From NCBI RefSeq assembly GCF_007860125.1, contig NZ_SJPW01000003.1, positions 582,764 through 646,763 of the forward strand: DNA of 64,000 bases, written 5' to 3'. Numbering within the stretch: position 1 is the stretch's first letter; every line of letters begins with the position of its first letter. This document shows, piece by piece, positions 1-64,000 of this stretch. Under the pieces are notes generated by a model. It was not told the origin of the DNA. It was given only the letters and a program-made list of their open reading frames with translations, and did no database searches. Source of the stretch: Rubripirellula tenax (GTDB taxonomy: Bacteria; Planctomycetota; Planctomycetia; Pirellulales; Pirellulaceae). Made by a program: the position numbers and the translations under genes.

Positions 1-1
1 T

Positions 2-109
2 GTAGAAGGCGCTGACTGCCAGATCGTTTCGACTGGCGATGCTCAGTCGCTTCGGGCGGTCTTGCCGATCGGCCCCGCCGTTTCGATCACCGAAACGATC
101 CGCTGGTAA
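2..109 (+). CDS. 3' end of an unidentified upstream gene (partial)
   Basis: The window opens inside a reading frame that runs 35 codons to a TAA at 107-109. Third positions are GC-rich as in the neighbouring genes, and the peptide ends in VSITETIRW, so I read it as the C-terminus of a real gene that begins outside the window. The stop lies 37 bases before the ATG of the next gene on the same strand, so the two may be co-transcribed. I do not recognise the family from so short a fragment. Confidence 0.55.
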
Positions 110-146
110 ATGCGTCTCTACCGTCACCCCTCACTGCATTCCTACT

Positions 147-1631
147 ATGAAATTTCGCCTAAGCAGCTTCGTCGCGTCCGTCGTTTTCGTGTTATGCCTT
201 TCGGTAAACGAAACGATTGCCCAGTCGCCGACCGAAAACGACTATTATCGCATCACCACGTTCCAGACTCCCGAGAACGAAGTCATCGAAGCGTGCGGTT
301 TCCAGTGGATGCCGGATGGTCGTTTGGCCGTTTGCTCGCGCCGTGGCGACATCTTCATGGTCACACAACCGTTATCCGAAAAAGTGACTGCGGACCAATT
401 CAGCCTGTTCGCGCGCGGCTTACACGAACCGCTTAGCCTTTCCGAAAGAGACGGTTGGCTTTACGCAACCCAACGACCCGAAGTCACTCGCATGAGCGAC
501 GTTGACGGCGACGGAGCAGCCGATATTTTTGAAACTTACGCAGACGGCTGGGGCGTATCGGGCGACTACCACGAGTATGCTTTCGGGTCGAAGTTCAACG
601 ACGACGGCGAAATGCTGATCACGTTGTGTTTGACCGGATCGTTTTCTAGCGCCGTGCCGTATCGAGGGTGGGCGATGAAGATCACCCCGGACGGTCGGAC
701 GATTCCTTTCACCAGCGGCGTACGTTCGCCCGGCGGCATGGGGGCCAACTTAGCCGGCGACGTCTTCTATACCGACAACCAAGGCCCGTGGAATGGAACA
801 TGCGGATTGAAAGTCCTGCAGCAAGGAAAATTCGTCGGTCACCCCGGCGGATGGGACTGGTACGACCTTGCCGAATCGACAATGGGAAAGCGCCCCGTTG
901 CACCGAAGAGCGGAAGTCGTTTGTGGGTAGAAGCCGATCGAATCGACGAACTGGTTCCGCCGGCGATTCTGTTTCCGTACGACAAGATGGGCAAAAGTGC
1001 ATCGGGAATCGCGTGCGATACGACCGACGGAAAGTTCGGTCCCTTCCCGGGCCAATTGTTTGTCAGTGATCAAACGCAAAGCAAGGTGATGCGAGTCTTT
1101 TTGGAACAGGTCGACGGAATCTACCAGGGTGCCTGTTTCCCATTCCGATCGGGATTCGCATCAGGAAACGTTGCCACCGAAATGTCGCCGTCGGGCGCGC
1201 TGTTTGTCGGTGGCACCAATCGAGGCTGGGGATCGGTGGGGAATAAGCCGTTCGCCGTCGAACGATTGGACTGGACCGGAAAGGTGCCTTTTGAAATCAA
1301 AGAAATGGCGTTAACGCCGGACGGTTTTTTGCTCACGTTCACACTTCCGGTCGACAAGTTGTCGGCTGGCAACGTCGACAACTATGCGATGTCAACGTAC
1401 GCGTATGAGTATCGCGAACAGTACGGCAGCCCCGAAGTTGACCACACCGACCTGACGATCACGTCCGCCAAAGTGTCCGAAGATGGAATGTCGGTTCGAT
1501 TGGTCGTCGACGGACTGCAACGGGGGCATGTTCACGAACTGCACGCCGCTGGGGTTCGCAGTGACAACGGCCTTCCGCTGCTGCACGCCGACGCGTACTA
1601 CACCGCCAATCGGCTTCTCGTGAAGAATTGA
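147..1631 (+). CDS. Secreted sorbosone-dehydrogenase-like beta-propeller protein
   Basis: The 494-aa protein has an N-terminal signal peptide (hydrophobic stretch at residues 5-22, cleavage likely after ETIAQ). Propeller-like blades follow, with recurring pieces such as [15 protein letters not shown] near residue 52 and DVDGDGAAD near 120. The pattern resembles the planctomycete branch of sugar (glucose/sorbosone) dehydrogenase-like propellers that often carry C-terminal Ig-like segments; residues after about 385 look like such a beta-sandwich. The start at 147 was chosen because the upstream in-frame ATG at 39 adds 36 residues with no signal-like character, overlaps the preceding gene, and would bury the signal peptide. 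Enzyme activity is not shown; a binding or structural role is equally possible. Confidence 0.75.
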
Positions 1632-1927
1632 TGAAGATACGCGGTGCGGAAGATGAAGAAATCTCTTGCGCAAACACCATGTTGAGAGCTTGACTGCACA
1701 TCGATGCCAGACCGTGGTGGTTTGGATAGCGGCATGGATGGCGTATTGCTGGTTCCCCCGCTGGGATCTACGGGCGTGGCGATGCCGTTCTTGCCGTTGG
1801 TAGTGGCAATCCATCGACCGTTCTGAAAGCGTTTGCAGATGCGTACTTGGAGTACTTTTGGCTCAGGGTATAGTCCCGAAATTCTCAATCTCCATTCCGT
1901 TTAACCTTCAACCGCACGAGCCCTCTC

Positions 1928-2098
1928 ATGAAGGTCCGCTCTGTTCTTCTGTTTGCAACCCTCATACTTTTGGTTTGCCAAGGATGTGGTTCGAACGAAA
2001 GTAGTACTGTGATCATGCCAGGCGAAGACTATCAATTGAGCGAACAAGAAAAGGCGAATGCTCAGTTAGAGATGGAGATGCGAAAGAGTGGCGAGTGA
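1928..2098 (+). CDS. Small putative lipoprotein (56 aa)
   Basis: This short frame starts at an ATG and encodes a basic N-terminus (MKVR), a hydrophobic core (SVLLFATLILLVC) and a lipobox-like QGC at residues 18-20, followed by a polar, acidic tail rich in Glu and Gln. This is the layout of a lipid-anchored protein exported by Sec and processed by signal peptidase II. It lies 45 bases upstream of the DUF1559 gene on the same strand. Small lipoproteins commonly sit beside DUF1559 genes in planctomycetes, which supports it being real. The 296 bases before it (1632-1927) show no convincing gene. Function unknown. Confidence 0.6.
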   Translation: MKVRSVLLFATLILLVCQGCGSNESSTVIMPGEDYQLSEQEKANAQLEMEMRKSGE

Positions 2099-2143
2099 GT
2101 CAAGTTTCCCTTTCACTTCATTTTCTCTTAAGGAAGGCGTCCC

Positions 2144-3394
2144 ATGTCGCTAGCACGTTCTCGTCGCGGATCTAACCGCGGTTTCACTTTGGTGGAGCTC
2201 TTGGTGGTAATCGCCATCATCGGAGTCCTGGTCGGACTCCTGCTGCCTGCAGTCCAAGCCGCTCGCGAGGCTGCACGGCGAATGAGCTGTAGCAACAACT
2301 TCAAACAAATCGGCTTAGCGCTGCACAACTATCATTCGGCCTACAAAAAGCTGCCGATGCAAATGGGCGGTACGTCGCGGCCAGGCACGAACTGGTTCCA
2401 AGCCGGCGATCAAGCCAATCAACTTTCATTGGGTTGGCTTGTTGGTTTAACGCCATTTTTTGAACAGCAGGCCGTTTGGGAGCAGATCAGCAATCCCAGT
2501 GTCGTCAACTTGGCCGCCCCCGGAACCATTCGAAATCCGCCGTGGCCGGCGATGGGACCGACGATCACGGATGAAAACAACGTGAACGGCAGCGGCGTCA
2601 ACACGCGCAACACTGCGTACGCGCCTTGGATGACCGAGATGTCCACGCTTCGTTGCCCAAGTGATCCGGGTACTGGTTTGCCGGCGATGGGACGAACGAA
2701 CTACGCTGCATGCATCGGTGACGGCGTGGATTTCATGGCCGACGGTGCCTATTTTCCGAACTTGAATCCATCATCTGCTCGCGCAGAAAACATCCGGGCA
2801 TCGGGACGTGGTGTGTTCGTCACCCGCATTGCGATGGGTTTCCGCGACATCCTTGACGGACTTTCAAATAGCATCGCCGCCGGCGAAATCACGACTGATT
2901 TAGGCGATCGCGACAAGCGGACCATCCCTCGCTTTGGCATTGGATTCACGAACGCGCGTGACAATCCGCTGTTTTGTCGCAACCAACCAGCCGGCCAAGG
3001 GCTCGACCCGCTTCGCCCACTGTTTTGGGCGTCGGGCGTTACCCAACTGGCAGCATCCAACCAAGGAAGAGGTTACCGCTGGGCAAGCGGCACCGCGACG
3101 TACTCGAGCATGAACACGATTCTTCCACCCAACTCGGAAGTCTGTGTCACGTTTTCTGATACTGGCCAAGGTATGTTTCCGCCCAGCAGTCGGCACCAAG
3201 GTGGTGTTCATATTTTGATCGCCGACGGTGCGGTCAAATTCATAACCGATTCGATCGAGGCGGGAAATTCGGCAACCGCAACGGTTCGTTTGAACGGCAC
3301 CGGTGCCCAGTCACCGGGATCGAAGAGCCCCTACGGTTTGTGGGGTGCCCTAGGTACACGTGCTTCGAGGGAAACGGAGTCCATTGAAGATTGA
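2144..3394 (+). CDS. DUF1559 protein with prepilin-like N-terminus
   Basis: The 416-aa protein begins with a short basic leader, then GFTLVELLVVIAII, the type IV pilin/pseudopilin methylation site with Phe after the cleaved Gly and Glu at +5. Next comes the planctomycete signature VQAAREAARRMSC and a DUF1559 body. Near the C-terminus HQGGVHILIADG matches the H-x9-DG motif of this family. Such proteins are expected to be handled by a prepilin peptidase and exposed at the cell envelope; they occur in dozens of copies per planctomycete genome and their role is unknown. The start is supported by AAGGA about 10 bases upstream of the ATG. No pilus assembly genes are nearby, so a pilus role is not implied. 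Confidence 0.93.
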   Translation: MSLARSRRGSNRGFTLVELLVVIAIIGVLVGLLLPAVQAAREAARRMSCSNNFKQIGLALHNYHSAYKKLPMQMGGTSRPGTNWFQAGDQANQLSLGWLVGLTPFFEQQAVWEQISNPSVVNLAAPGTIRNPPWPAMGPTITDENNVNGSGVNTRNTAYAPWMTEMSTLRCPSDPGTGLPAMGRTNYAACIGDGVDFMADGAYFPNLNPSSARAENIRASGRGVFVTRIAMGFRDILDGLSNSIAAGEITTDLGDRDKRTIPRFGIGFTNARDNPLFCRNQPAGQGLDPLRPLFWASGVTQLAASNQGRGYRWASGTATYSSMNTILPPNSEVCVTFSDTGQGMFPPSSRHQGGVHILIADGAVKFITDSIEAGNSATATVRLNGTGAQSPGSKSPYGLWGALGTRASRETESIED

Positions 3395-3450
3395 TCGACC
3401 GGCACGATCGAACTAGTTTGGTGACGGCTGCGTAACCCTTGTGTTAAACT

Positions 3451-3497
3451 AACGAATGGGCGGTGGAGGCGATTGATTCGCCTCTCCCGCCTTCGTT
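3451..3497 (+). terminator. Strong GC-rich stem-loop between two genes (possible terminator or leader hairpin)
   Basis: The arms (3451-3472 and 3478-3497) pair almost fully: AACGAA, GGCGG and GAGGCGA on the left match TCGCCTC, CCGCC and TTCGTT on the right, with a 5-base loop and small bulges. It lies between the stop of the DUF1559 gene (3394) and the ATG at 3532. There is no clean T-run after it, so a classic intrinsic terminator is uncertain; it could instead stabilise the 3' end of the upstream mRNA or act in the 5' leader of the next gene. Confidence 0.45.
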
Positions 3498-3531
3498 CGT
3501 TTGTCCGCGAGCTAATCCGGAGATCTAGCAG

Positions 3532-5113
3532 ATGGCAGGTGACTTTTCCCAGACACAACCCGCTGCCGAAACGCTGGCATCCGAAAAGCCCTCGACGATT
3601 CATCCGCCGACCGGACGTGAAGTCGTCGCGGCCGGAATTTGGACGTTCTTAGCCGACGTGTTGATCTTTCGCTGCGAAGGGTTTACCGGGCCAGCCCTGT
3701 TCTTAGCCGCCGTTCCGATTTTGTTCTTTGGGTTGTTCCCAAAGATGCTGCGTCGGACGTCGGCGAAGTGGACGATTTGCTTCTTGGCCGTTGTGGTCGC
3801 CCGACTGATTTGGTCGGGTTCGGGATTGACGATCTTCTCGGGCATCGTGCTGGTCATCGCGATTTCGATGGTCGCAGCGGGAAGCGTGCCCCTGGTCTTG
3901 GAGGGCATCGTCTTGGCATCACGCGCTTTCTTCGACGGTGCGCTCAGCTTGGGTCGCTTCCACCTATCAAAGCATCTTGGACGCGGGGGGAAGCTGCCCT
4001 CGGGTTCGCTTTCGGTCTTGTTGCCCATGGTGGCGGCCGGCGTGTTCGGATCGATTTTTGTGTTTGCCAATCCCGACTTGTTGGATCGCGTTTCTAAGAA
4101 TCTCTTCGACTTGGGTTCTCACTTGGTGAATTGGTTGACTGGGTTTTCCGTTTGGGAGATCCCATTTTGCATCACGGCTTTGCTGGTAGGCGTCGGGTTG
4201 ATGCGTCCGGCCTTGCCAATGATTCGCTTTGGATCACTCGGGACCTCCGATGCGACGGTGCGATCGTCATCGCATTCTCAGTGGTATTCGGCATTTCGAA
4301 ATACGCTGGTCACCGTGATCGGCTTGTTCGTGGCGTACTTGGGATTCGAATGGATGACGCTTTGGAAGCGAGAGTTTCCGGCCGGTTTCTACTACGCCGG
4401 CTATGCTCATCAAGGCGCCGCTTGGTTGACGTTTGCCCTCGCATTGGCCACCGGCATGTTGTCGCTGATTTTTCGCGGTTCGATTTTGAATGATCCGCGA
4501 CTGGACTCACTTCGTAAGTTGGCCTGGATTTGGTCAGGTGCCAATTTGTTGCTTGCCGCGGCGGTTTACAACCGTTTGCTTATCTATGTTGGATACAACG
4601 GGATGACACGCATGCGAACGGTCGGATTTTTGTATCACGCTGGTTGTCGTCGGTTTTGTATTGGTGCTTTACAAGATCGGCCGACAGAAGAATTTTTGGT
4701 GGCTGTTGCGATCACAGTTGATTGCGTTCACGTTGACCGTGATCGCATACAGTGTCTTTCCCGTCGACTACGTTGCACATCGATACAACGCGGCGCGTGT
4801 GTCCAGTGGTTATTTAAAACCGTCTGTGATGATCGCGGTGAAGCCCATCGAGAACGAAGGCATATCGCCGCTATTGGCATTGGTCGATTGTCCCGATCCC
4901 ATCATTCGTAACGGCGTCCGCGCGATGTTGGCCGAGAGGCAGTCGATGCTGGTCACGCCCAAAGACGAATCATGGACGGCTTACCAGGGCAGCACGAGCT
5001 GGCTGCGCCGTGTCTTGGACGCGAATCAATCGCAGTGGTCGGATTACACCGACCGCACCGCCCAAGGTGCCGCAATCAGCGAGTTCCGCCACTACGCGAT
5101 GCAGTGGTACTGA
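3532..5113 (+). pseudogene. DUF4153/DUF4173-like polytopic membrane protein, split by a +1 frameshift
   Basis: The first frame (from ATG 3532, GGAG 9 bases upstream) encodes many hydrophobic helices and the segment WSGANLLLAAAVYNRLLIYV, typical of the DUF4153/DUF4173 family. After RTVGF (about residue 366, base 4629) it loses sense, while the frame one base later continues perfectly with CITLVVVGFVLVLYKIG and a soluble tail ending EFRHYAMQWY at 5113. Removing one T from the five-T run at 4627-4631 restores a single frame of about 526 aa. So either the sequence has a homopolymer error or the gene is truly broken. The first frame alone would stop at 4911 with a nonsense tail. The intact protein would be an inner-membrane protein of unknown function. 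It converges on the antiporter gene with no gap. Confidence 0.85.
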
Positions 5114-6745
5114 TCATGTGGTCGACCGATTCGCTTCCAGGCTGGTGATCGCCCTCGTCAATGCGATCGAGGCTTCCGCTTCTTCGCTGACGACGCAATC
5201 AACGCCGAGACTCTGCATTTTCTTCGCACTCGATTGATACCGACAACGAACGACCAGGTTTCCGTCGCGGTTGAGTTTGCGGACCGAGCGGACGACACGG
5301 ACAGCCGTCGCATCATGAGGCAAGCAGACCACCGTGATTCCGCACTCGCTTACATCGGCCGCCATCAAGATTTGTCGATCGGTCGCATCACCGGCCACCG
5401 TGCGAAACCCCTCTTGGGCGAACAAGTGCAAATTGATTGGGCTGAGGTCGACAAGGCAAACGTCGTGCCCGGAAGTTTCCAATTGTGAAGCGATTCGACG
5501 TCCGATCGGTCCGGCGCCGATAACGACAGCTCGCTTGCTTGTCGTTTCGCGACCAAGTCGTTGCGGTTCAGCCGAGTCGGTGTGCTCGTCGGAGCCCGCC
5601 CATCGTAGGCCCAGTCGCATCAGCGGCGGCGTCAACACGAGCGACCCGACCGCAATCGCAACGACGCGCTGGTAGGCCAATTCGTCGACAACACCGGATT
5701 CGAGTCCCAGCAGAACCAACACGAACGCAAACTCACCGATGTGTGCCAATCCAAGCCCCATCCCGAACGCTCGTTTGAAGGACAGCCCTGTCAACTTCAG
5801 TGCGATCGTGGCCGCAATCGTCTTGATCACGATCACGCCCACGAGCCCGAAAATCATTTCAAGCGGCGCGGACAGGAACAATCGCGGATCGAAAATCAAT
5901 CCCAAGCCGACGAAAAATACTGCGGCGAAAGTCTCACGAAACGGCAATACCAACGCATCGATTTGCTTGGTCCATCGATTGCCGTTAAAGATCAGCCCGG
6001 CCGCAAACGATCCGACCGCAGGCGGCAATCCGACCGAAAACGCCGCCAATGTGACGCCACCGAGCGACACGATCGTGAACAGGATGATCAGGTCGGGACT
6101 GCGGTAGCCCGCAAACAAGGGAATCACCCATCTCGCCAAAATCTTGCGGAGCCCGATCACAACGACAACAAAAACGATCGATGTTATCGCCAGGATCGAA
6201 TACTGCGTGAAGCTGACTTCATTGTCGCCGCCCATCAGCAACGGTACCAACAAAAGCAGTGGTACCAACGCCGCATCTTGGAACAGCAGGATTCCGATCG
6301 CCCGTTGTCCATGCGACTGCTCGGACTGGCCACATTCCGATAGTGCCCGAAAGACCAAGACGGTTGAACTGAAAGCGACCGCCGCCCCGATCAGGACGGA
6401 CGTCTGCCAACTCATCTGCATCTGCGCCAGCACGTACGCGACCGGCAATCCGACCAGCGTCATCTGGACCGTGCCGCCGATGACCAACTTCGTGCCCAGA
6501 CGCTTCAAGTCATCGATCGAAAACTCGAGTCCGATCGAAAACAATAGAAAAAACACCCCCACCTCGGCGAACTGTTCCAACTGATGCTCGCTATCGGAGA
6601 TCAGATTCAGCACGCCTTTTCCGACGATTGCGCCGACCACCAAATAGCCGACCAGCACGGATGCCCGCAGCCATCGACAGACCAGCCCGGCAACCAATCC
6701 GGCGCACAAGATGATCAACAGGTCGTGAACCAGTGATTGGGACAT
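5114..6745 (-). CDS. Kef-type cation/proton antiporter with TrkA-N domain
   Basis: The 543-aa protein has about 12 membrane helices (residues 1-380) of the CPA2 monovalent cation:proton antiporter family, including the conserved stretch GLGLAHIGEFAFVL near 330. A cytoplasmic RCK/TrkA-N domain (about residues 405-525) begins with a Rossmann GAGPIGRRIA. By family knowledge it exchanges K+ or Na+ for H+ across the inner membrane, gated by NAD(H) or another nucleotide. No TrkA-C domain follows, so the regulatory part is the short form. The gene is divergent from nth across 74 bases, and its stop abuts the stop of the frameshifted membrane gene. Confidence 0.92.
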   Translation of the reverse strand: MSQSLVHDLLIILCAGLVAGLVCRWLRASVLVGYLVVGAIVGKGVLNLISDSEHQLEQFAEVGVFFLLFSIGLEFSIDDLKRLGTKLVIGGTVQMTLVGLPVAYVLAQMQMSWQTSVLIGAAVAFSSTVLVFRALSECGQSEQSHGQRAIGILLFQDAALVPLLLLVPLLMGGDNEVSFTQYSILAITSIVFVVVVIGLRKILARWVIPLFAGYRSPDLIILFTIVSLGGVTLAAFSVGLPPAVGSFAAGLIFNGNRWTKQIDALVLPFRETFAAVFFVGLGLIFDPRLFLSAPLEMIFGLVGVIVIKTIAATIALKLTGLSFKRAFGMGLGLAHIGEFAFVLVLLGLESGVVDELAYQRVVAIAVGSLVLTPPLMRLGLRWAGSDEHTDSAEPQRLGRETTSKRAVVIGAGPIGRRIASQLETSGHDVCLVDLSPINLHLFAQEGFRTVAGDATDRQILMAADVSECGITVVCLPHDATAVRVVRSVRKLNRDGNLVVRCRYQSSAKKMQSLGVDCVVSEEAEASIALTRAITSLEANRSTT

Positions 6746-6819
6746 CAGCGACAGGCCTTCTTCGCCATTGGGTGCCGAAACGGGAAATTGAAATGTAGGA
6801 TAGCGTCTAAAAATGACTT

Positions 6820-7545
6820 TTGACGAGCGACCGAAATTTCGATGCTCGCGAAACGTCGAAGTCGATCTTGGCCCGCAAAGAAGAATTGAGCTTGAAGAAA
6901 CAACAACGCGCCGATCTGGTTCGGCAACAATTGGCGAAGCTCTATCCGGACCCGCCCATTCCCTTGGATCACAACGATGACTTCACCTTACTGGTCGCGG
7001 TGCTGTTGAGCGCGCAGTGCACGGACAAGAAGGTGAACGAAGTCACCCCAGAACTGTTTCGTCGGGGGCCGACGCCGGCGTTGATGACCCAGTTGGGCGA
7101 AGCCGAAATTTTGTCCATCATTCGGCCGCTCGGGTTATCGAACCAGAAAGCCAAGAATGTGGCCAAGTTGTCCGAGATCATCGTCAACGATTTCGGTGGC
7201 GAGATACCGCGCACGTTCGAAGGCCTGGAATCGCTGCCCGGTGTCGGTCACAAAACGGCCAGTGTTGTCATGGCCCAGGCGTTCGGTGTTCCTGCGTTTC
7301 CCGTCGACACGCATATCCACCGCTTGGCCCAGCGATGGGGACTGACCAGCGGAAAGAACGTGGTCGAGACGGAACGCGATCTGAAGAAGTTGTTCCCGGA
7401 ATCGTCGTGGAACGAACTGCACTTGCAGATCATCTTCTACGGTCGCGAGCACTGCACCGCCCGAGGCTGCGACGGTACCAAGTGCGGACTGTGCGTCGAA
7501 CTCTATCCGCGACGCAAGAAACCCGTCGTCTGGATCAAGCCTTGA
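6820..7545 (+). CDS. nth: Endonuclease III (DNA glycosylase/AP lyase)
   Basis: Base-excision repair enzyme that removes oxidised pyrimidines and cuts the abasic site. Visible hallmarks are LLSAQCTDKKVN near residue 62, the helix-hairpin-helix LPGVGHKTA (139-147) with catalytic Lys145, and VDTHIHR with catalytic Asp163. The C-terminal cysteines are at 212, 217, 222 and 225, which is not the usual C-x6-C-x2-C-x5-C iron-sulfur spacing. No ATG lies upstream of the conserved region; the frame opens with a TTG at 6820, and a TTG at 6868 is an alternative, so the first 16 residues are uncertain. Confidence 0.93.
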   Translation: MTSDRNFDARETSKSILARKEELSLKKQQRADLVRQQLAKLYPDPPIPLDHNDDFTLLVAVLLSAQCTDKKVNEVTPELFRRGPTPALMTQLGEAEILSIIRPLGLSNQKAKNVAKLSEIIVNDFGGEIPRTFEGLESLPGVGHKTASVVMAQAFGVPAFPVDTHIHRLAQRWGLTSGKNVVETERDLKKLFPESSWNELHLQIIFYGREHCTARGCDGTKCGLCVELYPRRKKPVVWIKP

Positions 7546-7584
7546 AAGATTCATCGATCGGCATCGACGCGGACACCGAATCGA

Positions 7585-8082
7585 TCATCGCAGCCAGAAC
7601 GTCAACACGTCGCTGACTTGGTCCGAATCCAATTGCTCGTGAGCCGCCAATTCGTCCGCCAGCCCCGCGATGGCGGGCCAATACGGTTGGCGACCAAGAT
7701 GATCGTGTAAGGTGACGATGATCTTTTCGAGCAGCCGAGTACGTCGCTCGGGATCGGCAACGATCGCTCCGCAGGTTTGCATCGCGCGATGCCAATCATC
7801 CTGCCAAGGACCGTAAAGTGCCGGATGCAGTGGTTCGCCCCGATAGATCATCTCGGCTACCGGACCGCCAAGAAACGTCATGATTTCTCGCTGGCGTTGG
7901 ACATCCAGATTCGGATCCACCGTTCCCCAGTTCACGCGACAGTCGCCGAAGCGTTCCGGAAGATAGTCGTCGGCTTCCCCCCAAAGCTGCATCGAATCGA
8001 CGTTCGCCCCCAATGCGTAGGCGACGACGGCGTGCCCCGCCTCGTGATACGCTGTTAGCGTTTCGTCGTCGTCGTGATTCAA
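7585..8082 (-). CDS. Stand-alone M41 (FtsH-type) zinc peptidase-like domain protein
   Basis: The 165-aa protein opens with TAYHEAGHAVVAYALGA, the HExxH zinc-binding and catalytic site of the FtsH/M41 family (His13, Glu14, His17). It then has GGPVAEMIY, aligned with the conserved Gly-Gly-Arg-Ala-Ala-Glu helix of FtsH, and an acidic WQDD segment that may give the third ligand. No AAA ATPase and no membrane segment are present, so it could act on already unfolded or small substrates, or be regulatory. The start is a TTG at 8082 with AGGTGA upstream. It is divergent from the alcohol dehydrogenase (89-base gap) and convergent with nth. Confidence 0.75.
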   Translation of the reverse strand: MNHDDDETLTAYHEAGHAVVAYALGANVDSMQLWGEADDYLPERFGDCRVNWGTVDPNLDVQRQREIMTFLGGPVAEMIYRGEPLHPALYGPWQDDWHRAMQTCGAIVADPERRTRLLEKIIVTLHDHLGRQPYWPAIAGLADELAAHEQLDSDQVSDVLTFWLR

Positions 8083-8171
8083 GGAGATGTCACCTGTGCT
8101 AAAATGCCCGCTACGAAGATACTGTCGATGTTTTAGAAGAACCAGCTACCCCGCAAAATAGAATCATCGCG

Positions 8172-9212
8172 ATGAAAGCTCTGCTGTTAACCGAATACGA
8201 AAAGATGGAAGTCACCGACGTCGACGAACCCGAAATGGGTGCTGATGACGTGCTGGTTCAAGTCGAAGCGTGCGGCATCTGCGGCAGCGATATCCACGGA
8301 TTCGACGGCAGCACCGGACGCCGCATTCCACCTTTGGTGATGGGACACGAAGCGGCCGGGATCGTTGTCGATAGCGGTGTGAACGTAACGGACATGCCAA
8401 AGGGTACCCGTGTCACCTTCGATTCGATGGTCTCGTGTGGCAAATGTCACTTTTGTCGGCAAGGCAGCGGCAACTTGTGCGACAACCGAATGGTCCTTGG
8501 CGTGTCGTGTGAGGATTACCGACGTCACGGCGCGTTTGCCGAACGGATCAGCGTGCCGCGCCGGATCGTTTACACGTTGCCCGATTCGTTACCGTTCGAA
8601 CATGCCGCCCTGGTCGAAGCGGTCTCGGTGGCCGTTCACGCGGCCGCGGTGACCCCGGTCAAACTTGGCGACACGGCGGTCGTCGTCGGGGCCGGAATGA
8701 TCGGTTTGCTTGCCATTCAAGCGATCCGCGCTGCGGGCGCGACGCGAGTGATCGCCGTCGACTTGAACGACAAGCGTTTGGCGGTCGCGAAAGAGCTAGG
8801 TGCCGACGATGTCCTGCGAGCCGATCATTGCGACGTGCCTGCTAAGATTCGCGAAATGACCAATGGACGTGGCGCCGACGTTGCCTTGGAAGTCGTCGGT
8901 GCAACGCCAACGATCAAGACGGCGATCGAGTCCGTTCGCAAAGGCGGTTGCGTGACTTTGGTCGGCAACGTCGCGCCAACGATCGAGCTTCCCCTGCAAT
9001 CGGTCGTGACACGAGAGATTCGTTTGCAAGGAACATGCGGTTGCAACGGAGAATACCCGCAGTGCATCGACTTGATGAATCGCGGCATCATCAACGTCGC
9101 TCCACTGATCACATCGATGATCGGTTTGTCGGACGGACCGAAGTGGTTCGAGCGATTGCATGCCGGTGATCCGGATCAAATGAAGGTTGTCATCCAGCCG
9201 CAAAAGGCTTAG
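8172..9212 (+). CDS. Zinc-dependent medium-chain alcohol/polyol dehydrogenase
   Basis: 346 aa, the usual length for the MDR family. Catalytic zinc ligands are visible at Cys37 (in ACGICGSDIHG), His59 and Glu60 (MGHEAAG). The structural-zinc loop CGKCHFCRQGSGNLC has four cysteines (about 94-108). The NAD-binding fold starts at GAGMIGLLAIQA (about 176) and ends its second strand with an acidic Asp in AVDLND, favouring NAD over NADP. Closest in look to sorbitol, galactitol-1-phosphate or threonine dehydrogenases; the substrate cannot be named. It is followed after 3 bases by the permease gene, indicating co-expression and possibly a shared substrate. Confidence 0.9.
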   Translation: MKALLLTEYEKMEVTDVDEPEMGADDVLVQVEACGICGSDIHGFDGSTGRRIPPLVMGHEAAGIVVDSGVNVTDMPKGTRVTFDSMVSCGKCHFCRQGSGNLCDNRMVLGVSCEDYRRHGAFAERISVPRRIVYTLPDSLPFEHAALVEAVSVAVHAAAVTPVKLGDTAVVVGAGMIGLLAIQAIRAAGATRVIAVDLNDKRLAVAKELGADDVLRADHCDVPAKIREMTNGRGADVALEVVGATPTIKTAIESVRKGGCVTLVGNVAPTIELPLQSVVTREIRLQGTCGCNGEYPQCIDLMNRGIINVAPLITSMIGLSDGPKWFERLHAGDPDQMKVVIQPQKA

Positions 9213-9215
9213 TCG

Positions 9216-11450
9216 GTGACTTCCGATCCAGACTCGGGGAACCAGTCACGGCACATCGGTTTGTTCGGCGCCACGGGCGTCGGCGTCGGCGCGATCGTCG
9301 GCGGCGGCATTCTGGCGTTGGCGGGCGTCTCGTTCGCGACCGCCGGACCGTCCGCGATCATTGCGTTCGCACTCAATGGTGTGATCGGGCTGCTGACCGC
9401 ACTCAGCTTTGCCGAGATGGCGTCGAAATTTCCCGAATCGGGCGGCACGTACACGTTCAGTCGAAAAGTGCTGTCGGTCGAATCGGCATTCACCGTCGGC
9501 TGGGTCGTTTGGTTCGCGTCGATCGTCGCGGCCGTTTTGTACGCGTTGGGATTCGCGCACTTCGGCTTGATTTTTTTGCAAGAGTTGGCGGCGCTGGCGG
9601 GTTGGGATTTGCCCTGGATGCACCAAGCCTGGTTGGTTCCGGCACTGGCGATCGCAACCACGGTGACGTTGGCAATCAGCCTGATGCTGAAGACGGGCGG
9701 CGGCGGTAACGCAGCCAACGTCGGTAAAGTCGTTGTGTTTGGCGTCGTGATCCTTGGCGGACTTTGGGCGATGACACGCCAAAGTGGCGGCGACACTTCG
9801 GCCGCGTTTCGTCCGTTCTTTGCCGGTGGCCTGAGCGGTTTGATCCAGGCCATGGGTTACAGCTTCATCGCGCTGCAAGGATTTGATCTGATTGCAGCGG
9901 TCGGCGGCGAAGTCAAGCAGCCCGAAAAAAACATCCCGCGTGCCATGATTCTGTCGTTGGTGATCGCGCTGTTGATCTACATGCCGTTGTTGTCGGTCAT
10001 CGTTGCGGTGGGTACAACCGACGGCCAATCGATCGCTTCGGCCGCGGCCGAAGATCCCGAAGGCATCGTCGCTATCGCCGCGAGAAATTTCTTGGGACCG
10101 ACCGGTTATTGGTTGGTGATTGTCGCCGCCGTGCTTTCGATGTTCACAGCGCTGCAAGCGAACTTGTTTGCCGCGTCACGTATCGCGCTGGCAATGTCTC
10201 GCGATCGAACTTTGCCAAACGCGATCAGCCGGCTAAGCAAAGGCAAGAACATCCCGACGATTTCGGTGATTGTGACATCGGCGTTGGTGTGTGTGTTGGT
10301 GCTGGCGCTTCCAGATGTGTCGGCTGCTGGTGCGGCATCGAGTTTGATTTTCTTGGTCACCTTTGCGATCGCGCACTGGTTGAGCGTCTTGGTGCGTCAG
10401 CGCAGCGAAGCTAGCCCACCACCGTTTTTGTCGCCGTGGTATCCCGCCGTCCCAATCGTCGGTGGTTTGTCGTGTATCGGATTGGCAATTTTTCAAGGGA
10501 TCGCCGTTCCTCAAGCCGGATTGATCGCGGTCATTTGGTTGAGTCTCGGTGGTTTGTTGTTTTTGACGCTGTTTGCTCGTAGTGCGAGATTGCGAGACGT
10601 ATCGAGTGTCGCTTCGAATCCGGAATTGTCACGACTGCGCGGAAACACGCCGCTTGTATTGGTGCCGATCGCTAACCCTCAAAATGCCGACGCCATGATC
10701 GCGCTGGCAGAAACATTAGTGCCGGCCGCTGTCGGTCGAGTGCTGTTGCAAAACATCGTGGTGGCGCCGCACGACTGGGATCCGCAGCAGGACCCGGAAC
10801 CGACCGAGCGTAGCCATGCCGTCCAGCGAGAACTGATCCACGCGTCCGTTCGGCAAGGCGTTCGCGCCGAAACGCTGACCACGGTGGCGGCATCGCCAAT
10901 GGAAGAGATCGCGCGGGTGGCACGGTTGCACCGGTGCGAGTCTGTCTTGTTGGGTTTAAGCGAGATCGCCGAAGAGGGCGTCGCAACGCCCATTGAAGGA
11001 TTGCTAAGTCGGTTGGACACCGACGTCGTCGTGCTTCGCGCGCCCAAGAATTGGCATCTTGTCGAACAACAACGCATTTTGGTTCCGGTCGCCGGACGGG
11101 GTGGACACGATTACCTGTTGACGCGGTTGCTGGGCAGTCTGGCACGGAACCAGAACTGCGAAGTCAAGTTTATACGCGTCGTTCCCACTAACACGTCGGC
11201 GGCCGATTTGAAACGGGCAAAGAAAGAACTGGATCGATTGGCCTACGACAACTTCGGCGGTCGATGTGAACGAGAAGTTGTGTCGCACGACGACGCGATT
11301 GCGGCGGTGGTCGAGCGAGCCGATGAATCAGGGCTGGTGATCTTGGGCGTCCAGCGAATCGGCCCACGGCAAAAACTGTTCGGCCGCTTTACACGCCAAA
11401 TCGCCGGGCAAACCAAGTGCCCGGTGATCGTCATCAGCCGTCGCGGTTAG
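9216..11450 (+). CDS. APC-superfamily permease fused to two universal stress protein domains
   Basis: The 744-aa protein starts at a GTG 3 bases after the dehydrogenase stop. Residues 1 to about 450 form a 12-helix amino-acid/polyamine/organocation permease, with the TM1 unwinding motif GVGAIVGGGILA near residue 15 and GFDLIAAVGGEV near TM6. Two UspA-like domains follow: one from about 476 (VLVPIANPQ) to 608, the second from about 619 (ILVPVAGRGGHD) to the end. APC-Usp fusions are known in cyanobacteria and planctomycetes; the Usp pair probably binds nucleotide and tunes transport. The stop codon overlaps that of the convergent giant gene (TTAG at 11447-11450). Substrate unknown. Confidence 0.9.
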   Translation: MTSDPDSGNQSRHIGLFGATGVGVGAIVGGGILALAGVSFATAGPSAIIAFALNGVIGLLTALSFAEMASKFPESGGTYTFSRKVLSVESAFTVGWVVWFASIVAAVLYALGFAHFGLIFLQELAALAGWDLPWMHQAWLVPALAIATTVTLAISLMLKTGGGGNAANVGKVVVFGVVILGGLWAMTRQSGGDTSAAFRPFFAGGLSGLIQAMGYSFIALQGFDLIAAVGGEVKQPEKNIPRAMILSLVIALLIYMPLLSVIVAVGTTDGQSIASAAAEDPEGIVAIAARNFLGPTGYWLVIVAAVLSMFTALQANLFAASRIALAMSRDRTLPNAISRLSKGKNIPTISVIVTSALVCVLVLALPDVSAAGAASSLIFLVTFAIAHWLSVLVRQRSEASPPPFLSPWYPAVPIVGGLSCIGLAIFQGIAVPQAGLIAVIWLSLGGLLFLTLFARSARLRDVSSVASNPELSRLRGNTPLVLVPIANPQNADAMIALAETLVPAAVGRVLLQNIVVAPHDWDPQQDPEPTERSHAVQRELIHASVRQGVRAETLTTVAASPMEEIARVARLHRCESVLLGLSEIAEEGVATPIEGLLSRLDTDVVVLRAPKNWHLVEQQRILVPVAGRGGHDYLLTRLLGSLARNQNCEVKFIRVVPTNTSAADLKRAKKELDRLAYDNFGGRCEREVVSHDDAIAAVVERADESGLVILGVQRIGPRQKLFGRFTRQIAGQTKCPVIVISRRG

Positions 11451-11998
11451 CGGTCATCCAGCAGCGACAACAACGCTTCGTCCGTCGCCTCCGGTTCGAT
11501 GTTCGCCTGTCGAGCCACCGCGTTGATGACGCGAAGCGCATCCTGTGCCGAAATGTTGCCGTTGCCGTCGACGTCATAGTACGGCGCCGGCCGAACGGTT
11601 TCTGTGATCGTGTGCAACCGACCGTCAGCCTTGTCGTGAACACTTCCGCGAGCAAGTTCATTCAGGATCACGAGCGCGTCGCCGGTTGTGACAGTGCCAT
11701 TGTCATTCACGTCGGCAGCCAGGATCGGGTTCTGCCAAGAATCGGGCAGCTCTTTTTCCAGGCGACCTGATAGACGTGCCATTTGGTTGATCACCTGCAA
11801 CGCATCCAGCCCCGTGACCTTTCCGTCACCGGTCACATCATAGAACGGCGGTGGTCCGACATCATCGGTGATCCCAAACAAGTCGCGAGTGTCGGGATCG
11901 TGAACGCTCTGTCGGCCCAACTCGTTGATGATCAGCAGTGCATCCCGAGCGGTAACGTTACCCAGGTTATCGACGTCGAAGCGATCGATCGGATTCTG
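11447..11998 (-). repeat. Four C-terminal dockerin-type EF-hand-like repeats of the giant protein
   Basis: Residues about 11830-12012 contain four calcium-loop motifs of the dockerin kind: DVDNLGNVTARDAL, DVTGDGKVTGLDAL, DVNDNGTVTTGDAL and DVDGNGNISAQDAL. Each is followed by a helix such as LIINELGR or RVINAVARQ. They form two tandem pairs separated by short linkers. Planctomycete giant proteins often end this way; partners (cohesins) are not evident in the window, so the repeats may act as calcium-stabilised anchors or sorting signals. Confidence 0.85.
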
Positions 11999-14900
11999 CC
12001 ATCCGAAGTTGAAATTCATGCGAACGTCGCTAACGGTGATGCTGCTTGCATCGTCACCGAACCCGATCAAGTCGAAGTACAACGTCACCGCTTCGCCGGA
12101 CGCAGATGGGGGAACCGGCAACGTGATGCGGATGTCCTCACGATTGACATCGATGACGTCGCCACTAGCCGCTGCACCCGAGACCACAACGCCACTGGCA
12201 TATCGCACAGAACCATCGGCCTGCAAATTAAACGCCGCATCGCCCCCGGCCATGCCGACCATTTCACCAGCAACCGAAGTTGTCTCGACCGCCCGCAAGA
12301 TCGCTGCCTCAAAAGCTTCCGAAGGATGCGTGCCCGCTACATCCATCGAAACGCCGCCGAGCGTAAACGAGACCGAGCGAAGTCCCGCCGGCACCACAAA
12401 TGTCTGCGAAAGATCGCTGACCATGCCGACGTCCTCGCGGATCGTTGCGATTCCTTCGGTATAAGTGACATTGCCAACGGTCTGCCATTGGGCGGGGGCG
12501 GGACCATCGAACGAACCGTTTTGCAATCCTCGTGGCACATCGTCAATCGCAACGATGTGATCGTTCAGCGCCGTGAAGCCCAACGGGACGTTTCCGGTCA
12601 GGTTGCCCAGCACGATCGACGAATCGAATCCGGTTCGCGAATTCACGAGCACGGTTTGGATGACTTCCGCTGTGGCCGCATCAATTGACTTGCGAACGCC
12701 TGGTGCGATCGCGCCAGCCATCAAGTGGTTCGGGTGCGTCCACGGGTCCAGTTCATTGCCGGTCGGATCCAAGTGCAGGTCGCCGTGAGTGGTCGTGATG
12801 TGGCGTCGTCCATCGTGCGAACCGACGTGCAAGTCGTCGAAGCCATCAAACTGGACCGTGAAGCCGTTGATGTGACCCAGTTCGTGCGTTATCACCGTCA
12901 ACGCGTCGAATTGATCGGCGATTTGGAAACTCCACGCGTTCCCGTCGACGTCGAATTCATCGTCTTGGCTGGGCGTCGAATCGATGAACCAACCGTGCCC
13001 GGCCGCGTCATCGTCTAGCACGATCGTCGCCTCGGTTGCTCGGCCGAATTGGTCGACTTGATTGACCATCGCGTAGCCCAGCGAAGTGCCGTCGAGCGGC
13101 TGGACGTGCAGGTTCAGTTTCAGATTCACGTCGCTGGACGTGGCGGCGTTCCAGTCGCGAAGCGCCTCGGCCACCAGCGGTGCAAAGTCGGCGGCGGCGA
13201 CGATCGTTCCGGTCGACGATCGGGCCAAGCGATTGGCGTGCAGGTTGCCGAACACATTGACCGACGACGGATTGCTCTGACGAAACGCCGGGTCGAGAAA
13301 GGGCGAAAAGTGGGTGACGATCTGCAGCGTCCCGTTGTTGTCGACGACGCTGATGCCACCGCGGGCAATCGGCGTCGATATGGCAGCGGATGCATCGGCG
13401 ATCCTCGCCAGCGACTCGTTTTGGTAGACGTACCATTCGACCGGCAGCTTCAAACCCTCTTGTCGGGCGATGCGACCGATCGGCCCGGTGGCACTTGCCT
13501 GACGGACGATGGAGTCAATCGCCGCGCCACCTTGGACGCCCTTCTTGGTCAATCCATTGGGGAAAGTGACGTCGGCCTTCTTAAAGATGCTCAGCAGTTT
13601 GTCGCCGCCGCCGCGAACGATCAGCCCCATGTCCAGGTCTGTCGAGCCGGGCATCATGGGGCTCTTCGTCAAGTCCGCAAGTGTTCGCCAGGCCTCAAGC
13701 GGTCGCCTGAGCGTTTCCGCCAAGCGAGTCGTGTTACCCGAGTACACGTCTTTGACAAATCCGGCGCGATAAGCAATTTGCGTTAGCGTCGCCCCGGCGG
13801 TGCCTTGAAGCATCAATGCCACCACGTCACCCTGCGGCAGATCCGTGATTTTCGTATCCCCATTATTGATGCCACGGACCAAGTCGGCAAGCTCGGTCAA
13901 TTGTTCGCGATTTGTGAAGGGTGTGTCCAGAATGTGCTCGAAGGAATCGTTGGATGTCTTGAGCAGCCGGTTGGCGAGGTGGTTAAAGGGGCCTTCAAAA
14001 GTAAAGGGATGATCTTTCAAAATGGTGTGCAATGCTTCGGCTTGTTGGTACCGATGGGCGGCTAGCGGCGACGCCATCGCGCCGTCTTTTCCATTGGGGA
14101 AGTAATGCTGCATGTTTCGCTGATAGACGGCGATTGCCGCGCGTTGTTTAATCAATGTATCGATGTGATTTGGCAGGATCTCCGCTAAACGCAAGTCGTC
14201 GCGAGTAGCGCGGCCCGACGCGATTGCCGCCTCCGCCATGCCCATCCGCATCCTTGCATCCTCAACCGTCGAGATCTTTCGATACGTTTGCTCGGCTTCG
14301 TTGCGACGGATCATGTCGGGCAGAGCTTCGCGAACGTCTTGATGCGAAAATGGTTTGGACAACGTCCGAAACCCTTCGATGCCGCTATCGATCAGCGCGG
14401 ATTGATGCATCGCGATCGCCTGGTCTCGGACACTGGCAAAGGTGTCCGGATCCAATCGTGCCCCGGTTCCCCGAATCGCTTCATGGACCATTCTATTAAA
14501 GACGCGTTTGTAAAGTGAGCTGCTGTTGACGTTCTGGGTGATGATCTCGTTCATCGACAAACGAATCGCTTCCCCCTTCCGCACGTTCTGCAAACTGTCC
14601 AAGAACCGACTATCCACTTCGATCGGACCTCTTCCGGGATTCAGGAAATCGGTTCGCGTAGCATCATTGATCAATGCCGATTCGGTTTGTCGCCAACGGG
14701 CGGCGTCCGCGGGTGAAATGTTGTTATCGGGATCGCCGATCATCCGCCCCAGCGACCCCTGGGCTTCAACCCCCGCCTCACTGATCGTGCGGGCCGCCAA
14801 GTCCATCGCGTCATATTCTCGGCTGCCACGAACGATCGCAACCTTTTCAAACGTGTTGGCTTGCAACAACGGCGGCGCGACCGCGCCGCCCGAACTGGTC

Positions 14901-17900
14901 GAACGGTTGCCCGCGTTGGAGGATGTGTTCGGGCTGGCCGTGGCGTTGTATTCGGACAGACGGCCGACATCGGACTTTAGATCGAAGAAGGTTTTGGTCG
15001 CCGCCGAAACTCTGTTGCGAACACTGACCGCGTCCTTTGCGATTTGGCGACCCGCGGTGCGAAATTCGACCGCGATCTCTTGAGCTTGACGCCGGGCACT
15101 GCGCGGTTTCAGAATTCCTCCGTGGTTATTTCCGCCCATGTGGGCCGCACCGACGAGGTCTCCTGCCAGACCGATCGCCGCTCCTTGCACTCGCGCCCAA
15201 CGCGAATCAAAAGTCGGCTCGAACGCGAACGCGGCTGCGGTGTCGGCAACGTTGCTGCTGAATCCTAGGTACGCGCCGGTGCGTCCACCGAAACGCGCCG
15301 CGACGACACCAACCAGGATCTTGCTGGCATCGACCAACAGCAATCGACGATCGTAGTCGTCTTTTTTGGCGTTGCCGTACAGGTCAGAGATTCCCTTCTT
15401 CGTCCCGTAGGCCAACAACCCCAGCCCGATAGCGGGACCGATGACGGGGATCGCCGGAGCAAGAGACGTCGCGATCGCGGGAATCTGTTCCATGGCATCC
15501 TTGACTACGCCCGTTCCAAACGTCGCCACGTTGAACGGGGAACCGAACACGCTGACCGTGTTGGACTGTTCCCACGCCAGTTTTTGGTTCGCGCGATCAC
15601 CACTGATCGCACGCATCGAATCGCTGAACGGATTTTGGATCGCGGTCGCGGTCAGTCCCGTTGGGTCGGCCATGTTGACCGGATCGTTCATCGCATAGCG
15701 ATACAGATTCGGCTCCGACGAGGTGAAGCCCGACGGGTCGGTGCTGATGAAACGTCCGTTGGACGGATCGTAGTAACGCCGCCGCATCTGGTACCAACCC
15801 AGTTCGTCCTCGTACGCGCGGCCGGCAAAGAAGTAACGGTTCAGAACTTCGTCGTCGGTCCGTGACGTAATGCTTCCGTAGGCGTTGTAGCGAATGTGGT
15901 CGACCAGTTCTTGATCGACGTTGACGATGTCCGCGACCGTGCCGGCGATGTCCGGCAGCAACCACAACACTTCGCCGCCACGATCTTGCGCCAGCGGCGT
16001 GTCGCCCGCTCCGCCGTGCAAGTAGACGACATCGATGACCGGTTCGTCGCCCGTCCCAATGCCATCGACGTCGACGATTTCCAGCAACACGTCCTGGTCG
16101 TTGTACAGATAGCCTCGCCAAGTCGTGCCCTTGATCCCGACACCGTCCGGGTCGACTCGTTTCCAGACGCGTCGATCGAGCGCGTCGTAGCCGAGTTCGA
16201 CGACTTCAGTCAGCACGCCGCCGGAGTCCACCGTCGTCGCGGCAACCAAACGATTTCGGTGATCCCACGTGAATGTCGTCTTGTCACCGCCATCGATGAC
16301 GGTCTGCGAAACTAAGTTGCCTTCGTTATCGTATTCATAGTTGAACACGCCGTCGGTCGACAAACGATTTTGCGATCCGTACGCGTAGGTGTCGTGAACC
16401 GACGATTCGGTGCGATTGCCCGCGTCGTCCAACGCGTACGATTCGTCGGGCCGTAGCGGGTCGGTGTGATCGACCGATAACAGGCGTCCCGCGTCGTCGT
16501 AATCGTACGTCGATTGACCGTACAAGTTCGTGACGGTTTTGATTCGGTCGTCGCTGTCGAAGGTGTAGTTGTACCGGTTGATGGCGCTGGCACCGGCCAA
16601 GTGTTCGATCTGTTCGATCAGATGGCGATCGTTCAGCACCGTGTTGGTCGTTAGCAAAAGCGTGTCATCGTTGAACCGCCGAACTTGCGAATAGACCGGC
16701 ACGTTTTCGTGATAGTCGAACTCGACGGACTTGGTCGCAACACTGGTGCCGGTCTGGCGGATCCCACGCAAACGATCGTTGTTGGAATCGTAGGTGAAAG
16801 CTTCCGCGACCACACCGATCGACGAACCGAAATCGACGGAGAACGCATCGACTTGGCTGATCGCGTTGTAGCTCAGCCCCGTCGTGAACGTCGGTGTACC
16901 CGCCAAGAGAGTCGTTTGGGTCGATTCGATTCGGCTGCTGGCATCGCCGGAGAAACTGAACGTGTTGACTGTCCCCGAACCGCCATCGGCCGACGTCATC
17001 CGTCCGATCGCGTCGTACGTGAACGACAAACCGCCTAGTGAATCGTCGTCGCCGTTGGACCAGGACTCGGTCAGCATTCGATGGTTGCCGTCGTAGCTGC
17101 GCGTTACCGTTCGGTCATTGCGGTCGACGTAACTGACGACGTTGCCCTCGGGATCGTACGCGAACGAGCGCGCTCCGAATTCGTTTGTTTCGCTGACAAC
17201 ACGGTGCATCGCGTCGAACACGAACGTGGTCATGTTGCCTTCGCCGTCGATGATCTGGTTCAAGTTGCCCGCATCGTCGTAGTCCAACCGCGTCAGTCCG
17301 CCGTCGGGCTCGCTGATGATGGTCTGTTGATCCAGCGAGTTGTAGGTGTACGTGTACGGACCATCGGCGCTGCTGTCCTGTTTCGTGCGGATGTTGCCGT
17401 TTGGCAAGTACGTGTACCTGACCGAATTACCGGCATCGTCGGATTCCGATTCGACTCGGTCCAGATCGTTGTAGACGTAACGCCGCGTGATCGCGCCGAC
17501 GGTGGTCGTTTCGATGTTGCCTGCGTCGTCGTACTGGATCGTTTGCGTTTCGCCGACGCGGGGATCGATTTTGACGACCCGCTGCGCCTTGTCATAATCC
17601 GTCACCAACGACACTTGTCCAGCCGCGTCGGTCTGTTCGATTTGATAACCATCCGGCGTATCAATGTAGCGCCAAGTGTTGACCAAGTCGTCGACGCCAT
17701 CGCGGACGATCGTTTCGTTGGTGACACGTCCGACGCGGTCGTATTGCCGAGTGATCTTGTGGCCGAGCGCGTTGGTGCTTTCGATGATCTGACCGACGTT
17801 GTTCTGGACAAACTCTTCGCGTACCAGCCGCGGATCGTCCGGCGTTCCGGTTTGGTGCGTCATCGACGTGATGCGACCGAGTCCGTCGACGGTGTTGGTG

Positions 17901-20900
17901 ATCTTGTAGAACTCGCCGCGACCGGGCGTCTTGGAAATAAGATTTCCGACGCCGTCGTACTCGTACTTTTCAACGATCCAGTCGTCTTCGCCCGGGGACC
18001 CAACGCCTTGATCGTCGGGCGTTCCGGCGCGACGACGCGTCTGGACCAAACGACCGCGAGCGTCATAGGTGTGTTCGGTGCGGAAGTATTCGCCGCGCGG
18101 ATCGATCTCGGCGACCTTTCGCCCCAATTCGTCGTACTCGTACTTCATCGTGATCGCGTCGGGCGAACCGAAGCCGCGAGTCACCGAAAGTGCCATGCCA
18201 CGGGCGTCGTAAACGCTGCGGCTGATGTTGCCGTTTCGGTCGACGATCTCGATCACGTTTCCAGTGGCGTCGTACTTGGTCGTCGAAGCGTTTCCGACCG
18301 CATCGATCGACTCGGTGACGCGTCCCAAACGGTCGCGAAGGGTAAAGCTTTGCCGGCCGAGCGGATCGGTCATCTGGACTCGCAAGCCGCCGCCAAGGTA
18401 GTCGTAGCGAGTCGTTTCGTTTTCCGCATTGGTCGACGTAAGCAGCCGATTGAGCCCGTCGTAGGTGCTGGTGGACGTGCCGTAAACATCGGTGCTACTT
18501 AGGACATTGCCAAAACGGTCGCGAGTCAAAACGATCTCTTCCCCCACCGGATCGACGGTTCGGATCAAACGTCCCAGTCCATCGTACTGGTTCGTCGTCA
18601 CGTACAGCGGCCCGCCGATGCCGACGTGCTCGATCAAGTTGCCTTCCACGTCGTAGCGATGCGTTTCGGTGACCGACGGCGTGCCATGTTCGGACAGCAC
18701 CGCGTACGTGGTCGACAACCGACGGCCGGCCGCGTCGACTTGGTAAGTCGTCGCGTAAACTTCGCCTCGCGGGTCGACATGGCGGACCAAGTTTCCGGCG
18801 ACGTCGTATTCGTAAGCATCCATTTCCAATGTCGGCGAATCCGCATCCCCCGATGCGGTCTGCACGGTCAGCGCTTCGCCGCGGTGGTCAAACGTGGTGA
18901 ACGACGCAAACGCGTCCCCTCGCGGATCGACGGACTCGATGACATTGCCGACACCGTCGTACGCCATCCTGTACGTCAGCGTCGGTCCCGGTTGATCTTC
19001 GCTGCCGCTGGGACGTTCGACTTGAATCAGCCGACCGGCTCCATCGTATTGAAAGAACGAATCGGCCCACGCCCCGCGCGGATCGCCGATGCGTGTTCGG
19101 TTGCCGGCCAAGTCGTAGTCATACGTTGTCGTGTTGTCTTCCGCATTGGTTTCGGTTCGGACCAGCGATCGTCCATCAAACGTCCGCGTTAGCGTCGACC
19201 GACCATCGTCGTTGGAAAACGGTCCTTCAGTCTTGATTGCGTTGCCGATCGAATCGAAGGTGGTCAGCGTTTCGTAGCCCGCCGCATCAATGATGCGGAA
19301 CACGCGGTTGAGTTGGTCGTAGCTGAGCGTTGTCACGCGAGTCGGCGTCGTTCCATCGCCGACTTCCGTGATCGTTTCGATGTTGCCGATCGCATCCAGG
19401 ACATAGTCGGTGACCGCGCCGATCGTGTTGGTCATTCCGACTTGGCGACCGGCCGAATCGTAGCGATAGGTCATCGGCGGGATGTCTTCGCCGGCGACCT
19501 CACGAGGGTAATGCACCCGAGAGACGGTTCCGCCGGGATGGAAGTCGTAGCGCGTGATGGCGGCGTCCATCGGAAACTCGGGACTGCCTTGCGGCACCGA
19601 ACTTTCCTTGATGCGGCCGAGTTCGTCGGGCACAAAGGTGGACGTGAAGTAAGCGCCCCGCGGATCTTGCTCGGACAACAGATTGCCGGCTTCGTCATAC
19701 GTGAATCGGGTGACGGCGACCGGGCCGGGGTTGTCTTCGCTGCCGGTCGGTTCGGTGACGCGGATCAATCGGTTGCCAGCGTCGTAGGCATACTCGTTGG
19801 TGTGGTAGTCGCCTCGCGGATCGGTCGATCGAATCAGGTTGCCGACCAAGTCATACTGCGTCTTCGTGACCAGCGAACCGCCGGATTCATCGCCCAGGCC
19901 GACCGTTGTCGTTTGCAAATGGTCCAGTGCGTCGTAGGTGTTCGCGGTAAAGAACTGCGGCCCACGAGGGTCTTCGTAACGCAGCAATCGCCCGACTTGA
20001 TCGAACTCGAACTTTTCGACCGCCAACTCATCGACGCCCTGCGGCCCGACGCCGTGCGTGGACAAGGTCAGGTGTCCCAGCAAGTCGTATTCGTACGTCG
20101 TCTGGAATCGTCCCGGCGTGGCCGCGTCGAACGTGCGGGGATCGATTTGTAAGATTACATTGCCCAGCACATCGTACTCTGTCTCGCTGCGGTTACCCAA
20201 AGCATCGACCGCCGCAATCCTTCGTCCGACGCCGTCGTAGTACATCCGCGTGACGTAATCGGCGTCGCTGGCCGCGCCGACGCAATCGCTGCGACCGCTG
20301 CGCGGGTCGACCATCGCGATCACTTGGCCGTTGTCATCGTTGACGAAGCAGGTCGTGTGGCCCAGGCTGTCCGAAACGCTCTCACGGAAACCCAACTTGT
20401 CGTACGCGGTCACCAGCACCGCCGCGTTTTCGCCGTCCAGCGACGGTGACTCCATCCGCGTTACGTTGCCAGTCGCATCATAGAAATACTTGGTTTCCTG
20501 GTCGAGTTGATCGTAGGAGACCAGTAGCCGACCGGCCGCATCGTACTCCATCCGCATTTCCAAGCCGTCGCCGCGAGGATCGGTGCGACGAATGACGTTT
20601 CCGATCTCGTCATAGTCGATCGTGATGTCGTACGGTTTCGGATCGTCGGGAGTGCCCGTCGGTCCGCTGATGCTGGTCGTGCGGTTGGTTTTGTCGTAAC
20701 CGAACGTGGTGGTGTAAAACGCACCCCGCGGATCGGTCATCGACAGCAAGTTGCCAACCTTGTCGTAGTCATATGTCGTCGTCGCCGGCTTCTCCGTGTT
20801 GTTGGCGACGGTCACGGTTTCGGTGAAGAACAAGTTATCGAACGTGGTCAGCGTTTCGCGGTTGAGCGCGTCAAAGGTTCGGCGAACCATGCCCAGCGGA

Positions 20901-23900
20901 TGGTACTCCATGCGGCTGGTTGCCTTCATCGGTGATCCCGCCGCCATCGTGCTAGATTCGACACGGTTAAGTTTGTCGTGCTTGAACGTTGTCTTAGCGG
21001 CTTCGCCTCGCCCGTCTTTGATCTCGATCAGATTGCCGACTTGGTCGTATTTGAAATCGACCCGTTGGCTGGCGGCATCGATCGTGTACTCGCGGCGATT
21101 GCTGCGATCGAACTTATGAACGACCGTGTCGACGACGATGCCATCGACGGTCAGACGCTGCGCATCGATTTTTTCGATGTTGCCGCCGATGTCATAGGTG
21201 TACGTCGTCGTGCGGCCTTGCGCGTTGGTCATCACCCTCAGTCGGTTCGCATCGTCATAGGTGTACTGCGTTTGGATGGGCGAATCGTTGACCGACCGAG
21301 GATCGACCAGTAGCGTGCGATTGCCGACCAAGTCGTAATCAAAGCGAGCCGTGTTTCCCAGCGGATCCGATTCGGTGACGATCCGGCTGAGTCCGTCGTA
21401 CGTCGACGAGTGACGATAGGTCGTGTCGTCGCGATTCCCTTCGGCTCGACCGTCGACGATCGCCGTGCGGTTGCCGTTGCCGTCATAGATGTAGTGCGTG
21501 AGCACCTCCTCGGCGTCGGTTCCGGTCACCATCCGTCCGAGTTCATCGTAGACGTACGAAGAAACCGCAAGATCGGCGTTCCGAACCGATTTCAATCGTC
21601 CGCTCGGGAAATACGTCGAAATCGTTTCGGCAACGCCGTTGACGGTCGTGAGCGTCGGTCGTCCTTGCACGTCCAAGTCGTGCGTCGTCGTTTTCACTTC
21701 GTCCGCGGCACCACCGAAGTTTTCGATGATCTTTCGCTGGCGATTGGATGCGTCATGCTCGATCAACGACACCACGCCATCGGCGGCGGTGATCTTGGCA
21801 GGCGTCGCGAATAGGTTGTATTCAAACAGGGTGACTTGATCGCCGGTCCGCGAGTTTTTGATCGTTTGTTTCTTCAAACGATTTTCTTCGTCGTACTCGT
21901 ATTGGGTGACTTCCGTCGTCGGCCCGGTGCTGCTGGTTTGCCGTCCGCGTCCGTCGACGGTGATCACCATGCTGCCGCCGTTGGGCAAGCTAACGCTCGT
22001 CAATTGATACGCCGCGTTGTAGCCGAACGAAGTCACACGTCCGATCGCATCGACGCTCTGGCGCGGGTTGCCGTTGCGGTCTTCCACCATCAACGTGACG
22101 CGGCCGAGCGGATCGCGAACGTAGCGATAGTTGAAGTCCGGATTGTTTTCGACACTTGCGCCGCCGGCCAACGTCATGTCGCCAAACTCGTACGCGAATT
22201 CTGTCTTGGCGTTCAAGTCGCCAAACGAATCGACTTGCTCGATCGGTCGGTCGAACTCATCGAACTTGAACCGAGTCACGTTATTGTTTCGATCAACGAA
22301 CTCGGTCCGGTTGCCTGCGGCGTCGTAGTCGGCCGATTCGGTGTACGTCACGCCGTCGATGGACACGGTGACGCTGGACGACTCAAACCGGTTCATCGTG
22401 TCATACGCCATCGTCGACTCGAAACCGTCGGGGTCCGTCATCCCGGTCACGTTACCAGACAAATCGGTATACGACCGCATTGCGACGCCGTCGGGATACG
22501 TCGTATCGGTCAGACGTCCATAAGCGTCGTACGAGTAAGACGTCAGGATGCCGATCGGATCGGTCTTCGAGCTCGGCAACCCGTCAGCGGGACCACTTAG
22601 GTAGTACGTCCACGTCGTCGTTGACGATTGCGGGTTGCCTTGCGGCAGCGCCGCAGTGGTGCTGATCGTTTGCGAAGTGATGTTTCCGTCGTTATCCAAA
22701 ACGCGAACGACCTTTCGGCCGACGCCGTCGACTTTCTCCGTCCACGTGCTCTTGAAGTCACTGTTTTCGTACTTGTAAGTCGTCGTCACCCCACTCGAGC
22801 TTTGCGGATCGGGGAAATCCGTTTGCGTCAGCGTGTTGCCGAACTCGTCGAACGTGCTGCAGACGATGTTGCCGACTTGGTCGACCGTCACACTGATCAA
22901 ACCGTTTGCCGCATCGCGACCGAACGCGCGGCCGGGCTGATCGCCACTGCCGCTTTCGTCCTGAACGTGAATGAATTGGCCGAACCCGTTCATCTGGAAA
23001 GTCTGCTTGACGCCGTCGAAATCGGTGTAGATCGCTTCGGCGGTGAACGTCGAACCCTGGGTGGCTTCGGGCGGCAGTCCGCACTTCATGCGAGCGGCGT
23101 TGATGCTGGCTTGATGCGGCGGCGGGGCCAAGAAGTCGACCACCGTTGGCGCAGTGTTCGGATCAGACGTCCGTTCGGGCTCGAAGGCCGCTTTCTTTTG
23201 ACCGGGCGTGAGAGCGAACGTCTGTCCATCGATCCGCGTGCCACCGCTGGCGCGACCGAAGTCATCGTACGAGATCGTTTCCTTAAATGTGCTCTCGAAC
23301 GTTTCGCTTGCGTCGTTACCGCGTTTTTGCGTGATGTCAGTCAGCAAATATTCGTACGGTTCAACCAATTCATCGGTGGGGATTTTCAGGTCATAGCCGA
23401 ATGATCGCTCGGAACTGTCCGGATCCGTGATCGAGGTCAGTTGCTTGCCGTTGTGCGTCAACCGCGTGACACGCCCCGCCGGATCAGTGATCGTGCTGAT
23501 TCGTTTACCGCTGTACTGGAATTTGGTTTCCAATCCAACCGGATCGATAATCTTGGTGATACCGTCGGCGTTATACTCGTAAGTCGTCGCGTTGCCGTTG
23601 CGATCGACGACGGACTGTAATCGTCCATCGCCTTGGTAACGTTCTTCGCTGCCGTCGATCATTTCACGAACGTAGGTGCCATCAGCGTTCCTACGCAGCA
23701 CGCTTCGGTCGAGCGTCACCGGTGTGTACGGATCGCCGACGGTTTGCGGCGGGTTAAAGATCTGTTCGGTGCCGTTGCCGTTGACCAACAGCAACACGCC
23801 GTCGACCTCGTAGATTCGCATCAGGCCTTCGATGGACCAGCCCGCGCCGAACTCGCTGTCGCGCAGGTTCACGACCGGCAAAAACTCACGTTCGGTTTGA

Positions 23901-26900
23901 AAGTTCCCGTCGACCCAACCGGCCGCGGACTCTTTGAATAAACCAAAATCAAACGCCAAGTCGTACGCGCCGGTCGGCGCGTCGCTGAGGTCCAACAGCA
24001 ACGAACCGCCCGCGATCGAACCGTTAGTCAATTGAAGAGTGTCGATAGCAAAGAAATGCTCGTCGCCGCGATAGCCAACGGCCGACTCACCGGGCTTGGG
24101 TTCATACCCGGACGTGGCCGCAAACGACTGATCACCCAACGACGCGGTGGCTCGAACGACCAGTTTCTCGTCGTCATCGGCACTGCTTAGATTCGCCAGC
24201 CCGAAGTACGCCAGCGGTCTTGGTTCGGCGCGGAGCGAATCGTAGTGCAGGACCAAACCGCGCGTGGCTTCTTGCGACTGATACGACACCAACGAATGAG
24301 TCTCGTGAATCGCACCGGTGTGAATTTCGACTTGCGAGGTCCGACCCGCTTCGACGGTTTGTGTCTCGCCAGGGAACGATTGCAATGTCGACGCGGACGT
24401 GTAGGGCGTTGGCTGCAATCGCAATTCCGGAACGAACTGTTCGGGTTGGCTTTCGATACCGCGGGGTAGATTTCCCACCGGGATTGGCCCGAACTGGTTG
24501 GGTTCTTCGCCCGTCGGTCCGATCGTCGGGACGCCGTAACCGGTGTTGTTGCCGTCGAAGAAGTACCCAAAGCTGGCGGCGACCAGCATCGACGGATAGA
24601 TCTGGTCGATTGGGATTTGCCCCAGCGGACCGTTGACCAACGATTCCAACTCCGCCGGAACGTCGGCGTACTGGGACACGACTTGGCCAACCGGATTGGG
24701 ACCCGCGGCGGCGGCGATCTCGATGGCCTTGATCGCTTCGGGAGTGCTGTAAGCGAACACGGCGTCGTACCGCTGCATCGACACCATTGCGTAACCTTGC
24801 GCGGTGATCGTCACGTCGTCGGCGAACCCGCCCAAGACCGGATTGGTGCCGGCGACCAAACGCGGTACCGTCAACGGATCATCGAAGTTGCCCAGCGGAT
24901 TGCGGATAAATCCTAGGTTGCTACCCGCGCCGACGGCGTACTGGCGAGCACGGTTGATGGTTACGGTCTGAGTCACCGAGGTGCCGTTGACGACGCTGGT
25001 TTGCGTTTCCTGCGTGATCGAGCGAATCGACGCGTCGGGATCCGGATTCGGACCGGGATAGCTGGCAAAGAACGGTCCGAGTTCGGGATTCTTCTTTGAA
25101 TCCAAAGGGGCGTTGTCCGCGTTGTAGCCGCTGATGACCAGATAAGACGGGTGTGATCCGATCGCGTCCTTGTACGCATCGGCTGGCACGAAGTCGACGC
25201 CCTGCGCGTTGCTGATCCCGAATGCTTGAACGCCGCGGCCCTCACGTGGGTTCAGGCCGAACGGCGTCAGGTTGATTGGCAACACGTCGTACGAAACCTT
25301 GTCGTCCTGCGTCACTTCACGGCGAATGATGCCGACGCCTTCCCGATCGTTGACTCGGTCCGTCACGACCATCACGGCCGGATCACTGGTCGGTGAGATG
25401 TCGTAGACACCTTTGCCATACTCGATGATCGACTCGGGCAGCGTCGCATCGAAGACCAACGGGTCGACGACGATTTCTTCGCGTAATTCTTCGGCGAGAT
25501 CTTCTTGATCGTCGATCGCGTCATTAATCTCGCGTCGACGCTGCGGGATCGACAACAACGTCGCGACCAGAATCCGACCGGGCCCACCCGCGTCGCCGCG
25601 GAACAAGTCGGCCGACGGCGCGGCGATATAAACCTGCTTGCGATCGGCCGAGACCGCGATCCCGCGCAGCCCCATCGGCGTCAGGTTGCCGGCGGAACCA
25701 CCGAGCGACAACGTTTGGATGACCGTGTGGAACGTTCGCGAGAACGGATCGATATCAATCACGTAAACGCTACCGTGATTGCGATCGGTCACAAAGACAA
25801 ACCGATTATCGGGATCGACGGTCAAGTCAAACGGGCTGGCACCGATGGGAAGCGGAATTCCCTGCACGCCTTTGGTTTCCGGCGTGATGACCGGGATCAG
25901 TGCATCCGGATCCCCGATCACGTCGGGGATCGTATCGATCTCTTGAAACGCGACGGTGTCGATCACGGAAATCGAGCCGCGCGCCGCGTTGGTGACGTAC
26001 AGCCGAGTTCCGTCGGCGGTGATCGCAGACTTTTGCGGCGCAAACGCCCCCGCGTCAACGATGTCGGTGCCCAGCGTGATCCGCGCGATCTCGCGAGGAT
26101 CCGCCTTGATCGTTTCGCCGATCGGTTCGGTCGCCAACAGGTCCAACACCGACACCGTCGAATCGGCTCCATTGAGAACAAAGCCAAACCGCGACTCGAC
26201 CAAGAACTCGACCGGATTGCTGGGCACTTCGATGACGCGAAAGCGTCCGTCTAGCGGCGCCTCTTGCTTTCGCGTGACGGTCACCCGAGCGAAACTCAGC
26301 GGCGCGCCGCGCGGAATGCGAACCAAAATCTTGTCGTCTTCACCGGCAAAGATATTGTCGGGTCCGATCTCAACATCGGCACCGCCGACGACCATGGAAT
26401 CATTGTCGCGACCGCCGATCTCCAGCGTCACGAAAAGGTCGTCGATACGCGTGCCGATCAGCGAATCCCTCGGCGTCGTTTCGTCCTCGGCCAAAAGGAA
26501 CTTACCATCGAGTTCCAAGAACGGACCGGTCTGTCCTTCCACGTCACCAAACTTCAACTGACTGACCACGATCGTCGGCGTCGGTGCGGAGTACGTCACG
26601 CGCGGCACCGTGGGCAGCAACAACTGCACAATCTCGTTCGCGTCGGCCAAGACCTCAGTCGTCGACAGAATCTTCAATCGATCGAAATCCGATTCCAACA
26701 CGTTGACTCGGATGCGAAAATCCGGAATGATCGGAACGAACGTGTCCCCTAACACGCCGGTGCCTTGGTAGTACGATTCTTCGCCGCTGCCGCCAAACAC
26801 GTCGCTGACTTGCACGATCACCGGATTGGTTCTCGCTCGAAACGCGACGTCACCGCTAAGCGCCGCCAGCGTGGCCGCGTTGGGCAATGCCATGAACATC

Positions 26901-29900
26901 GCGCCGGTGATCGACGGGCGGAAGTGTTGCCCAAACTGCGTTGCCGTCCGCGCCGCCACGCCAATGTTTGGCGGGGACGTGGTTCGCGCAACGCCGTCGT
27001 CGCCGATCATCATCGAATCGATCACGATCCATGAACGACTGATCGTACCGTCTTCCAACGTCACATCGACGGGCTGGAACAAGTACGCAACGTCGCCGGG
27101 ATTGCTGCCCGTCGGCGCGGGGATCGCGACGCTCATGGGCAAGTCGGCTTCGCGGTCGCCGTAGTTAAGTTGAACTCCGCCTGCGAAATTCCAATTGGTT
27201 GGCAACGTGTACGGCAAGTCGGCCGGCGTCAGCGCCGTCGCCGACAACTCGATCGCTTCATCGTACGCGCCCGGCGGGATCGCCACCATGATGCCGCCGC
27301 CATCGCCAATGACACCCCCATCGGCCCCGATCATCACTTCACCCGTTCGCACGGCGTCGATCAAGATGGGAATGACTTGCGAGATGCCGGATTGAACGAT
27401 GGTGATCTCCGTCGTGCCCATCGCCAGCGCCGTCATACGTCCGGCCGCATCGACGGACAATAGCGAGGGATCGGCGACGAAGTAACGCGTCGACGCGTCC
27501 GATGCCAAGTCAACGACGCCCGCTTCGGTCCGCTCCCGCACCAACAGTTGTCGCGACTCGCCCGGGATCAACGTGTAAGCGTCGGGAAAGAAGTCGACCA
27601 GTCGGTCCTCGGCCGCGCCGACGTTCACCGCCGTTGCCGCCGTCAATCCGAACGCATCAATTCGCAGCGTCGTCGCACCCGCTTGATTCCCAACGAGCAA
27701 GCCCAGGTCCGTCACCACGGCGACGTCCGGATCGGTCGTCGTCAACGTCAACGAATCCGCGGGCAAGACCTGCGTGGAGCCGTCGGCAAGGACGCCCTGC
27801 ACGATCACGCGACTGGTCCCGTCGATGGCTAGGACTGGATCGCGACGAACGACTTCCAACCGAACGAAGCTCGCGACCAGAACTTCCACCGATGCTTGCG
27901 CGACGTCGCCTCGAAGCACCCCGTCGTCGGCAACCACGTCCATCGTCCCCGTTAACGGCGTGTCACCGGCAATCAACCGCACCAATCCGCCGCCGATCGG
28001 CTGAACCGTCAACGCATCGGAGGAGACGACCGCAAACGTATCGTCGCCGTCATCGTCCGACGTCCACGCACCGGCGTCAACGACGATGCTGGTCCCCGCG
28101 AACAAACGGATCGTTTCGGGTGTGACTTCGGGCGCTCGGTTGGTGACCAAGCCGAACGAAGCGAACAACGCCGCTTGGTCTGTCGCATCGACGTCGCCGT
28201 CGCGATCGAAATCCGCCAAGCGATTGTAAGTCGCATCCGACGTGATCGATCCCAACGCCGCGTTCACCAAGACGCTGTCGGCCGAATCGACGTTCCCGTC
28301 ATTATTGGCGTCACCGGCCAAGTACATGCTGGCTTGGTAGTCGCCGGCCGCATCGCCGCTGACCGCGAACGTGTACGTCCCCGGCCGCGTGATCGTCATC
28401 AAAGCGGTGCTGGGTGTGAAATCGACCGAGTCCACGTCGATGCCAATCGTAATCCCACCGGTGGGACTGGTCCGCAACTCCGCTTCGGTGACCGTGAATG
28501 CGTATCGCTCGATTGCACCGGAGACCAACGTGCCGGTGACGGGCGCGGCGATCAACTGCCGTGTCCCACCCAGGTGCGACTGAATCTGCGAATCGTCATA
28601 GCGATAGAACGTCCGCTCACCCGTTGCCGCTTCGATCGACACGATCATTTGTCCGTCATCGTCGTAGCGATAGAAAACCTGCTGGCCCTCCGGGCCGACC
28701 AATTCGCTGATGCGACCGTCACCGTCGCGGACGATCGTCAAACGCGTTCCGTCCGGGGCGATGATGCCGCTGTCGGTCACTCGCAGCGACGTCGACTGGT
28801 CGGCTGCGGTGATGCGGGTCAGCGAAAAGACTCCTGACCCCTTTTGTGTGATCTTTTGTGTAATTTCGTGGCGGGTGCCGGTGGGGCTGGTCAGCGTGAA
28901 GGCGGGGGCGGTGTACGGCAGGCCGGTGCCGATGACGAAGTACGCTCCGCCGGCGCGGCGAAGCGGCGCGGTCGTGGAACTGTCCAACCTCCAAGTCACA
29001 CCGTCGTCGGCCGTCCAGGCGGGCTGGAACGTTTGGACGCCGAAGGTGGTGTCAGTAAGTTCGGTCGGCGCGAATGTGTATCCGACTCGCTGGCCATTGG
29101 GCAGCGTCAGGTACAACCGCGTGCCGTCGGCCAATCCCGCGAACAAGTCGCGGCTAGCCTCGCCGCCGATTGCGATCCGCGGATCGACCAGAGGCCATGA
29201 CCAGGCGGCTCCGAAATCGGATGCTGCATCGAGCGAACGGATCGAACTGTAAAATCGAGTGACATCGACATCGATGCCGGCAAGCGTGAGCATCATGTCG
29301 GACGCTGATTCGTTGACCGCGCCGGACTTGTCGGCCGAATTGATCTCCAAGTCGAACATGGCCACCGAAGTCAAACCACCGAAGTCGCTGGCGATCACTC
29401 GCGCGGTGTAAAAACCGTTTTCGTAGTTCGATGGATCGATCGTGACCAAACGAACGATGCTGGTCATGCCTTCTCGCAGCAGGATCGGTTCGCCGCCGCC
29501 GCGTGGAACCAGCTCGACTTTGTACTCGGCCAATCCATCGTCAAAGATGTCGAACATCATGTCGCGCGCGCCGGTGACGATCGGCGGCGCGAACTCGGTG
29601 ATCTCGATCCGTGGCGCCGTGCGATCGGCCAAGTCGCGGATGAAGATCGGACGTGTGACCGATGTCGTTCGGCCTTCGATGTCGGTGACCGTGGCGGTGA
29701 CTTCGTATCGTCCGGGCTCGCTCGCGACGAAGTTACCGCGTCCGAGCGCATCTAGGGTGAACGGATTGCCGTCGATCGTTAGCGTTGCTTCGCCGATCGC
29801 TACGTCGCTGTCGGCGATCGGTTCGATGGTGACGGTTTGCCCCGGTGTCGCGGGGAAACTGGGCGTCAACACGACTTGCAGATTAGGCGAGACGGGTTCA

Positions 29901-32900
29901 AGCGAGGCGACCAAAGTCAACGCACGCCGCGTTTGGGTCGCACCGTCGTCGGCGGTCAAACGAACGGTGTAAGTTCCCGCTTGGAAACTCTGCGGCGTCC
30001 ATTCGATCACGCCGACACCGTCGGTCACGTTCAACGTCGCACCCTCGGGCAAGTCGGATGCAGTCAGGGTTACCGAATCGCCATCCAGGTCCGCCGTCGG
30101 AATCGATAACGTGAACACTTCGCCGATCTGGGCGTTGCGAAGCTGGGGTGCGTCGATCGAAGGCGCACGATTGGTCGGCAAAACTTGCACTTCGACGTCG
30201 ATGGTGTCGGTGCCGCCACTTGGATCGCTGACCACAAAAGGCAGCGTGTACGTACCGGCGGAATCGAAGTCGACATCCCAAATGACGGTTCGTGTCACCG
30301 GATCAAAATTGAATCCGTTGATCGCAGCGCCGGTGTATCCATAAATCAATGGCTCGCCGTCGGCATCACCACCGTTGATCGAGAAAACAGTTTGATCTCC
30401 TTCGCGAGCGAACAGCTTGGGAAGCGTGTTCAAAACGGGCGGTTGATTGGTGTTGGTGACCGTGATCACCACGTCATCGCTGCGCGAACCGGCGCCGTCC
30501 GATGCGGTGATGCGGATGCGATAGGTGCCCGCCTGAGTCGAAGAAGGTGTCCATGTCAATTCGCCACTGGCGCCGTCGAAAAGTACTCCGACGGGCAAGC
30601 GAGTTGTTGAGACACCTTGGACAAGCGCCGCGGTGAAGAACACATTGTCATCCTCGGCGTCGGTGGCAACGGCGCTAACGCGAAGCGTTTGTCCTTCGGC
30701 AACTGTTTGCGCACCGATCGGTTCTAGGTTCGGCCGCGTGTTGGTGTCGCGTACCGTCAACGTGATACTGCGTGAATCGCTTAGCAAATCACCGGCGCCG
30801 CTATTGCCGCTGTCGACAACGTCAAACGTGATCGACGTCGTGCCGATATCAGCCGCCGCCGGTGTCCACTGGAACGTCGCCCGTCCATAAAAACTGTCCT
30901 CGGTGAACGTTGCGCCGGCTGGCAGTGTGCTGGACGTGAACGTCAACGGATCTTGGTCGGCATCCGTTGTGTTCAACACCAACGTGAACGGTTGTCCGAC
31001 CAAGGCGACCGAATCAAAGATCGGATCCAGCTTCGGTGGTTCGTTTGGGCTGGTCGCTTGCAGAATGAACTGGACCGATTCGCTGAGTGGCGCTTCGCCG
31101 AACGATTCCTTCGCGGTCACCGTCACCAAGTAGTCATCACGATCACCGGGTTGGGGAGAAACCGACAGGGTTCCCGTTCCGTCGCCGTTGTCGGTCAGCG
31201 TGGCCCATGACGGCAGCGCCGTGGCTTGGCCAATTTTGACGTCCAAAGCAATCGCGGTACCGTCGGGGTCGACGGCCAGGATAGGAATGTCCAATGTCGT
31301 TCCAACCGGTACGACCTTGTTTTCGATCGTTGTGATTTCGGGACGGAAGTTGGCGTTGCGAACGTTGATGGCCAGCGTGACCGTGTCGCTGGTCGGCGTG
31401 CCGGTTCCATCGCCGTCGTCGGTTGCGGTGAATGTGATTTCGTAGCGCTGAGTTTCTGTGACGCCGGTGGCATCGAACCCAGGTAACCACGCGAAGATCT
31501 GACGCTGGGAATCGAACGTGGCGCCGGCTGGCAACGTGCCGTGCGAGTACGTCAGGTTCGGCAGCAGGCCTTCAAAGTCGACGAAGAAGTCTTCGCTGGT
31601 CGCGAGGGGATTCGTCGGAGCGACGGGGAACTCGGGATCATACGCCGCGACGCGAACTTGCAGCGGTTGTCCTTCAAAGATCGTGAACTCATTGATCGCG
31701 GGGAACGCAACGGCGCCGTTGATGTTATTGACCGTTAGCGTCGATGTCACCTGAGTCAACGAAGTTCCGTCGTCGGCGAAGAACCGCAAGTCGAACACGC
31801 CGTGTTGATCAAAGCCGGGCGTCCACTCGAACAGTCCCGTGTTCGGATCCAAGAACGCGCCCGGTGGTAAATTCGGTGATACGTATCGCAACCGATCTCC
31901 GTCCTCGTCTTGGCCGAACAACCGGAACGTGATCGCATCGCCTTCGTTGATCGTGCGATCGGCGACCGGCGCCAGTGTCGGCGAAATGTTGTTGTTGGCA
32001 ATGACGATGTCGAACGACACGCTGGTTTCGACGAAGCCATCGCTGGCGATCAGCTTCACGCCTTCGTAAACGCCTGCGTCATCGCCGCCCGGTCGCCATC
32101 GCAACGCTTGGCCGACCGAATCGAAGACCGCGCCGGCGGGCAGATTGTCGGCAAAGTAGAACAATGCGTCGCCATCAGGATCGAACGCGCTGACCGGGAT
32201 CTCGATCAAGTCGCCCTCGGTGGCGAACTGCTCGCCCACGGGCGCCATGATCGGTGCGCGGTTGGCACCGCTGACGTCAACCGTCCAAGTTTGACGTTCA
32301 AAGGCACCGCGGGCATCGTAGGCACGCAGCTCGAACCTGCTCTGCGGCGACGATCCGCGTGTCGGCATCCACGATACTTCCCCGGTCGCCGGATTGACGG
32401 ACGCGCCATCCGGTGCATCGGTTAGCACGTAGGTGATCCGGTTTCCGTCGGGATCGGACGCCGACGCCATGTACTCGTATTCGGCCGAGGCCGCGGCGAC
32501 CAGCCCCGGCTGTGATTCAAATTCCGGCAACATGTTCGGCGGCAGCGTTGCCAGCACTCGCGGATCGAAACTCAAGTCCAGCAAGTTCGGGTTCGCGATC
32601 ACGACCGTTTGCGGCAGCGACGACGTGCCCCCGGCCAACACGGTGCCATCGCCGAGGACTTGGAAGCCGTTGGCATCGGCGGGCGCGCCGTCGTTGCCAA
32701 AGAAGATGACTGAGTCATCGCCAAGTTCGTCGAAGATGATGTTGATCGGACCGGCGATGTCAAAGTCGGCGGTGTTGTTAACGATGACGTCGAACAACAG
32801 CGTGCCGTCGGCTCGGTTGACGCGAGTTGCTGAGTAGGAAACGCTGGTGCTGATCGAAACGTCTTCAAAGACACGGAACGTTGTTGAGAATCCGCTGCCG

Positions 32901-35900
32901 CCGATCGGGATCCCCTGTTCGCTTTCGACGGACGGGGCAACACGAAGTTCGTACTCGGCCGGTGCGAGCGACTCGAACAACAATTCGCTGGTGCGAGATG
33001 CGGCGTTGTACTGGACGGCGCCGATGCCGACGGATTGTCCCGTGTCTTTGTTGACCAACGTGTAGTTCGCACCGCGAGTTGCGCTCGATGGTTTGGTCGC
33101 ATCGGTGGCGTTCAATCCGACGTCGAACACCAATGCGGCCCGGTTGTTCTCGCGAATGATGGTGTCGACGACGCGAGGCGCCGCGACGGTAAAGAAGACA
33201 TCGACCTGTTCGCCTTGCGTGACCAAGAATCGTCCGTCCGGTAACGACTCGATCCCTTCGACACGCCCGGTACCGCTGCTGGCGATGACGGTTTGACGTA
33301 GCGAAAGCGGATCCACGACAGATACTTGTCCGCTGGTTTGATGCCCGACCAACAGCGCGCCGGCAAGCAAAGATCCGGGCGCACCGATGGCAAGTGATTC
33401 AGCGCCGCCGGCAATCGTCGCGATCACTTCGGCGCGGCCGCGGAAGTCAAACCGCAACACTTCGCCGCCGGCCGGCCAAGCCGTTCCGTAGAGCGTTCCA
33501 TCGGGGGCGACGGCGAGCGCGTCGACGCGAATGTCGCTCAGCGGTGTCAGTTTGCGGGTCGCGGTGTCCAGACGGCTGATGCCGCCGGTGGTGGCGACGT
33601 AGATCGCGTTCTGGCCCGGGATAGCGGCAAGCCCCAGCGAAATGCCGGCGCCGACGCGGTCCAAAACTGCACCAGTCGTCGGGTCGAGTTGCAGCAACCC
33701 TTCGCCGCCCGTCGATGCCCACAATTGGCCGGCCGCATCAAAGACGAGTTCGTAAATCGGCGAAGACCCCGTTGCGATGCGTGTCGATTGGCCGGAGGTG
33801 CCAGAGATTCGGTACAACTGGTTCCGACCGGCGCCACCGGAAACGTAGACGCTGCCGTCCGGTCCGACCGCCATCGCCAGCGCACCAATACTCGCGCCGG
33901 AGAGTCCTGGGATCGTGGCAAATCGCTCGGCAGCGAGCGGACGAATGACTCGCGCGAACTTGCTGGGCTGATTCGCGCTGGTGCGTGATGGAATCCCGAG
34001 TGCCGATTCTTGGAACAACCGGTCCGCAACCGTTGTCGGCTGGGACGCTGCTTTGGGCAGCGGCGGCGTGACCACGACCGTGATCGGCGCGGCACCGCCC
34101 AGGTTGATGTCGGCGACCAATCGCGGCGCGCGAATGCCTTCGGCGATCGGTTCGACATTTCCGGCGGCGTCGATCGAGCGGACCAAGAACGTGGGGGTCG
34201 TGCCGGCATCGGCCTCGTAGATATAGGACGTTTGGTCGGTTCGATACAGCACGCTGCGGAACCGGGTTCCGCCATCGTTGGACACCAGCAATGAGTGAGC
34301 GGCGACGCCGCTGCCGCCGGCGTCGTCGGTGGCTGACCAATCGAGCTGATAACGATTGCTGCCGATCGGCGTGACCGTGAATGTGCTGGTTGGCGCGACC
34401 GCGTCCAGGGTTGCCGCGGCGACGGCGCTGTCCACGGGCGCAGCGCCGTCGATGATCACGCGCGCGGTCATCTCGATTGCGTCACCGGTTTGCGGGTCAT
34501 CCGTTTGTCCGGCCGCGTTGGTGTCATTGACACTGGCGAAGAACGTGACCTTCACCGATTCACCCGGTTGCAGCAAACCGACATCCGAATCGACCGGTGG
34601 CAAACCGTCACGAGGATCGATCGCGCGCAACAGGTACGAAGCCACTCGCGTGTTGGCGTCGACACCCGCCGTGACCTGCAACTGGTATCCTTCGTCATTC
34701 GTCAGATCAAACTCGCCGACGAAGTTTGGACGACCGGGGGGCAAACTGATGTTGCGACCGCCGAGCGTCAAATTTCCGAGCTGGAAACTACGCTCGTCGA
34801 TCGTGTCATCCAGCGGCACAAGGATACGGATCTCGCGAACCGCTTCTGACGAATCACTGTCATACGTTGCCGTGACGCTATACGGCAGCGGCGTTTCAAA
34901 CGGGACAAAGTTCTCGTCGCCGACGCCGGTTGGACCGGTGATCGTGACCGTGTCGCCGATCTGTTGGCCAAGATCGTCCAGGTTGAACACGATCTCGTCG
35001 GCGACGACGCCAAACTCGTCTTCCGGCTGAACCGCACGCAGTTCAAAGGCGACGAACGAGGTCGGATTGGCTAGGCCAAGGTCGTACTTTTCAAAATCGG
35101 GAACGGCACCGCCACTGTGAACGTTGGCGGTGTGACCGAAGTAACCACGAAGTCGCTCGGTCAACAAGATGAGCGTCGATTCTGCTGTGGCCAAATTGGC
35201 CGCGGCGTCATCGATGATTCCCGATCCGGCATCACCGCCCAGCAAACCACCCAGTGCGCTGAAGAACAGATTGACATTGTCCGACGTCGGCGTCGCCGTG
35301 GGCGGCGCGTCGGCATCGCGGAGCAACCCGACGTCGGCGAGCGCCGCCAAGAACAGATCGGCAAACGCATCTCCATCGCCAGCGATCGAAACGAGAGCGG
35401 ACGGCGCATTCTCATCGGCAAGAATGGCATCACGCAGGCGAGCCGCTTCGCCGCGTTGGTAGTCAATGTACTGAGCGCTGGTCAGCGGGGTTGCCGAAGC
35501 CGTGACGTAGAAATCAAACGCCAAGGCTTCGAGATCCATCGGGCTAAGTTCCTCCAAGAAGTTTGGATTCTCTTCCAACTCTTCTCGAAGCCCCGGATAG
35601 ACAGTCACAATGCCGCCCAGTTCGGTCACGCCGCTGGCCGGCAAGTCGATCGCCACTGCGCGACCGGTCAGCACACCGTTCAAGTTCAGTTCGGGTGTAA
35701 TGTCGGACGAGTCGAACGTGGAAATCGAATCGAACAATGGCGAAAGCGTTCCCGCGTCGCCTCGAACGCCGGTTTGGAACGAGAGCGCCGGGCCGCGAAT
35801 GATTCCCGAATCGTTTTCAATGTTGGGAAACGCGTACTCGATGATCGTGTACGGCGTGTCGACGTTGGCAAAGTTCTGGACGGCGAAACCGTAGGGGCCC

Positions 35901-38900
35901 GTCTCGCCCAATCCGACCAGACTCGGTCCGCCGACACCCACGTTGACTTCCAGCGGGTCCGCCGATTCGACTTGGAAACGATACGGATCGATCGCGATGC
36001 GACCATCGGGGTGCAGCACTTGAACGTCGTACAATCCGTGCGGCGCATCGCGTAGATCGAACACCGCAATGATTTTGGTCGCGTCGACTCGCGTGATCGA
36101 TACCGGCGCGAACTCGGCATACGTCGGCCGTACCAAACGCACCGCCGCTTGTTCGGGGAACTCGGCGCCGGTGATTGTCACCGTGACGTAACGATCGTCG
36201 CCGCCTGCGTCGGGCGTAACGCCGGTGATCCCGAACGGAATGCGAGTCGCCGTCATCTCGACGGGATACTCGTTTCGCGTTCGCGGATCGTAAGTCTCGT
36301 CTTCCAGGTCAATCCGAATGCCGGCGCGAGCCAGGATGAAGTAGCGACCGCCTAGCGTTTCGGGAATGACCAGCGTTTGGTCGGCCTTCAAATAGCCTTG
36401 GTAAGCGGCGTCAAAGTCGAACGGCTTCGGCAGTGCTTCGTGCTTCGCATACAGTTCGTGCGAGCCGACGTCGGTGATGCTGTCCAAGCCGACGCGAATC
36501 GTTTGCCCGGGCGACGTGTCGAGCTGGAACAATCGCGAAACGCCGACGGCCAACTGATCGGCCAGCGGAATGTCCAATCGCAACAAGGGCACGGTGACAT
36601 TGATCGCTTCGACCGACGGCAGGTCGTTGTTGCGGTTGTTTTCGCCTTCGAAGACATCGTCGAAAATGTCCGTTCGAACGATGATTCGGTAGTCGCCCGG
36701 TAGCGTCGCCGGGATCTCGAAATCGAGCGTCGACGTGTAAGTATCGCCCGGATTCAGCGTGCGAGCGCCAATCGGGTCGACACGGCCCAACAGCAAGTCG
36801 CCCACGTCCCAGACATTGTCGGCAGACAGATACACCGCGTCGGCGATGCGAGCACTGGCCCGTTCGTCGCCCGTGTTTTGTACCGTCCAACTGACCGACG
36901 AGATGTCGCCGACCTGACCCGATGCGGCAGCCGAAACGTCAACGACTTGCAAATCCGATGGCGGCGGCAGAACGATGATCATCGGCGTGTCGCTGATGAT
37001 GATGTTGTTCGTTTCGTTCGTTTCTAACACCTCGCCGTCCGGTCGTGATACGCGAGGAACGTCGGTCGCGACGATCACGTAGTAGTCACCGACAAGCCCG
37101 CGAGGAACGCGAACGGTTTGGGTGATCGATCCGGTCTGGCTGGCGGCGAGTGCATCCGTACGAGCAATCTCTCGCACGAAGTGATCGCTGGACACGTCCA
37201 AGAAACGATCGCGAGACAGGTAGATGCGGTCGTAGTAGGGAGTTTGACGATCGGGTACCGGGCCGCCGTCGTTGCTGTAGACATACGTGAACGTGAAGTC
37301 GTTACCGACGTCGACGGTTGCGGTGTGAGTCAACGAGTCAATAACGAGGTCGGGTGCCGGAACCAGGGTAACAACCAGCGGCACAGAGACTTGGTTGTTT
37401 CCTTCGCCGTCGAACTCCAGCACGGCGTCTTTGACTTGCAGCGACCGCGTCGGACCCGTGGTCGCTGGATACGGAAGCGGACGACCGTAGCTTCCGTTAC
37501 CAAACGTTGCATCGGCGAACGCGATCAAATGGAAGTCGCCGCCGATGTTGTCAGGAATTCGAACGGGGAAGCTGACCTCGTAACTCTCGCCGATGTCCAG
37601 GACCTCGCGATGTCGCAGTTTGCCCAGTTCGATGTCGTAGGCATCCGTCGATGTGTCGACGGACAAGAACACACGATCCGTCCAGTCATCGACGCGTGTC
37701 GCTCGTGTGCCTGTGTTGGTCACCGTGAATGACACATCGATCAAACTGCCGCTGTCCGGATCAACTGGCACAGCCGCCAAATTTGTGATCGTCAAATCGG
37801 CTTCGGCGTACACGACGTCGATCGGATTGGAAACGCGGAAGTTGTTTTCTTTGTTACCGTCTTCCCACGGTTTGTCCGCTAGGTAATCGACCCAGCCGGG
37901 GAACCCGCTACGGTCCCAGCGGTTCAATATTGGATCGCCAAATCGGCTTAGGGGTACATTGGTAAACACGTGGGCATACCAAGTTCCGCTGCTGCCCGGC
38001 GGAGTTGAGACCACCAAACTGTCATTGAACGATTCACCGGCGCCGAGTTGGTCCGTGAAGACGTGAACTTTCGATCCGGCATAGAAATCGCGGCTCGCGT
38101 CATAGACTTCGTCTTTCGACAGGAACACGTGCTGAGACACCGATTTCGTGTCCGGTGCAACCGGATAGTTGCCTTCGTTGGTGATAGTCCAGCGTACCGT
38201 GATGGGCTCGCCCGATTGGCTCGTCGGCGTTGCCGTCACGGTTTCGACAACCAAATCGGTTAGCGCGTCGACGACGGGGATATCGGTCGAACCGACGTTG
38301 TTGGTCGTGAACGGTCCTTCGTAAACCAGTTGCAGCGTGTTGGTCGGTCCGGCAAGGATCGCGCGAAGCTCGGTTTGCGAAAACTTCTGCAGATCGCTGA
38401 TCTTCGTTTCACCAAGGGGTTTTCCGGTGGCTGCTTCGACTCGCTGCAACACCGCTTTGACTTCATCGAGAAACTTGTCTTCTTGGGTCAGCGCGATTCG
38501 CGGGTCGACGTTCGTTCGCACCAACACGTGGCTGCCCCGCGCCGTCGGCGGTAAAGTGAACTCGGCTTCTTGCGAATAAGATTGTCCCGGTTGCAAGCGT
38601 CCCGAATGAGGCAATGCGAAGACCAGTTGGTCGCTGCTGTCGAAGACGTCGTCTTCGGAAATGTAAATCGCGTCAGCCCAAGATTCACGATCGGTTGCGG
38701 CGGTTCCGATGTTGTCCACGGTCCAGGTCAGCGAGAGCTTGTCGCCGCCCACGATCGGCAGCGGGTTGCCGTCGGTACCGGTGGGAACGGTCACCGTCGA
38801 GACTCGCAAGTCGGCCGGTGGCGTCAGCAACACGTTCAGAGGCGTGCTGCCGTAGTTGGAACCTTCCAAATCGTTCGGCGCATCGGGGTTCACGTTCGAT

Positions 38901-41900
38901 GCGAATGACGCTTCGTAGACACGACCGTATCCGTCGGCGTAGACGGTCAAGAAGTATTGGCCGGTCAGTCCCGCAGGAATGTTCACGATGGTTTCGGCTT
39001 CGTAGCTGTCGCCAATCTCCAACACGCCGCTGTGGCGATAGGTGCCGACCAAGCGGTCGCCGCGACCGGGCTTTGGACCATCCTTGCCCAGCGTCAACCA
39101 AATTTGGTCCGTCCACGAACCGGGGTCCGTCGGGCCCGCGCCCAAGTTGCTGACCGCGTAGCGAACCGTGAACGATGAATCGTCGAACGTATCGCCAGGC
39201 CCTTGCACTGACGTGACGACCAGATCGGGTGGCGGTACCGGGTTGGCATCGATCGCAACGGCCGCGGCCGCACGGTTGTTGTTTTCGCTGGGGAATTCGT
39301 CAACGGTGTTGCGAGCATCGGTTTCGACCAACACGAACCAGTTGCCCGAAATCGCGCGCGGGATCAAGAAGCTGGCCGTCGTCATGTACTCGGTTGACAA
39401 CCCGTTGGGCGAACCGGGGAAGCCCAACGCCGAACCATTATCCAGCTCACCAAGCAGCAGTGCGCCCGATGTGCTGCTGGACGATGACGATAACCAAACG
39501 CGATCCTTCCAGCGGCTGCCCGCCGACGGCGTGTCCGCGGTGCCGAGGTTGCGCACGCGGAACTCGACCGGCAACAGCGTGCCCGCAGTGATCGCGGCCG
39601 GATACTCGCTCTGCACGGTGACTTGCAAGTCGGGGCGTGCCTTCAAGTTGATTTGGAACGGATCGGTGAAGCCCGTATTGAGAACGTTGTCTGTTTCAAA
39701 AATGACATCGTCTGTATCGGTATCAACGAAGAAACGAAATTGGCCGGTGGTCCGCGGTAATAATACGACCTCAGTTCGCGTGACCGACTTACCCGCTTCG
39801 ATCGGATCCTCGACCGCGTACTTTCCGAATTGGTAAGTCTCGCTGCCGCCGGTCGATTGCAGGAACAGCTTGTCTCGCCAACCCGTTTCCGTCGTTTCGC
39901 CTTCGTTCTTGATCGTCCACGTCACCTCGACTTGGGTGCCGTCGCTGAACTCCGTCGCGCCGCCCACCGAAACATCGGTCACCACCAAGTCGGCATTCGG
40001 CGGCGGTACCAGGAAGACATCGATCGCTTCGCTGCGCGCTTGGTTGCCGCCACCCCCATCGGCAATCGCTGCGTTGGAGTTGTAGATGAACTCGTTCGGT
40101 CCGCCGGTGCGAACGAACACGTATTGCTGGCCACCGGTGGTTCGCGGCAAGACGAAGTTGTCGGTCCGCGTATACGAACCGCCCAGTGAGAGCGCGCCGC
40201 CACGAGTGCTGCTGCCGATCAGTTTTAGTCCCGTCGCACCGGTCGGATCGGGAGAAATGTAGACATTGTCCGTCCACGTATCGCGGTCCGTCGTCGCGAT
40301 GCCACGATCGGCGTTGTTGCGAACTGTCCAACTGACTTCAATGGGTTGCCCTGAAACCGGATCGCCGGCGGTCGTGACGGAATCAACGACCAAATCGCTA
40401 TAGGGAGTCCGCGACACATCGACGAAATGATCGGGCGAACCGACGTTGGGCGCATCGTCTGCGAGCTCAAAGACGACATCGCCAGAGTCGGTTTGCACGA
40501 ACAACGTGAACCGACCGTTGGTACGATTGGCCAGCTGCACGATTTCGGTGCGCGAGTATTCGGCGCCAACCGGTACCGCGCCGATGTGTGTGTACGTGCC
40601 CAGCACAATATCGTCGGCGTCACCGAGAATGTCATCCGTCGACAAGATCACTCGGTCGGTCCAAGTGTTCACACGACCGGGGCCGGCGCCGACGTTTTTC
40701 ACGGTCCACGAAACGGTCAAGTCCACCGGGTCGCCGACCAATAGCTCCGGTGCAGTGACTTGCGATACCGTTAGGTCCGCGTACGGGAATAGCGAAATTT
40801 CGACCGCATCGCTAACCGCTGGCGATGTGTCTTCGCCGCTGCCTTCGTTGACGTTGTTGTTCGCATCGGGGACGACGATGAAGTGATAGTCGCCCACGAC
40901 AGATTCGGGTAAACGCACCGATAGAGATCGTGTGATCGAACCGCCGATGGCCAAGTCGTCCGCGGCGAACAGTTCACCCAAAAGTACGTCTTCCGTCGAA
41001 AAGGCGTCGTCGGACGAGAGATACACCGCATCGGTCCAGTCCGAAGTGGCCGCTTTATCGCCATCATTGGCGATCGTCCAGTTGACCGTGACCAGTTCGC
41101 CACTGGTCGGATTTTGGCCGGCCGCCAACACGACGCCACTGGCGACCAAGTCGGGCAGCGGCGCAGTGCTGATCGCGATCGACGCGGACGATGAAGTCGT
41201 GTTGTTGCCTTCCGCAGTCGGCTCGACCACACGATTGGTCACATCCGTTTGCACGATGACAAAGTAGTTACCTGCGGTGACGGACGCGGGCACCACAAAC
41301 GTGCCGGTCGTCGTGTAGGACGCGTTGGATCCCAGCGAGCTGCTGTGCGTCACATTGCCCAACAAAATGTCGCCGCCAAAGTCGGTGTCGCTTGACAGGT
41401 AAACGCGATCGACCCAGCTCGTCGCGATCGTCGTCGCCGTGCCGTCGTTGCGAACACGCCAAGTCACGTCGATGTTGTCGCCAATGAATCCGCTGGCCGG
41501 GACGGTGATCGCATCGACGATCAAGTCGGCCGGCGGGTCGGCGACTGCGATCGCAATGGGTTGGCTGGTCGTATTGTTTACGTCGCTGATCTCGAAAACC
41601 TGGTTCGATGAATCGGTGCGAACCAGGATGTGGTAATCGCCATCGATCTCAAACGGAATCGTGGCGTCGATAAACGCAGTGTAAGTCTCGCCGTCGACGA
41701 GCGTACTGCTTTGAGTGACCCGTCCCAGTTCGACATCGCCGCTGTTGCCGTAGATGTTGTCTTGCGACAAAACAACACGATCGGTCCACGGATTGATCGC
41801 GGTTGTTTCTCCTTCGTTTCGAACGGTCCACTCGATGCGGACGACGTCGCCGTTCTTTGCCGATGTTGGAACCGTCAGTGAATCGATTGTTAGGTCGGGC

Positions 41901-44900
41901 GCTGCGAACGTGACCATCGCGGTGAACGTGTCTTCGTCGGGTTCACCAAAGACGTCGTCGCCGTCTTGGTTCATCGCATTGCCCGACGGATCGAAGATGT
42001 CCGGGCCGATGATCAGCGAATAGTCGCCCAGTGTTGTTTGGGTCGCAAACGAGATGCGAACCTTGTTCATGTCCATGCCAACGACCTGGCTGACCGGAAC
42101 CACGCCGTTCGGGCCGATCATCGCAACGTCTTGCGGTGTGAAAGTCGACAGATCGATATCTTCGTCAAACACCACATCGATGAACGCGTAAGGCCGAGAT
42201 ACGAAGTCCGGCGTGTACGACAGGACTTTTGGCCCGCCTGAATCGATACGGAACGATCCGGTGAAGACATCTTGGGTCGCCTCGCCTGCGTTTCCGTCTT
42301 GGTCTTGGTCCATCGCGGTTCCACCAGCGTCGACAACGTTGGGACCAATCGCAATCGAGTAATCGCCGGCACTCGTTTGCGGCGCGAACGACAACGTGTA
42401 GGTCAACGTTCCGTCGAACGCGATTCCCGTAACCGCGACAACTCCATCGGGGCCAGTGATCGTCACATCGACAGGCGTGAAGCTGGCCAAATCAACGGCT
42501 TCACTGAATTTCACATTGACCGACGATAAAGGCGCGGGCGTGACGCCGCGAGGCGTGAGGTCCGTAATGAACGGGCCGGCCCCCGTAACGGTCAAAGTGC
42601 TTACGTAGCGGTCCTCGATTTCCCCTGCGATCGCGTCACCATCGCTGTCCATCAACGTACCACCGACGTCGGTGATTCCGGGTCCGACGATGATTTCATA
42701 GACACCGTCGGCGGTACTGCGTGTCAGATTGATACGGAAGGTCGTGTCGTTGACTCGCTCGATACTGGTTGCCGCAACTCGCCCCGCAGGTCCGGTGATG
42801 CGAACGTCACCGGTGGAGAAACTGCCTTCATCAATGGGAACGTTGAACGTGACATCCAGCGAATCAAACGCGCCGACTTGCGTGCCCGACGGCGACTGTG
42901 AAACGATTCGCAGGGGTTGCCGGTCGACCGTGATGGTGCTGATGTAGACGTCGGCCGATTCGCCGCCGACGCCGTTGTTGTTTTGGTCATGCAAGTTGCC
43001 CGATACGTCACGCGCCGACGGCTGGATCACCAGTTCGTAATCTCCGTCGATCGGTTGCGGCGGAAAGAACAATCGAAAGGTCGTGTTGGTGTCATCGGTC
43101 GGCGCGACACCGAGCGTGCGAATGGGGTTGATGGGAAAGGCGGGATTGGTTTCGACTTGCAATCCATCATCGGCACCCACCAGCTTGAAAACGTCGGCAT
43201 CGAATTCGGTGAGTTCGCCTTCGGCGGCGGAGAGTTCGAAACCAGACGAGCCGGTAAACTCAACCATCACAAAACGCAGCGGGTATTCGCCTGCCGCAGC
43301 GAAATCGAACGTCACCAAATCGGTACCGAATCTCCGTCCGGTCGAACGTTGGGCTTCGAACTCGCCGATATTCAATCCGTAGCTATCATCGGAACCGATC
43401 GCGAAGGTCCACTTGCCCGCCGTTGGAATCGTCACCGTCGCGGTGGCTTCCAAGGCGAAGTAATCGGCGTCGACTGAGCTTTCCAACGGGTTCAGGTTGT
43501 CGTCGGCAAAATTTTGTCCCTCGGGACCATAGTTGATGACCGTGACATTCTCGCTGGCTCGCAGGCCCGGTGAATTCGGGTTGGCCAGCAGCGCCTCGGC
43601 ACCTGCCAATCCCGAAAACGTGCCAATTGAATCGATGCCGCGAACGCTGAAACCGCTGATCACCGCGTCGGGATCATACGCATCGCGCGCGGCGACGCCT
43701 GCGGCATCGAACAACTGCACATCACGTTGTGTCAGCGTTGTCGGATCGATCGCTTCGTTGAACGTGACCGTGACGCTGGTCAGCACCGATGATGTCGTGC
43801 CGTCGGGAGTTTGCGAAACGATTCGCGGCCCAGCCTTATCGACGATGAACGATCCGGTAAACACATCGTCGACCGCTTCGCCGGTAGTGCCGTCTTGATC
43901 TTGGTCCATCGCGGTGCCGGCTGCGCCGAAAATTTGCGGGCCGACCGAAAGGGTATAGCTGCCCGAATTGCTGATGACGTTGGTAAGTACCACCGTCATC
44001 GATCGATCTGTGAGCGACGTGACCGATTCGATGCCGACAGCGGTGGGCCCAGATAGCGTGAAATCACTCAAGTCAACGGACGAAGCAACGATCGGCGAAT
44101 CGAACGTGACGAGCAAACGATCCTTTGCAGGCAACGAATCAAGCTCGCCGCCGTCGCGAAGGGCAAGAATCTCTGCATCACTGACGGCTCGTTCGACGAT
44201 CGAAACTTCGTCGAACAACCCGGTGAAGGTTCCCGCGTTGTTGAACGTGTCGCTTCCGATTTGAGTTCCGGAACTTGACGGTTCATAGGCTTCACCCGTG
44301 TCAACGCTGTTTCGCAGTGCCCCGTCGGTATAGATGTGCAGAACACCATCACGCAGCGTCGCGGCGATGTGAGTCCAAACGTCGTCCGTGACTGCAACGC
44401 CGCTATCAAGCGTTTGGCCATTCTTGTAGTACGCAACGTAGTTGCCGTCGCGGATGGCCAAAGACCAGTCGCGACTATCACCGTTGCCACCGACAATCGT
44501 GATACGTCCGGTGGCGGGGGTAGTGCTGGGCTTCAACCATGCGGCGAGAGTCCAATCGGCCGCGGGTGCCCAAGTACCCAGATCGACTCGTTCTCCACCC
44601 AACAACGCGAACGCGCTGCCGCCGGTGCGACCGGCTGCGTAGTTATTGGTTCCAATTCCGTTTCGAAGACCGGTTGCATCCTGCGAGTTGCCTTCGGCTT
44701 CGTAACGGTGATGGGGCGGAGGCGGCAACGGCGAAAGTCTTTCGAGCGTCAACACGCGCGGACCGATCGGTCGTGGGGGGACCGTTAAAAACGCGCCGTA
44801 GTCCACATGGTCGCTGACCGGTGTACCACTAGGGTTGTCGTTGATGAAGCCGTCCGTACCCGAGGGATCATGAGGCCCGCCGACGCTGCCCCAGTAGTTC

Positions 44901-47485: not shown

Positions 47486-48094
47486 TCGATCAGCTCAAAT
47501 TCAAACTAAGATGCAAAACATGGATCAATACAGCGATGCCCCACACGTCTAGTGGGCCATGCAGTCCCTATAGTGAGGAACATGCGTTTTGTTTGCAACG
47601 AATCTTCTGAGCATGCGGCCAAGATTTACCGATCAAAGTTGCCTTGCGTATTCGTTTGTGCACTGCCTCTTTCGTTGTTGCTTGGGGCGTCATTCATTCG
47701 ATGAAGGGCATCGTTCGGGCCCTTGCCAACGCGTTCGCCATCTCCATCAATAACAATCTGCGATCGAGATGCGTTCAAGGGCTGTTGCCAGGTCGAGACT
47801 TCGGAGCAGACGGACCCAAAAGGAAGATGAGTGGCAAGCCATCGAATGCTCGTGGGAACGAGACGCTAGCTGAATGGCAATTGCTCTACCACGCAGACCC
47901 TGCTCTTGGCTGCGACTCATCTCGCGCCTGCGATTGCCTCTGTTTTGAGGATCGTGCTTTTTCGATTCTCGTAGAAACGGAACCACTTCCGAGTTTGCGT
48001 GTCACGGTCGACCGAGACGCCGCAGTAAAGCCACTCGGTCGCCAAGGCATTCGCATTCAACGCAAACTGTTCCGCGAACAACGAATGGTTCCAA
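47486..48094 (+). other. Gene-poor 609-base stretch upstream of the giant gene
   Basis: Between the start of the giant gene and the end of the esterase gene I see no convincing gene. Frames on both strands (for example plus 47644-48240, minus 47917-48105) have poor third-position GC bias, overlap the esterase, and show no family motif. The stretch looks lower in GC than its neighbours. It must contain the promoter and leader of the giant gene. A TTTTGTTTGCAA at 47587-47598 is the inverse of a copy at 49133-49144. Confidence 0.5.
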
Positions 48095-49102
48095 TCATTC
48101 TGCATTCAGCAAGGCAACAAAAAACTCGGTCGCGTTTTGATGGAGCGGGTGATTGGCGCCAGGATGAACGAGTTCGCAGTGGACTCCCAACTTGTCGGCT
48201 TGCTGCTTTAGATGGACCCCGAAGTTGGCGGAGTGTGTAGGGTCGCGTTCCGGCTTATCTTTGCCCGTAAGACCTTCGTGGGGACGAGTCGTGTAGTACA
48301 AAAACGTCGGTGGATCTCCCTCGCTCAATTGGGCATACGGTGAATACTCTTGAATCTGCGGCAGGATACTATCTCGCGCCGCCAAGAACGCGTCGAAGCT
48401 GTCGCGACCGAAACCGAATGCATGGCCACCGTAGTTACTGTTTGGAATCCACGACTTCATCTGCTTCGGGTCCAACGTTGTCTGCGCCCGAATGACCGCG
48501 ACACATGTGACTCGAGTGGATTCCCTCGCCACTGGGTCTTCACTCTCCGGCTGAGCCAAATCGGGGTGATAAGCGATCCATAGGCTCGTGCAAGCGCCCG
48601 CGGAGCCTCCGGTCAACCCGATCCGCGTTGGGTCAATGTTCCAGTCCTTGGCATTGCTGCGGACAAACTGCACCGCGCGGGCCGAGTCGGTCATGGGGCC
48701 CTGAACCGGTGGATTCAGTTCGGCACAGTGTTTGATCAACCGGTAGTTGATCGCCACCACCGAGATTCCGGCGTCGAGCAACTTTTGTGGATGAACATAC
48801 TTGCCGACTTGTTCCTTACTACCGCCGTTCCAACCGCCCCCGTGGATGCAAATGACGACGGGTGTCGGAGTTGTCGATTTTGCTTGCCAAACATCTAAGT
48901 GGTTTCGGTGACGATCACTGTATGCCACCTTACAAAGCGTGGGCTCTGGGACATAAGAGTGGTACTTGTATTCGCCGCGAAAACCTTCACGCTCATTAGC
49001 GACTTGCCCGAAGGTGTCCGCTTGGAACGCGCCAAGATAGAGTATGGAGTTGACGAAAAGCAGAAATTTGGTTCCCGCAAGCAGTTTGGCGATTCGTAGC
49101 AC
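48095..49102 (-). CDS. Secreted alpha/beta-hydrolase (esterase/lipase)
   Basis: The 335-aa protein has a signal peptide (hydrophobic residues 12-27). It carries the oxyanion-hole motif HGGGW at 87-91, the nucleophile elbow TGGSAGA with Ser167, and a late His (ANHPLH, about 318) that can complete the triad. This is the arrangement of the BD-FAE / hormone-sensitive-lipase-like carboxylesterases, which hydrolyse short-chain or feruloyl/acetyl esters and are common in planctomycetes that degrade algal polysaccharides. Substrate is not predictable. It stands alone, between a gene-poor gap and the molybdenum hydroxylase genes transcribed in the same direction. Confidence 0.85.
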   Translation of the reverse strand: MLRIAKLLAGTKFLLFVNSILYLGAFQADTFGQVANEREGFRGEYKYHSYVPEPTLCKVAYSDRHRNHLDVWQAKSTTPTPVVICIHGGGWNGGSKEQVGKYVHPQKLLDAGISVVAINYRLIKHCAELNPPVQGPMTDSARAVQFVRSNAKDWNIDPTRIGLTGGSAGACTSLWIAYHPDLAQPESEDPVARESTRVTCVAVIRAQTTLDPKQMKSWIPNSNYGGHAFGFGRDSFDAFLAARDSILPQIQEYSPYAQLSEGDPPTFLYYTTRPHEGLTGKDKPERDPTHSANFGVHLKQQADKLGVHCELVHPGANHPLHQNATEFFVALLNAE

Positions 49103-49313
49103 GTTGGATATCCGAAAGGTTGCGTCGGTTCATTGCAAACAAAATCTCGAAGATACTCTCATTCGAAAAAAACAACGATCGAAAATCTACTCCACGAACG
49201 CTTGTTAAGGATCGAGCGGGAAATAAATGTACGATTCACATTCTTACCCGTCGCAACATCTCGGGCAAAAGTGCACGAGTTACGACAGTTATTTTCCGCT
49301 CAATCCTAAAGGT

Positions 49314-51596
49314 CTACGCCCACGACAGATCGTGGTCAGCCAACGGAAGGTTTCGAATTCGCTTGCCGGTGGCGGCGAAGACTGCGTTGCAAAGCGCCGG
49401 TGCGAACGACGCTACTGTGGTTTCACCCACACCGGCCGGTGGGGCCATGCTGTCGACCAAGTCGATGTTGATTTCGCGAGGCGCATTCCGCATCGTCGCG
49501 ACACGAAACGTGTCGTAGTTGGATTGTTGGATTCTTCCTTGCTTGAAGGTGATCTTTCCGTACCGGGCTTGTGACGTGGCCATGATGGCTGCGCCTTCGA
49601 TTTGCGCACGGACTCGATCCGGGCTGACGATCAAACCGGCATCCATCGACACCCAAACTTTGGGAATGCTTAGTTTGCCATCTTGGGTGATATCGACTTC
49701 GACGACGTGGCCGGTGTAGCCGAGAAAGGAACGACAGCAAGCGATCCCAAGTCCGCGTCCTCTTGGAAGATCCTTGTGTCGTTGCCAATCAGATTGTTTG
49801 GCCACCCGTCGCACGACTTCTTTCAATCGGCCAATGTCGTAGGGGAAGTCCTCGCCCGACGCGCCGCGATTGGCAAGTCCCGCGGCTTCGAGGTCGATGT
49901 GTCGATCTTCACCCAACAAGCCAAGCAAGTATTCATAAGGATCGCGTTTGGCATGTTGAGCAAGTTCGTCGGCGAACGAGCTCATTGCGAAAACTTGTTG
50001 AATGTGACACACCGATCGCAGCCAACCGATGCGCGTGTGTGCATTGGCTTGGCCCACTTCCACGCGAAGATTCGGGATGTCAAAGGGCAAGTCCGTCAAA
50101 CCCATTTCGTATTCAAAGTCGGCGGGTTCGACGGCGTCCGCATTGAACGTCGAACCGATGGACGGGTACGCCGCGCGCGAAAGCCAAGCCGTCGGATTTC
50201 CTTGATCGTCGACCGCCGCTTCGACATGCACGTGCGAGATCGCGTGCAGATAATCGTGCTGGATATCGTCCTCTCGCGTCCATGTGACATGGACGGGGCG
50301 GCCGACGTGTCGCGACAACATTGCCGCTTCGACACAGTAGTCCGGTTTGCTTTTGCGACCGAATCCTGAACCCAGCAGGGTGACGTTGACGATCACGCTG
50401 TCGTGCGGAACGCCCATCGCCAATCCGACGGCTTGCTGAACGGCTTGAGGATTTTGGGTTGCCGCGGTGATCTCGCAAGCAATGACTTTATCTCCATCCG
50501 TTTTCACATTGGCGACAGCACAGGGAGTCTCCATCGGCGCATGCGCCAGGTGTGGCACACTATAGTCCGCATTGAAAACGTTTGGCGATTGCTGGATTTC
50601 CTTCAACGCATCGCCATGCTCGCGAACGGCTTTGCCGGGTTGGTTGGCAGATTGCGAAAGCGTCTTGGCGTAATCGTCGGTGTTGTAATCTTGGTTGGGG
50701 CCGTGATCCCAATCGATCGTTAGCGAATCACGACCTTGCCACGCCGCCCACGTGCTGGTCGCGCAAACGGCGACACCGCCGAGTGGTTGAAACAACGGCG
50801 CGCCCTGGAATTTCGGGATCTCGATAACGTCGATGACGCCCGCCATTTTCCTGGTGTCCGCCGCATCGAACGATTTCACCTGGCCACCGACAACCGGGGG
50901 CCGGGCAATCACGGCAAACAATTGGTTATCCATTCGGGCGTCGATTCCAAACACGGCTTTGCCAGTCAAAATCGCGTCCATATCGGTGATCGGAGCGTCC
51001 TTGCCGATATAGCGCCATTGGTCGGGCGTCTTCATCGTCAACTCGTCGGCGGAAGGCACATCCAGCGTTCGGGCGATGGCGACTAGGTCACCGAAACCGA
51101 TCGAACGATTCCCATCGATTTCGTCGACACGGTGGTTGTTGGCTTTGCAGTTCGCCGCGTCGACGGACCACGCTTGTGCAGCGGCGCGCTCAAGCATGGT
51201 TCGCGCCGTAGCGCCGGCCACTCGCATGCGGTCGTAAAAAAAGCGTACGCTATTGGACCCGTCGGTGTTTTGATCGCCGAGTCGCTTGTCGCCGATGGCT
51301 TGGACGATCTTGACTCGATCCCAATCGGCTTCCAATTCGTCGGCAACGATTCGCGGCAAGCTGGTGCGAATCCCCGTCCCCATTTCGCTGCGGTGCGACA
51401 AGATTGAGACGAGTCCATCCGGGGCGATCGAAACGAACAGATCCGGCGCGAAGTCGTTGGCATTCACTTTCGACGCGTCAGCGACCGTTACTTCTTGACC
51501 ATTCAGTTTGGCCATCAAGACCAATGAGCCAGCCGTTACGCCGGCGATGAAACTGCGTCGGTTCAGTTGGCTTTCTGTTTTGGTAGATTGATTCAC
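49314..51596 (-). CDS. Molybdopterin-binding large subunit of an IorB-like molybdenum hydroxylase
   Basis: 760 aa from the GTG at 51596. A twin-arginine-like signal ([19 protein letters not shown]) suggests Tat export. The rest is a xanthine-dehydrogenase-family molybdopterin subunit of the isoquinoline 1-oxidoreductase / aldehyde dehydrogenase (IorB) type, with [31 protein letters not shown], and a C-terminal [10 protein letters not shown] containing the expected active-site Glu of GVGE. The start was chosen because GTG overlaps the upstream TGA (GTGA) and AAGGAG lies 11 bases before it; the ATG at 51674 would overlap the upstream gene by 82 bases. It pairs with the 2Fe-2S subunit. No FAD subunit or XdhC-type maturase is nearby, so electrons probably go to a cytochrome. 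Confidence 0.92.
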
Positions 51597-52054
51597 TTGC
51601 TTTGCATCTCCTTGGCCGCCGACTTGATCGCAGCGCGAATCCGGGGATAGGTTCCACAGCGACAGATGTTCCACATTTCCGATTCGATATCTTCATCGGT
51701 GGGGTCGTTATTGGATCGAAGCATTGCCGCAGCCATCATCATTTGGCCGACTTGGCAGTATCCACACTGTGGCACGTTGTGTTCTCGCCACGCTTTTTGA
51801 ACCGGATGCGAACCGTCTTTTGAGAGGCCCTCGATCGTCGTGACCTCTCCATCACCGACTTCACCTAAGGTCGTCACGCACGACTGAATTGCTTCCCCGT
51901 CAAGGTGAACCGTGCAGACGCCGCATTCGGATATGCCGCATCCATATTTCGTGCCGGTCAAACCCAAATGATCACGTAGTACCCATAGCAACGGTGTGTC
52001 CGACGACAGACCGTCGATGTTCAATCGATTTCCGTTAACGGTGATGCTTGCCAT
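51593..52054 (-). CDS. 2Fe-2S small subunit of an IorA-like molybdenum hydroxylase
   Basis: 153 aa from the ATG at 52054 (AAGGAA about 8 bases upstream). Cysteines 39, 44, 47 and 59 form the plant-ferredoxin-type cluster ([11 protein letters not shown]), and Cys97, Cys100, Cys131 and Cys133 (CGYC and CRC) form the second cluster of the xanthine-dehydrogenase family. It passes electrons from the molybdenum site of the partner subunit. It has no export signal of its own, so it would ride through Tat bound to the large subunit. The ATG 66 bases further upstream adds residues with no homology-like character and was rejected. Confidence 0.93.
51608..51613 (-). promoter_or_regulatory. Ribosome binding site deciding the GTG start of the IorB-like gene
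   Basis: AAGGAG on the minus strand, 11 bases before the GTG at 51596, inside the last codons of the 2Fe-2S subunit gene. With the GTGA stop/start overlap it indicates translational coupling of the two subunits. Confidence 0.65.
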
Positions 52055-52242
52055 GAGCGGATTCCTTAGCGGTGGGCGCGGTGGAGTGCATTGGAATTGT
52101 ATGGGATCAGCGACGGGCACTGTTGCGACTTGATTGTTGAGCGTCGGAGGTCCGCCGCGAATGGGTGCAAATTTGCGATAGCAGCCATCACGCCATCGAT
52201 TTCTTGGCTCTGACTAGCGCACGTGATCGCTGGTCGAACGAT

Positions 52243-53577
52243 TCAGAGAACCTTGACCACCGCAAGCACGCCGACGAATGCGATGGCAACGAAGCTGGCC
52301 CAAAGCAGCACATCGTAGGCCCGACCCGGTCGCAGTTCAGGTGGCAATCGGTGGTACCGAAATGTGTAGGCCGCAAACACGACCAACAGCAATAGCCCGG
52401 CATTGGCGATTCCGCCTGCGGTCACCATCGCCACGGGGGCTTCCATCGTCAAACCCAGGACCGTCCAAGCCAGCGGAAAGAACCACGCCAAGCCGCGAAT
52501 CCATCGTTGCCGCTGTGTGTCGTCGGAATAGTCCAGCAAGCCGACTTGCGAGAACGCGTCGCTGAACATGCGCGTCCAGGCGGCTGACCCGGCGAACAGA
52601 GTTGAAAACAGAACGATGATCGCACCGGCGATGTAAATTGCCATTGCGCCTGTGCCGGCGGACTCGGTGTAGATTTTGGAAAGGGTGCGAATCATGTCGG
52701 GGCCCTCGGGGATTTCGCCGCGACCGTGCAACACCGCGGCACCCAGGACAAAGAACGCGCACGTGACGACCGTATAGACCACCATCGACATCAGCGCGTC
52801 CCAGTACATCACACGAATCCATCCGCGCGCACGCGAAGTCCATTCGCCCGACAATTCGCGCGGCCCTGTGTAGCCGGCGTATCCCTTTTCGAGACACCAG
52901 TAGGGGTAAGCAATGATTTCCGACGCACCAACGCCAGTCAATCCGAACGCCGCGATCGCGGCGCCCAATACAGCGGGCGGCAGTTGAAAACGAAATCCTT
53001 CGGCGATCCGCTCCGTTGAGATCGCAAATTCGGTGCCTTGCAAGAAGCCGACACAAAGCAGCGTGAACAGCGTAAAAACACCCATCAGTGCGATCGAGAC
53101 ATTCTGGATCAAGCGATAGCCACCGTACGAAACCAAAATGGCCGTCGACAAACCGGCGATGCACGACCAAGCCCAAACCGGCACCGCTGGCACAGCGATG
53201 TTTAGCGCTTGGCCAACGCCGGTCACGATCCCACCGTACTGAACGAAAATGACCAGCTGCACCAACAACCACATCCAGATCGACCAGCTTGCACCAGCGA
53301 CCTTGGGGCCTCGCAATCCATTCAGCGCTGTCATCGTTGACTCGCCACTGCTAATGGCGTGTTTGCCAAACTCCAACTGCACACACACCTTGACCAGACA
53401 ACTGATGATGATGACCCACAACGCGACAAAGCCCGCTTGAGCCCCCAGCGTCGTGGTCATGATCAACTCTCCCGAACCGACGATTGACGCCGAAAGAATC
53501 ATCGACGGACCCAGACACGACAGCGTGCCAAAAAAAGACGTTGGAGGATCCTTGATGGTTGAGGCCGATGTATTCAA
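52243..53577 (-). CDS. Nramp-like transporter lacking canonical metal-binding motifs
   Basis: 444 aa with about 11 membrane helices in the LeuT/Nramp fold. The N-terminal GPSMILSASIVGSGELIM aligns with TM1 of Nramp proteins, but the metal-binding Asp-Pro-Gly-Asn is replaced by Gly-Ser-Gly-Glu (35-38). In TM6, SEIIAYPYW stands where a Met-Pro-His motif is expected. Nramp members move Mn2+ or Fe2+ with protons; without these ligands the substrate may be Mg2+ or something other than a metal. The start is a TTG at 53577 since the first in-frame ATG falls inside TM1. It stands alone after the molybdenum hydroxylase pair. Confidence 0.85.
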   Translation of the reverse strand: MNTSASTIKDPPTSFFGTLSCLGPSMILSASIVGSGELIMTTTLGAQAGFVALWVIIISCLVKVCVQLEFGKHAISSGESTMTALNGLRGPKVAGASWSIWMWLLVQLVIFVQYGGIVTGVGQALNIAVPAVPVWAWSCIAGLSTAILVSYGGYRLIQNVSIALMGVFTLFTLLCVGFLQGTEFAISTERIAEGFRFQLPPAVLGAAIAAFGLTGVGASEIIAYPYWCLEKGYAGYTGPRELSGEWTSRARGWIRVMYWDALMSMVVYTVVTCAFFVLGAAVLHGRGEIPEGPDMIRTLSKIYTESAGTGAMAIYIAGAIIVLFSTLFAGSAAWTRMFSDAFSQVGLLDYSDDTQRQRWIRGLAWFFPLAWTVLGLTMEAPVAMVTAGGIANAGLLLLVVFAAYTFRYHRLPPELRPGRAYDVLLWASFVAIAFVGVLAVVKVL

Positions 53578-53741
53578 GGGAAGGCCCTGGTGTCGTGAGC
53601 GTAGGCGGAAAATGTCTCTGGCGTGAATGCGCGCAACAGCCGATGCAGGTGCGGTTCACATGACGTCGATCAGCCAGGCCACAGGCCCTGTTACCGCCGG
53701 AACCTTCGACGCTCAAGTGGATCGCGATACTTTCAGCGCAT

Positions 53742-53776
53742 AAAAAAAGCACGCCGAATTTTTTCCGGAGTGCTTT
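53742..53776 (-). terminator. Rho-independent terminator of the PEP-CTERM gene
   Basis: On the minus strand AAAGCAC pairs with GTGCTTT (7 bp), followed after one mismatch by three GC pairs and a 9-base loop, then a run of seven T. It begins 27 bases after the stop of the PEP-CTERM gene. Clear intrinsic-terminator structure. Confidence 0.85.
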
Positions 53777-53803
53777 AAGATAGCGTTTCGTGGAAGATGG
53801 AGT

Positions 53804-54490
53804 TTACTTGGCAGTGGCCAGCTTTCGGCGACGCCGAACACCAATCATCACACCCAATCCACCGATCGCGGCCATTGCGAACGAAGAGGGTTCCGGAACG
53901 GCAACGACCATACCCGAGACTCCGATCGATCCGCTTAATGCGGTCATCGTAAAATGCTCATCTTTCCCAAGCAAGAAAGCGCTCGAGAATGTGTAGGTCG
54001 AACCTACCAAGTCACCGAAAGTGATTGTCTGCGATCCGCCGGTAGCCTTTGACAGTCGAAAAGACTCTCCCGAATCGAAGTCAGTGAAATCGATCGAGGC
54101 GAATTGGAACCCTTCGAGGAAATGGCTGCCGAGGGAAAGCTCAAGTGTCTCGTTGAAATTCGCGTCTAACGCATTCTGAACACCGGCAAAATAAGTCGGG
54201 CCCGTTCCGATCCCCACCCCGAATCCAGCAGAATTGCTGTAAGGAACCGCCACTTCTGAAGATCCAGATGTCAAATCTGAGGCTGCAGCGTGAAAACGGA
54301 TGGAACCGCTCGGAACTGACAGTGTTTCAGAAAAACCCGGTGCAGCAAGGTTAAGTGCCGCACCAACGCTTCCGGATTCATTCTTGAGATTGATCGTCTC
54401 AAAAATGGCATTTGGGATTACGAAATCTGCCATCGCAACACTCGAAAGCGACGCAAAAGCTAGGAAAATAGCAGGGAAAACGCGAATCAT
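53804..54490 (-). CDS. PEP-CTERM sorting-domain protein
   Basis: The 228-aa protein starts at the ATG at 54490, preceded by AAGG, with a signal peptide ending in VAMA. A beta-rich body of about 170 residues follows. The C-terminus is VPEPSSFAMAAIGGLGVMIGVRRRRKLA: the Pro-Glu-Pro motif, a single membrane helix and an Arg cluster. That is the PEP-CTERM signal recognised by exosortase, so the protein is probably exported, cut and anchored or released at the surface, often in exopolysaccharide. The body has no recognisable family. The gene ends in a strong terminator and is a single-gene unit. A longer ATG start at 54586 would hide the signal peptide. Confidence 0.88.
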   Translation of the reverse strand: MIRVFPAIFLAFASLSSVAMADFVIPNAIFETINLKNESGSVGAALNLAAPGFSETLSVPSGSIRFHAAASDLTSGSSEVAVPYSNSAGFGVGIGTGPTYFAGVQNALDANFNETLELSLGSHFLEGFQFASIDFTDFDSGESFRLSKATGGSQTITFGDLVGSTYTFSSAFLLGKDEHFTMTALSGSIGVSGMVVAVPEPSSFAMAAIGGLGVMIGVRRRRKLATAK

Positions 54491-54681
54491 AATGACCTTC
54501 GCAGCACGGTGGCGGGGTAAAGGTGCGCAAGCGATATCTGTGCGAACTGGGTCGAGTTTAACGCCAATGCGACCCGTTTGCTGCATTAAATGAAGAAATT
54601 CGGGTCATTTTTTGGGAAGTCTGTGCCCCAGAAGGGATGTCAAACCGCTTTGGACAATGATTTCCGGCAAATAATGCGGTA

Positions 54682-54980
54682 CTAGCCCAGTTTGCGTTCC
54701 AATTCCAAAACCTGCGAAATCCACGATCGAGTCAGGGCAAATCGGTTGCCGCACGGAAGGTCAGGGTCGATTTCAACTTTCAAGGCGTCGAACGCACCGA
54801 ATTTTTCCCCGACAAATCGCGACTATTGCTCGGCGGCGTCATGGATTGTTTTTCAGACAGGTTGCGAATCAACCACGGCAATGGATCGGATACCGGCTTG
54901 GTGGGCCGTTTCACGGCCTGTGGCGACACGACGGAGTCATCGCCATCTTCATTGATGTTCACGTTGGGCGTTTCAGTCAT
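54682..54980 (-). pseudogene. Decayed small gene (two coding pieces in different frames)
   Basis: From an ATG at 54980 (G-rich purine run upstream) a coding-like frame begins MTETPNVNINEDGDD and passes through DPLPWLIRNLSEKQ. It then becomes unlike protein and stops at 54780. In another frame the sequence continues convincingly, with RFVGEKFGAFDALKVEIDPD and later RSWISQVLELERKLG, ending in TAG at 54682-54684. A TAG interrupts this second frame a few codons before SRFVG. The third-position bias of the second piece matches real genes here. I read this as one former gene of about 100 aa with a frameshift near 54840 and a nonsense codon, or as sequence errors. Family unknown. Confidence 0.45.
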
Positions 54981-55229
54981 CGCAAAGCCCCCCAGCTTTT
55001 GATTTCTTTTCGAATTCGGCAACATGTCGCCTCACTTAAGTACGCGTCATTCCGACGACACCCCGCAAGAAAAATTGCCGGACTCAGCCCCGATCGCTTC
55101 CAGTACTTCGTCTATCGGTCAGCGAAACTTGAGTACCAGCATGCCGGAACTAAGCCAACACGCCGAACCGAGTCGCATTGGTATGGGGGGGAGCGCTGTC
55201 GTGTCTTCGGTTCAAGCAAGCGTGCGTCA

Positions 55230-56534
55230 CTATTTGCCCGTGATGCGATAGACGTTGCTTTTGCTTCGTATCATCATCGCATCACCGTCGGGCACAGGAC
55301 TGGCAACGGTGAAAGGCTCGTCATCCGACAAGGGGTTGGTTGCGACGACCTTTGGCGATTCGGAACCTAGCGGCCCGACGACATGCGTGGTTGCGTCTTC
55401 GCCCGTGATATACAGGTGGTCGCCGGCGATCAGCGGTGAACTGCTGTAGCTGATTCGCGACTTTGGCAAGTCCAGCGACCAAAGGGTTGCGCCGGAGTTC
55501 ACGTCGAGGCACCACACCTTGCCTCGCGAAGTTTTTCCGTCGCCCACCAAGTAGACACGGCCGTTCAAGGCCGCAGGCGTAGGCACGTCACTGCCGAGGT
55601 CATCGCGGAACCACGCGATCGCTTCTTTCCCTTTGCCGGCAACCAAAGCGTCCATCCGCACAGCCGTGACGGTTTCGCCTCGCGAGTACGGACAGACGAC
55701 GATGTTCCCTTCGGCGACTGGCGAAGAGATGGATCGAAAGTACTTGTGCTCGGTCGGATTGAAGCCGCCGAGTTTACCGATCGTTTTTCCCGTTGCCGCA
55801 TCGTGTAGCGTCAAATGGTCGGCACCCATGACGGCGATCGCCGGATGGTTGTCGATCGATACGGCGATGGGTGTCGAGTAACTTTGGGCAGCTTCTTCGG
55901 GCGCGCCCAGCATTCGATCTTCTTTCCAGATCACGTCGCCGGTGGTTTTGTCAAACGCGACCAGGTAGCTGGGGCCCGTCTGCATCACGGCCACCACAAC
56001 CGCGGATTCCGTCAGCATGGGAGACGAACCAAGATCCCACCACAGCGTGTCTTCACCGAATCGGTCTTGCAGGTTGGTTTGCCAAAGAATCTTTCCGCCC
56101 GTCGAAACGCAAGCCAAATCGCCGCTCCGGAAATAGGCATAGACACGATCGCCGTCGATGACCGGCGACGGATTGCTTCCGCCACCCTTTTTATGTTTGT
56201 TTCCGCGATCGGGCCCCAAGTCGGTTTGCCAAAGGATTTTTCCGGACTGGGTGTCCAATGCGATCAGGTGGTTTTTTTCGTCCATGCCTGACGTGACGTA
56301 GGCCCGCGAGCCGGCGGCAACGGGAGTGCTGCTACCTTTGCCCGGAACCGCCGTTTTCCAGTCGATGCCGGTTTCTTCGTTCCAAGAGACGGGGAACTGA
56401 CCTTCGCCAGCGACGCCGGTTTGATCACTCCCTCGCCACTGAGTCCACGATTCCTGTCCGTTCGTGATGGAAGCCATCGCGACGACCGCCACCAAGGTGG
56501 CCAGCAGGGAACGTCGAATCCGAATTCGTAGCAT
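55230..56534 (-). CDS. Secreted PQQ-like beta-propeller protein
   Basis: 434 aa with a signal peptide (RRSLLATLVAVVAMASITNGQ). Propeller blades follow of the PQQ-like/BamB type, for example HLIALDTQSGKILWQTDLG near residue 93, YLVAFDKTTGDVIWKED near 188 and VWCLDVNSGATLWSLDLP near 347. The opening WTQWRGSDQTGVAGEG is the usual start of planctomycete PQQ-like repeat proteins. The Trp-docking pattern suggests an eight-bladed propeller used for binding; the residues of a true PQQ dehydrogenase active site are not evident. It is divergent from the TPR-like gene at 56765 across 230 bases. Confidence 0.88.
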   Translation of the reverse strand: MLRIRIRRSLLATLVAVVAMASITNGQESWTQWRGSDQTGVAGEGQFPVSWNEETGIDWKTAVPGKGSSTPVAAGSRAYVTSGMDEKNHLIALDTQSGKILWQTDLGPDRGNKHKKGGGSNPSPVIDGDRVYAYFRSGDLACVSTGGKILWQTNLQDRFGEDTLWWDLGSSPMLTESAVVVAVMQTGPSYLVAFDKTTGDVIWKEDRMLGAPEEAAQSYSTPIAVSIDNHPAIAVMGADHLTLHDAATGKTIGKLGGFNPTEHKYFRSISSPVAEGNIVVCPYSRGETVTAVRMDALVAGKGKEAIAWFRDDLGSDVPTPAALNGRVYLVGDGKTSRGKVWCLDVNSGATLWSLDLPKSRISYSSSPLIAGDHLYITGEDATTHVVGPLGSESPKVVATNPLSDDEPFTVASPVPDGDAMMIRSKSNVYRITGK

Positions 56535-56764
56535 CGCTAAATCTCCGTGGGCGGGAATGGGTCGGCCAGCGATAGGGCGCCGGCATTCGCCTTCAATGGG
56601 TTAGGATAGATAAGATAGAATCCATTGTGATCTTTCGCGTCCGTGTGAACCAGCATGCTAACCCAAAGAGTCCCGCGCACGTTTTCAGATAATTCGATAT
56701 TCGACCCACCAGATTCGATTCCCCAGCGTCTTCGCGACGTCACGACGAACAAGACCGCCGACGT

Positions 56765-59518
56765 ATGATCCGAACGCTCTCCTCTGCTCGATCCAATCAA
56801 CGGACGAACCGCCTCGAGGTGGGCGTCCGGGCTTGGGTGACCTTGATGGCTTGCTTTTGCGTTGACGCCAGCGTCGCTACGGCGCAAAGCGACGCAGGCC
56901 AAGCGGTGGATGATCTTTCCAAAGAAGACTATTCGGTGCGTCAGAACGCGACGATCCAAATGTGGAAAGATCACGAAGGATCTCGCGAGGTCGTCCAACA
57001 GGCCGCCCGAAACCCCGACCCCGAAATCTCCGGGCGTGCCCAATGGATCCTTCGCCAATGGCGTCGAGGCGCGTTGCCCGATATGCCACCCGAAGTGTCA
57101 CGTTTGTTGCAGGGCAGCGATCAACCCGCTGCCGTCGAACGGTTGCTCGAAGCCGGTCAGTTCTTGGCGGCCGTTGTCGCGGTGGAAGAATCCGCCGGCA
57201 CCGTCGATCGAGAATCGATTCAACGTCGCGTCAACGCATCCTTGAATCGTCGGTTCCCGATCTACATTCATCAAGCAATGCAGAGCGAATCGCTGCCGCA
57301 CTTGTTGAACTTACTGGACTTGGTGGCGGACTCTGCCGAAACCGCAGCATGTCGTCTAGAGATGATGCGGCTCATGTCGATTCCGATCACGGACGACAAC
57401 CGCCTTCCAGCGTCTGCTGCGAACTGGCCGATTGGACTGCGAGATTCGGTGTCGGTGATGCTGCTGGTCAAACTTGGACAGTACGACGAAGCCGTTGCCG
57501 CGGCACGCAGCAGCGGTGACGAATCGCTGCTGACAACTTGCATGATGGTAGCTTCGAAATGGCGAGAGATCGCCGACGCGGAATCCGAATTGGCGCAGAA
57601 GGAAAAAATCGGGTCGGCGGAGCATTCGCTGCATTGGTGTCGAACGCTCGCAGCGGCAGACCGTGCAGGTGACCCGATCCTGTTTGATGAAGCGGTGAAG
57701 CAAATCGTTGCACCCGAGGCATGTGAATTGCCAATGGTGATCGACATGCGATGGAAATCTTTGGCCAGCCATGGACGCACCGCCCAGGCTCTTTCGATCC
57801 TTGATGGACATAGCCCCGAGGACGCAGCGTCACTTTCGATGGATGCTTCCGATTTCAAGCATGCACTGGACGTTATGGGCTATCCGATCGACAGGATCGA
57901 CATCGACTATGTCGATTGGATTGCCAACGCCTTGAAGAGTCAGCACGACGCCGGTCAACAACGATTGGCGCCCGAGATGCGGCGATTGTTGGTATTGATG
58001 CAGTGTTTGATATCGGTCGGACGTGACGATACGGCGTGGGTTATCGCCAAGCAGTTGTGCGAATCCGATCAAAGGATCGGCGTTCAAACACAGCATCGAC
58101 TCAGAGAGTACGTTCTAACTTCGCTAACCACGACGAAGCGAACCGATTGGATTCCGGTCTTAGCGGTCGATCCGAGTGACCGATCCGTATCGCCGGATAG
58201 TTTGGAAATCACCGCCGGCGTGCTTCCAGATGCTGATGGTACGACAATCGAAATCGTGATGGACTCGCTGGAAAGGATCGATCCGACTTCCACGGTTGAC
58301 CAACGCTTCTTGGAGGCTTGTCAATTATTGGAAGGGATCGTTCCCCAAGGCTTCGACGCCCAGGTTGATTTTGACAAGTTCTTCGATTCGGTGACGCGTC
58401 CGCTCTCTACAACGGCCATGCGAGGGTTGCGTGGACGTGGAATTCCCATTCAAGCCAATCTGAACATTGCATTGATGTTTTCGCGATTGGGGCAAACGCA
58501 ACACGCGTCGGGATGCCTGCGTAAGCTAGCCGAATCCGGTGACACCGCGGCGTTGTTTCGCATGGGCGAGCAGGCGCTCGATTCCGGTCGCACTGAGATC
58601 GCATCGCAACTGTTTGATCTGGTGTATCGAAAGATCCAATCGCAAAGTCGCATCGGCGGCATCGACGATGTTGCCCTGGCACTCAAGGCAGTCGTTGGCA
58701 AATGGACGATCGCGCGGCGCAGCGGTGACAAAGAGGCGGCAGCTCAATTGGAACACGAACTTCAACTGGCACTCTGCACTCCTTATTCTCAAACGCGCAA
58801 CACGCTGGCGAGCTATCTGACGGAACGAGAAGAGAATGACTTGGCAATTCAGACCTATCGCAGTCTGCTGCCGATCAAGATATTTGGAAGCAACGATTCG
58901 ATCGATTTCTATTCAGTGGCTCGCGGCTTCGCCTTGGCGGCACGAGACGCTTTTCCTGACGAGTCGGCTCGATGGTTCGACCTGGCTGTACTTCGCTCGA
59001 TCGAGTCCGATGGCTTTCGCGCCGGTGCGTTCGTTACCCTGCCGGTCTATGTTTGCCGCTGGGCGATCGAGGCTGCTGTCGCAAGCGGCAACCACGACGT
59101 TGCGGCGAAACAGATCGACCGTTTATTGTCGCTTGATCCGCTGGACATCGACTTGGCCGAACGTTTGTTGCCAACGATGCGAGAAGCCGGAATGACCGAT
59201 TTGGCGGACCAAACACTCGATCGAGTCATGGATCGCGGAATCGAATATTCAAAGAACTTTCCGATGGACGCGATGATGGCGAACAACTTGGCGTGGGTTG
59301 CCGCGATGAACAAGAGGCGACTGTCCGAGGCGCGGGAATTATCGGAAGCAGCAGTTCGTGTCGAACCCGATAGCGCAATCTATCGCGATACGTTGGCTGA
59401 AATTTTGTTCTTGGTTGGCGAAAAAGATCAGGCGTTAAAGATCGAAACGGGTTGCCTGTTGGATGATCCCGGCCAGTGGCATCTTCACGAACAGGTCAAA
59501 CGGTTCTCGGTCCGTTAG
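56765..59518 (+). CDS. Large secreted alpha-solenoid (TPR-like) protein
   Basis: The 917-aa protein has a probable signal peptide (WVTLMACFCVDASVATAQ, residues 24-41). A HEAT-like part follows at about 45-105 (DDLSKEDYSVRQNATIQMW, then NPDPEISGRAQWILRQW). The remainder is almost all helical, with tetratricopeptide-like features. Near the C-terminus NNLAWVAAMNKRRLSEAREL, then DSAIYRDTLAEILFLVG, look like standard TPR pairs. Such proteins usually scaffold other proteins in the periplasm. No catalytic motif is seen. Its stop lies 27 bases from the end of the convergent PH-domain gene. Function unknown. Confidence 0.8.
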   Translation: MIRTLSSARSNQRTNRLEVGVRAWVTLMACFCVDASVATAQSDAGQAVDDLSKEDYSVRQNATIQMWKDHEGSREVVQQAARNPDPEISGRAQWILRQWRRGALPDMPPEVSRLLQGSDQPAAVERLLEAGQFLAAVVAVEESAGTVDRESIQRRVNASLNRRFPIYIHQAMQSESLPHLLNLLDLVADSAETAACRLEMMRLMSIPITDDNRLPASAANWPIGLRDSVSVMLLVKLGQYDEAVAAARSSGDESLLTTCMMVASKWREIADAESELAQKEKIGSAEHSLHWCRTLAAADRAGDPILFDEAVKQIVAPEACELPMVIDMRWKSLASHGRTAQALSILDGHSPEDAASLSMDASDFKHALDVMGYPIDRIDIDYVDWIANALKSQHDAGQQRLAPEMRRLLVLMQCLISVGRDDTAWVIAKQLCESDQRIGVQTQHRLREYVLTSLTTTKRTDWIPVLAVDPSDRSVSPDSLEITAGVLPDADGTTIEIVMDSLERIDPTSTVDQRFLEACQLLEGIVPQGFDAQVDFDKFFDSVTRPLSTTAMRGLRGRGIPIQANLNIALMFSRLGQTQHASGCLRKLAESGDTAALFRMGEQALDSGRTEIASQLFDLVYRKIQSQSRIGGIDDVALALKAVVGKWTIARRSGDKEAAAQLEHELQLALCTPYSQTRNTLASYLTEREENDLAIQTYRSLLPIKIFGSNDSIDFYSVARGFALAARDAFPDESARWFDLAVLRSIESDGFRAGAFVTLPVYVCRWAIEAAVASGNHDVAAKQIDRLLSLDPLDIDLAERLLPTMREAGMTDLADQTLDRVMDRGIEYSKNFPMDAMMANNLAWVAAMNKRRLSEARELSEAAVRVEPDSAIYRDTLAEILFLVGEKDQALKIETGCLLDDPGQWHLHEQVKRFSVR

Positions 59519-59545
59519 CGACGCCGCACTTGGTTCGCCACGGCG

Positions 59546-61162
59546 TCAGGCCCAGTTCATCGAGACGTTGGCGCTGTGCTGGGACAGAACGACGAATTCT
59601 TGTCGCGCAACTTCGATCTCCATCATAGGAAACGCGATCGTATGGTCGGCGGGCCCTGCGGCGGCGGTGTCGATCGACAGCCGACCCATCGACCAACGGC
59701 GATCGAACGGAGTCGTCGTGACTTCCAACGATTGGATGCGATCGAAAAACGTCACACTGGTTTTTCGATTCCAAGCACCGCTGCGAAACATGACTCCATC
59801 TTCAAAGCGGTGGTAGCCGAGAACTTCTAAGTGTTTTCGTGCCCAAACCGCGACGGCAATGCCCGCAATCGGTCCGCATGCGATTCCCCCAACCCCGGCG
59901 ACGGCGTATCCGATCCCTGCCGCTGCAATGGAAATGAAAACAGCTTTTCGTAACCATCGGCGTCCCGCACGTGGCGACGCGGGCATCCAATCCGTTGCAG
60001 CTTCGTCGACAGTAAGTCCGGGGCGAATCTCGTCGAGCACTTCGGCGATTCGGTCAGTCGAAATCACCGGCACGAACCATCGCCGCGTCACCGTCGATGC
60101 GGCGTCTTCGCGTTGCTTGCCGGCACCGCCTGCGGTTTCGATTCGGATCGACGCGAGCTTCATCATTCGCATCAACGGAGTGCGATGGATGCTGATGAAT
60201 TGGATTCGCCGTCGAGGGACCGTCGCGGAAACTTTCGTTAGCAAGCCACAGGAAACGTGGAAGTCTTCGCCGACGCGATCAAGTCGATATCCTGAAAAAC
60301 GCAGCACGTACCAAGCGATTCCGAGCAACCGTATCACCAGCAATGCGATCACGATGGCGATCGGGATTGCGATCCACGGGTTCAGCATCCAAACGTCGCC
60401 GGGCAGGTAACGTGCAAGTTGATCGAACTGCTGGTCCCAACGTGTGTTTTGTTGGGACAGGTAGCCGAACGCGATGCCGAATAGGATCAAACCGCGGTTG
60501 CTGGCCAGGCCCGCTTTGACCAACCAATTCGTGGGAATGGTCAGCACGGTTTTGTTCCCCACGCCCGACGTAATCGTGCCTGACGTAATCGTGCCTGACG
60601 TAATCGTGCCCGACGCAACCGCGTCCGAGGTGACAGCGTCCGTTGATCGGGCACCGGCGGACATCGCGGGCGGTGCCGATTCCGGCTTCGCGGTTCGGTT
60701 GCTCCTTGTGAGAATCTCTCCCCGAAGTCGATCGATTTCGTTCAGCGAAAGCACTCGCAGCGTTGCTTCCGGTTCTGTGCCGCTTGCCGTTTCGACTCTG
60801 ACTTCGGCAACGTGGAACAGCCGATGCCAGATCGTCTGGACCAAGTCGACGTTTTGAATTCGATCTACGGGAACATTGCGGACTTTGCGAAAGATCCAGC
60901 CCTCGGTGACGATCAACTCTCCATCGGAGATTTGATATCGCAGTGTGAAGTACCGCACCAAAATAAACGCCAATGCCACGGACGTCGCAGCCAGCAAGCC
61001 CAATATGATCCAAAGGTTGCCTTGAAACGCGGACCAACCCGCGACGAGCAACGGAAAGATTGATTGTCGAGCGAGTGCGGCCAATTGGAACAGCACAGAA
61101 ATCGGCGCTAGCTTTCTGGCGACCGACGATTGCCCGGGCGGCATTGTCTGCGTTTCACCCAT
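59546..61162 (-). CDS. YdbT-like membrane protein with bacterial PH domains
   Basis: The 538-aa protein has helices at about 20-65 (entry pair), 240-305 and 410-445, each followed by a bPH2 (DUF304)-type beta domain: RYFTLRYQISDGELIVTEGWIFRKVRNVPVDRIQ spans about 69-102, and similar segments lie near 310 and 460. This is the YdbT plan of paired helices plus PH domains. Its ATG lies inside the end of the upstream YdbS-like gene (8-base overlap), so the two act together, as ydbS-ydbT do in Bacillus, where they are linked to resistance to certain bacteriocins. A low-complexity SGTIT repeat lies between the first PH domain and the second membrane part. Confidence 0.88.
   Translation of the reverse strand: MGETQTMPPGQSSVARKLAPISVLFQLAALARQSIFPLLVAGWSAFQGNLWIILGLLAATSVALAFILVRYFTLRYQISDGELIVTEGWIFRKVRNVPVDRIQNVDLVQTIWHRLFHVAEVRVETASGTEPEATLRVLSLNEIDRLRGEILTRSNRTAKPESAPPAMSAGARSTDAVTSDAVASGTITSGTITSGTITSGVGNKTVLTIPTNWLVKAGLASNRGLILFGIAFGYLSQQNTRWDQQFDQLARYLPGDVWMLNPWIAIPIAIVIALLVIRLLGIAWYVLRFSGYRLDRVGEDFHVSCGLLTKVSATVPRRRIQFISIHRTPLMRMMKLASIRIETAGGAGKQREDAASTVTRRWFVPVISTDRIAEVLDEIRPGLTVDEAATDWMPASPRAGRRWLRKAVFISIAAAGIGYAVAGVGGIACGPIAGIAVAVWARKHLEVLGYHRFEDGVMFRSGAWNRKTSVTFFDRIQSLEVTTTPFDRRWSMGRLSIDTAAAGPADHTIAFPMMEIEVARQEFVVLSQHSANVSMNWA
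60564..60623 (-). repeat. 15-bp tandem repeat, four units (SGTIT), in the ydbT-like gene
   Basis: Four units of 15 bases start at 60564, 60579, 60594 and 60609. The middle two are identical (CCTGACGTAATCGTG), the first differs at one base and the last at a few. They encode SGTIT-type repeats in a linker, in frame, so gain or loss of a unit would keep the protein intact. Confidence 0.92.
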
Positions 61163-61706
61163 GTTGAGACGTACTCTCGTTGACGCCGCGAGAGAGTCGC
61201 TGGGAAATCAGAGCTTCGCGAAGTTGCTCGGCGGTTTCATGTCGAATTCCTTCCAGCGACACCGAAGAGTTTTTGGTGCCGGCCGTGTGAACAATCAGCG
61301 TCGAGAGGTCGAAATGCCGTTGGAGCGGCCCCTGTTCGATATCGCTGTGCTGGATTCGTGACTGGGGTACGACAATCTGGTGTCGCCACCAAACGCCTCG
61401 TCGAATTTCAAGTCCCTGCAAGCTCAAACGCCAGCTCGTTCGCCGGTACGCTAGCCCTGGAAAAACGTAACCCAGTCCGATCGAGGTGGCGACTAGTAAT
61501 GCGACCAACAGCACAGCAATCGAAAACGGACCGTCGATCTGGGGTCGAACAGAGTACGCCACCGCTAAAGCGCCGATTGCCAATACCGAAATCAAGGCGG
61601 CGGACAACCCGCCGATCCATCGAGTCAGTCTCAATTGGTTCAGAGACAGCGATTCGAAGGGCTGGAGGCTGTCATCATGGGCGTGATTCAACTCAGATAT
61701 TTCCAT
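61155..61706 (-). CDS. YdbS-like PH-domain membrane protein
   Basis: 183 aa from the ATG at 61706. Two membrane helices (about residues 31-73) precede one bPH2 domain with RRTSWRLSLQGLEIRRGVWW (about 87-106) and VVPQSRIQHSDIEQGPLQR. This is the standard YdbS layout. An in-frame upstream ATG at 61853 adds 49 residues that are not protein-like. The gene overlaps the YdbT-like gene by 8 bases, indicating an operon, and is divergent from the ammonium transporter gene. Confidence 0.9.
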   Translation of the reverse strand: MEISELNHAHDDSLQPFESLSLNQLRLTRWIGGLSAALISVLAIGALAVAYSVRPQIDGPFSIAVLLVALLVATSIGLGYVFPGLAYRRTSWRLSLQGLEIRRGVWWRHQIVVPQSRIQHSDIEQGPLQRHFDLSTLIVHTAGTKNSSVSLEGIRHETAEQLREALISQRLSRGVNESTSQHG

Positions 61707-61890
61707 GGCTACAGGATGACCGTACACGACGTGATGGGAACGAGTGTAGCGGATTGGAGGCCCGGTGATCTGGTTCGCAACAAGGTGGGTGAACCTACGA
61801 TAAGTTGCGCTCCGCAAGTGCGATCGGGCAAGCGCGATCAATCTATTTCCCATCCGTCAACGGCAGACAGAGCACCGCTGAACACGTCTG

Positions 61891-61907
61891 ATTCCCGTAT
61901 CGGGAAT
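61891..61907. promoter_or_regulatory. Perfect 17-bp palindrome upstream of the ammonium transporter
   Basis: ATTCCCGTATCGGGAAT has 7-base arms around a 3-base centre and lies 57 bases before the TTG start of the ammonium transporter gene. Size and position fit a dimeric repressor or activator site. No sigma-54 (GG-N10-GC) element was recognised close by. Confidence 0.5.
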
Positions 61908-61963
61908 GCTTGACTAAGATGTCGCCGATCTTGAACTTGGCGGTAACAAGAAGGCGTTAAACA

Positions 61964-63292
61964 TTGTTTACAAGAATACTGAAGAGTCGTTTCCAACTAT
62001 TTCTACTGCTCTTTCTCGCCCTTAGTTCGTCGGCGTATGGTGCTGATGAATCGGTGCTGAATTCGGGCGACACGGCGTGGATTTTGATGGCGACCGGATT
62101 GGTCCTCTTTATGACGATTCCTGCGCTGGCCTTGTTTTACGCCGGACTTGTTCGATCGAAGAATGTTCTGTCGATCTTCATGCAGTGCCTTTCGCTAACG
62201 GCCGTCATGTCGATCCTTTGGATTGTCTGTGGCTACAGTCTTGCGTTTGATACAACCGGGATGGAGAAGGATGTGGTCAACCTGCACTCGTTCATCGGCG
62301 GGTTCGGGAAGGTCATGATGAAGGGAGTCACCGTCGACTCCATGCATGGGACGATTCCAGAGGTTTTGTTTGCCGCGTTTCAAATGACGTTTGCCGTCAT
62401 CACTCCTGCGTTGATCGTCGGTGCGTTCGCCGAACGTATGAAGTTTTCGGCGATGCTGGCTTTCTCTGTCCTATGGTTGCTGGTTGTCTATTGTCCCATT
62501 TGCCATATGACCTGGGCGGGCGACGGCGGTTTGTACGCCGATTGGGGCGTGAAAGATTTTGCCGGCGGGATTGTGGTTCACGTTACCGCTGGATTCGCTG
62601 CGCTGGTGGCCTGTTTGGTCATCGGACCACGATTGGGGTACCCGACACATTTAGAGCCGCCACATAATTTGACGATGACCTTGCTGGGCACTGCCATGCT
62701 TTGGTTTGGGTGGTTCGGTTTCAACGGCGGAAGTCAGTTGGCGGCCGATGGGACCGCGGCGATGGCGGTTTTCGTCACGCACATCTCGGCGTCCGTGGCC
62801 ACCATCGTCTGGATGGGCATCGAGTGGTTCAAACTTGGCAAGCCAAGCGTCTTGGGTGCCGCGACGGGCGCGATTGCTGGACTGGCCGCGATCACGCCGG
62901 CATCGGGAACGGTCGGACCGATTGGCGCGATGGCGATCGGTGCTACATCGGGTGCCGTTTGCTTTTTGTTTGCTACGAAAATCAAGCAGCGGCTGCGTTA
63001 CGACGACACGTTGGACGTGTTCGGCGTTCACGGGGTCGGTGGCTTTCTGGGCACGATCATGTGCGGCGTCTTTGCGGCGAAGCAGTTCGGCGGCAGCGGT
63101 ATCGAGGGCGGCATTTTGAACCAAGTCACGGTCCAGTTGCTCGCGGCTGTGTCGTGTGCGATTTACGCGATTATCGCCACGTATGTCATTCTACGACTGG
63201 TCCAATTCACGATCGGACTTCGCATCGACGCTCAGGGTGAAATTCGCGGGCTCGATCTCACCGAGCACGAAGAACGCGGTTACGTTGGCTAA
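61964..63292 (+). CDS. amt: Ammonium transporter (Amt)
   Basis: The 442-aa protein has a signal peptide ending near YGA (residue 26) and eleven membrane helices. Landmarks of the Amt family are FYAGLVRSKNVLS (58-70), DFAGGIVVHVTAG (198-210) with pore His206, and DVFGVHGVGGFLGT with the second pore His356. It conducts NH4+/NH3 across the inner membrane. The start is a TTG at 61964, with AAGGCG about 8 bases before; no ATG fits a signal peptide. Unlike many amt loci no glnK/glnB PII gene follows; the next gene is convergent. Confidence 0.95.
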   Translation: MFTRILKSRFQLFLLLFLALSSSAYGADESVLNSGDTAWILMATGLVLFMTIPALALFYAGLVRSKNVLSIFMQCLSLTAVMSILWIVCGYSLAFDTTGMEKDVVNLHSFIGGFGKVMMKGVTVDSMHGTIPEVLFAAFQMTFAVITPALIVGAFAERMKFSAMLAFSVLWLLVVYCPICHMTWAGDGGLYADWGVKDFAGGIVVHVTAGFAALVACLVIGPRLGYPTHLEPPHNLTMTLLGTAMLWFGWFGFNGGSQLAADGTAAMAVFVTHISASVATIVWMGIEWFKLGKPSVLGAATGAIAGLAAITPASGTVGPIGAMAIGATSGAVCFLFATKIKQRLRYDDTLDVFGVHGVGGFLGTIMCGVFAAKQFGGSGIEGGILNQVTVQLLAAVSCAIYAIIATYVILRLVQFTIGLRIDAQGEIRGLDLTEHEERGYVG

Positions 63293-63294
63293 GA

Positions 63295-64000
63295 CTACGA
63301 CAGCACCAGATTGTCGCGATGGACGACGTTTTCATACGATGACTTGCCCAGCAGGTCACTGATGCGATCGCTGGGTTGGCCCAAGATTTTTAGCACGTCG
63401 GATGATCGATAGTTGCAAAGCCCACGCGCAATTTCCTTTCCATCGGGGTCCAGCATCGCGACAATGCTGCCGGCGCCAAACGATCCGACGACTCCCGTCA
63501 CGCCGACGGCCAACAGGCTGCTGCCCCGGTTGATCAGTGCATTGGCGGCTCCGGCATCCAGTTGCAGACTTCCACCCAAGTGCGCAGCCGCACCGATCCA
63601 TCGCCGCCGACCTCGGATGTTATTCTCCAGCGGAAGGAACAGCGTACCGATCGGTTCGCCGGCAAAGATTTTGTCCAGCACATCATCGTCACGACCCGGT
63701 GCGATGATGACTGGGTGGCCGTGGCTGGTTGCCAATTCCGCAGCCTTTAACTTGCTGGCCATGCCGCCTTTGCTGCTGTTGCTTTTCTTGTCATCGGCAA
63801 AACCCAAAACGGTTTCATCGATTGAGTCGACCACATCGATCCGCCTGCTGGCCTTGTCGTTGGGGTGGCCGTCAAACAGACCCTCGATATCAGACAGAAT
63901 GATGACAATCGCATCGACCAGCAGTCCGGCGACCTGGGCGGCCAATCGATCGTTGTCGCCGAACGTCGTCTTCAGTTCCGATACCGCCACGGAATCATTT
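63295..64000 (-). CDS. proB: Glutamate 5-kinase, 5' part cut by the window edge
   Basis: About 235 residues are visible. The first part is the C-terminal portion of the amino-acid-kinase domain: NDSVAVSELKTTFGDNDRL near the window edge, LLSD-like IILSDIEGLFDGHP, and KGGMASKLKAAELATSHG, the nucleotide-proximal Gly-Gly-Met region. A PUA domain follows (HLGGSLQLDAGAANALINRG to the end). The enzyme phosphorylates glutamate in the first step of proline synthesis. The frame is open to base 64000, so the gene starts beyond the window. Its stop lies 2 bases from the end of the ammonium transporter gene, convergent. Confidence 0.93.
   Translation of the reverse strand, partial: NDSVAVSELKTTFGDNDRLAAQVAGLLVDAIVIILSDIEGLFDGHPNDKASRRIDVVDSIDETVLGFADDKKSNSSKGGMASKLKAAELATSHGHPVIIAPGRDDDVLDKIFAGEPIGTLFLPLENNIRGRRRWIGAAAHLGGSLQLDAGAANALINRGSSLLAVGVTGVVGSFGAGSIVAMLDPDGKEIARGLCNYRSSDVLKILGQPSDRISDLLGKSSYENVVHRDNLVLS

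What the first reader, a model, noticed from the sequence alone, without database searches (positions are those of the whole stretch)
11447..47485. A 36-kb single gene for a 12,012-residue mosaic protein
The reading frame is uninterrupted over 36,039 bases, placing it among the longest bacterial genes. The order beta-helix, LamG, Ig, CARDB x13, propeller, cadherin-like x9, short RHS, dockerin pair, propeller, full RHS, peptidase, dockerins combines adhesin stalk, toxin-cocoon and anchoring parts in one chain. Keeping such a frame open implies strong selection.
Basis: partly seen in the sequence, partly recalled or inferred. Interest (0 to 1): 0.85.

Follow-up and report, generated by a model that had tools for sequence, protein, structure and literature searches.

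The report
Giant surface protein with swappable payload
A 12,012-residue bacterial protein, probably on the cell surface, keeps similar ends in related species but carries in its second half a roughly 16,000-base cargo section that has been exchanged between species and genera, like a long launcher with interchangeable warheads.

Summary
The frame is real: 11447-47485, minus strand, 12,012 codons, no stop, no N. It is not a one-off: 16 of 241 family genomes (own included) hold a matching open frame of at least 11,000 aa.

Aligning 16 RHS-bearing giants shows a hidden pattern. Centre (3650-6000) and tail recover genera g1 and g85, as rpoB does. Residues ~6455-11,670 (propeller, RHS cocoon, cargo, HExGH domain) do not: a segment of this block rejects both genera (AU p 4e-28, 1e-47). 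Synonymous sites are saturated there within close pairs, and one pair shares a near-identical block (dS 0.08) between diverged flanks (dS 0.6-0.7). Three pairs show similar borders. A ~16-kb block has been exchanged in frame inside one gene.

The Rhs cleavage motif PxxxxDPxGL is in 17 of 17 RHS blocks. The ~790-residue cargo behind it aligns between classes over short stretches at best, and its C-terminal part differs even within two classes. Two relatives carry the same scaffold and tail with a non-RHS payload.

Best reading: a polymorphic, Tc/Rhs-like encapsulated effector carried as an internal, exchangeable payload between lineage-specific ends. Toxicity, cleavage and target are inferred. 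No adjacent immunity gene was seen; both structure predictions failed.

The parts
11447..47485 (-). whole giant gene, 12,012 aa; residue i starts at window 47485-3(i-1)
47348..47380 (-). N-terminal LERLEIRQLLA motif (residues 36-46), resembling the LEPR-xLL sorting motif (name recalled; no NCBIfam hit)
   Evidence: sequence; a related motif found by a simple regex in 11 of 16 aligned giants
44786..47338 (-). right-handed beta-helix part, residues 50-900; moderately divergent between orthologues
   Evidence: Pfam Beta_helix; 66% identity G000-G011 over residues 50-1250 against 94% in the centre
44168..44569 (-). LamG-like domain, residues 973-1106
   Evidence: Pfam Laminin_G_3 E 2.6e-23
41906..44128 (-). 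Big_5 Ig-like domains, with a sub-threshold PA14 match, residues 1120-1860
   Evidence: Pfam Big_5 E 3.5e-18; PA14 below cut-off
36566..41899 (-). about 13 CARDB repeats, residues 1863-3640
   Evidence: Pfam CARDB E 5e-76, 6 stretches; 12 motif starts plus one by eye
33146..33988 (-). possible first propeller, residues 4500-4780
   Evidence: reading only; no HMM hit
29876..32578 (-). He_PIG / cadherin-like repeats, residues 4970-5870
   Evidence: Pfam He_PIG E 5e-62, 7 stretches
28496..29368 (-). short RHS-like stretch, residues 6040-6330, at the end of the scaffold
   Evidence: reading of the sequence; not resolved by HMM
28166..28318 (-). dockerin pair at the left border of the block, residues 6390-6440
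   Evidence: Pfam Dockerin_1 E 1.1e-6
12470..28123 (-). exchangeable payload block, residues ~6455-11,672; the left border lies between about 6250 and 6455, depending on the pair
   Evidence: breaks in identity, synonymous divergence and trees
24416..26203 (-). second propeller just before the cocoon, residues 7095-7690
   Evidence: TIGR02276 E 2.2e-8; Lactonase and NHL sub-threshold
15656..23788 (-). RHS/YD cocoon, residues about 7900-10,610
   Evidence: Pfam RHS_repeat E 4.5e-140, 34 stretches; TIGR01643 and TIGR03696
15653..15682 (-). PVNMADPTGL, the Rhs autocleavage-type motif, residues 10602-10611
   Evidence: PxxxxDPxGL in 17 of 17 RHS blocks; motif definition from PMC8765631 (passages)
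13286..15655 (-). variable cargo, residues 10611-11,400, no database family
13286..14155 (-). C-terminal cargo domain with invariant R, K, D-x-D and E (nucleotidyltransferase-like by motif only)
   Evidence: alignment of 10 members; not confirmed by Pfam, PDB profile or AF2
12566..13177 (-). HExGHxxGF domain (matrixin-like), exchanged with the block, residues 11437-11640
   Evidence: Pfam M10 E 0.004, below cut-off; motif in 17 of 17 RHS blocks
11447..12469 (-). conserved tail: C-terminal domain and dockerin units, residues 11673-12012
   Evidence: Pfam Dockerin_1 E 1.4e-19, 2 stretches; 88% G000-G011 against 29% in the HExGH domain

Best explanation
The gene encodes a giant secreted or surface chain with a scaffold (beta-helix, LamG, Ig, CARDB and cadherin-like stalk, first dockerin pair) and a dockerin tail that both go with the lineage. 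Between them sits an exchangeable payload block of ~5,200 residues. SHOWN: the block has been replaced in frame between species and genera, with similar borders in three pairs. The cocoon ends in the Rhs motif PxxxxDPxGL in every RHS block examined, and the cargo behind the motif is the most variable part. INFERRED: propeller and RHS repeats form a Tc/Rhs-like closed shell. The shell cleaves at DPxGL and holds an enzyme-like cargo. The stalk presents the shell at the cell surface, and the cargo reaches a competitor, prey or grazer, or acts outside the cell. Homologous recombination in the conserved flanks renews the cargo (and perhaps the shell's antigenic face) without changing the lineage-specific export and anchoring ends.
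For: Related frames of 10,062-12,513 aa. G000 against G011: centre 94%, block 34%, cargo 23%, tail 88%. G000's block is 54-56% to G197 and G195, of another genus. Genera g1 and g85 are clades in rpoB, centre and tail, but block segment 6500-7900 rejects them (AU p 4e-28 and 1.4e-47; quick LG+G4 trees). dS: G234-G237 centre 0.18, block 2.5; G233-G234 centre 0.69, tail 0.59, block 0.083. Similar borders in three pairs. Same locus for the pairs that matter: G000 and G011 share convergent downstream genes (92% and 97%), and six of seven g85 loci share downstream DNA. PxxxxDPxGL in 17 of 17 RHS blocks. The cargo's first ~230-315 residues align within two classes while the rest does not (G231-G236, G011-G159). 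Two relatives carry other payloads on the same scaffold and tail.
Against: No cargo matched a family above cut-off: Pfam on 12 of 17 whole cargoes and on 10 C-terminal domains; PADLOC on 4 pieces. The best match was DUF6861 in G236, E 6.5e-5, below cut-off. AF2 models were unusable. No DNA neighbour travels with the block, unlike antibacterial Rhs and CDI systems with adjacent immunity genes. About 600 more residues follow the cargo, so it is not a C-terminal tip. G195's cargo lacks the D-x-D by eye. No secretion route, expression or cleavage was tested. G228 looks broken. The scaffold is not perfectly vertical: the centre splits genus g77, and the N-terminal ~1,450 residues diverge faster. 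The orphan frame in G195 may be just a 5'-deleted remnant.
Confidence: 0.6

Rival explanations
1. Antigenic or phage-receptor variation: the block is a large surface epitope diversified and exchanged to escape phages or grazers; the cocoon carries no active cargo.
For: The whole block, shell included, is exchanged, not only the cargo; no immunity gene seen; the N-terminal beta-helix/LamG part also diverges.
Against: The cleavage-type motif is kept in 17 of 17 RHS blocks, and acidic and basic residues are invariant in 10 cargo domains, the nine others being 19-57% identical to the first. A pure epitope would need neither.
Confidence: 0.2
2. A general carrier of extracellular enzymes: the scaffold carries different degradative payloads, and the RHS shell is one storage or processing format, for nutrition rather than conflict.
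For: G197p and G240p keep scaffold and tail but carry payloads that read by eye as lipase-like (GHSRG) plus HExxH. Pfam shows only a sub-threshold Matrixin match in G197p and nothing in G240p. The Stieleria varia paper predicts adhesion and glycosyl hydrolase roles for its giants (PMC7717043, section read).
Against: Swapping of cargo behind RHS repeats is a usual mark of conflict systems (PMC3482391, passages). No glycoside hydrolase catalytic domain was listed by Pfam in this gene.
Confidence: 0.17
3. Paralogue confusion: different giant genes, not one locus with exchanged blocks, were compared.
For: These genomes do hold several giant frames. For G195, G197, G002a, G032, G159 and G230 no shared flank was seen, so locus identity is unproved there; the centres of G195 and G197 are only 60% identical although their rpoB is 95.7%, so these two are probably different loci.
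Against: For G000-G011 and for six g85 genomes neighbours are shared, and inside one frame synonymous divergence jumps at similar places.
Confidence: 0.03

Closest known systems
Rhs effectors of T6SS (e.g. RhsA, PMC8765631)
   Same: YD shell, PxxxxDPxGL motif, variable cargo behind it
   Different: no PAAR domain listed by Pfam in this chain; propeller before the shell; cargo ~790 aa, not ~15 kDa; cargo followed by an HExGH domain and dockerin tail; the whole shell is exchanged
Tc toxin TcB-TcC cocoon
   Same: propeller next to an RHS cocoon, then DPxGL and a hypervariable cargo
   Different: one chain with a ~6,400-residue adhesive stalk; TcA partner not searched; dockerin ends; internal cargo
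Polymorphic toxin systems (Zhang et al. 2012, PMC3482391) and CDI
   Same: conserved carrier, conserved pre-cargo part, variable cargo
   Different: exchange unit is a ~16-kb internal block bounded by conserved sequence on both sides; no adjacent immunity gene seen; cargo matches no Pfam family above cut-off
Giant1-5 surface proteins of Apilactobacillus kunkeei (PMC12863079)
   Same: giant surface genes with intragenic recombination and exchange between genera
   Different: proteins of 3,000-8,000 aa with solenoid domains; Giant1-3 diversification described as mostly short events; no cocoon or cargo in the passages that I read
Giant genes of Planctomycetes (PMC7717043)
   Same: family Pirellulaceae, cadherin-like and calcium-binding giant proteins
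   Different: the section read predicts adhesion and hydrolase roles from domains (one protein is annotated with a toxin-system function); it describes no block exchange

Membership tests
Rhs/YD-repeat cocoon proteins | many YD/RHS repeats | tested here: met
   Pfam RHS_repeat E 4.5e-140, 34 stretches; TIGR01643 E 1.6e-86
Rhs/YD-repeat cocoon proteins | Rhs-associated core ending in PxxxxDPxGL | tested here: met
   TIGR03696 E 2e-20; motif in 17 of 17 RHS blocks
Rhs/YD-repeat cocoon proteins | closed shell that self-cleaves | not testable with these tools
   needs a structure and a cleavage assay
Polymorphic toxin system | conserved carrier with variable cargo | tested here: met
Polymorphic toxin system | variable part at the extreme C-terminus | tested here: not met
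   cargo is followed by the HExGH domain and a conserved ~340-residue tail
Polymorphic toxin system | cargo is a known or shown toxin | tested here: inconclusive
   no Pfam or PADLOC family above cut-off; no assay
Polymorphic toxin system | cognate immunity gene adjacent | tested here: not met
   blastn of the flanks of 14 loci shows shared DNA only for G000-G011 and within g85, never by block class; G233 and G234 share the block but no upstream DNA, and only diverged downstream DNA. Diverged or distant immunity genes are not excluded
Polymorphic toxin system | standalone or orphan modules | tested here: inconclusive
   one case, a G195 frame of 3,736 aa, 80% to G197's block end and tail; it may be a 5'-deleted remnant of a G197-type giant
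Tc toxin (TcB/TcC) | SpvB domain and TcA partner | tested here: inconclusive
   no SpvB match listed by Pfam in this gene; TcA not searched in the genome
T6SS Rhs effector | N-terminal PAAR domain | tested here: not met
   no PAAR match listed by Pfam in this gene
DNA polymerase-beta-like nucleotidyltransferase (cargo) | D-x-D plus third acidic residue | tested here: met
   D173, D175, E240 invariant in 10 of 10; members were picked for the motif or by similarity
DNA polymerase-beta-like nucleotidyltransferase (cargo) | fold or profile match | tested here: inconclusive
   no such Pfam or PDB profile match; AF2 pLDDT 47.8
Metzincin peptidase | HExxHxxGxxH/D with Met-turn | tested here: inconclusive
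   HExGHxxGF in 17 of 17, an LMA/VLA-like turn caught by regex in 11 of 17, canonical third His not seen; AF2 pLDDT 35.2

The most novel reading that the evidence does not exclude
A general surface weapon or tool platform in Pirellulaceae: one ~6,400-residue scaffold and one tail, specific to the lineage, bracket an exchangeable payload that can be any of several RHS-encapsulated enzymes or a non-RHS enzyme module. It spreads by double-crossover exchange inside a single reading frame, without immunity genes, because its targets are not kin.
Probability: 0.3. Interest if true: 0.85.

Novelty: new variant of a known kind. Interest (0 to 1): 0.74.

Why it matters
Planctomycete giant genes are usually listed as adhesins by domain content. 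Here their evolution gives a functional clue: a 16-kb in-frame block exchanged between genera points to an interaction or conflict function and names the part to test. It would extend polymorphic-toxin logic from a C-terminal tip to an internal ~5,200-residue payload, and it suggests why such large frames stay open: the ends are under constraint while the middle is renewed.

Tried and rejected
Assembly artefact: rejected. Paralogue mix-up: rejected for G000-G011 and six g85 genomes by neighbours and within-frame dS, not excluded for the others. Foreign base composition of the block: not seen; GC 58-60% throughout. Cargo family by Pfam, PADLOC and PDB sequence: nothing above cut-off. The viral collection gave no cargo relative with the one pattern tried. 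AF2 on the cargo domain (pLDDT 47.8, pTM 0.36) and the HExGH domain (35.2, 0.29), each with 4 sequences: unusable, so no fold search was run. A first rpoB tree read one strand only and was redone with six frames. A ZU5 domain near residue 6720, suspected by eye, is not listed by Pfam at E 10. A papain-like look of G231's cargo is by eye only; Pfam and PDB gave nothing.

Rows dropped and limits: 20 giant-type frames were fetched; 15 of them plus the window's were aligned (16). Left out were G018, G030, G024 and G002b (no Rhs core found, or cut by a contig end or tile end) and G195b (no scaffold). G239, G069, G124, G144, G228 and G071 matched but their full loci were not fetched. In one search cargoes were cut out with a regex for core and HExGH: 17 of 22 frames gave a cargo (16 giants and G195b); G018, G002b, G030, G024 and the G144 fragment had no core, and G124 (fragment) gave no HExGH in the one-strand reading used there. 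All 16 aligned giants passed, so none of those was lost to the regex. Of 17 cargoes, 12 were scanned whole by Pfam (G236 in two pieces); G197 and G195b only in their C-terminal domain; G232, G233 and G237 not. One search used 14 of 16 loci (without G151, G085); one search used 13 of 17 cargoes (without G002a, G151, G085, G233). Trees: the centre tree used residues 3650-6000, not 1500-3650.

Full report
OBSERVATION. The frame is as described: minus strand 11447-47485, 12,012 aa, ATG start, no internal stop, no ambiguous base. It lies in contig C3 (1.07 Mb) of a 7.99-Mb, 99.9% complete assembly. Pfam and NCBIfam confirm the main domains: Beta_helix, Laminin_G_3, Big_5, CARDB (E 5e-76), He_PIG (E 5e-62), Dockerin_1, Big_2 (above cut-off), YVTN propeller repeat, RHS_repeat (E 4.5e-140, 34 stretches in the C-terminal third) and the Rhs-associated core (E 2e-20). 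The peptidase is a sub-threshold Matrixin match (E 0.004). The first propeller was read by eye only.

NOT A SINGLETON. A search of 241 family genomes with residues 6880-7900 matched in 71; in 16 of the 241, own included, a matching frame is at least 11,000 aa, and G233 has two such frames. In the order, the central segment 3640-4480 matched in 61 of 396 genomes drawn; matches of 39% or more over most of the segment lie in frames of 6,757-12,513 aa, apart from G072 (4,630) and the broken or cut G228. The genome-contig scan gave three named records: Pirellula sp. Prado165; Planctomycetes bacterium CA13, whose contig length equals that of G197; and an uncultured Pirellula bin, whose contig length equals that of G151:C53. 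The genome lengths of G234 and G232 equal those given for Stieleria neptunia Enr13 and S. maiorica Mal15 (PMC7717043, passages).

THE KEY RESULT. I tiled the fetched stretches and aligned 16 RHS-bearing giants, the window's included. Identity of G000 to its congener G011 is 66% over residues 50-1250, 94% over 1500-6000, 34% over 6500-10,600, 23% over the cargo, 29% over the HExGH domain and 88% over the tail. In the 6500-10,600 segment G000 is instead 54-56% identical to G197 and G195, of another genus. Block classes read from that table: I (G000, G197, G195), II (G011, G232, more distantly G230, G159), III (G032, G234, G233, G237), IV (G236, G231), V (G002a, G151, G085). Apart from IV, these cut across genera.

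TREES. rpoB recovers genera g1, g77 and g85 with full support and makes G232 and G233 sisters (support 96). Centre (3650-6000) and tail (11,690-12,000) recover g1 and g85. The centre splits g77, since G195 groups with g1 and G197 does not; the tail leaves g77 unresolved. So the scaffold is not perfectly vertical, or G195 and G197 are different loci. The block segment 6500-7900 rejects g1 (AU p 4e-28) and g85 (p 1.4e-47) and joins G233 to G234. These were quick trees under LG+G4.

SYNONYMOUS SITES. Nei-Gojobori dS: G000-G011 centre 0.57, tail 0.59, block 2.7; G234-G237 centre 0.18, block 2.5; G233-G232 centre 0.56, block 2.2; G236-G231 centre 0.48, block 3.0; and the reverse in G233-G234: centre 0.69, tail 0.59, block 0.083. 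Fast protein evolution alone would not produce such synonymous jumps; replacement does. The borders are similar in three pairs (identity): left between about 6250 and 6455, around the first dockerin pair; right about 11,670-11,730, where the C-terminal domain begins. In G233-G234 synonymous divergence is already lower from about residue 4200, so borders may vary between events. The locus is the same where it matters: G000 and G011 share convergent downstream genes (92% and 97% protein identity), and six of seven g85 loci share downstream DNA. Upstream DNA of G000 and G011 does not match, and for the other genomes locus identity is unproved.

CARGO. Behind PxxxxDPxGL (17 of 17 RHS blocks: 16 giants and one orphan frame) lie 700-872 residues in the extracted set. 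A search with the C-terminal part of G000's cargo (329 residues) matched in 11 of 241 family genomes, own included; eight matches lie in frames of 10,062-12,504 aa or in the orphan, three in cut or broken contexts of 1,485-3,642 aa. The search missed G011 and G232, whose cargoes share a short stretch with G000's (72 and 104 residues, 32% and 28%). Ten such domains share invariant R, D, K, P, D-x-D, E, Y and G, which looks like a nucleotidyltransferase active site; that is motif evidence only. Within class IV the cargoes of G231 and G236 align only over their first ~230 residues, and within class II those of G011 and G159 only over ~315: a shared pre-cargo part with an exchanged end, nested inside the block exchange. 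Hydrophobic 19-mers (Kyte-Doolittle 1.5 or more) occur in the first ~275 residues of 12 of 17 cargoes; the maximum in G000's RHS part is 1.22.

MODULARITY. G195 has, besides its intact giant on another contig, a separate 3,736-aa frame that matches G197's giant from residue 8850 to its end at 80%. It can be read as an orphan 3' module or as the 5'-deleted rest of a G197-type giant; I do not count it as proof of cassettes. G197p (10,376 aa, a second giant of that genome) and G240p (10,241 aa) match G000 over residues 51 to ~6850 (58% and 54%) and again from residue 11,667, with only a weak match (25-27%) near 7021-7389 between, and carry no Rhs core. Their payload reads as lipase-like plus HExxH by eye; Pfam gives only a sub-threshold Matrixin match in one of them. 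A frame in G106 does carry RHS and a DPxGL motif. So scaffold and tail accept different payloads.

MECHANISM. Shown: block replacement, a conserved cleavage-type motif, variable cargo. Inferred from known relatives (PMC8765631, passages): propeller plus YD repeats make a closed shell, as in Tc toxins; DPxGL is the autocleavage site; the cargo sits inside. Inferred further: the adhesive stalk presents the shell on the cell; the HExGH domain, which is exchanged with the block, may free the cargo's far end; the tail stays with the lineage because export or anchoring is lineage-specific. Homologous recombination in the conserved flanks fits the borders. In the flanks of 14 loci no DNA is shared by block class (blastn, and ORFs of 80 aa or more were listed over 4 kb but not compared as proteins), so the target may be non-kin (prey, grazers, other bacteria), or immunity lies elsewhere.

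AGAINST. No cargo scanned has a Pfam or PADLOC match above cut-off; both AF2 models failed; there is no expression or cleavage evidence; antigenic variation or nutrition remain possible. The N-terminal ~1,450 residues also diverge (G000-G011 dS 1.64 over residues 50-1250), so a second variable region may exist. One relative (G228) looks broken.

NOVELTY. Literature searches showed no listing (titles and abstract beginnings; lists capped at 15 of 24, 12 of 82 and 10 of 34) on block exchange in planctomycete giants. Polymorphic toxins are described as variable at the C-terminus, with standalone cassettes (PMC3482391, passages). Intragenic recombination in other bacterial giants is known (PMC12863079, abstract and passages). 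I file it as a new variant of a known kind.

Noticed in passing
L137 and L095 (G232), L139 and L112 (G233), upstream of the giant: A separate RHS gene (frames of 4,560 and 4,543 aa, 56% identical) lies about 0.3 and 1.7 kb upstream on the same strand; the ends behind the core look different. About 25% identical to the giant.
   Followed up: partly
L098, L141 (G195:C11): A 3,736-aa frame, 80% to the CA13-type giant from mid-RHS to the end, without the scaffold: orphan module or 5'-deleted remnant.
   Followed up: partly
45234-46715: Three tandem units spaced 591 nt (300-nt cores, 77-84% identical) inside the beta-helix part.
   Followed up: no
9216-11450: AA_permease-Usp gene on the + strand overlaps the giant's stop codon tail to tail by 4 bases.
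   Followed up: no
residues 1-1450, window about 43136-47485: The N-terminal part diverges faster than the centre (G000-G011 dS 1.64 against 0.57); G002a is closest to G195 here (68%): perhaps a second exchanged region.
   Followed up: partly
L035, L036 (G002): A further giant frame (9,344 aa) with the HExGH domain (HELGHLLGYVD); BLAST found no other similarity to this gene.
   Followed up: no
53804-54586: Protein with a PEP-CTERM motif about 6.3 kb upstream of the giant's start.
   Followed up: no
G241, G230:C10, G239:C1, G229: Further giant frames (12,447-13,995 aa) with a distant copy of the central segment.
   Followed up: no
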